This document shows positions 1-33,146 of a DNA stretch of 33,146 nucleotides, piece after piece (the first letter of the stretch is position 1; every line of letters starts with the position of its first letter). The notes under the pieces are model-generated. The model had not been told where the DNA came from, did not search any database, and saw nothing but the letters and a program-made list of their open reading frames with translations. Both the position numbers and the translations under genes were made by a program. The DNA is from Rhodospirillales bacterium RIFCSPLOWO2_02_FULL_58_16 (GTDB lineage: Bacteria; Pseudomonadota; Alphaproteobacteria; Rhodospirillales; 2-02-FULL-58-16). The stretch lies in assembly GCA_001830425.1 (NCBI GenBank), contig MIAA01000002.1, forward strand, positions 36,630-69,775, given 5' to 3'.

Positions 1-1359
1 ACTAAAAAATACGACTACGATCTGATCTGCATCGGGGCCGGTTCCGGCGGGGTGCGCGCCTCGCGCATGGCGGCCCAATTCGGCGCCAAGGTCGCCATCA
101 TCGAAGAGAGCCGGGTCGGCGGAACCTGCGTGATCAGGGGCTGCGTCGCCAAGAAGCTTCTTGTCTACGGCGCTCATTTCGCCGACGACTTCAAGGACGC
201 CGCCGGCTACGGCTGGACGGTCGGCGAAACCGACTTTGACTGGGCCAGGCTGGTCACCGCCAAAAACCGCGAGATCGACCGCCTGAACGGCATCTACGTT
301 AATATGCTGCGCGCCAACGGCGTTGACATCATTGAGGGCCGGGGCGTCCTCGCCGACGCCCACACGGTAGAAGCGGCGGGCAAGACCCTCACCGCCGGGC
401 ATATCCTGATCGCCGTCGGCTCATGGCCGACCATCCCCCGGATTCCCGGCATCGAGCATGTCATAACCTCCAACGAGGCGCTGGACCTGATGAGTCTCCC
501 CAAGCGCATGGTGATTGTCGGCGCCGGTTATATCGCCGTCGAGTTCGCCGGAATTTTCAACGCCCTCGGCGTTGAGGTCACCGAGATTCTGCGCGCCGAC
601 AAGGTGTTGCGCGGCTTTGACGATGATCTGAGAAAAGCCCTCGGCGAGGAGATGGGCAAGCACGGCGTCAACCTCATGGTAAAAACCGTAGTTGACAGCA
701 TCGACAAGACGGGCGGCGGGTACACCCTGAACCTGCACGGCGGCGACGTGGTGAAAGCCGATCTGGTGATGTACGCCACCGGGCGCGCTCCCAAAACCTC
801 GGGGCTGGGCCTTAAGGAGGCCGGGATTAAACTTAATGATAAGGGCGCGGTGGAGGTTGACGAATACTCGCGCTCATCAAGAAAAAGCGTCTTCGCCGTC
901 GGCGACGCCACCGACCGCATGAACCTGACTCCGGTCGCCATTGCCGAGGGAGCGGCGGTCGCCCAAACCCTGTTCAACGACAACCCGACGACGGTGGACT
1001 ACGCCAACATCCCCACCGCCGTCTTCAGTCAACCGCCGCTGGGCACAGTGGGATTGACCGAGGAGCAGGCCAGGGTCAAGCATAAGAACAACGTCGATAT
1101 CTATATTTCAAGATTCAAACCGATGAAGCATTCTCTGTCGGGCCGCGACGAAAAGACCTTGATGAAACTGGTGGTCAATTCCAGGACTGATCGGGTGCTT
1201 GGCTGCCATATGCTGGGCATGGACGCTCCCGAGATCATGCAGGGTCTCGGCATCGCCTTGAAATGCAAAGCCAGGAAATCCCAATTCGACGCCACGGTCG
1301 GCATCCACCCGTCAGCCGCCGAGGAATTTGTCACCATGCGCACTAGATCAACGCCTTGA
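1..1359 (+). CDS. gor: Glutathione-disulfide reductase (5' end at window edge)
   Basis: FAD- and NADPH-dependent reduction of glutathione disulfide in the cytoplasm. The frame is open from base 1 (T-K-K-Y-D-Y-D-L-I...), so probably only the initiator codon lies outside the window. A first in-window GTG at 52 would cut off half of the FAD-binding GAGSGG motif and is not the start. Visible features: N-terminal Rossmann GxGxxG; redox-active disulfide motif GGTCVIRGCVAKK (C-x4-C); a second dinucleotide-binding motif GAGYIAVEFAG followed by arginines suited to NADPH; a GDATD FAD-contact motif; and the C-terminal HPSAAEE motif that supplies the catalytic His/Glu. About 452 residues, normal for the family. 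The arginines after the second Rossmann motif and the VIRGC active site favour glutathione reductase over lipoamide dehydrogenase or mercuric reductase. Functional assignment is strong; substrate is inferred from family. Confidence 0.9.
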   Translation, partial: TKKYDYDLICIGAGSGGVRASRMAAQFGAKVAIIEESRVGGTCVIRGCVAKKLLVYGAHFADDFKDAAGYGWTVGETDFDWARLVTAKNREIDRLNGIYVNMLRANGVDIIEGRGVLADAHTVEAAGKTLTAGHILIAVGSWPTIPRIPGIEHVITSNEALDLMSLPKRMVIVGAGYIAVEFAGIFNALGVEVTEILRADKVLRGFDDDLRKALGEEMGKHGVNLMVKTVVDSIDKTGGGYTLNLHGGDVVKADLVMYATGRAPKTSGLGLKEAGIKLNDKGAVEVDEYSRSSRKSVFAVGDATDRMNLTPVAIAEGAAVAQTLFNDNPTTVDYANIPTAVFSQPPLGTVGLTEEQARVKHKNNVDIYISRFKPMKHSLSGRDEKTLMKLVVNSRTDRVLGCHMLGMDAPEIMQGLGIALKCKARKSQFDATVGIHPSAAEEFVTMRTRSTP

Positions 1360-1423
1360 CCTTGTGATACATTCAATCAAAGTCGCGATGCGCCGCAGGA
1401 CTAAAATTTGGAGCAATTGAAAA

Positions 1424-3574
1424 ATGATAAATCTCAGGATATCCGCCAAACTTCCCATCGTCATCGTCGCCCTGGCCGTCATTGCTTCGATGGTGACCGG
1501 CTACGTCGCCTTTACGCAGTCGGAAGCGGCGCTGGAAAAAACCGCTTTTGAAAAAATCAACGCGGCCCATGACGGGCGTATTTCCGAACTGACTAATTAT
1601 CTCAATATGATCAAGGAAGACGTTCTTGCCGTCTCCTCCAATCATATGACTATCGACGGGCTTGAGGCCTTCGAGGAAGGATGGAGCGCGCTCGGCGACA
1701 CGGTGACGCAAAGTCTTCAGAAACTCTACATCACCGATAACCCGAACAAGGCCGGCGAAAAACATAAGCTTGACGCCGCCCCCGACAGCTCCAAATACAG
1801 CATCGCCCACAAGAAATTTCACCCATGGTTCCGCAAGTTCCTGCTGGCCAGGGAATACTACGACATCTTCCTGATTAACCATGAAGGCAAGGTCGTCTAC
1901 ACGGTTTACAAGGAAGCGGACTTCGGCACCGACCTGACCACCGGCCAGTGGAAAGACACCGATCTAGGCAAGATATACAAGACGTTAAGCGCCAATTTCA
2001 AGGAAGGCTATGTCGCCTTTACCGATTTTGCTCCTTACGCGCCCAGCGCCGGCGTACCCGCCGGCTTCATAGGAACTCCCGTTTTTGACCACAAGGGAGG
2101 CCGTCACGGCATGCTGGTCTTCCAGATGCCTGTTGAGCGCCTCAACAACATCATGCAGCAGGCCACGGGCATGGGTGAAACCGGCGAGACATATCTGGTC
2201 GGCGGCGACAAGACCATGCGCAGCGATTCCCGCTTCACCAAGAAGGGCGAGACCGACATCCTCAAATCCAGGGATGATTCTGCGGGCGTGCGCGAAGCGC
2301 TGTCCGGCAAGGACGTCACCCTGGTCGCCACTGATCGCCACGGCGACGAGACGCTGATGACCGCCGCTCCGCTTAATTTTCTGGGCGTAACCTGGGCGGT
2401 CGTCGCCAACATCGACATGGCGGAAGTCGATATACCGGTCGGCGAGATGCGTAACTCGATGATGACGGCCATCCTCATCATGGCGGCGGTCTTGACCGCC
2501 ATAGGTTTATTCTTTGCGCGGTCTATTTCCAATCCCATCGGCGCCATGACCGGAGCCATGGGAGAATTGGCCGGCGGCAACCTGGAGGTGAACATTCCCT
2601 CTCAGGACAAGACCGATGAAATCGGCGAGATGGCGGCGGCGGTTCAGGTTTTCAAGGACAACGCCATCAGGGTCAAGGAGATGGAGGCCAAGCAGGTGGA
2701 GATGGAACGCCGCGCCGCCGAGGAAAAGAAGGCCTTGATGATGAAGATGGCGGACGACTTTGATTCCCGCGTCGGCGGCGTTGTTGAATCGGTTTCTTCG
2801 GCGTCTACCGAAATGCAGTCATCGTCTCAGGCTATGGCGGCGACGGCCGAGCAAACCACTCGTCAGGCAACGGCGGTGGCCGCCGCTTCCGAAGAGGCTT
2901 CGACCAACGTCCAGACGGTGGCGGCGGCGGCGGAGGAACTGTCCAGTTCGATCTCCGAGATCAGTCGGCAGGTATCTCAATCTTCCGAAATCGCCGGCAG
3001 GGCGGTCAATGACGCCAAAAAAACCGATGCGGAGATTCAGGGCCTCGCCGCCGCCGCTCAGAAAATCGGCGAGGTTGTGGCCTTGATCACCGATATTGCC
3101 GACCAGACCAACCTGCTGGCGCTGAACGCCACCATTGAGGCGGCGCGCGCCGGCGACGCCGGCAAGGGCTTTGCGGTGGTGGCTTCCGAGGTTAAAAACC
3201 TGGCCAACCAGACGGCCAAGGCGACCGAGGAAATCGGCAGCCAGATCGGCGACATCCAAAGCGCCACCGACAGAGCGGTAACCGCCATCAAAGGCATCGT
3301 CAAGACGATCAGCGACATAGACGAGATCGCCGCCGCCATTTCCGCAGCGGTGGAGGAGCAAGGCGCCGCCACCCAGGAGATCGCCCGTAACGTCGAGCAG
3401 GCGGCGGCCGGCACCAATGAGGTGTCCTCCAACATCGCCGGCGTCACCCAGGCGGCTAACGAAACGGGTCAGGCGGCAAGCCAGATACAGGAAGCCTCGT
3501 CCGAACTTTCGCGGCAGTCGGAGACGCTGAAGGGCGAGGTGGCCAAGTTCCTGGCCCAGATACGATCAAGTTGA
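1424..3574 (+). CDS. Methyl-accepting chemotaxis protein with periplasmic Cache-like sensor
   Basis: Chemoreceptor of 716 residues in the inner membrane, signalling to CheA/CheW. Layout: TM1 about residues 11-30, a large periplasmic ligand-binding region of about 310 residues that looks like a double Cache domain, TM2 about 346-366, HAMP about 368-420, then a long coiled-coil signalling domain. The highly conserved hairpin tip (DQTNLLALNATIEAARAG) lies near residue 560. A GGAG Shine-Dalgarno sits about 9 bases before the ATG. It starts 64 bp after gor and is probably transcribed separately. No terminal CheR-tethering pentapeptide is seen (ends IRSS). The ligand cannot be predicted from the sequence. 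Confidence 0.93.
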   Translation: MINLRISAKLPIVIVALAVIASMVTGYVAFTQSEAALEKTAFEKINAAHDGRISELTNYLNMIKEDVLAVSSNHMTIDGLEAFEEGWSALGDTVTQSLQKLYITDNPNKAGEKHKLDAAPDSSKYSIAHKKFHPWFRKFLLAREYYDIFLINHEGKVVYTVYKEADFGTDLTTGQWKDTDLGKIYKTLSANFKEGYVAFTDFAPYAPSAGVPAGFIGTPVFDHKGGRHGMLVFQMPVERLNNIMQQATGMGETGETYLVGGDKTMRSDSRFTKKGETDILKSRDDSAGVREALSGKDVTLVATDRHGDETLMTAAPLNFLGVTWAVVANIDMAEVDIPVGEMRNSMMTAILIMAAVLTAIGLFFARSISNPIGAMTGAMGELAGGNLEVNIPSQDKTDEIGEMAAAVQVFKDNAIRVKEMEAKQVEMERRAAEEKKALMMKMADDFDSRVGGVVESVSSASTEMQSSSQAMAATAEQTTRQATAVAAASEEASTNVQTVAAAAEELSSSISEISRQVSQSSEIAGRAVNDAKKTDAEIQGLAAAAQKIGEVVALITDIADQTNLLALNATIEAARAGDAGKGFAVVASEVKNLANQTAKATEEIGSQIGDIQSATDRAVTAIKGIVKTISDIDEIAAAISAAVEEQGAATQEIARNVEQAAAGTNEVSSNIAGVTQAANETGQAASQIQEASSELSRQSETLKGEVAKFLAQIRSS

Positions 3575-3695
3575 TCCCGGAGCATTATCCGGCAAATTAG
3601 TTATTTTTTTGCAAGTGAACACTGGACCTCGCCCGCTTTTACGGTTAAACCCGGCCTATCTTTTTTTTATCTCTAAATTGTAGGGGATCATCGCC

Positions 3696-3968
3696 ATGAA
3701 TAAATCGGACCTTGCCACTGCTGTCGCCGAAGCTGCCGGCCTTTCCAAGGCCAGCGCCGCTGCCGCCGTGGACGCTACCTTTGACGCCATCACCGCCGCT
3801 CTGAAGTCCGGTGGCGAAGTTCGTCTCACCGGATTTGGAAGTTTCAGCGTCTCAAAGCGTCCCGCCCGTTCCGGTCGGAACCCCCAGACCGGCGCGACGA
3901 TTAAAATCGCCGCTTCCACACAACCGAAGTTCAAGGCCGGCAAGGGATTGAAGGACGCCGTAAACTAA
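3696..3968 (+). CDS. HU-family DNA-binding protein
   Basis: A 90-residue histone-like nucleoid protein, the usual HU length. It begins MNKSDL and has the dimerising helices (residues 1-45), the conserved GFGSF turn at about residue 47, and the basic beta-arm with RxGRNPQTG. The arm intercalates at a DNA bend. An AGGGGA ribosome-binding site lies upstream and a strong intrinsic terminator follows, so this is a single-gene transcription unit. HU versus IHF cannot be settled absolutely, but the arm sequence and length match HU subunits better than IhfA/IhfB. Confidence 0.93.
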
Positions 3969-3994
3969 CGTCCGAAAAATTCTACGTTATTATG

Positions 3995-4032
3995 AAACCC
4001 CTTCGGCGCAGTCGCCGGAGGGGTTTTGTTTT
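3995..4032 (+). terminator. Intrinsic terminator after HU gene
   Basis: GC-rich hairpin: AAACCCC plus an inner TTCGGCG arm pairs with CGCCGG plus AGGGGTTT, followed by TTTTGTTTT. It lies 26 bases past the HU stop codon. Confidence 0.85.
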
Positions 4033-4080
4033 GTGCGCCCCTGTTGCGTTTCATGTGCGGGAATTACACCAATGGCCGTA

Positions 4081-4189
4081 GTTTTGAAACACAGAGGCAC
4101 AAAGACGCAGAGAGAATATTTTTCCTTGCTTTTTCTTGTTTCTCTATACCTCCTCTGTGTCTCTGAGCCTCTGTGGTGGTTCATAAAAC
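4081..4189. repeat. Long imperfect inverted-repeat element (CAGAGGCAC type)
   Basis: Left arm 4081-4115 (contains ACACAGAGGCACAAAGAC) is an imperfect inverted copy of right arm 4150-4189 (contains CTCTGTGTCTCTGAGCC). The AT-rich centre is about 35 bp. Both tips carry GTTTT/AAAAC. Palindromic intergenic elements with this CACAGAGGCACAGAGAC core recur in many bacterial genomes. No convincing gene overlaps it, although the element is open in one frame on each strand. The remaining 4190-4306 carries a short fragment (aacttccccctccttgataa) resembling half of the palindrome at 9021-9096 and nothing else I can support. Confidence 0.7.
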
Positions 4190-4306
4190 AGTGCTTATTC
4201 CAGTCAACGCGCCGGACGTTGAGGACATCGGCGGCAACTTCCCCCTCCTTGATAAAGAGAGAAAAGCGCGGGGGCTGCCATGGGTCAATGATTAAGGCCG
4301 ATGATA

Positions 4307-4858
4307 TTAATGTTCAAAGTCGCTTCTGGTAAACAGGGAGACAAGCTCGATGCCGTGAGCCGCCAGATTTTCCCTTGCCCCTTCCGAGCGATCGACAATC
4401 GAGATCACCTTTGAAACGCGGCATCCCATATCTCTTACGGCTTTAACCGCTTTCAGAATGGAACCGCCGGTCGTGGTCACATCGTCAAAGAGCACGACAT
4501 CGGAGTTTTCCTTCAAATGACCGCCTATCAGCTCTTCCCTGCCGTGTCCCTTGGCTTCCTTCCTGACAAAGAAAGAGCGCAACGGCCGCTCAGGCAAACT
4601 TTTCACGGTTACCGCCAAAACAACGGGAACGGCCCCCATTTCAATTCCGCCGATAAAGTCGATATGATCATCTCCCAGGATTTCAAGGATCAGCTCCGCA
4701 GCAAGATTGGCGCCCTCCGGATCAAACATCGTTTTTTTCATATCGAAAAAAACATCACTCATCCCGCCGGAGGCAAGCCGGTAGGCCCCCCCTTTAAACA
4801 AAGACAAGCTCTTGATAACCTCCAGCAGGCGCTGACGTTTATCGTCCTGATTCTGCAT
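4307..4858 (-). CDS. pyrE: Orotate phosphoribosyltransferase
   Basis: Transfers phosphoribose from PRPP to orotate to give OMP, the fifth step of de novo pyrimidine synthesis, in the cytoplasm. The PRPP-binding signature VVLFDDVTTTGGS is intact, and GGIEMGAVPV plus the RKEAKGHG flexible-loop motif match the family. With the ATG at 4858 the protein is 183 residues. The frame stays open to a TTG at 4897 (196 residues). Neither start has a strong ribosome-binding site, so the start is uncertain. It is divergent from the sigma54 regulator at 5070 and not part of an obvious operon. Confidence 0.88.
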   Translation of the reverse strand: MQNQDDKRQRLLEVIKSLSLFKGGAYRLASGGMSDVFFDMKKTMFDPEGANLAAELILEILGDDHIDFIGGIEMGAVPVVLAVTVKSLPERPLRSFFVRKEAKGHGREELIGGHLKENSDVVLFDDVTTTGGSILKAVKAVRDMGCRVSKVISIVDRSEGARENLAAHGIELVSLFTRSDFEH

Positions 4859-5023
4859 ATTGGACACCGAGGCGTAATTCTGTGACTGACCAACCAATAA
4901 TCACAAGATATTGTATATTATCCTGCGCCCAATAGCTATATATTGACGCAGGTGGGCTAATAGTACGAAGCATTTCTGCGTTTGTCACGATAATTCATGT
5001 TGTTATTGTCAGTCGCAGCCGAT

Positions 5024-5041
5024 AATGTGAACGTTCACATT
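5024..5041. promoter_or_regulatory. Perfect 18-bp palindrome, candidate operator
   Basis: AATGTGAACGTTCACATT is exactly self-complementary and ends 28 bases before the ATG of the sigma54 regulator. The half-site TGTGA/TCACA resembles CRP/FNR-family sites, but the spacer is 4 rather than 6 bases, so a different dimeric repressor or autoregulation is as likely. It sits in the pyrE/regulator intergenic region. Confidence 0.55.
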
Positions 5042-5069
5042 TAAACAAAATGAACGGATAAAAGCGTCC

Positions 5070-8567
<3,498 letters not shown>

Positions 8568-8644
8568 ACCGGCTTCATTGACAGCGACCGGCGCAGTTTG
8601 TAGAAGGCACCGTCCGGGTGCGACTAATCCGGTGACACGATAAA

Positions 8645-8734
8645 GGATGGGTGGCCGAGAGGCTGAAGGCGCTGGTTTGCTAAACCAGTATACGGGAAAC
8701 TGTATCGCGGGTTCGAATCCCGCCCCATCCGCCA
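8645..8734 (+). tRNA. tRNA-Ser (anticodon GCT)
   Basis: The acceptor arm GGATGGG pairs with CCCATCC, followed by discriminator G and an encoded CCA. The anticodon stem CTGGT/ACCAG encloses loop TTGCTAA, giving anticodon GCT (reads AGC/AGU). A long variable arm and a T-arm GCGGGTTCGAATCCCGC are present. Length 90 nt, typical for a class II tRNA. Confidence 0.97.
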
Positions 8735-8974
8735 TTACCTAACCCATTGTTTTAATTGGCTTTTTGTCATTTTAACGCCCCAATTCGTCCCGTAGTTTCC
8801 AAGGCTTGTCGGCAATACGGCATCGCCGGGCGGGACGGAGAGACTGATCGGTCCCGGATTATGCGGTCCCAATGCGCAAATATACTCCCCTTTAAAGACG
8901 GCATTCCCCAGGCGCAAACCTTCCGCAAAATTTTCCTACTGCTCGACCCGCAAGCCCTTGAGAAGGCTTTTGTT

Positions 8975-9162
8975 TTCTAGTGGATTGACTCTAACAAATG
9001 TTTCCCGCGCTTTACGCAATTTAACCCCTCCTAACCTCCCCTTCGTAAGGGGAGGAACTTTTCCCCTCCTTACCAAGGAGGGGTCGGGGGAGGTTAACTC
9101 CCCGATCTCCCGGTTTAAGCCGGACTTCACCGAAATAGGAATCGTCTGACACTCCACTAGAA
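8975..9162. repeat. MITE-like element with 10-bp terminal inverted repeats and internal stem-loops
   Basis: Terminal inverted repeats TTCTAGTGGA (8975-8984) and TCCACTAGAA (9153-9162) are perfect and bracket a nested palindrome at 9021-9096. There TTAACC...GGTTAA closes two inner hairpins (CCTCCCC/GGGGAGG and CCCCTCCTT/AAGGAGGGG). No transposase or clear target-site duplication is present. Besides this element, the gap 8735-9316 contains a weak AAGCC/GGCTT hairpin with TTTTGTTTT at about 8952-8976 (possible plus-strand terminator), and no gene I can support. Confidence 0.55.
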
Positions 9163-9316
9163 CTTTTCGCTGTTCCTGCCGGTCGAGCGGCAGCCGTAAG
9201 GCTTCCTTAAGCTTGGCTGCCGTCAGCGGCGGCGGCGGAGAGCGGAGGCGGAGATGTATGGCGGCAACAGCGGATGACTTTAAGTCATTCCCGATCACTG
9301 GACATCCCTCATCATG

Positions 9317-9844
9317 TCATTGCTTCGCGCAGGGATTCATAACCTTGCTTTGGAACTTCTTTTGCAATTCGCCGACGTACGCCGCCAACGCCGCCAATTC
9401 CCTGGACTCCCAAGCCAGCGGCTTGGCCTCCATGGGCGCCACCATGCAGAACTGCACCATTTCATCCAAATGGACGGATTTCACCTTGCCCATCTCGGCC
9501 GCCATCGCCACGAAATGGGGATAAGGCTCGGCGAAGCCGGGCATGAACGCCTTGTTGTCTTCGTGACAACTGCTGCAAGACAGCCCGTTGGTGCTGAGTT
9601 TCTGGTCCTTGAACAGGCGTTCGCCCTCCTTGGCGAGTGAGGCGGGATCACCCTTAAAAAGGCTTGTCCCTGCCGGTCGGGTGACCAGTTTGGAGTCGAT
9701 CCCCGGCATGGCCGCACACGGATTTGCCGCCACGGGCGCACAAGGATTTGCCGCCATGGCGCCGGTCGCCGCCATTGCCGTTATCAGCGCCGCCGCCATA
9801 AACAAAAAGATGCGGCGAAGGGTATACTCGTTTCGGTTCATCAT
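9317..9844 (-). CDS. Exported monohaem cytochrome c with NPCA motifs
   Basis: Last gene of the 13-gene operon. 175 residues with a Sec signal peptide (about 1-31, ...ATGAMA|A). A single haem-c site CSSCH lies at C90-H94, and a downstream methionine (M101 in AFMPGF, or one in the later CMVAPME) is a candidate sixth ligand. Just after the signal peptide it carries NPCAPV and NPCAAM, and it ends NPCAKQ, motifs shared with the tiny neighbour at 9906-10109. The start was chosen at ATG 9844 (GAGG upstream); the frame continues upstream through the neighbour but without family-like sequence. It is probably a periplasmic electron carrier for the operon. No convincing U-tract terminator follows. Confidence 0.82.
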   Translation of the reverse strand: MMNRNEYTLRRIFLFMAAALITAMAATGAMAANPCAPVAANPCAAMPGIDSKLVTRPAGTSLFKGDPASLAKEGERLFKDQKLSTNGLSCSSCHEDNKAFMPGFAEPYPHFVAMAAEMGKVKSVHLDEMVQFCMVAPMEAKPLAWESRELAALAAYVGELQKKFQSKVMNPCAKQ

Positions 9845-9905
9845 GACAGGAATCCTCAAAAGACAAGGACCGGCCACCCTCCCGGGCGACCGGTCGCGGG
9901 TCCGG

Positions 9906-10109
9906 TTACTTTTTGGGAGCGCAAGGATTGCCGGCCTTGGGAGCGCAGGGATTTTCCGTCTTCGGAGCACACGGATTGGCGGCTTTCTTGTCCTCCATCG
10001 GCTTTGCGGCGCAAGGATTGGCGGTCTGGGCGAAGGCTCCGCCGGAACCGAGAGCGACGAGGCCGCCGACGGCGATGGCCAGAGCCGAGGCACGGATATA
10101 CTTGAACAT
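9906..10109 (-). CDS. Tiny exported protein with four NPCA-K repeats
   Basis: 67 residues with a strong GGAGGA ribosome-binding site 5 bases before ATG 10109. A clear Sec signal peptide (KYIRASALAIAVGG...GAFAQ) leaves a mature part of about 38 residues built from four NPCA(A/P)K units separated by short charged/Gly linkers. Four cysteines, one per unit and no haem motif, suggest metal binding, disulfide pairing or lipid-like attachment; this is inference. The same NPCA motif recurs in the next gene. I do not recognise a named family. Its position in a cytochrome operon suggests a periplasmic accessory, for example in metal or haem delivery or redox buffering, but nothing proves this. Confidence 0.75.
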   Translation of the reverse strand: MFKYIRASALAIAVGGLVALGSGGAFAQTANPCAAKPMEDKKAANPCAPKTENPCAPKAGNPCAPKK

Positions 10110-10190
10110 ACATTCCTCCATAAGTTACGACCGGGCGATATCAAAACCGCGCAGTCAGGTTCACCAGCCAAGACGGCATGGCATCGGTAA

Positions 10191-11861
10191 TCATACGCCT
10201 TCCTTATTGCTGATCGTCGAGGAGACTGCCGACCTCGCCTCGACCCAACGAACCAGCAGGTAAAGCCCGGCGGCGGTCAGCATAACAGCAAACAGAGCGT
10301 ATATGTAAACGCTTGCCGATGCCGGCGCCTCCAGCAGCACATAGCGCCAGGTTGACAGGCTCATGATCATTCCGTGTTCGCCGTTCGAGCCGTCCCAGGC
10401 GTTGACCGCCATGGGAATGAAGCGGCCCGGCTCAAACTGCACGTCGTTTTTGTCGCCGGTGTTGAGCGGACGCTTCATCACCATCGACCAGCGCCCCTGA
10501 TCCCAGACGGCCCTGGATACAACCTGTTGTTGCTCCTCGGCCTGGACCTTGGGAGGCTGGCTCCAGCCCCTGGAATTGGCCTCCTCCACCGCGTGACCGC
10601 CGGCGGCGTCAACATCCGACTTCCATACCCACAGATGAACGGCGCTGGATGAATCACCACGCACGAAATGAGGTTTCTTGGCGCTCTCGGGCGGCTTGAC
10701 GGGAAATTGCAGCGCCACTGCGTCACGGAAGGTCGCAAGTTGGCGCGGCACCATGCCGTTGGCCCGAACATAGGAATTAAAAGCGCCCGGAGCGCGAATA
10801 TCCTTAACGTCGATCTCCTTGTCCGAGGCATGAATGACATCCTTGAAGGGATCGCTCCATTCAATCAGGAAGGCGATCTCCTTGTCATTGTAGACGGCTC
10901 TGACAGTCGCCATCTCGATGCCGGGATTCTGCCAACGGGGAGCGGCCACTACTTGGCCGGTCAGGCGCACGTCCGTCGCCTCGGCGGCGGCCCATCTCGA
11001 ATCATCGGGCGCGTCGGGAACATCGCCCTCGACCTTGCGCACCAACAGAACCTGGCTGTCTGCCTCCTTGTGCTGTAGCGACTTGATAAAATTAGCCAGA
11101 TACCAGCGGTCGGTCTCGTTCAGCGTCTTGGCGAATGAGGGCATCGGCGTGCCGTTGATGCCGGTCGAGAACCGCATGAAAATGTCTTCGACCTCATTGC
11201 CGGCCTTGATCTTCCACGGCAGCGTGACGTTGCGGATACGGATCGGGAAGCCCCAGTCATCCTTGCGATCAAACGCTTTCTGGCCGTCGCCGCGCCCCAA
11301 CTTGCCGTGACATTCCCAGCACTTGGTTTTCTCGAAGATTTCTTTTCCCTTGGCGATGGATTCGGCGTCCAGGGACACTTTATCCTTAGGCAACGCCACC
11401 ACCTTGCCGGTCTTGACCGGGTCCAGAGACGGATCGTTGAATTCAGGGGCGAAGGTCTTAACATAGGCAATCACCGCCCATCGTTCGTCTTCGCTGAGTC
11501 CGTTCTTGATAACGTCGCTGTCGAAGGCCTGCATCCCCGTCCCCGAGAGTCCCCGGCTGACAGTGCGAAACAGATCTTCATTAGTCGGCAATTCGCCGCT
11601 TTGGGTAGTGCGGAACTTGAAAGTGCCGAGCGTGAAATCACGGGGCCGAGGGTCCATATAGGGTGAAGCCGGCCCCTCGCCGTCGCCGAGAAGCCCGTGG
11701 CAGAAACTGCACCGCTTGAAATAAATCAACTTGCCCTTATCCAACAATTCGGGCGTTTCAGGCGGCATCGGCATGGCGGGACGGTCGGCTGCCGCCGCCT
11801 CGCCGGTCGCCAGCGCAAGGCTCGCCATCATCACCATCGCCAGTAGCCATTTGCTAATCAT
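10191..11861 (-). CDS. Dihaem cytochrome c fused to ethylbenzene-dehydrogenase-type haem-b domain
   Basis: 556 residues. The start ATG overlaps the preceding stop (TGATG), so it is translationally coupled. Order: signal peptide (about 1-25), cytochrome c domain with CSFCH (C51-H55), second cytochrome c domain with CWECH (C181-H185), then an EB_dh-like domain (about 285-510). The last is the haem-b-binding fold of the gamma subunits of ethylbenzene dehydrogenase, selenate/chlorate reductases and nitrite oxidoreductase. A C-terminal transmembrane helix (about 520-542) follows, with a short cytoplasmic tail. The family precedent is a gamma subunit that passes electrons between a periplasmic molybdoenzyme and cytochromes; here it is fused to two haem-c modules and tethered to the membrane. 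The role in this system is inferred. Confidence 0.85.
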   Translation of the reverse strand: MISKWLLAMVMMASLALATGEAAAADRPAMPMPPETPELLDKGKLIYFKRCSFCHGLLGDGEGPASPYMDPRPRDFTLGTFKFRTTQSGELPTNEDLFRTVSRGLSGTGMQAFDSDVIKNGLSEDERWAVIAYVKTFAPEFNDPSLDPVKTGKVVALPKDKVSLDAESIAKGKEIFEKTKCWECHGKLGRGDGQKAFDRKDDWGFPIRIRNVTLPWKIKAGNEVEDIFMRFSTGINGTPMPSFAKTLNETDRWYLANFIKSLQHKEADSQVLLVRKVEGDVPDAPDDSRWAAAEATDVRLTGQVVAAPRWQNPGIEMATVRAVYNDKEIAFLIEWSDPFKDVIHASDKEIDVKDIRAPGAFNSYVRANGMVPRQLATFRDAVALQFPVKPPESAKKPHFVRGDSSSAVHLWVWKSDVDAAGGHAVEEANSRGWSQPPKVQAEEQQQVVSRAVWDQGRWSMVMKRPLNTGDKNDVQFEPGRFIPMAVNAWDGSNGEHGMIMSLSTWRYVLLEAPASASVYIYALFAVMLTAAGLYLLVRWVEARSAVSSTISNKEGV

Positions 11862-12838
11862 CAGTGAGACTCCGGTATGCGCGGCGTTTTCTGCGCGAAA
11901 TCGTACTCGGCCATGATGATCCGCCACCGCTCTTCCTCGGTAAGATTGAGTTTCCATTCCGGCATCGCCGAATCCCAGGGCGTAGCCTCGACCGGCAAGC
12001 CCGGCCCGCCGTTGCTGACGCGCCAGAATGTGTATCCCTGAACAATCGTCTCGATAGTGCCGTTGTCGGTGAAATTGATCGGCCGCAACTTGAAGCCGTC
12101 GGCCATAGGTCCGTCGCCCGACACGCTGTCGCCGTGACAGGGGCGGCAGTTCATGGCGTAAAGGGCGCGGCCCTCGAACAGCGTCTTCTCCAGCAACGCC
12201 GCCTTGGCGCTTTCTTTGCTTGAAGTTCCGGACTTGAGTTCAGCCAGATACTTCTTCATCGGCTCGGTGGGGATGAACCCAAGCGCCGGGCTGCCGGGAT
12301 TCTTCTTCCGCCACCGCTCGACATCGGGCATCACCTGCCGGATGAAGGCAGCCTCGCCGGCCTTGGCCTGCTGTACGAAAGCCTCGATATCGGCGTCGGC
12401 AGGGTTGGCCAGCGGATTCTCGACCGCCTCCATTTCCTTGGGAAAGTTCGACGACGGATGCTGGATGCGCAACGACGACGGGACCTCGAACCTTGGAACA
12501 GTAGCGTCGTAAACCTGCCAGCCGACCAGCGGCGGCAGCATCGCCATCACCGCCAGGCGCAGCTTCTTGCCGTATCCTCCTTCGATGAAGCGGCGTAGCG
12601 GACGCATGAATTCGTCAAGATTGTCGTCATTAAAAGTAACGAACAGGAACAGCGCCACCAGCGTCAGCACCATGTAGAACAACACCAGGGTGCCGGGCAC
12701 AGGCAAGGGAAACGGCATTCCGGTGATCTGCCTCGACGCCGCCGGGATTCCCCACTTGACCAGCGAGAAGACCGCCAGCAACGCCAGCACGATAGTCCCG
12801 AAACGACCTATCCTGAATCTTGCGATCTTCATCGTCAC
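11861..12838 (-). CDS. Membrane-anchored monohaem cytochrome c
   Basis: 325 residues from a GTG at 12838 (GTGA overlap with the previous stop); an ATG two codons later (12832) is an equally good start. Three predicted membrane helices (about 13-33, 47-68, 94-110) are followed by a periplasmic domain with one haem site CRPCH (C231-H235) and the context GDGPMADGF. The C-terminal part resembles class I cytochrome c. It is overlapped by its neighbours on both sides, so it belongs to a tightly coupled module with the CydA-like protein and the EB_dh fusion. Probable role: electron relay between the membrane subunit and periplasmic partners. Confidence 0.83.
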   Translation of the reverse strand: MTMKIARFRIGRFGTIVLALLAVFSLVKWGIPAASRQITGMPFPLPVPGTLVLFYMVLTLVALFLFVTFNDDNLDEFMRPLRRFIEGGYGKKLRLAVMAMLPPLVGWQVYDATVPRFEVPSSLRIQHPSSNFPKEMEAVENPLANPADADIEAFVQQAKAGEAAFIRQVMPDVERWRKKNPGSPALGFIPTEPMKKYLAELKSGTSSKESAKAALLEKTLFEGRALYAMNCRPCHGDSVSGDGPMADGFKLRPINFTDNGTIETIVQGYTFWRVSNGGPGLPVEATPWDSAMPEWKLNLTEEERWRIIMAEYDFAQKTPRIPESH

Positions 12839-13812
12839 TCGCCCTTCTGCATGATCATGTACGACAACACATCCTGGAAATCCTTGACGGTCATTGCCTC
12901 CGAAAGGTCGTCCGGCATCAGGCTTCTGGTCGGGTCTTGGGTGATTTCCTTGATCTCAACGCGCCTGATGGTGACTACTTCGCCGGCGACCTTGGCGATG
13001 TCGATCTCGTCGGGGGTCTCACGGGTTTTAAGGCCGGTGACCAGACCTCCGTTCTTGTCGGTCACCACATGTGTCTCGAAGCCCTTGGTGATGGCCTTGG
13101 TCGGCCTGAGAATTGCTTCCGAAATGTATTTGATGCCGCGCTTGCCGATTTCCGACAGGTCGGGTCCGGCCAGACCGGGTTTTTCGCCGCCCTTGACCAT
13201 ATGGCAAAAGGCGCAAGTGTCCTTAAATACGGCGGCGCCGTGGCCTGGGTCGCCGCCTCCGGCCGCCGCCGCCGCCTGGATTTTGTCATAGAACTTCTTA
13301 GATATCCCGCTCGGATTATTGAGCGCGTCGATGTCAACGTCGCCACCCTGACTTTGCAGGTAAGAAATCACCGCCTTGATTTCGTCAAGGCTGAGCGAAA
13401 TCGGCGGCGCGAAAACGACGGCCATCTCATTCTTGTAGCCTTCAACCAAAAAGGCGCCGGGATCGGCCAGGCTTTCGACCAGATAGTCAGTAGCGGTAAA
13501 AGGTTGCCCCGTCTTGTCCTTGCGATCCTTGGCGCGCTCAACGGCGCGCCCCCCCATCGGCAGCGGGAATTTGTCGCCGAACTGGCCGTGATTGGGACCA
13601 CGCACCGCGCTGCCCTGTCCTCCCATGCTGTGACAGGTATAGCAGCGGCCCTTGCCCCAATAGATGGCTTCGCCCCCTTCGGGGCTGACCTCGACGACGT
13701 TTGCCGCCTTCTTCTCGCCGCCGGTAAGGCCGGTGACCGAGTAGCCGACCCACAGGAACGTGGTCAGCACCAGCAGAAGGAAGACGAAGACCTTGCTAAC
13801 CGCGTTGGACAT
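12835..13812 (-). CDS. Dihaem cytochrome c with N-terminal membrane anchor
   Basis: 325 residues. One hydrophobic N-terminal helix (about 6-28), probably an uncleaved anchor or signal, is followed by two haem-c sites: CYTCH (C57-H61) and CAFCH (C200-H204). The first domain carries GRCYTCHSMGGQG and a large insertion; the second is followed by a GPDLSEIG motif typical of class I cytochromes. It lies 21 bp after the CydA-like gene. The arrangement (membrane subunit plus anchored cytochromes) recalls cytochrome c subunits that dock on oxidases or quinol-cytochrome c complexes. Function is inferred from position. Confidence 0.84.
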   Translation of the reverse strand: MSNAVSKVFVFLLLVLTTFLWVGYSVTGLTGGEKKAANVVEVSPEGGEAIYWGKGRCYTCHSMGGQGSAVRGPNHGQFGDKFPLPMGGRAVERAKDRKDKTGQPFTATDYLVESLADPGAFLVEGYKNEMAVVFAPPISLSLDEIKAVISYLQSQGGDVDIDALNNPSGISKKFYDKIQAAAAAGGGDPGHGAAVFKDTCAFCHMVKGGEKPGLAGPDLSEIGKRGIKYISEAILRPTKAITKGFETHVVTDKNGGLVTGLKTRETPDEIDIAKVAGEVVTIRRVEIKEITQDPTRSLMPDDLSEAMTVKDFQDVLSYMIMQKGE

Positions 13813-13833
13813 CTTGGCTTTCCCGTATGATTC

Positions 13834-15963
13834 TCATTCAGACTTCTCGCCGTGCTTGCCGGCATTGATGCCGCCCAACCAGAACATGAAGGCTACGGCT
13901 AGCAGGAACGTCAGGACCGCCAAACTTACTCCTTGCGTCATCGAGAAGTTGCTGAGCGTGAAGGACCAGTCGGAGGTGTCGCGCATGACGCCGAAGATAT
14001 GCCAGTCGCCGCGCAGGCTTGAGCGAATGAAACCCATCAGTCCCATATTCATGGTGATGATAAAGGTGAGCAGCATCAGCGCGTATTGGCTGCGCATGGT
14101 CATGTTGCCCCAACGCAACGGGCCGATTTCCTTGGCGCCCCGGAACAGGAACATATCAATGGCGGTGACCAGAATCAGGCAACTGATCAATTGCAGGAAC
14201 TGGCTGACCGCGACGTTACGCAGGAACGGCGAGGCCTTCTCCATCACCACGAAGCCATAAACGCCGAGGAAGACGGCGACGTTAAAGGCGGTGACGGCCA
14301 GATACAGCACCTGGGCCAACTTGCCCTTGTCCTTCAGCGCCAGACCGACTGCCAGCGCCGCAACGGCGCAATTGAACAACAGCAGATAGCCGACGGTGCG
14401 GAAGTACACGGCGCGATCAGCGGGCAAATCAAGGCCGGCCGGGTCCATCGTCAGCAGGGTCGCGGCATACTGGCCGACCAGCGTGATCGCCGCCGCGCCG
14501 GCCAGCGGAATCACGATTTTCGGCAGACGACCCTGCCGGCTGATGGGCACTACGTCGCCCTTGTTGCCCCGGCGGTAAAGCAGGAAGCTGAAAAAAGTGG
14601 ACAAAATGATCAGATTGACCACCGCGTTCTTGGCCGGCATCAAGCCGAGGTATTTCAGCGTCGGATGATACTGGCTGCCGCCCATGGCGCCCACTTCCTG
14701 GCCGGACAGCGGCAGATTGTGCGGGGTCAGCCAGACGGCGAAGCACACTATGATGACCCCCAGGATGTACTTGATGTACTTGTAATAACGCTCTGCTCCC
14801 GGAATGCGGGTCATGCCGCTCCACAGGTAGTAATTGCTGATCAGGAACAATGACCCGACCAGCATCGCCTGGATAATGAAGGTCCACGAGAAGTCGCCGC
14901 CCATCATGTTGTTGCCCATGACGGCGCTGGTCGAATAGACCTCGCGCCCCAGATAGTAGCCGGCGAAGGGCAGCGGAATCAGGGCGCTGATGGCCACGAA
15001 GTTGGCGATATAACCCATCCAGTCGTAGTGTGCCTTCTCCTCCATGGTCTTGGCGCCGATAAACTTGACAGCGGCATACGAGCCGGCGACCAGCCCGCCG
15101 AAAGCGAGGTTGCCGAGAATGCGATGAATGACGATGGGCGTGGCCAAGATGTTCTCAAAGGCCTGCCATGTGGTTCCGACGAACACGCCGTCCGTATCGA
15201 CGCCGACCGGACTCATCATGAATCCCGCCCAACTGTTGGCGAGTTGCATGATCGCCGTGCCGAAAATGTTGAGCTGGATGCCGATCATCACATGTACGGA
15301 CTTGGCGTCGCGCATAATCAGGAAGCCGGCGCCCGTCGGCATGATATAGAGAAGGGCGATCCAGACGCGGGTGTCGCCGCGCATTCCGTCGCCGAACGCT
15401 CCCACCAGCATCAAAGCGCCGATTGCCATGATCACTGCGCCCACTCCCTGGAAAACACGCCGCAGCGAAAGCGAAAACGGCTTGCGGTCGCTCAACCAGT
15501 CCCATCCGTAGTAGTAAAGATAGAGCGCGAAGGTCTCGCCGAAGAACAGCAGCGCATAGATGAACATGATGTCCTTGAAGATGCCCGCCATATAACCCAT
15601 GAAGGTCGGATAGAGAGTGAACAGGGCGAAGGCCAGCAACCCGCCGAAGGCCGCCGTGGTGGCATAGGCGATGCTGAGCAGGCTGGTGAATTCGTAGGCC
15701 AGTTTGTCGAACTTGGCGTCGTTCTGCTTCCAGCCGACGATCTCGATGATCACCGCAAACAGCGGCACACCCAGCACGAAGGCGGCGAAGAAGAGGTGCA
15801 TTTGCGCCAGGAACCAAACCAGACGCCGCGAATCGAGGCCCACGAACTGCCGATACTCATTGGGTTCGAGCGCAAAAGCCGGCCAGGCGGCCATCAGCGC
15901 TGCCGCCAGTGCGACGCCCATGATCAGCAGATTTCGACTCCTCGTCGTCCGGGCAGCGGTCAT
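13834..15963 (-). CDS. CydA-like (cytochrome bd family) large membrane protein
   Basis: 709 residues from ATG 15963, whose ATGA overlaps the stop of the upstream cytochrome gene; GGGGGAAG precedes it. About 16 hydrophobic helices, including a leading signal/TM segment. The N-terminal half matches cytochrome bd subunit I. H56 (in LAQMHLFF) aligns with the haem-b595-region histidine, E143 in FFGETFALYLYYYGW with the conserved helix glutamate, and H280 (PIVIHRI) with the b558 ligand; the SWAGFMMSPVGV segment is also typical. The C-terminal half has several extra helices and no CydB gene follows. I see no clear equivalent of the methionine b558 ligand (RxMxG motif). Similar bd-like proteins occur near molybdoenzymes in nitrite oxidisers. 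Quinol oxidation with cytochrome c, instead of O2 reduction, is a plausible alternative role. Confidence 0.85.
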   Translation of the reverse strand: MTAARTTRSRNLLIMGVALAAALMAAWPAFALEPNEYRQFVGLDSRRLVWFLAQMHLFFAAFVLGVPLFAVIIEIVGWKQNDAKFDKLAYEFTSLLSIAYATTAAFGGLLAFALFTLYPTFMGYMAGIFKDIMFIYALLFFGETFALYLYYYGWDWLSDRKPFSLSLRRVFQGVGAVIMAIGALMLVGAFGDGMRGDTRVWIALLYIMPTGAGFLIMRDAKSVHVMIGIQLNIFGTAIMQLANSWAGFMMSPVGVDTDGVFVGTTWQAFENILATPIVIHRILGNLAFGGLVAGSYAAVKFIGAKTMEEKAHYDWMGYIANFVAISALIPLPFAGYYLGREVYSTSAVMGNNMMGGDFSWTFIIQAMLVGSLFLISNYYLWSGMTRIPGAERYYKYIKYILGVIIVCFAVWLTPHNLPLSGQEVGAMGGSQYHPTLKYLGLMPAKNAVVNLIILSTFFSFLLYRRGNKGDVVPISRQGRLPKIVIPLAGAAAITLVGQYAATLLTMDPAGLDLPADRAVYFRTVGYLLLFNCAVAALAVGLALKDKGKLAQVLYLAVTAFNVAVFLGVYGFVVMEKASPFLRNVAVSQFLQLISCLILVTAIDMFLFRGAKEIGPLRWGNMTMRSQYALMLLTFIITMNMGLMGFIRSSLRGDWHIFGVMRDTSDWSFTLSNFSMTQGVSLAVLTFLLAVAFMFWLGGINAGKHGEKSE

Positions 15964-16493
15964 TTCTTCCCCCATGCGGTCAGGAACCCGGCAACCGCCA
16001 GGTATTCGGTGTCGCTGAATGAGTTTTCGGCTTCCGTCTTCTCGCAAAGACCGCCGCCGTCAGACATCCGCTTCGCCGCCTTCTTGGGCTTCGGCAGCGT
16101 CTCGGCATGGCAAACGGCGCAGGCATCGGCGAACGCCTTGCCGCCTGTAATCGTGCGGGCGTAAGCCAGCGCCGCCTTTTGCTCGGTCGGACTGATGACA
16201 TCCTTCCAGGCCGGCATCGGGTCTTTTCCGTCATTAATGGTTTTCAGCAACTCGGCATCCTTTTTTTCAAGCCGTTCGCCCTTGGCAAAGCTGGGCGCCC
16301 CTTCGACCAGGGCGGCGCCGTCGTAGCCGTGGCAGACGGCGCAGTTGGTCTCGAAGACATCCCGCGCCGCCGCCAAGCGGGAGTAGGCTTCCGCAGACCC
16401 CATCGAACCGGCGGCGGCTTCCGTCGCAGCTACCGAAAGAAGGAAAATCACCGCCGGCCCTTTCAGCATCATTTGACGATTCATTAGTGGCAT
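15960..16493 (-). CDS. Exported dihaem cytochrome c
   Basis: 177 residues with a Sec signal (about 8-28, ...VAATEAAAG). Two haem-c motifs CAVCH are present at C51-H55 and C125-H129, each in its own small class-I-like domain. The start was chosen at ATG 16493 with GGGAAG five bases upstream; a second ATG at 16484 overlaps the HEAT gene stop (TAATG) and is possible. It ends in an ATGA overlap with the CydA-like gene. Probable periplasmic electron shuttle between the molybdoenzyme side and the membrane module. Confidence 0.85.
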   Translation of the reverse strand: MPLMNRQMMLKGPAVIFLLSVAATEAAAGSMGSAEAYSRLAAARDVFETNCAVCHGYDGAALVEGAPSFAKGERLEKKDAELLKTINDGKDPMPAWKDVISPTEQKAALAYARTITGGKAFADACAVCHAETLPKPKKAAKRMSDGGGLCEKTEAENSFSDTEYLAVAGFLTAWGKK

Positions 16494-18631
16494 TTTGTCT
16501 TCCCGTTCGCGCCGGGTTCGGCGGCGCGCATGGCCACCAGCGTTTCGATGCATATCCCATGGAGATGTTCGCTGCTGCAATCGCCGGCGATTGCCAGCAA
16601 CCGTCGTTCGGCATCAATGGAAGATATCCTGGCAAGCGTCCGCACCACCTCGCCATGAGTCTCATCGGAGCCGTTAAACAAGAGCAAAAGCAGTTGATCG
16701 CCGATCTCCGGCCAGCTCGATTCCGGCCCGATCACCGCCAATGCGGCCCGGCAGATGCCTCTGTCCTCGTCGCCGAGAGCGCGGATGAGGAGAGCCGGCG
16801 GCGCCTTGTCGCCCATCGCCTTCAGCGCGTCAACCGCACACCGTCGAATCATCGGATCGCTGTTATCAAGCAGGATTTTAACGACGCTTTCGACCGCTTC
16901 TCCGCCGGACAGTTCCGCCAACGCGCCGGCGGCGGCGATCCTTACATCGCGTGATTCGGCGCCGAGACCGGCCCTTGCCAGCGGCAAGGCATTTCGCTCA
17001 CCGAGACGGCCCAGAGACCGCAAAGCCGCCGCCCGCAATCCGTCGTCAGAAGACGCGGCGGCGGCGGAGAGGGCAACCAAAACATCCGGTCCCGGCTGTC
17101 CTAAATTACCGAGAAGATGCACCGCCGCGATGGTTTGCTGACCGGTATTGGCCGGGAGTTCGGATTTTTCGCCCGTCTCCGGCTCGCGCCGGGGGTTTGC
17201 CGCCAGGATCGAGGCCAATGTGGAGGAAGCCGGATCGCCCGCTTCCTCATCCTCCGTTCTCTCTGTTTCCGGCGGCGTCGGATCGGCGTTCCCGCCATTG
17301 GCCGGAAGTCGGATGGCCAAGCGGTCAACCTCGTCTTGCACCATACGCGACAGCAACGATACGACCTCGGTCGGAGCCGCCTTGGCCAGAACCGACATGG
17401 CGGCGACCGCCACATGCAAACTCGGGTCCCGGACAGCCGACCGGAGAGCGGCGACTGCGGCGTCATGCTGACCGGACGGAGCAGCAGGCGTCAGCGAAGC
17501 CTTCAAACCGTTGACGGCGGCCAGTCGTATTTCATCGTCCTCCTGGGGAGTTGTCAGGATAGACAACAAACGCGACTGACCGCCCGCTCCACCTATATTC
17601 CCCAGAGCTTCCACTATTTCACGTCGCAAGCGCACGGCATCTTTTTGATCGAGAAGGGACAGCAGGGCTGCCTCATCGGTCTCGCCTCCGCACCGGCCAA
17701 GCAGCGTAATTATATGTCGGCGCACTTTACCGTCGGCGCCGACCGGCATCTTCCGCAGATCGGCGGCGGCCTTCGGGCCGGCCACCGTCACCAGCGCCGT
17801 CGCGGCGGCGCACTGCACATCCGGATCGTGATCCGCCAACCGCCCGGCAATATCACCGGCGGTTACCGGCCCCCAATGAGCCAAGGCGCGAATAACCTCG
17901 ACTCGAACAGACGGATCGGCATCGCCGAGGGCGGCGGTCAAACCGCCGACGACATCAGCGTAAACCGGTGAATCAGGGAAGCGCCCGGCGTCCACCTCCA
18001 CCAGCGCCTTGGCGGCGCATCGGCGTCCCGAACGACCGCCACCGCTCAATTGGGAAAGAAGAAAGTCCGTGGCCAGGGGATAGCCCAGGCGGGCGAGAGC
18101 GTAAAATCCGGCTTCCTGAAGATGATGGTTGTTCTCGTCCGCCACCGCCTTGATCACCGCCTCGACTGCGCGTTCGTCGCCGCAGTTGCCGAGCGCTTTC
18201 AGAGCCAGACTCTCCACCTCGCTTGAAACGGGATAGTCGAGATCATGGCAACGATAATCAAGATCGGGATATCCCGCCCCCCGCAAGCAACGGATAAGCG
18301 GATCAATTGCGCCGGCGCCGAGGAGGTTGGAGAGAGCCTTTACGGCTTCGATGCGGACGCCTCCGTCCTGGTCCCTCTCCAGACGATCCACGAGAGAACC
18401 CAGCGCCTCGACCGCACGCAGGCGACCGAGCGAGGCTGCCGCCTCCATCCGCACGTTGGGGTCGTCATCGCCAAGCAAGGCGACAAGATGGCGAACTACC
18501 TCGGCGTCGCCGTCCGTTTCCGCCAACGCCCTCGCCACCGCGCACCGCGCTATTGAATCCCGCCCGTGAGCGACGGTGGCGCAAAGACGCACAAAACCAT
18601 CTGATCCCATCAAGGTCATACTATCCACCAC
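16484..18631 (-). CDS. Large HEAT-repeat protein
   Basis: 715 residues from GTG 18631 (an ATG at 18619, after GGTGG, is the main alternative). It is built almost entirely of about 30-residue helical repeats with motifs such as DPNVRMEAAASLGRL, VRIEAVKALSN and RDVRIAAAGALAEL, interrupted near 450-500 by an acidic, Pro/Glu-rich linker. No signal peptide or membrane helix, so it is probably cytosolic, unlike nearly every other product of the operon. HEAT scaffolds bind proteins. Placed directly after the molybdoenzyme gene, it could be a maturation or assembly chaperone for the enzyme before Tat export. No enzymatic motif is visible. Confidence 0.85.
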   Translation of the reverse strand: MVDSMTLMGSDGFVRLCATVAHGRDSIARCAVARALAETDGDAEVVRHLVALLGDDDPNVRMEAAASLGRLRAVEALGSLVDRLERDQDGGVRIEAVKALSNLLGAGAIDPLIRCLRGAGYPDLDYRCHDLDYPVSSEVESLALKALGNCGDERAVEAVIKAVADENNHHLQEAGFYALARLGYPLATDFLLSQLSGGGRSGRRCAAKALVEVDAGRFPDSPVYADVVGGLTAALGDADPSVRVEVIRALAHWGPVTAGDIAGRLADHDPDVQCAAATALVTVAGPKAAADLRKMPVGADGKVRRHIITLLGRCGGETDEAALLSLLDQKDAVRLRREIVEALGNIGGAGGQSRLLSILTTPQEDDEIRLAAVNGLKASLTPAAPSGQHDAAVAALRSAVRDPSLHVAVAAMSVLAKAAPTEVVSLLSRMVQDEVDRLAIRLPANGGNADPTPPETERTEDEEAGDPASSTLASILAANPRREPETGEKSELPANTGQQTIAAVHLLGNLGQPGPDVLVALSAAAASSDDGLRAAALRSLGRLGERNALPLARAGLGAESRDVRIAAAGALAELSGGEAVESVVKILLDNSDPMIRRCAVDALKAMGDKAPPALLIRALGDEDRGICRAALAVIGPESSWPEIGDQLLLLLFNGSDETHGEVVRTLARISSIDAERRLLAIAGDCSSEHLHGICIETLVAMRAAEPGANGKTKCH

Positions 18632-18686
18632 ACCCGCCTGTCTTAACCTGATTAATTGTCCTGTTCACCGATCGGATCGGAGATGA

Positions 18687-18745
18687 ATGAGGTCCCGCAG
18701 GCAAGGGGGAGCAGTCGGGAGAAACTGCCGCACACGGGACCTCAT
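18687..18745 (-). promoter_or_regulatory. Intercistronic stem-loop between molybdoenzyme and HEAT genes
   Basis: A perfect 11-bp inverted repeat, ATGAGGTCCCG (18687-18697) and CGGGACCTCAT (18735-18745), encloses a second stem GCAGT/ACTGC. It occupies the only sizeable gap (about 130 bp) between the catalytic genes and the downstream cytochrome genes, 15 bases after the molybdoenzyme stop. No T-run follows on the minus strand, so it is more likely an mRNA-stabilising or processing hairpin, or a partial attenuator, than a full terminator. Confidence 0.6.
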
Positions 18746-18760
18746 ATCACCCAGGGATGA

Positions 18761-21454
18761 CTATCCGATATCCCTCCGCTTGAACGTCATCTCTGCGAAG
18801 GTGGACTTATACGGCGATTCGCCCAACTTCTTGATCGTCCCGGATGCAATCTTGAACCGGTAGTTCTGCGTTACCGGGTCCGGAACACGCGGAGTGATGT
18901 TGTTGGCGGGAGAGTCCTTCCTGAGGAAGTAAGTGAAGGCCACGCCCTTTTTTACCGATGGAGTCACCAAGGCAACGGCGGTGAATTGGCCGGTAACGGT
19001 CTTGATATGCCCGCGCTTCGTCAGTCCCGTAAAGGACATGTCGTCGCCCTTGACGCCGAGGTTAAAGTCCTTCTGGACCGGCACTCTTGTCGACTCGATG
19101 GAGACCATATCGCCGGATTCCACGCCTCGCGTCTTGGCGTCGTCGGGATTGATTTCGATGAAATTGACCGGCCAGCGCTGCTGGATGTAGGCCCGGCGTT
19201 GAAGATCATCGAAGCCTGACTGCCAAACTTCATTGATGCGGCCGTTGCTGATCCACAACTCGCCGTCCTTGGGACTCATGTATTCGTAAAAGTCTTTCCA
19301 GAAGCCCCAAGGCGCCTTCAGCATGTTCAGCTTGCCGGTCTGCGAGCCGAACGAGGTGAGGCGCTTGTTGAGAATCGTCGGCCCCTCCGGACCGGTCGCC
19401 GGCAAGGTAAGATGACGATTGTAATCATGCAGACGCTTGGTTTCGACGATCTTGCCGTCATCAAGCAGCAATGGGCATTGCAGGCCGGTGGTGCCGTAAG
19501 AGCGAAGCAGATCATGCGCCTTGACGCCCTTGGCCTTGGCAACGACCTTGATCGCGTTGTAATCCTCGCGTCCGCCACGACTGAACCGGCAGGATTCCTC
19601 GAACACATCGTTTGATTCCTTCCAGTCGTAACCCTCGAAGCCCATCTTCTTGGCGAACATCGACACGATCATCCAGTCGGGCTTGGCGTCGCCCGGAGCA
19701 TCATAGAACTTGGAATAAAGACGGATGCGCCGCTCGCCGTTGCTGCGGGTGAAGTCGTGTTCGCCCCAACCCGACGCCGGCAGTATGATGTCGGCGTATT
19801 GGCTTCCTATCGGATCAACCATATAGATATCCTGGTTGACCATCACCATGCCGCCCGAGTCGGTTCGCTTGATCAGGGTGTCGATGATTGATTGCTTGTC
19901 GGTATTGCGGACCTGATTCGGGTTGAGCTTGGTCTGGCGCTTGAAGGCATCCTCAAGCGCCGTACTGCCGGCCATCGCCTGTATCCAGGTCGTTCCGACC
20001 ACATAGGCAAAGCGGACATTGCCCGATTCGACCCAGCGGTCGAGGTCAAGGCGATCACGGCGGCGGCCCGGATGCTTGTAAGGCGACTTCATATCGGGAT
20101 AAGGCCCGCCGGCGGCGCCGCCGCGCTGATGTCCGCCGAGGCGGGTCATAACGGAGCCGGGGCGACCGCCGACTCCCAGGATCACGCCGAGCGTGCCGAT
20201 GGAAACGGTGTTGAGGTAATTGTTCGACCAGTAATTGCCTTTCTCGATAGCGATGGTGGTCTTGACCCGCTGGCCGTTAGCCTTGGGCTTGGCCATCATC
20301 TCCGCCGCCATCAGTATCTTGGCGGGGTCGATGCCGGCGATCTTGGCCGCCACCTCCGGCTTGGATTCTTCCTGTTCCAGCAGCCACTTCTTCCAATCAT
20401 CGTAACTCTTGACCTGGAAATTGCCCCAGGTGGTGCGCCACTGCCAGGGCGTATTGCGGGTGCCTTGGCCGAAGCCGGAATCCGTCTCCCAGAAATTGTT
20501 CACCATCTTGGCGATGAATTCCTTGTCCTCCCAGCCGTTCTCAAGGATGACGCGCTGGATGGCCAGATGAACAGGAGTGTCGGAGCCGGGGTTGACGTCG
20601 ATATAAAGGCCGCCGTTCTTTTCGACGAACGCCGCGCCCGCAGTGCGACGCGGGTTGACCATAATGACCTTGGTCTTGTTCTTCTGAATGCCTTTCAGTA
20701 TCCATTCGTTCCATACGACGGTCTTGGTCTCGAACGGATCGGTGCCGGAGATCAGTATGGTATCGGCCAGCGCAAAGTCTTCGTAAGCGCCGCCGAAGAT
20801 GTCATAGCCGATATCGGTCCAGCCCGGCACTGAATCGACTATCGAAGGATGGTCGTGCTCGGCCACCGCCGGAGTGCCGATGCTCTTGAAGGCCAGCTTA
20901 GTCAGGGCGTAGGTATTCTCGTAGAACTGATAGCTGAAGAACTTGAGCGCCCAGGCGCTCTCACCATGCGTCTCGATCACATGCTTGCTGACGCCCGCCA
21001 TGACATCAAGAGCCAAATCCCAGGACACCGGCGTCAGGACGCCGTTGACCCGAAGTAGCGGCGTCTTCAGGCGATCCGCCGTCTGCCCCTTGGAATTGTA
21101 GACTTTTTGGGCGATACAGCCGCCACGGATGCTGTGGTCGCCGCCGACGTTGACCACCTTGGCGTCGGGATCGGCGACAACGACTATGTTATGCAGTTTA
21201 CCGTTGTAAACGGCCTGGGTGTACTGGTTGGGACCGACCCAGCCGCCCTGCAACGGGCCGAGGGTGTAGTCGCGCCCCAGCGCATTCTGGTTCTTCTTCG
21301 GTCCACCGTCGGGAGTTCCCGTCGGCCAACGAAAGACCTTGTAGCCGCAGGCGACGATGCAATAATCGCAGGCGGTGGTGATGACATCGGCGTTCTTGGG
21401 CGGCAGCGGCGCCTTGTCGGCCGGCTTGAACTTCGGAGTTGACATGTTTGACAT
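18761..21454 (-). CDS. idrA: Molybdopterin oxidoreductase, AioA/IdrA family (iodate reductase-like catalytic subunit)
   Basis: 897 residues; GGGGGGAA precedes ATG 21454. Periplasmic bis-MGD molybdoenzyme of the arsenite oxidase/iodate reductase branch of the DMSO reductase family. The N-terminal cluster motif is C29-x2-C32-x3-C36 followed by S108 in DHSIRGG where other families have a fourth Cys, as expected for a [3Fe-4S] cluster. Typical segments include VSWDLALDVMA, FETKTVVWNEW, NGERRIRLYSKF and a C-terminal molybdopterin-binding domain. There is no export signal, consistent with co-export on the Tat signal of its Rieske partner 12 bp upstream. The Rieske plus two dihaem peroxidases context points to iodate reductase (IdrA) over arsenite oxidase. 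Substrate assignment is inference from family and neighbourhood. Confidence 0.8.
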   Translation of the reverse strand: MSNMSTPKFKPADKAPLPPKNADVITTACDYCIVACGYKVFRWPTGTPDGGPKKNQNALGRDYTLGPLQGGWVGPNQYTQAVYNGKLHNIVVVADPDAKVVNVGGDHSIRGGCIAQKVYNSKGQTADRLKTPLLRVNGVLTPVSWDLALDVMAGVSKHVIETHGESAWALKFFSYQFYENTYALTKLAFKSIGTPAVAEHDHPSIVDSVPGWTDIGYDIFGGAYEDFALADTILISGTDPFETKTVVWNEWILKGIQKNKTKVIMVNPRRTAGAAFVEKNGGLYIDVNPGSDTPVHLAIQRVILENGWEDKEFIAKMVNNFWETDSGFGQGTRNTPWQWRTTWGNFQVKSYDDWKKWLLEQEESKPEVAAKIAGIDPAKILMAAEMMAKPKANGQRVKTTIAIEKGNYWSNNYLNTVSIGTLGVILGVGGRPGSVMTRLGGHQRGGAAGGPYPDMKSPYKHPGRRRDRLDLDRWVESGNVRFAYVVGTTWIQAMAGSTALEDAFKRQTKLNPNQVRNTDKQSIIDTLIKRTDSGGMVMVNQDIYMVDPIGSQYADIILPASGWGEHDFTRSNGERRIRLYSKFYDAPGDAKPDWMIVSMFAKKMGFEGYDWKESNDVFEESCRFSRGGREDYNAIKVVAKAKGVKAHDLLRSYGTTGLQCPLLLDDGKIVETKRLHDYNRHLTLPATGPEGPTILNKRLTSFGSQTGKLNMLKAPWGFWKDFYEYMSPKDGELWISNGRINEVWQSGFDDLQRRAYIQQRWPVNFIEINPDDAKTRGVESGDMVSIESTRVPVQKDFNLGVKGDDMSFTGLTKRGHIKTVTGQFTAVALVTPSVKKGVAFTYFLRKDSPANNITPRVPDPVTQNYRFKIASGTIKKLGESPYKSTFAEMTFKRRDIG

Positions 21455-21466
21455 GGATATTCCCCC

Positions 21467-22021
21467 CTAACCCTTGAGATTGTCGTAGCGACCGTAGATC
21501 AGACCAAGCATCCCGACCGCATAGATGTTGTCGTTCTCGGTCTCCAGCAGCACCTGCGGCAAACTTTCCGTGCCGTGTCCGCTGATGATGATGCCGTGCC
21601 TAGTAAGATCAAAGGTTGACTGGTGAAACTGGCATGGGCCGAGTGCTTGGTGCATGGGCTGGAAAGACTTCCCCAAATCACCGCCCATATGGGTGCAAAG
21701 GGTGTTAAAGGCGACCACATCGCGCCCCGTCCCGATGCCGCCGCCGGCCGGCGTGCCGAGCTTGACCAGCACGCTGTTGGAGTTTTTGTTCTTGTCGGGA
21801 TAGTTGAAAGCCATGGGCTTGTTGGTCTCAAGCTCACTCAACTTGCCGATCAGGGCGCGCGGGTAACTGACCGTTTCGGCCGCAATTGCCCGTCCGCCCA
21901 TTCCCGGAATGCCGGTCAGAAGAATGACCCCGCCGACCGCTGCGCCGCCGCCCCGCAGGAACGCCCTGCGGCTGAGGCACTCTTGATGGGCGTCGTGATA
22001 TTCATGTGATGTAGATGACAT
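21467..22021 (-). CDS. idrB: Rieske [2Fe-2S] small subunit with Tat signal (IdrB/AioB type)
   Basis: 184 residues. The start is ATG 22021 with GGGAG seven bases upstream. A twin-arginine signal SRRAFLRG (R18, R19) and hydrophobic stretch precede a Rieske fold. Cluster ligands are C109-T-H111 and C130-Q-F-H133. The two extra cysteines that form the disulfide of bc1-type Rieske proteins are replaced by G114 and F132. Electrons would pass between the molybdoenzyme [3Fe-4S] cluster and periplasmic cytochromes. It lies directly upstream of the catalytic subunit, in the same order as the small and large subunits of arsenite oxidase. Confidence 0.88.
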   Translation of the reverse strand: MSSTSHEYHDAHQECLSRRAFLRGGGAAVGGVILLTGIPGMGGRAIAAETVSYPRALIGKLSELETNKPMAFNYPDKNKNSNSVLVKLGTPAGGGIGTGRDVVAFNTLCTHMGGDLGKSFQPMHQALGPCQFHQSTFDLTRHGIIISGHGTESLPQVLLETENDNIYAVGMLGLIYGRYDNLKG

Positions 22022-22032
22022 GGTGATCTCCC

Positions 22033-23253
22033 TCACTTCGTGCCGATGGATGACAACAGGGTCTCAAGACCGATACGCTTGGCCTGCGCCTGGGTCAGGC
22101 CGGCGACATCCGCCTTGGCGGCGTATGCCGGAACCTTGGGGACCGCCATGGTGATCTGCTCACCGCTGATTTCGGTGAGGAAAGCAACCAGCGCGGCCTT
22201 TTCGTCCTTGGTCAGATTGAGCGGTTTCAAAACCGTGGTCTTGTTGCCGACCATCTTGGTGAACTCGTTTTCGCCGCCGCCCTTGTTGTAGAATTCGACG
22301 ACCTCATCAAGAGTGAAAAACTGGCCGGCGTGCATGTAAGGCGCCGTGTATTTCAGGTAGCGCAGGGGCTGGGTGCGGAACTTGCCCATGTCGCTCTTGT
22401 ATTTGGTCTGGAAATAAAGACCGGGATCATCCTTGAAGTCGCGGTAGCCGGTCTCGGTAATTCCCTTTTGATACAGTTCCCAACGATAGGTGATGGTGTT
22501 CAATCCGACATCCGCGAACTCCTGCGGACGCGGAACGCCGAGGTTGTGATATTTCTCATCGGTCAGCATCGGTCCGTTATGACATTCGATGCAGTTGGCC
22601 TTGCCGGTAAACAGCTCCATGCCCTTGACGGCGGTCGCCGACAGCGCCGCCTTGTCGCCGCCGAGATAGCGGTCGAGCGGCGAGTCCTTCTGGGTCAGCG
22701 TTTCGCGCTCGAAGACGGCAATGGCCAGCCAGGCGTCATTGAGAACCGGGTTGAGCGTTCCGAACGCCGCCTTGAACATCTTGTCGTATTCCGGCACCTG
22801 GCGCAGACGCCACTCCATCACGTCGTCCTCGCCGTTGCCGGCCACGGCGCCCTGCGCGGCGGTGCGCGCCTGCGCCTCCAGGCTGCCGTCCGAGCCTTCC
22901 CAGAACAGCTTGCTGAGATAGCCGGTGTTGACCACCGTCTGGCAGTTACGCCAGTGAACGGTGCCCGGATAGCCCCGGCAAATCGGTTCATTAAAACCCC
23001 AGCCCTGCTTGGGATCATGACAATCGGCGCACGACAGGCTGGCGTCGCCGCTCAACTTGGGATCGAAGTAGAGCAACTTGCCCAACTCGACCTTGGCCGG
23101 CGTATTCAGGTTATCCGTCGGCTGGGGCACCGGCCCCAGCGGCATCAACTGCTTTTTGGTCATCTCGGCCAGCGCGTCGGAAGCGCCTGACGCCAAAAGC
23201 ACCCCGGCGGCGACTATGCCGGAAAGGATTATTCTTCGCGTGTTGAATCTCAT
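22033..23253 (-). CDS. Dihaem cytochrome c peroxidase/MauG family protein (IdrP-like)
   Basis: 406 residues from ATG 23253, with GGAGGGACG just upstream. Sec signal (about 1-29, ...ASDALA|E). Haem sites CADCH (C75-H79) and CIECH (C221-H225) have the spacing of bacterial dihaem peroxidases. FNEPICRGYPGTVHWRNCQT and LRYLKYTAPYMHAGQF match the family core. Iodate reductase clusters encode two such proteins, IdrP1 and IdrP2, proposed to remove H2O2 or reactive iodine intermediates. Which of the two this one corresponds to is not decided. It lies 12 bp before the Rieske start. Confidence 0.85.
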   Translation of the reverse strand: MRFNTRRIILSGIVAAGVLLASGASDALAEMTKKQLMPLGPVPQPTDNLNTPAKVELGKLLYFDPKLSGDASLSCADCHDPKQGWGFNEPICRGYPGTVHWRNCQTVVNTGYLSKLFWEGSDGSLEAQARTAAQGAVAGNGEDDVMEWRLRQVPEYDKMFKAAFGTLNPVLNDAWLAIAVFERETLTQKDSPLDRYLGGDKAALSATAVKGMELFTGKANCIECHNGPMLTDEKYHNLGVPRPQEFADVGLNTITYRWELYQKGITETGYRDFKDDPGLYFQTKYKSDMGKFRTQPLRYLKYTAPYMHAGQFFTLDEVVEFYNKGGGENEFTKMVGNKTTVLKPLNLTKDEKAALVAFLTEISGEQITMAVPKVPAYAAKADVAGLTQAQAKRIGLETLLSSIGTK

Positions 23254-23269
23254 CGCACGTCCCTCCCCC

Positions 23270-24460
23270 CTAATTCTTGACATTCAGCCAATCCTTGATC
23301 GGCTGATATTTCTGGGACACCACGACCGGCGTGTCGGTGACCGGCATGGCGCTGCTTAAGGCTTCAAGAAAGGCTATCAGATCGGACTTCTCGCCGCCCG
23401 ACAGTCCCAGCGGCTTCAATTCAGTCGCCAACGGATCATCGTGGCCACCGCCCTGGTTGTAGAATTCCACCACGTCGGCCAGGGTGGCCAACATGCCGTT
23501 GTGCATATAAGGCGCGGTGTACTTGAGTTCGCGCAGGGTCGGCGTAATGAACTTGCCGACGTCAGCGACGTTCTTGCTGACGGTGTAGTAGCCGACATCG
23601 CGCCGCCACACATGCGGCTTGGGCACGCCGTGATTGTCGATCAAGGACTGATAGGTCAGGTGCCGGACCGGATTCTTGAACACCTCCATGTTCTCCGGCA
23701 CGCCGGTGTTATGCGGAGCGCCGTCTGAGAAATAGGCGCCGTTATGGCACGAGCTGCATTTACCCTTGCCCTCGAACACGGCGCGGCCGCTCTGCGCCGC
23801 TGATGACATCTTACCGGCATCGAAAGGCGCATCCTTGGAAACCAGCGTTTCCAGGTAGGCGATCAAGGCGTTGCGGGCATAGGGCGAGGTGCAGTCTTTC
23901 TCGTCCTTGAAGGCTTCCTTGCACAAACGCACATATTCCGGGTCCTGCTTCATGCGCTCATGCAGGACGCGCATGTCGAGGTTCATCATGGTGGTTTCGG
24001 TGATCATGTCACGGATGACATCGTTCATGTCGGCCCCCATGCGACCGTCCCAGCTCCAGCCGACGTTCTTGAAATCGGATTTGTAGACGGCATTGACAAG
24101 CGTGGGAGCGTTACGGAAGTGATCAGTGCCGGGATAGGCCTTCGACAACGGCATGCCGTCGCCAAAACCCTTGGCCGGATCGTGACAGGTGGCGCAACTG
24201 ATGGCGCCGTCGCCGGAAACGCGGGCATCGTAGAACAGCCGCCGACCCATCTCCACCTTCGCCGGTTCCTGCGCCTTGCGGGCGGCCAGGGGACCGAGGA
24301 GCAGAGGATCAACCTTGGGAGCCTCCTTGGCGGCAGCCGGGGCGGAAGCCCCCGCCGCCGGAGCTGCGCCGCCGGTCTCGGAACCGGTGCAGCCGGCGCC
24401 CGCCAGCGCCGCAGCTCCCATAAACAGAACGGGTAGTATCTTTGCAGTAAATCGCCTCAT
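23270..24460 (-). CDS. Dihaem cytochrome c peroxidase/MauG family protein, possible lipoprotein (IdrP-like)
   Basis: 396 residues from ATG 24460 with an AAGGGGGGG ribosome-binding site. The signal region ends ...AALAGAGC24, which could be a relaxed lipobox, followed by an Ala/Pro-rich linker (about 25-50) typical of membrane-tethered periplasmic proteins. Haem sites are CATCH (C89-H93) and CSSCH (C235-H239); the family core LRELKYTAPYMHNGML is present. It is a clear paralogue of the next gene, with the two adjacent and 16 bp apart. Family function is peroxide reduction using cytochrome or cupredoxin electrons; the role here is inferred from the Idr-like context. Confidence 0.85.
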   Translation of the reverse strand: MRRFTAKILPVLFMGAAALAGAGCTGSETGGAAPAAGASAPAAAKEAPKVDPLLLGPLAARKAQEPAKVEMGRRLFYDARVSGDGAISCATCHDPAKGFGDGMPLSKAYPGTDHFRNAPTLVNAVYKSDFKNVGWSWDGRMGADMNDVIRDMITETTMMNLDMRVLHERMKQDPEYVRLCKEAFKDEKDCTSPYARNALIAYLETLVSKDAPFDAGKMSSAAQSGRAVFEGKGKCSSCHNGAYFSDGAPHNTGVPENMEVFKNPVRHLTYQSLIDNHGVPKPHVWRRDVGYYTVSKNVADVGKFITPTLRELKYTAPYMHNGMLATLADVVEFYNQGGGHDDPLATELKPLGLSGGEKSDLIAFLEALSSAMPVTDTPVVVSQKYQPIKDWLNVKN

Positions 24461-24477
24461 GTCACCCCCCCTTATTA

Positions 24478-25263
24478 TCAGTTGGAAAAGACGAAATTCG
24501 CGTCAACCTTGCCGCCTTGAGGCACGGTTAATTTCACTTCCTTAAGCCCGTAGCGCGGATGCCACGCCTTCACGGTGTGGGTTCCCGGTGGAACGCCGTC
24601 GAGCGAGAATGTTCCGTCTTCGCCCACGACCTCCACATAGGGATGATCGGGCGCCATCAGGAAACCGAACATGAAATTGTGGGCCTCGCAGTTGATCGAG
24701 ACGAACGGCGAGCGCCGGGGTTTCAACTCCTGCTCGATATCGCCGGGTTCGGGCTGGCCGAAATTGAACATCGTGCGCTTGACGATGTTCCCGGTCTCGA
24801 CGCCGATCATCTCGCGGGTGTTGATGTTATGCAGAACGCTCGGCGGGTCGCTGTGACGCACGACGATCGAACCCGGACGTATCAATTGCGCCCAGGGACG
24901 GAACCGGCAGCCCTTCTGCTCGATCACATACTTGCCGTCTTTGGGCGCAGTCCACTTCTTGCCCTTGTCGATGCCCTCAATAAAAACAAAGACGCCCCGC
25001 AAGGCGTCATCCTTGACGTCCACCCACACCACCTCACGGAAACCCTCGCCGCACACATCGGGGTTCTTGGTGATAGTGATCTGCTCAACGGCGTCGGCGG
25101 GCAAGGGGCCGGAAAACGTCACCTTGCCCTTGACCGAGCCGCCTCCCGCCACATCGCCCTCTTCATAGGCGGCGGCGGGGAAACAGAACAGGGCCACGGC
25201 AAGCGGCGCCGCGCCCGCAATCATGCAAGTAAGTTTCGTGTAAATGTGTTTCGGAGATTTCAT
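24478..25263 (-). CDS. Exported cupredoxin-like/CarboxypepD-regulatory-like protein
   Basis: First gene after the sigma54 promoter; 261 residues. Sec signal (about 1-32, ...CFPAAA|Y). The central region has a plastocyanin-like ligand pattern: H145 in VLHNIN, then C192-x2-H195-x2-M198 in NCEAHNFM, consistent with a mononuclear copper site. A C-terminal beta-sandwich (VPPGTHTVKAWHPRYG, about 215-260) resembles the carboxypeptidase regulatory-like fold. Similar proteins are annotated as methylamine-utilisation or plastocyanin-like proteins. A likely role is a copper electron carrier, possibly the donor to the two dihaem peroxidases that follow. Confidence 0.8.
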   Translation of the reverse strand: MKSPKHIYTKLTCMIAGAAPLAVALFCFPAAAYEEGDVAGGGSVKGKVTFSGPLPADAVEQITITKNPDVCGEGFREVVWVDVKDDALRGVFVFIEGIDKGKKWTAPKDGKYVIEQKGCRFRPWAQLIRPGSIVVRHSDPPSVLHNINTREMIGVETGNIVKRTMFNFGQPEPGDIEQELKPRRSPFVSINCEAHNFMFGFLMAPDHPYVEVVGEDGTFSLDGVPPGTHTVKAWHPRYGLKEVKLTVPQGGKVDANFVFSN

Positions 25264-25409
25264 AGCGTGGATTTACCTTGTTATTGAAACAGAAAAACGG
25301 CGCGGACGCCCTCGGTGAAGGAACCGGGCAGCGCAACAAACAGCCGACAGCGGAAATGAAAACACAAACGCCCCCCGCCCCTTATTGATCTTGTAGTTAC
25401 GCGATACAC

Positions 25410-25425
25410 AGCAATCCCCATGCCA
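25410..25425 (-). promoter_or_regulatory. Sigma54 promoter of the idr-like operon
   Basis: Read on the minus strand, TGGCATGGGGATTGCT has the -24 GG and -12 GC elements with correct spacing and differs from TGGCACG-N4-TTGCW at one base. It predicts a start near 25398 and a leader of about 135 nt before the cupredoxin gene. Two short palindromes upstream, TCCCC-TTC-GGGGA (25501-25513) and CGCGG/CCGCG (about 25482-25494), sit at plausible enhancer distances. The rest of 25264-25590 holds no gene. Confidence 0.8.
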
Positions 25426-25565
25426 ATCCGAAAGGACAGGGAGCGCTGCCGGTCGCAGAAAATCTCAAAACGATGGATCGGCGCGGACGGCCGCGAGGAT
25501 TCCCCTTCGGGGATACTTCGTTCGACAAGGAAGAATGGGGGTGGTGACGATTAGAGAGACTGATC

Positions 25566-25586
25566 AAAAAACAACCGGGTGGTTGG
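25566..25586 (-). terminator. Intrinsic terminator after the response-regulator gene
   Basis: On the minus strand, CAACC-ACCC-GGTTG forms a hairpin directly followed by TTTTTT, starting 5 bases after the regulator stop codon. It separates the two-component genes from the sigma54-driven operon. Confidence 0.85.
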
Positions 25587-25590
25587 TAAT

Positions 25591-26982
25591 TTACCGCTCG
25601 TCCGCTCCGGCGGTCCCGTCAGTATCGAGACCGTATTGGCCAAGTTTGGTGCGCAAGGTCAGGCGCGAGATGCCGAGAAGCCGGGCTGCGCGGCTTTTGT
25701 TGCCGCCGCAAAATTCGATCATACGCAGGATATGGCGACGCTCGGTATCGGCCAATGTGCCCTTCGGTTCCTCGGCGCCGAAAGGTAAAACCGCGATGGA
25801 ACCGGGAGCAAGAAGTTCTTTGGGCAGATGGATCGGCAAGATTGTTTCCCCTCCTCCCGACAGAATGACCGCGCGCTCCATGACGTTTCGCAGTTCGCGC
25901 ACATTGCCCGGCCAGTTGTAGGATTCCAGAAGATCGACTACCGCCCGGCCGAGCCTCGGCTTGGCCAGCCCCATCACTTGCGCGCCTTGGGCGATGAAAG
26001 ACAGGGCCAGCGGAACGATATCGGGCCGTCGGTCGCGCAAAGGCGGCACGTCGATTCCGGCGACATTGAGCCGGTAATACAGGTCTTCCCGAAACTGCCC
26101 CTTGCCCACCATGGCGTTGAGGTCGCGGTTTGTCGCCGTTACAAACCGGACATCAACGGTGACTTCGACCTGTCCCCCGACGCGACGGAATGTCTGGGTC
26201 TCCAGGGCGCGCAGCAGCTTAGGCTGGAGAGACAGGGACAGATCGCCGATTTCATCGAGAAATAATGTCCCGCCGTCAGCCAGTTCAAGCAAACCGCGCT
26301 TGCGCGTCTTGGCGTCGGTGAACGCTCCTTTTTCATGGCCGAACATCTCGGATTCGAGAAGCCCTTCCGAAATAGCCGAACAGTTGACGGTGATCCACGG
26401 GCCGTTTGAACGTGGACTGTTGGCATGGATCGCCTGAGCCACCCGCTCCTTGCCCGTCCCCGATTCACCCCGTATCAGGACCGGCACCCGCGAGGCGCCG
26501 GCGATCTTGCGCATCATCTCGACCATGGTCAGGAAAGCGGAGCTTTCGCCGATCATGCCGCCATCGCCATCGGTCCCTCGTGAGGTAACGCGCAGACGCT
26601 CGACCTCGGTTCGTAACTGTTGAGTTTCCAAAGCGCGCTGGACCAAGCCCTTAAGATCGTCGATGTCAAACGGCTTGTTGAGATAGTCGTAAGCGCCGGC
26701 CTTGAGAGCGTTAATGGCGGTGCGAACTTCGGGATAGGCGGTCATAACGACGACCAGAACATAGTCATCGAATTCGCGTATTCGTTTCATCACCTCAATG
26801 CCGTCGGAATCAGGAAGACGCAAGTCGAGCAGAATGAGATCAAAGACGTGCTTGCGGGTTAAGTCGACCGCCGCATCGCCGCTTTCGGCTTGCCGCACCT
26901 CGTAGCCCTGCCGCTCCAGAACTTCGGCCACCGTTCGGCGAATAGTGGTGTCGTCGTCAACGATCAGAATTCTTTGCGCCAT
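25591..26982 (-). CDS. NtrC-family sigma54 response regulator
   Basis: 463 residues. The N-terminal receiver has D9-D10-D11 and phospho-acceptor D53 in LILLDLRLPD, T80-region MTAYPE and the K of NKPFD. The AAA+ domain has Walker A GESGTGKE and a sigma54 loop reading GAFTDA instead of the usual GAFTGA, then LFLDEIGD. The C-terminal Fis-type helix-turn-helix ends NKSRAARLLGISRLTLRTKL. Its start lies inside the kinase gene (26-bp overlap), so the pair is translationally coupled. Its gene ends 166 bp upstream of the sigma54 promoter described here, making it the obvious activator of the operon. Confidence 0.92.
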   Translation of the reverse strand: MAQRILIVDDDTTIRRTVAEVLERQGYEVRQAESGDAAVDLTRKHVFDLILLDLRLPDSDGIEVMKRIREFDDYVLVVVMTAYPEVRTAINALKAGAYDYLNKPFDIDDLKGLVQRALETQQLRTEVERLRVTSRGTDGDGGMIGESSAFLTMVEMMRKIAGASRVPVLIRGESGTGKERVAQAIHANSPRSNGPWITVNCSAISEGLLESEMFGHEKGAFTDAKTRKRGLLELADGGTLFLDEIGDLSLSLQPKLLRALETQTFRRVGGQVEVTVDVRFVTATNRDLNAMVGKGQFREDLYYRLNVAGIDVPPLRDRRPDIVPLALSFIAQGAQVMGLAKPRLGRAVVDLLESYNWPGNVRELRNVMERAVILSGGGETILPIHLPKELLAPGSIAVLPFGAEEPKGTLADTERRHILRMIEFCGGNKSRAARLLGISRLTLRTKLGQYGLDTDGTAGADER

Positions 26983-29395
26983 TTCCGATGCTCCGTCCGC
27001 AAGGTGCCGTCATCGTCGCCGTCTCGCCCGGCGCCATCGGCCACGCCAACTCGAAGCGCGTGCCGCAACCGGGCTTGCTGTCGACCCTGATCTCCGCGCC
27101 ATGCTGTAGCGCGATCTTCTTAACTACGGCAAGCCCCAAACCCGAGCCGCTGATCCGGGTAGTAAAAAATGGAGCAAAAATCTGCGGCAAAACATCAGGG
27201 GGAATGCCGACGCCGGTATCCTCAACACAAAAATACATGCGCGGCGCCGGGGCATCCGGTTTATCGGGTGACGCTCCGCACATACCGATGACGATACGTC
27301 CGCCCCGCGTCGTGGCGTGAATGGCGTTGATTACCAGATTGAGCAGTAATTGCTTGAGTTGGTTAGGATCAGCCCACAATAACGGCACCGGACCGGCGCA
27401 GTGCTTGTACTCGATAGTAATGCCCTGAGTCGCGGCTTCCCTGCGGGTCCATAACAGAACGTCCTCCAGTACGTCTTCCAAACGACAAGAAACGGGGGTA
27501 GTTTCCTGGGGCGCGGCGAAGCCGTGGAAAGTCCGTAGAAATACTGATAATCGGTCAATCTCGCCTTCGATGCGTTGCAGGTAAGTTCGCCTGTGTTCAT
27601 CGTCGCCTTCCTCATCAAGCAGCGCCTGCACCACTGTTTTCATCCCGGCCAGCGGGTTGCCGATCTCGTGCGCCAGCCCCATTGCCAGTTCGCCCATGGT
27701 CGTCATCTTTTCGGTCTGGAATATCTGGCGGTCGAGTTCGCGCCGCTCGTCCTGCAACCGACGTTCCTCGCTGACGTCGCGCACCACAAGGATATAGCCC
27801 TGGCAAATATCATCCCTGGTCACCGGAGCGATGTTGAGGGCCATGGTTCGTCCATGCAGGCGAAGGTCGGCGCGTGACGGAGCAGGCTGGTCCTTGGGTC
27901 GGGAACGGACATGATCTTCCCAACCCGGCCAATAGCGACTGATCGGCTCGCCGACCAGAATGCCGGAAGGAGGATGAAGCAGATCAACCGCCGCGATATT
28001 GGCCAACTCTATCATCCCCGCATCCGACAGCGACAAGATGCCGTCGGCGGTGCTCTGAATGACGGTCAAGAGGTTTTGGCGCTCGCGGTCAAGCGCCGCC
28101 GTGCGCGCCTTTACTTCCACTTCAAGGCCTTGCTTTTGCCGTTCCAGCGCGGCGTAACTCTGTTGAAGTTGAGTGGCCATATCATTGAATCGTTCGCCAA
28201 GTTCGGCGATTTCATCGCTTCCCTTGATCTCGACCCGGCTGGCGAAATCGCCCCGGGCGATGGCCTCTGTTTCTTTGCCGAGCAGGAACAACGGACGCAG
28301 CAGATGACGCGACAACAGGGACCCGGCCAAGGCCGTTACCGCCAAGCCCACCGCCAGGGTGCTGTAGAGCAGATAAAGATTGAATATGGCGGCGAAAAGC
28401 TGCTTCTTGGGAAATGCCAGAACAATTGCCCACTCCATCGGCTTGGGTGTTGACGGCGACATGGATTTTATGCGCACCGGGCTGAAGGCGATGATCCAGT
28501 CGCTCAGTTCCTCCGTTCCGTGACTGCCGGCCAGAATCTTCGCCAGCATGGGGCGGGGATAGATATCGGCCAATTCTTCCAGCGCCTTCATCTCGATGTT
28601 CGGCGGCGATGTCCCCTGAACCGAACGTGACAGATAGAAACCGTAGGCATTGACCAGATAGGCTATGCCGCCCCGCGCTTCGGCCAATTGCTGGACCTGA
28701 TCGAGCAGAATTTCAGCGTGCAGATTGATGATCAGGAGGCCCTGTACGGCTCCCGTACTGTCGGCAATCGGCGTTCCAAGACGAATGACCGGCTTCTCCG
28801 GATATTCGGCTTTGCCCACCTCGATATTGAGATCAAGCGGCGAAATATAAATTTCGCCCGGCTTTTGCCTCAGAGTCTCATGAACATAATAACGGTCGGA
28901 CTTGTCCTGCAATTCAAATTCAGGAACAACATAGGTGCTCCCGCCCCGGCGGTCGACCCGCACCACCTCGCGCCCCCGGGCATCAAGATAGCGAATCTGG
29001 TAAATGTAGGGATAGGCCCGGGCGAACAAGGCAAAATCCTGCTCAAGCCGCTGCCGCTGGCGACGCATGAGGAAGATATCATCGGGCGTTCCGGACAGTT
29101 CGCCCAAGACGGTTGAACTGGTAAGGTAAAGAAGCTCGCTGGAAAGTTGATCGAGGAACCGGCCTAACCCGTCGGTGCGACTGATTACCTCCTGATTGAG
29201 GTGAGCCAGCGTTTCGCTTTTCAACACATCAAGCGAATAGAAGATGCCGACCAGGCCGGCGATCGAGGTCGGAATCCCCGCCGCCAATAAAAAGGCGATA
29301 TGGATGCGCGAAGCCAAGCCCCGGAAACTCGGCCATAACCGCCATCGCTCGGCGGAATGCGGCGCAGAAGCAACAGCCTTTTGATGCTTGTACAT
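26957..29395 (-). CDS. Membrane sensor histidine kinase (partner of NtrC-type regulator)
   Basis: 812 residues from ATG 29395 (AGTAGG-like ribosome-binding site). The frame is open for a further 133 codons upstream, but that part is low-complexity and overlaps the transposase remnant. Order: TM1 about 32-54; a periplasmic region of about 280 residues with Cache-like motifs (RYLDARGREVVRVDRRGG, YYVHETLRQKPGEIYISPLDLN); TM2 about 335-358; HAMP about 358-412; a coiled linker; PAS about 440-540; HisKA with phospho-His in LAHEIGNPLAG near 578; and HATPase with NAIHATTRGG, DTGVGIP and GSGLGLAVVKK. Periplasmic sensing fits a periplasmic substrate of the neighbouring enzyme; the ligand is unknown. 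Confidence 0.9.
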   Translation of the reverse strand: MYKHQKAVASAPHSAERWRLWPSFRGLASRIHIAFLLAAGIPTSIAGLVGIFYSLDVLKSETLAHLNQEVISRTDGLGRFLDQLSSELLYLTSSTVLGELSGTPDDIFLMRRQRQRLEQDFALFARAYPYIYQIRYLDARGREVVRVDRRGGSTYVVPEFELQDKSDRYYVHETLRQKPGEIYISPLDLNIEVGKAEYPEKPVIRLGTPIADSTGAVQGLLIINLHAEILLDQVQQLAEARGGIAYLVNAYGFYLSRSVQGTSPPNIEMKALEELADIYPRPMLAKILAGSHGTEELSDWIIAFSPVRIKSMSPSTPKPMEWAIVLAFPKKQLFAAIFNLYLLYSTLAVGLAVTALAGSLLSRHLLRPLFLLGKETEAIARGDFASRVEIKGSDEIAELGERFNDMATQLQQSYAALERQKQGLEVEVKARTAALDRERQNLLTVIQSTADGILSLSDAGMIELANIAAVDLLHPPSGILVGEPISRYWPGWEDHVRSRPKDQPAPSRADLRLHGRTMALNIAPVTRDDICQGYILVVRDVSEERRLQDERRELDRQIFQTEKMTTMGELAMGLAHEIGNPLAGMKTVVQALLDEEGDDEHRRTYLQRIEGEIDRLSVFLRTFHGFAAPQETTPVSCRLEDVLEDVLLWTRREAATQGITIEYKHCAGPVPLLWADPNQLKQLLLNLVINAIHATTRGGRIVIGMCGASPDKPDAPAPRMYFCVEDTGVGIPPDVLPQIFAPFFTTRISGSGLGLAVVKKIALQHGAEIRVDSKPGCGTRFELAWPMAPGETATMTAPCGRSIGNGAKNSDR

Positions 29396-29627
29396 CACAT
29401 ACCTACTTCTCGAAACATCTTGGCATCGTCTCAGTGATAGAGATTTTGTATAAGCCCGGACAACAGAGCATGGCAAGGTAATGTCAATTTGCTTCCAACC
29501 GCCGCCCGCCGCCGAACGAGATACGGGCACAATGCGGAGGCGACGATTATCTTTATCTCCAGAACCATAATCGGCCGATGCAATCGGTACCTTGTATGTG
29601 ATCGGAGACGCTGACAAACCGTGATTA

Positions 29628-29930
29628 TTACCATGGTAGATGGTGACCATGTCCGCGCCGAGCCTCCGCCTGACCCCGCAAGGGCGCCTCTTCTTTGAGG
29701 CTGCCGATGATGCGCCGACCCTGACACTCGGCGTTGTAGCGCACGACAGCGTCCCGCAACGCTTGACGCTCCATCCCGGCAAGCCGCGCAGCATCGGCGC
29801 GCTTCATGCCCTCCAAGGCGTTAGCAATCGCGTACATCCGCGCCGACGCCCGCCCGTTCCGTTCTCGACGGGCATGCGCACGGAGTTCTTTCGATGTTAA
29901 ATCTTCCCTGATCTTGAGTTCTGTACCCAT
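29628..29930 (-). pseudogene. IS630-like transposase N-terminal remnant
   Basis: The first about 65 residues show a helix-turn-helix like the IS630-family N-terminus (KRADAARLAGMERQALRDAVVRYNAE). After NAE the frame no longer follows a transposase, and the DDE catalytic domain is absent. It is therefore a truncated, probably frame-shifted relic. The start was placed at the ATG with GGGGGAT upstream. It lies just upstream of the sensor kinase and marks past insertion at this edge of the accessory region. Confidence 0.6.
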
Positions 29931-30128
29931 CTGATCCCCCATATCTTGTGGAGGAACAGTGAATCACAAAAATATCCTCTTGGGAATCCCCGGAGTCAGT
30001 TCATTCGTTCAGCGGTATAATTTATTTTTTCCTTAACCCGCCATGAACGATGCGCTCAGCATTGATTCATGCGGCATGCGTCATAGTCCTCCTCAGACGA
30101 ACAACAAACCCTCTTCAGGAGAAACAAA

Positions 30129-30227
30129 ATGTACGCATATCTGGACACCATCATCGCCACCGTTCTTTTAATCGCTCCGCTGGCCTACGCCTTCACCGCT
30201 TCCGTCGGCGAACTCAAGACCCGCTAA
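30129..30227 (+). CDS. Possible 32-residue membrane micro-protein
   Basis: ATG preceded by CAGGAG at 7-base spacing. The product (MYAYLDTIIATVLLIAPL...) is one hydrophobic helix of about 18 residues with a short charged tail ending GELKTR. The stop codon overlaps the first base pairs of the direct repeat beginning at 30224. It could be a single-span membrane peptide or toxin-like micro-protein. The good ribosome-binding site is the main support. The surrounding 29931-30128 shows nothing else. Confidence 0.4.
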   Translation: MYAYLDTIIATVLLIAPLAYAFTASVGELKTR

Positions 30228-30323
30228 TCTCCGGCGATGTGCAGAGGCGACGGCTTCTCGCCGTCGCACCGGCGCTTCCAGATAACGCCGTAGGCGCGCT
30301 CCATGTCTTTGACAAACCCGGAA
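30224..30323. repeat. Direct repeat copy 1 (3' end of glycosyltransferase gene)
   Basis: 100 bp matching 32286-32385 at 97 positions (differences at one base near offset 20 and two adjacent bases near offset 47). On the minus strand it encodes the last about 33 residues and stop codon of the glycosyltransferase at 32286. Sequence identity stops abruptly on both sides. Confidence 0.9.
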
Positions 30324-30350
30324 CTCGGCGTATCATCAGTTCTTCTTTAT

Positions 30351-30854
30351 TCATACGTCAAACCACCCTGCCGGATCACACCCGCAAATAAACTTGATTG
30401 AGACACCATTGCGCTCAAGACTGTCTTTATAATTTACCCAGTCAGAATCCGTTGCATTAACAACAGGAATACGCTCTTTACGACTCAAGGCGGCAAATTT
30501 TCGATCATCTTGGTGAAATCTCTCCAATGCCGGGTCATTCGGGAAATCGACATACTCTCCGTTTTCCAGCCTAGACAAGGAAATACGTTCCACAAGCCTT
30601 GGCGCGCTATTAATGACTTCCTGGTAAAATCTATCTCCTACTCCCGGCTGTCCTTTTGGATTCAAGTGGCGATGATATTCACGCTGAATTTCTCCTTCGG
30701 TATCTATAAAAATCTTGCCATAGTTCAAAATCCTTTCAAGTAATTCTATTGCAGCAAGACGGCAATCGATACTCGGTACGCGGCTCCCGCCAGCCATATC
30801 ACTACGCCCATTTGCAACAACGGGAACATTAGTATCCACGGTACATCGCATCAT
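30351..30854 (-). CDS. PIN-like nuclease/toxin domain protein
   Basis: 167 residues. Acidic positions typical of PIN-domain RNases: D7 in TVDTNVPVVANG at the first beta strand, E55/E58 region in the second helix segment, D116/D117 in HQDDRKF, and D136/D138 in ATDSDW. Its ATG overlaps the ATPase stop (ATGA), so it is translated with it. The codon use is visibly more AT-rich than the flanking DNA. A two-gene ATPase + PIN unit suggests a defence or abortive-infection pair; function is inferred. The closest family name is uncertain. Confidence 0.7.
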   Translation of the reverse strand: MMRCTVDTNVPVVANGRSDMAGGSRVPSIDCRLAAIELLERILNYGKIFIDTEGEIQREYHRHLNPKGQPGVGDRFYQEVINSAPRLVERISLSRLENGEYVDFPNDPALERFHQDDRKFAALSRKERIPVVNATDSDWVNYKDSLERNGVSIKFICGCDPAGWFDV

Positions 30855-32209
30855 GTACCGGCTTTCAGTTTCTTAAGCCTTGCCTTTTCTGCGGCGGCAG
30901 CCTCCCCAAACGCATCGCCCATAAAATTCTTCGGCCAGTTCTCAATGTTTCCGAATAGATCAAGTCGTAGCGGATCAACTACCGATTCACCATCACGGGC
31001 ATTGCAAAAATAGAGCTTGGTGTCATCAGCGGGAATCAAACCCTCAGCGATGCGTCGTTGAAGCCGCAAAAGAAGGTGTTCGGAATGGCTCTCAATAATC
31101 ACCTGAACACGGCGATGTGTTGCTACATTAATTATGGCATCCGCAAGACCAGCCTGTGCCGAGGGATGCAGGTGAATTTCCGGCTGCTCAAGAACCACCG
31201 TCGATCCTTCTGGAACGTAGTAAAGCAGAATGAGAACGGGCAATACCTGCGAAACGCCAAATCCAACATCGGTAAGCATTACCTCACTGGTCTTCGCCCG
31301 CGTTTGCAGAATCGCCTGCCATCTATTAGACCCTTCCGCGATTTCCTTGATCCTGAAGTCGTGGACAAGCCCCATCTCGCGGAGCCAATAGGCGATCATC
31401 TCCTGAAAAGACTTTAGCGTAGCCTTAGGCTTAAGATTTCTTACCTCCCCCGCCTCGGTCGCCGCCAAGATAGCGTCAATAGCTTTTTCGCCGCGCTGTC
31501 CGACATCGCTGGGACTAGACCGCGCCCACAAATAGTCCCGCTTGGGATATTCCCGCAGCGGGCCAAGGTAAAAGATGTGATTGAGTTCAGCTTCATAGGC
31601 TGCTTCCAAGTCTGAAAGAAAGCCCGCATTCTGGAAGTAGGTTCGGACCTGATCAGGAAATGCGTAGGTTTTGACAGGTCTTGGCAATTGCCATGGCCGC
31701 CCGGTGGTTCGCACAAAGCGGAAATTAGGATCAGGCCCCGAAGCGCTGAGTTCAAACTGGGAATCGTCACCGTTACGCGGCGCGAGGGAAAAAATCCAAT
31801 CCCCGAGCTTATAAGACAGCTTTATGGCGCGAGGAGCTTTTTGATGCACCCCGATTTCAGCTTCGATCTCAAAATTTTTGGATTGAGCAAGGTTAGTCTT
31901 GTGTTTGCCGGACGGGTCAGCCAGCGCAAGTTCTGTTTCTCGTTCGAATGCGAGCATCAACTTGATCTTGCGCGTATCGTCATGAGCGTAAAGGGCATCA
32001 TTGATAGTCCCAAGCTCAACCAGAGGTCCATTCAATTCAAGGGAAATGGCGCGATCAGTCGCATCCTTGGTCTGTTTAAGCATGAGCAGAAATTGAATTA
32101 TGCTGGTCTTCCCCGATGAGTTTGCTCCAAACAGTCCCGTGATGCGCCCAAGGGTAAGATCGGCTTCGGTCCAGGTCTTGAAATTGGTAAAACGAAGTCG
32201 TTTGAGCAT
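30851..32209 (-). CDS. AAA/ABC-type ATPase, OLD/DUF3696-like
   Basis: 452 residues. Walker A GANSSGKT (28-35) follows an N-terminal LRFTNFKTW strand as in SMC/RecF-like ATPases. A signature-like GVSQVLP and a Walker B/His switch VVLEQPEIHLHP lie near 330-350, and a C-terminal GDAFGEAAAAEKARL tail resembles DUF3696. No nuclease (TOPRIM) domain is fused, unlike OLD proteins; the separate PIN-like protein downstream may fill that role. It is AT-richer than the rest of the window and flanked by the 100-bp direct repeats. Confidence 0.8.
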   Translation of the reverse strand: MLKRLRFTNFKTWTEADLTLGRITGLFGANSSGKTSIIQFLLMLKQTKDATDRAISLELNGPLVELGTINDALYAHDDTRKIKLMLAFERETELALADPSGKHKTNLAQSKNFEIEAEIGVHQKAPRAIKLSYKLGDWIFSLAPRNGDDSQFELSASGPDPNFRFVRTTGRPWQLPRPVKTYAFPDQVRTYFQNAGFLSDLEAAYEAELNHIFYLGPLREYPKRDYLWARSSPSDVGQRGEKAIDAILAATEAGEVRNLKPKATLKSFQEMIAYWLREMGLVHDFRIKEIAEGSNRWQAILQTRAKTSEVMLTDVGFGVSQVLPVLILLYYVPEGSTVVLEQPEIHLHPSAQAGLADAIINVATHRRVQVIIESHSEHLLLRLQRRIAEGLIPADDTKLYFCNARDGESVVDPLRLDLFGNIENWPKNFMGDAFGEAAAAEKARLKKLKAGT

Positions 32210-32285
32210 GGCTCTCCCCCACTAGACCTGTTGCAAAAGTAGCGGTTTGAAGAGGCAGACGCAATACATCAGACTAATCTCCACC

Positions 32286-32385
32286 CTAATCTCCGGCGAT
32301 GTGCAGGGGCGACGGCTTCTCGCCGTCGCACCAACGCTTCCAGATAACGCCGTAGGCGCGCTCCATGTCTTTGACAAACCCGGAA
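32286..32385. repeat. Direct repeat copy 2 (genuine 3' end of glycosyltransferase gene)
   Basis: Second copy of the 100-bp repeat; it forms the intact C-terminal coding end and stop codon of the glycosyltransferase. Together with copy 1 it brackets the ATPase-PIN segment. The sequence 32222-32239 (tagacctgttgcaaaag) between the ATPase start and this repeat resembles some IS terminal repeats, but no IS is present. Confidence 0.88.
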
Positions 32386-33146
32386 TAAAGGTCAAGGACC
32401 CGCCCGCGCAGTTCACGACGCAGTTCGGCCAGCATGTCCGTCCGCCCCGCCATGATAACGGCGATTTGGCGGTATTCATCGGCGCCGGCGGCGACCCAAT
32501 CATGCAGGCCCAGCGGCTCGCAAAACACCCTTATCATCCGGCTGTCGATTTTAACGTCATCGGCGAAGCCGACCACCGGAACTCCCATCCACAAACTCTC
32601 AAGGGTCGTCATGCCGCCGCCCTGGGGAAAGGTATCAAGGGCGATGTCGACGCGCCCATAGGTCTTGAGGTGCTCGGGCTGAGGGGTGCGCCCCAGCAGG
32701 ATCAGGCGGTCCTCGGCTATCCCCTCGCCCGAAAAGAAATCAATGACCCGGCGGCGGATGGCCGGCTCGTCCATCTGGCCATACTTGATCAGCAGACGGG
32801 CGCCGTCAACATCGTGGAGTATCCCCGCCCACAAGGACAGCGCATCGTCGGAGACCTTGGAGAACCGGTTGAGGCAGCCGAAGGTCACCGCTCCGCTTTC
32901 CAGACACGGCGGCGGGACCACCGGCGGCGCGGCGGCGGGCGGAGCGAAGCCGAAACAGGTCCGCATATAAATAGGCTTTTCGGGGAACAAATGTTCCTCT
33001 TCAGGCCGGGTGTAGGCGGGCATGGTTATCCGGTAGTCGATTGCCGAAAGCCCCGGCGCCATATCGCCGATGCCGGTCACCTGAACAGGAGCCGGTTTCT
33101 CGGCGAATACCAACAGGCGATTGCCGTTGGTGTGCCCGGACAGATC
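32286..33146 (-). CDS. SPINDLY/OGT-type glycosyltransferase, C-terminal catalytic part (5' end outside window)
   Basis: The frame is open to the window edge (reads DLSGHTNGNRLLVFAEKPAP at its visible N-terminus), so the N-terminal part, probably TPR repeats, lies outside. Family signatures of Glyco_transf_41: GHTxxNRL, PAPVQVT, FGCLNRFSKVSDDAL, a WAGIL motif, R-L-I-L-L-G-R, the donor-binding ALDTFPQGGGMTTLESLWMGVPVV, and a final YSGFVKDMERAY. These enzymes transfer sugars to protein Ser/Thr or Asn; target unknown. At least 286 residues are visible. The TTG at 33113 is not the true start. Confidence 0.88.
   Translation of the reverse strand, partial: DLSGHTNGNRLLVFAEKPAPVQVTGIGDMAPGLSAIDYRITMPAYTRPEEEHLFPEKPIYMRTCFGFAPPAAAPPVVPPPCLESGAVTFGCLNRFSKVSDDALSLWAGILHDVDGARLLIKYGQMDEPAIRRRVIDFFSGEGIAEDRLILLGRTPQPEHLKTYGRVDIALDTFPQGGGMTTLESLWMGVPVVGFADDVKIDSRMIRVFCEPLGLHDWVAAGADEYRQIAVIMAGRTDMLAELRRELRGRVLDLYSGFVKDMERAYGVIWKRWCDGEKPSPLHIAGD

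Follow-up and report, generated by a model that had tools for sequence, protein, structure and literature searches.

A predicted Idr-type molybdoenzyme encoded in one operon with a bd-like cytochrome module resembling that of nitrite oxidizers

Introduction

Idr has been proposed as a marker of iodate respiration in oxygen minimum zones. The idrABP1P2 genes of Pseudomonas sp. SCT and Denitromonas sp. IR-12 lie among poorly conserved neighbors, and the cluster is said to be without a dedicated quinone oxidoreductase (PMC8692401). The parent family is that of AioAB, which has [3Fe-4S] and Rieske subunits like those of Idr.

A different set of genes, coding for a bd-like membrane protein, an alt-NxrC protein, mono- and diheme cytochromes c and a cupredoxin, has so far been known from nitrite-oxidizing and anammox bacteria only, accompanying NXR in Nitrospina, Kuenenia and Nitrospira (PMC3578206; bd-like_3 and bd-like_4 in PMC6606698). 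The bd-like protein of Nitrospina has been proposed to work like alternative complex III (PMC3578206), while those of Nitrospira have been proposed as oxidases (PMC6606698).

Here we analyze a stretch of 33,146 nucleotides (the window) from the contig MIAA01000002.1 of Rhodospirillales bacterium RIFCSPLOWO2_02_FULL_58_16, in which proteins of both kinds are predicted from a single operon.

Results

Organization of the operon

Open reading frame calls on the window place 13 minus-strand genes between positions 9317 and 25263 (Table 1). Their intergenic distances range from -97 to +129 nt, the majority being overlaps or gaps of less than 25 nt. In the direction of transcription the genes code for a cupredoxin, IdrP2, IdrP1, IdrB, IdrA, a HEAT protein, a diheme cytochrome c and CydL, followed by a diheme c, a monoheme c, an EB_dh-diheme c protein, an NPCA peptide and a SoxA-like monoheme c. 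Our recount gives twelve CXXCH motifs (2+2+2+2+1+2+1) and agrees with the preliminary description of the locus, which had reported the same total and 13 closely spaced, co-directional genes. For three of the cytochrome genes the listed long reading frames begin 5' of the likely starts. The gene order recurs in dozens of genomes and is therefore beyond chance.

The earlier gene list holds for the Idr set, the HEAT protein, the CydA-like protein, the cytochromes and the NPCA peptide; it had left the first gene unnamed. Sequence and structural model identify the predicted product of this gene as a type-1 copper protein: the copper ligands H145, C192, H195 and M198 are invariant across 72 homologues, and its modelled structure (pLDDT 89.4) finds matches in pseudoazurin, amicyanin and plastocyanin. 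No signal peptide and no transmembrane segment were found in the translation of the HEAT protein. The alt-NxrC-like protein matches EB_dh (2.1e-21), Cytochrom_C and TIGR03477. The gene for the SoxA/TsdA-like monoheme c is rare among related loci.

Table 1. Predicted features of the operon and its upstream flank, with positions in the window
Feature	Positions	Strand	Evidence
Sensor histidine kinase (Cache/HAMP/HATPase); true start may be internal	26957..29794	-	Pfam
NtrC-type sigma-54 response regulator	25591..26982	-	Pfam
Possible sigma-54 promoter TGGCATGGGGATTGC, upstream of operon	25411..25425	-	position only
Cupredoxin, exported, C-terminal CarboxypepD_reg-like domain	24478..25263	-	invariant Cu ligands; model
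IdrP2, diheme peroxidase-like	23270..24460	-	CCP_MauG 1.3e-37; 2 CXXCH
IdrP1, diheme peroxidase-like	22033..23283	-	CCP_MauG 1.3e-37; 2 CXXCH
IdrB, Tat-exported Rieske subunit	21467..22036	-	TIGR02694 116.7 bits, above cut-off; RR at residue 23
IdrA, molybdoenzyme catalytic subunit, without signal peptide	18761..21454	-	TIGR02693 above cut-off; Idr clade II 100/100
HEAT-repeat protein	16484..18631	-	HEAT_2 1e-62; position kept in most linked loci
Diheme cytochrome c; ATG near 16493 taken as start	15960..16493	-	Cytochrome_CBB3; in most clade II loci
CydL, bd-like polytopic membrane subunit	13834..~15975	-	CydA-like fold; conserved His/Glu
Membrane-anchored diheme cytochrome c	12835..13812	-	TIGR02603, Cytochrom_C; one N-terminal TM segment
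Membrane-anchored monoheme cytochrome c	11861..12838	-	Cytochrome_CBB3; two N-terminal TM segments
alt-NxrC-like: two cytochrome c domains and EB_dh haem-b domain, C-terminal TM	10191..~11861	-	
71-aa exported peptide with NPCA repeats	9906..10121	-	translation
SoxA/TsdA-like monoheme c, trimmed start, NPCA repeats	9317..~9844	-	PF21342 4.4e-13 (SoxA-TsdA)

Identity of the molybdoenzyme

We placed the catalytic subunit in trees of 24 rows (with bootstrap) and 57 rows. The four-gene type was represented by IdrAs from Azonexus, Thiothrix and Vibrio plasmids and from four further genomes (one on a truncated contig); the tested reducers SCT, IR-12 and DN11 are not among the rows by name. In the careful 24-row tree the split between Idr and Aio is supported at 100/100, and the IdrA of the window falls outside the Aio clade, in a 100/100 clade with gamma-, beta- and other alphaproteobacterial sequences and one from a Dehalococcoidia MAG. 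The enzyme is thus, as judged from its sequence, of the Idr type and not AioA, bearing out the assignment made in the preliminary description. Aio neighborhoods seen in this study have neither the peroxidases nor the membrane module.

Forty-four residues are invariant across the Idr rows and missing from all four Aio rows, while no aligned IdrA position separates the module-linked from the four-gene type. By the numbering of the AioA arsenite site, the glutamate is replaced in Idr, mainly by serine, and the other three site residues (H, R, H) are retained. The closest solved structures to IdrA are those of AioA. As judged by motif and hydropathy, IdrB carries a Tat signal, IdrA none, and IdrP1 and IdrP2 Sec-like signals. 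IdrP1 and IdrP2 accompany IdrA wherever the contig permits. The window therefore resembles the described idrABP1P2 clusters (PMC8692401) in the four genes, their order, an Idr-clade IdrA and a Tat signal on IdrB only, and differs from them by the cupredoxin gene before and the membrane and cytochrome block after. The order P2, P1, B, A, singled out earlier as meriting comparison with known clusters, proves to be the standard one for idr (PMC10989891).

The three retained arsenite-site residues would also fit a clade II enzyme that is Idr-like but misnamed and acts on another oxyanion such as arsenite, nitrite or selenate. We regard this as highly improbable in view of the replaced glutamate, the 44 Idr-specific residues, the constant presence of the peroxidase-like proteins and the regulators common to four-gene idr (see below).

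CydL and the membrane module

CydL is a polytopic protein of 713 residues. Its match to Cyt_bd_oxida_I is confined to residues 74-191 of the reading frame, in the N-terminal part, and its structural model (pLDDT 76.6, pTM 0.77, moderate confidence) aligns with CydA over nearly the whole length (Z 29.6, 351 residues, rmsd 3.4). The next structural family is alternative complex III, with ActC at Z 18.0 (5% identity) and ActF at Z 16.9. We compared residues between the Idr-linked copy, the second copy described below and relatives from anammox, KSB1 and Nitrospirae loci. H60 (with one exception), H228, H284, H316, H419, H437, H659 and E147 are conserved, and the histidines are putative haem ligands. 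The anammox, KSB1 and Nitrospirae proteins are 50-57% identical to CydL and have the same set of histidines; the Idr-linked module, like theirs, is usually duplicated nearby.

The operon holds the bd-like subunit, the diheme c, the monoheme c, the EB_dh alt-NxrC protein and the cupredoxin, the same protein set as in the NXR clusters. On sequence grounds the downstream block is no set of generic cytochromes but matches the NXR-associated module of Nitrospira, Nitrospina and anammox bacteria, here beside Idr, so that the membrane arm in itself, earlier raised as perhaps undescribed, is a known one (PMC3578206, PMC6606698). The two settings differ in the partner, a member of the type II DMSO reductase family in the NXR clusters and IdrABP1P2, of the AioA family, in the window, and in the HEAT protein and extra cytochromes that the window adds.

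CydL has in common with CydAB the CydA fold and an N-terminal His and Glu, but it is much longer, matches in sequence at the N-terminus only, stands amid c cytochromes and is without CydB, no family match to which was found among the operon proteins. With alternative complex III it shares the structural match and the arrangement of a membrane subunit with periplasmic cytochromes; no sequence match was found between CydL and Act proteins, and scans of the operon found no ActB-like iron-sulfur protein and no multihaem ActA. The fold, the conservation of H60 and E147 within the CydA-aligned region and the oxidase proposal for Nitrospira (PMC6606698) raise the alternative that the module serves for terminal reduction of O2, sharing only its regulation with Idr as a low-oxygen alternative sink. 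The missing CydB makes this quite unlikely in our judgement, as do the description of the same module type in strictly anaerobic anammox bacteria, the haem-copper oxidase family genes that the genome of the window already holds, and the tight linkage of the module to a reductase and not to other oxidase genes.

Distribution and history of the linkage

Scanning named GTDB genomes with the CydL alignment returned 80 loci. CydL is of the Idr type (about 60-82% identity) at 66 of them; at 44 of the 66 the contig extends 6 kb or more upstream, and IdrA lies there in 42 of the 44, counting loci that were picked by CydL similarity and are phylogenetically non-independent. The dedicated, conserved CydA-like/EB_dh arm that the preliminary description had suspected is thus borne out by co-occurrence of the downstream genes with IdrA. 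In one of the two exceptions (L066) another gene block intervenes before the contig ends; L113 shows IdrA beyond such a block. The other (L119) has a type II molybdoenzyme (alpha fragment, beta, gamma and chaperone) and a 16-haem cytochrome upstream, and its 'delta' MAG also has an Idr-linked copy (L106). In a planctomycete (locus L140), genes for type II gamma and beta subunits come after the module, the arrangement one would expect of NXR.

Linked loci occur in alpha-, beta-, gamma- and 'delta'-proteobacterial MAGs, most carriers being draft MAGs, and further genomes of the same order share the synteny of the window. Isolate names suggest an origin of carriers in an oxygen minimum zone, Saanich Inlet and groundwater. 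Most linked loci have a second module copy downstream; that of the window is separated, on another contig (G000:C16, L050). Of the four-gene Idr genomes, four were tested: three lack CydL altogether, and one encodes no more than a distant copy of the second type. IdrA and CydL distances are correlated (r 0.54, 0/2000 permutations). An apparent HEAT-CydL fusion in L105 was rejected as an out-of-frame reading.

Neither the module-linked nor the four-gene IdrAs form one clade (AU p 3.6e-5 and 3.5e-75, respectively). A single origin of the linkage on the IdrA tree is rejected by the AU test, and since the linked IdrAs are not monophyletic, the linkage is old or repeated: these sequences suggest that it was either ancestral and lost in lineages including the four-gene types, or gained repeatedly. 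The cupredoxin gene precedes idrP2 in nearly all clade II loci and lies between the HEAT gene and cydL in clade III; the operon of the window has the clade II order. The backbone of the CydL tree is poorly resolved. In one locus (L072) an IdrA of clade II stands with a CydL resembling those of clade III, which may reflect swapping.

Regulators and genomic context

The histidine kinase upstream of the operon is 48-51% identical to the kinase beside idr on the Azonexus and Thiothrix plasmids, and the NtrC protein is 60% identical to the one beside four-gene idr on the same plasmids. In a tree of 18 rows with a small background sample, this NtrC groups with those of Azonexus and Thiothrix (four-gene) and of the linked loci L078 and L105 (SH-aLRT 99). 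The kinase likely regulates the operon, and its occurrence with NtrC in both linked and four-gene idr suggests one shared inducing signal. The candidate sigma-54 promoter has one mismatch to TGGCAC-N5-TTGC; such matches are not above chance across the window. The tRNA-Ser adjoining the operon was considered as an island site, but its 3' end is not repeated within the window or in the flanking stretches examined.

RuBisCO is present in the genome of the window and in 21 of 50 linked genomes. DsrA is above cut-off in 25 of the 50 and was not found in the genome of the window. Neither autotrophy nor sulfur oxidation is upheld by these counts as a common carrier trait. The genome of the window further encodes the C-terminal domain of a cytochrome b, which would fit bc1. 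None of its five PF00384 proteins is NXR-like by family scans (one being NuoG-like by context), and no 16S gene was found in it.

Discussion

Because Idr shares its operon with genes for a membrane electron-transfer module, it is probably connected to the respiratory chain by a route of its own. Reading sequences and models together, we consider it reasonably probable that this route is a dedicated arm bringing electrons from quinol to the periplasm for the reduction of iodate by IdrAB. IdrAB would be a periplasmic molybdoenzyme served by its own membrane electron-transfer complex, made up of CydL, the diheme c, the monoheme c, the alt-NxrC-type EB_dh/diheme c protein and the soluble cupredoxin. 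CydL would most likely react with the quinone pool of the membrane, electrons would travel through the haem and copper proteins to IdrB and IdrA, IdrA would reduce iodate, and IdrP1 and IdrP2 would clear peroxide by-products, the upstream kinase/NtrC pair probably switching the operon on. In this scheme we infer complex formation, reactivity with quinone, direction of flow and iodate as the substrate.

Several observations argue for such an arm: the clean Idr/Aio split combined with the lack of fixed differences between linked and four-gene IdrAs; the near-constant presence of IdrA at CydL loci and the correlation of their distances; the CydA fold of CydL with ActC and ActF as next family; the same module beside type II molybdoenzymes in the planctomycete and 'delta' MAGs; and the regulators in common with four-gene idr clusters. 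The complex III-like proposal for the bd-like protein (PMC3578206) and the description of idr without its own quinone oxidoreductase (PMC8692401) point the same way. Against it, canonical quinol-binding residues are reported missing in bd-like proteins (PMC3578206), the bc1-consistent cytochrome b may make a second quinol route redundant and the known partners of the module, the NXRs of nitrite-oxidizing and anammox bacteria, run oxidatively.

The last point bears on direction. An Idr-type enzyme might oxidize iodide or another anion in the periplasm, with the module delivering electrons to O2, or to quinone by reverse transport, as has been proposed for NXR. Such an oxidative chain would suit the published association of the module with nitrite oxidizers (PMC3578206, PMC6606698), its usual occurrence in two copies, as in Nitrospira, and the RuBisCO of the window's genome and of other carriers. 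The IO3-/I- couple lies near +0.67 V at pH 7. It is too positive for easy reduction of c cytochromes or quinone, making iodide oxidation via c cytochromes thermodynamically hard. RuBisCO is moreover not detectable in most linked genomes, the frequency of DsrA would point to sulfur as donor, and IdrA has no fixed differences from the four-gene type. We judge the oxidative chain unlikely. Its lithotrophic form, a hitherto unrecognized complex in which the Idr enzyme and the nitrite-oxidizer module would let these uncultured inhabitants of oxygen minimum zones and aquifers oxidize an iodine species or another high-potential anion and drive reverse electron transport, seems to us clearly improbable. 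We favor the reductive direction, and with it the quinol-fed arm, on the strength of the Idr identity, the shared regulators, the structural kinship with alternative complex III, the published complex III-like proposal and the DsrA and RuBisCO counts.

In the openly accessible literature that we searched, no paper joins iodate, Idr and bd-like cytochromes. The suggestion of an undescribed respiratory (or reverse) chain thus survives for the union of Idr with such an arm and falls for the arm itself: the parts are known, and their combination, its breadth and its conservation were not found described in the literature searched.

The linked loci form a large exception to the published poor conservation around idr (PMC8692401), and the conserved supercluster suggests one specific path by which electrons could reach Idr. 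Since Idr is here joined to a module considered a hallmark of nitrite oxidizers, finding bd-like and alt-NxrC genes in a genome does not by itself prove that nitrite is oxidized, and the function of the module becomes testable in a second chemical setting.

Genes flanking the operon and further copies of the membrane module

NPCA repeats are common to two adjoining products at the end of the operon, the small exported peptide and the SoxA-like cytochrome. No duplicate of the 3' end of the tRNA-Ser(gct) gene was found in the window or in the flanking stretches examined.

Elsewhere in the genome, the second copy of the bd-like/alt-NxrC module is accompanied by a cytochrome b protein with one CXXCH and by USP-PCP_red, radical SAM-PCP_red and amine-oxidase-like genes. 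The neighbours of the ten-CXXCH cytochrome encode an iron-sulfur protein, a MopB enzyme and a Nitrate_red_del-type chaperone. Two copies of the module were also found in a single MAG, Deltaproteobacteria bacterium GWC2_42_11.

Features of the window and of related loci
Feature	Location
Cache-domain chemoreceptor, near operon	window 1424-3574
Second sigma-54 activator, near operon	window 5070-6452
tRNA-Ser(gct), just past operon end	window 8645-8734
SoxA-like cytochrome, NPCA repeats	window 9317-9844
Small exported NPCA-repeat-rich peptide	window 9906-10121
Second module copy, same genome	L050:7275-19508 (G000:C16)
NapC/NrfH-like cytochrome (ten CXXCH) and neighbours	L059:5133-10648 (G000:C20)
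Module copy adjoining Idr, GWC2_42_11	L106
Module copy adjoining type II DMSO reductase set and 16-haem cytochrome, GWC2_42_11	L119

Possible mixed ancestry of one locus

At the module-linked locus L072, the catalytic subunit IdrA falls in clade II, the type found in the window, whereas the CydA-like subunit CydL lies near the clade III rows, suggesting that the superclusters have exchanged parts.
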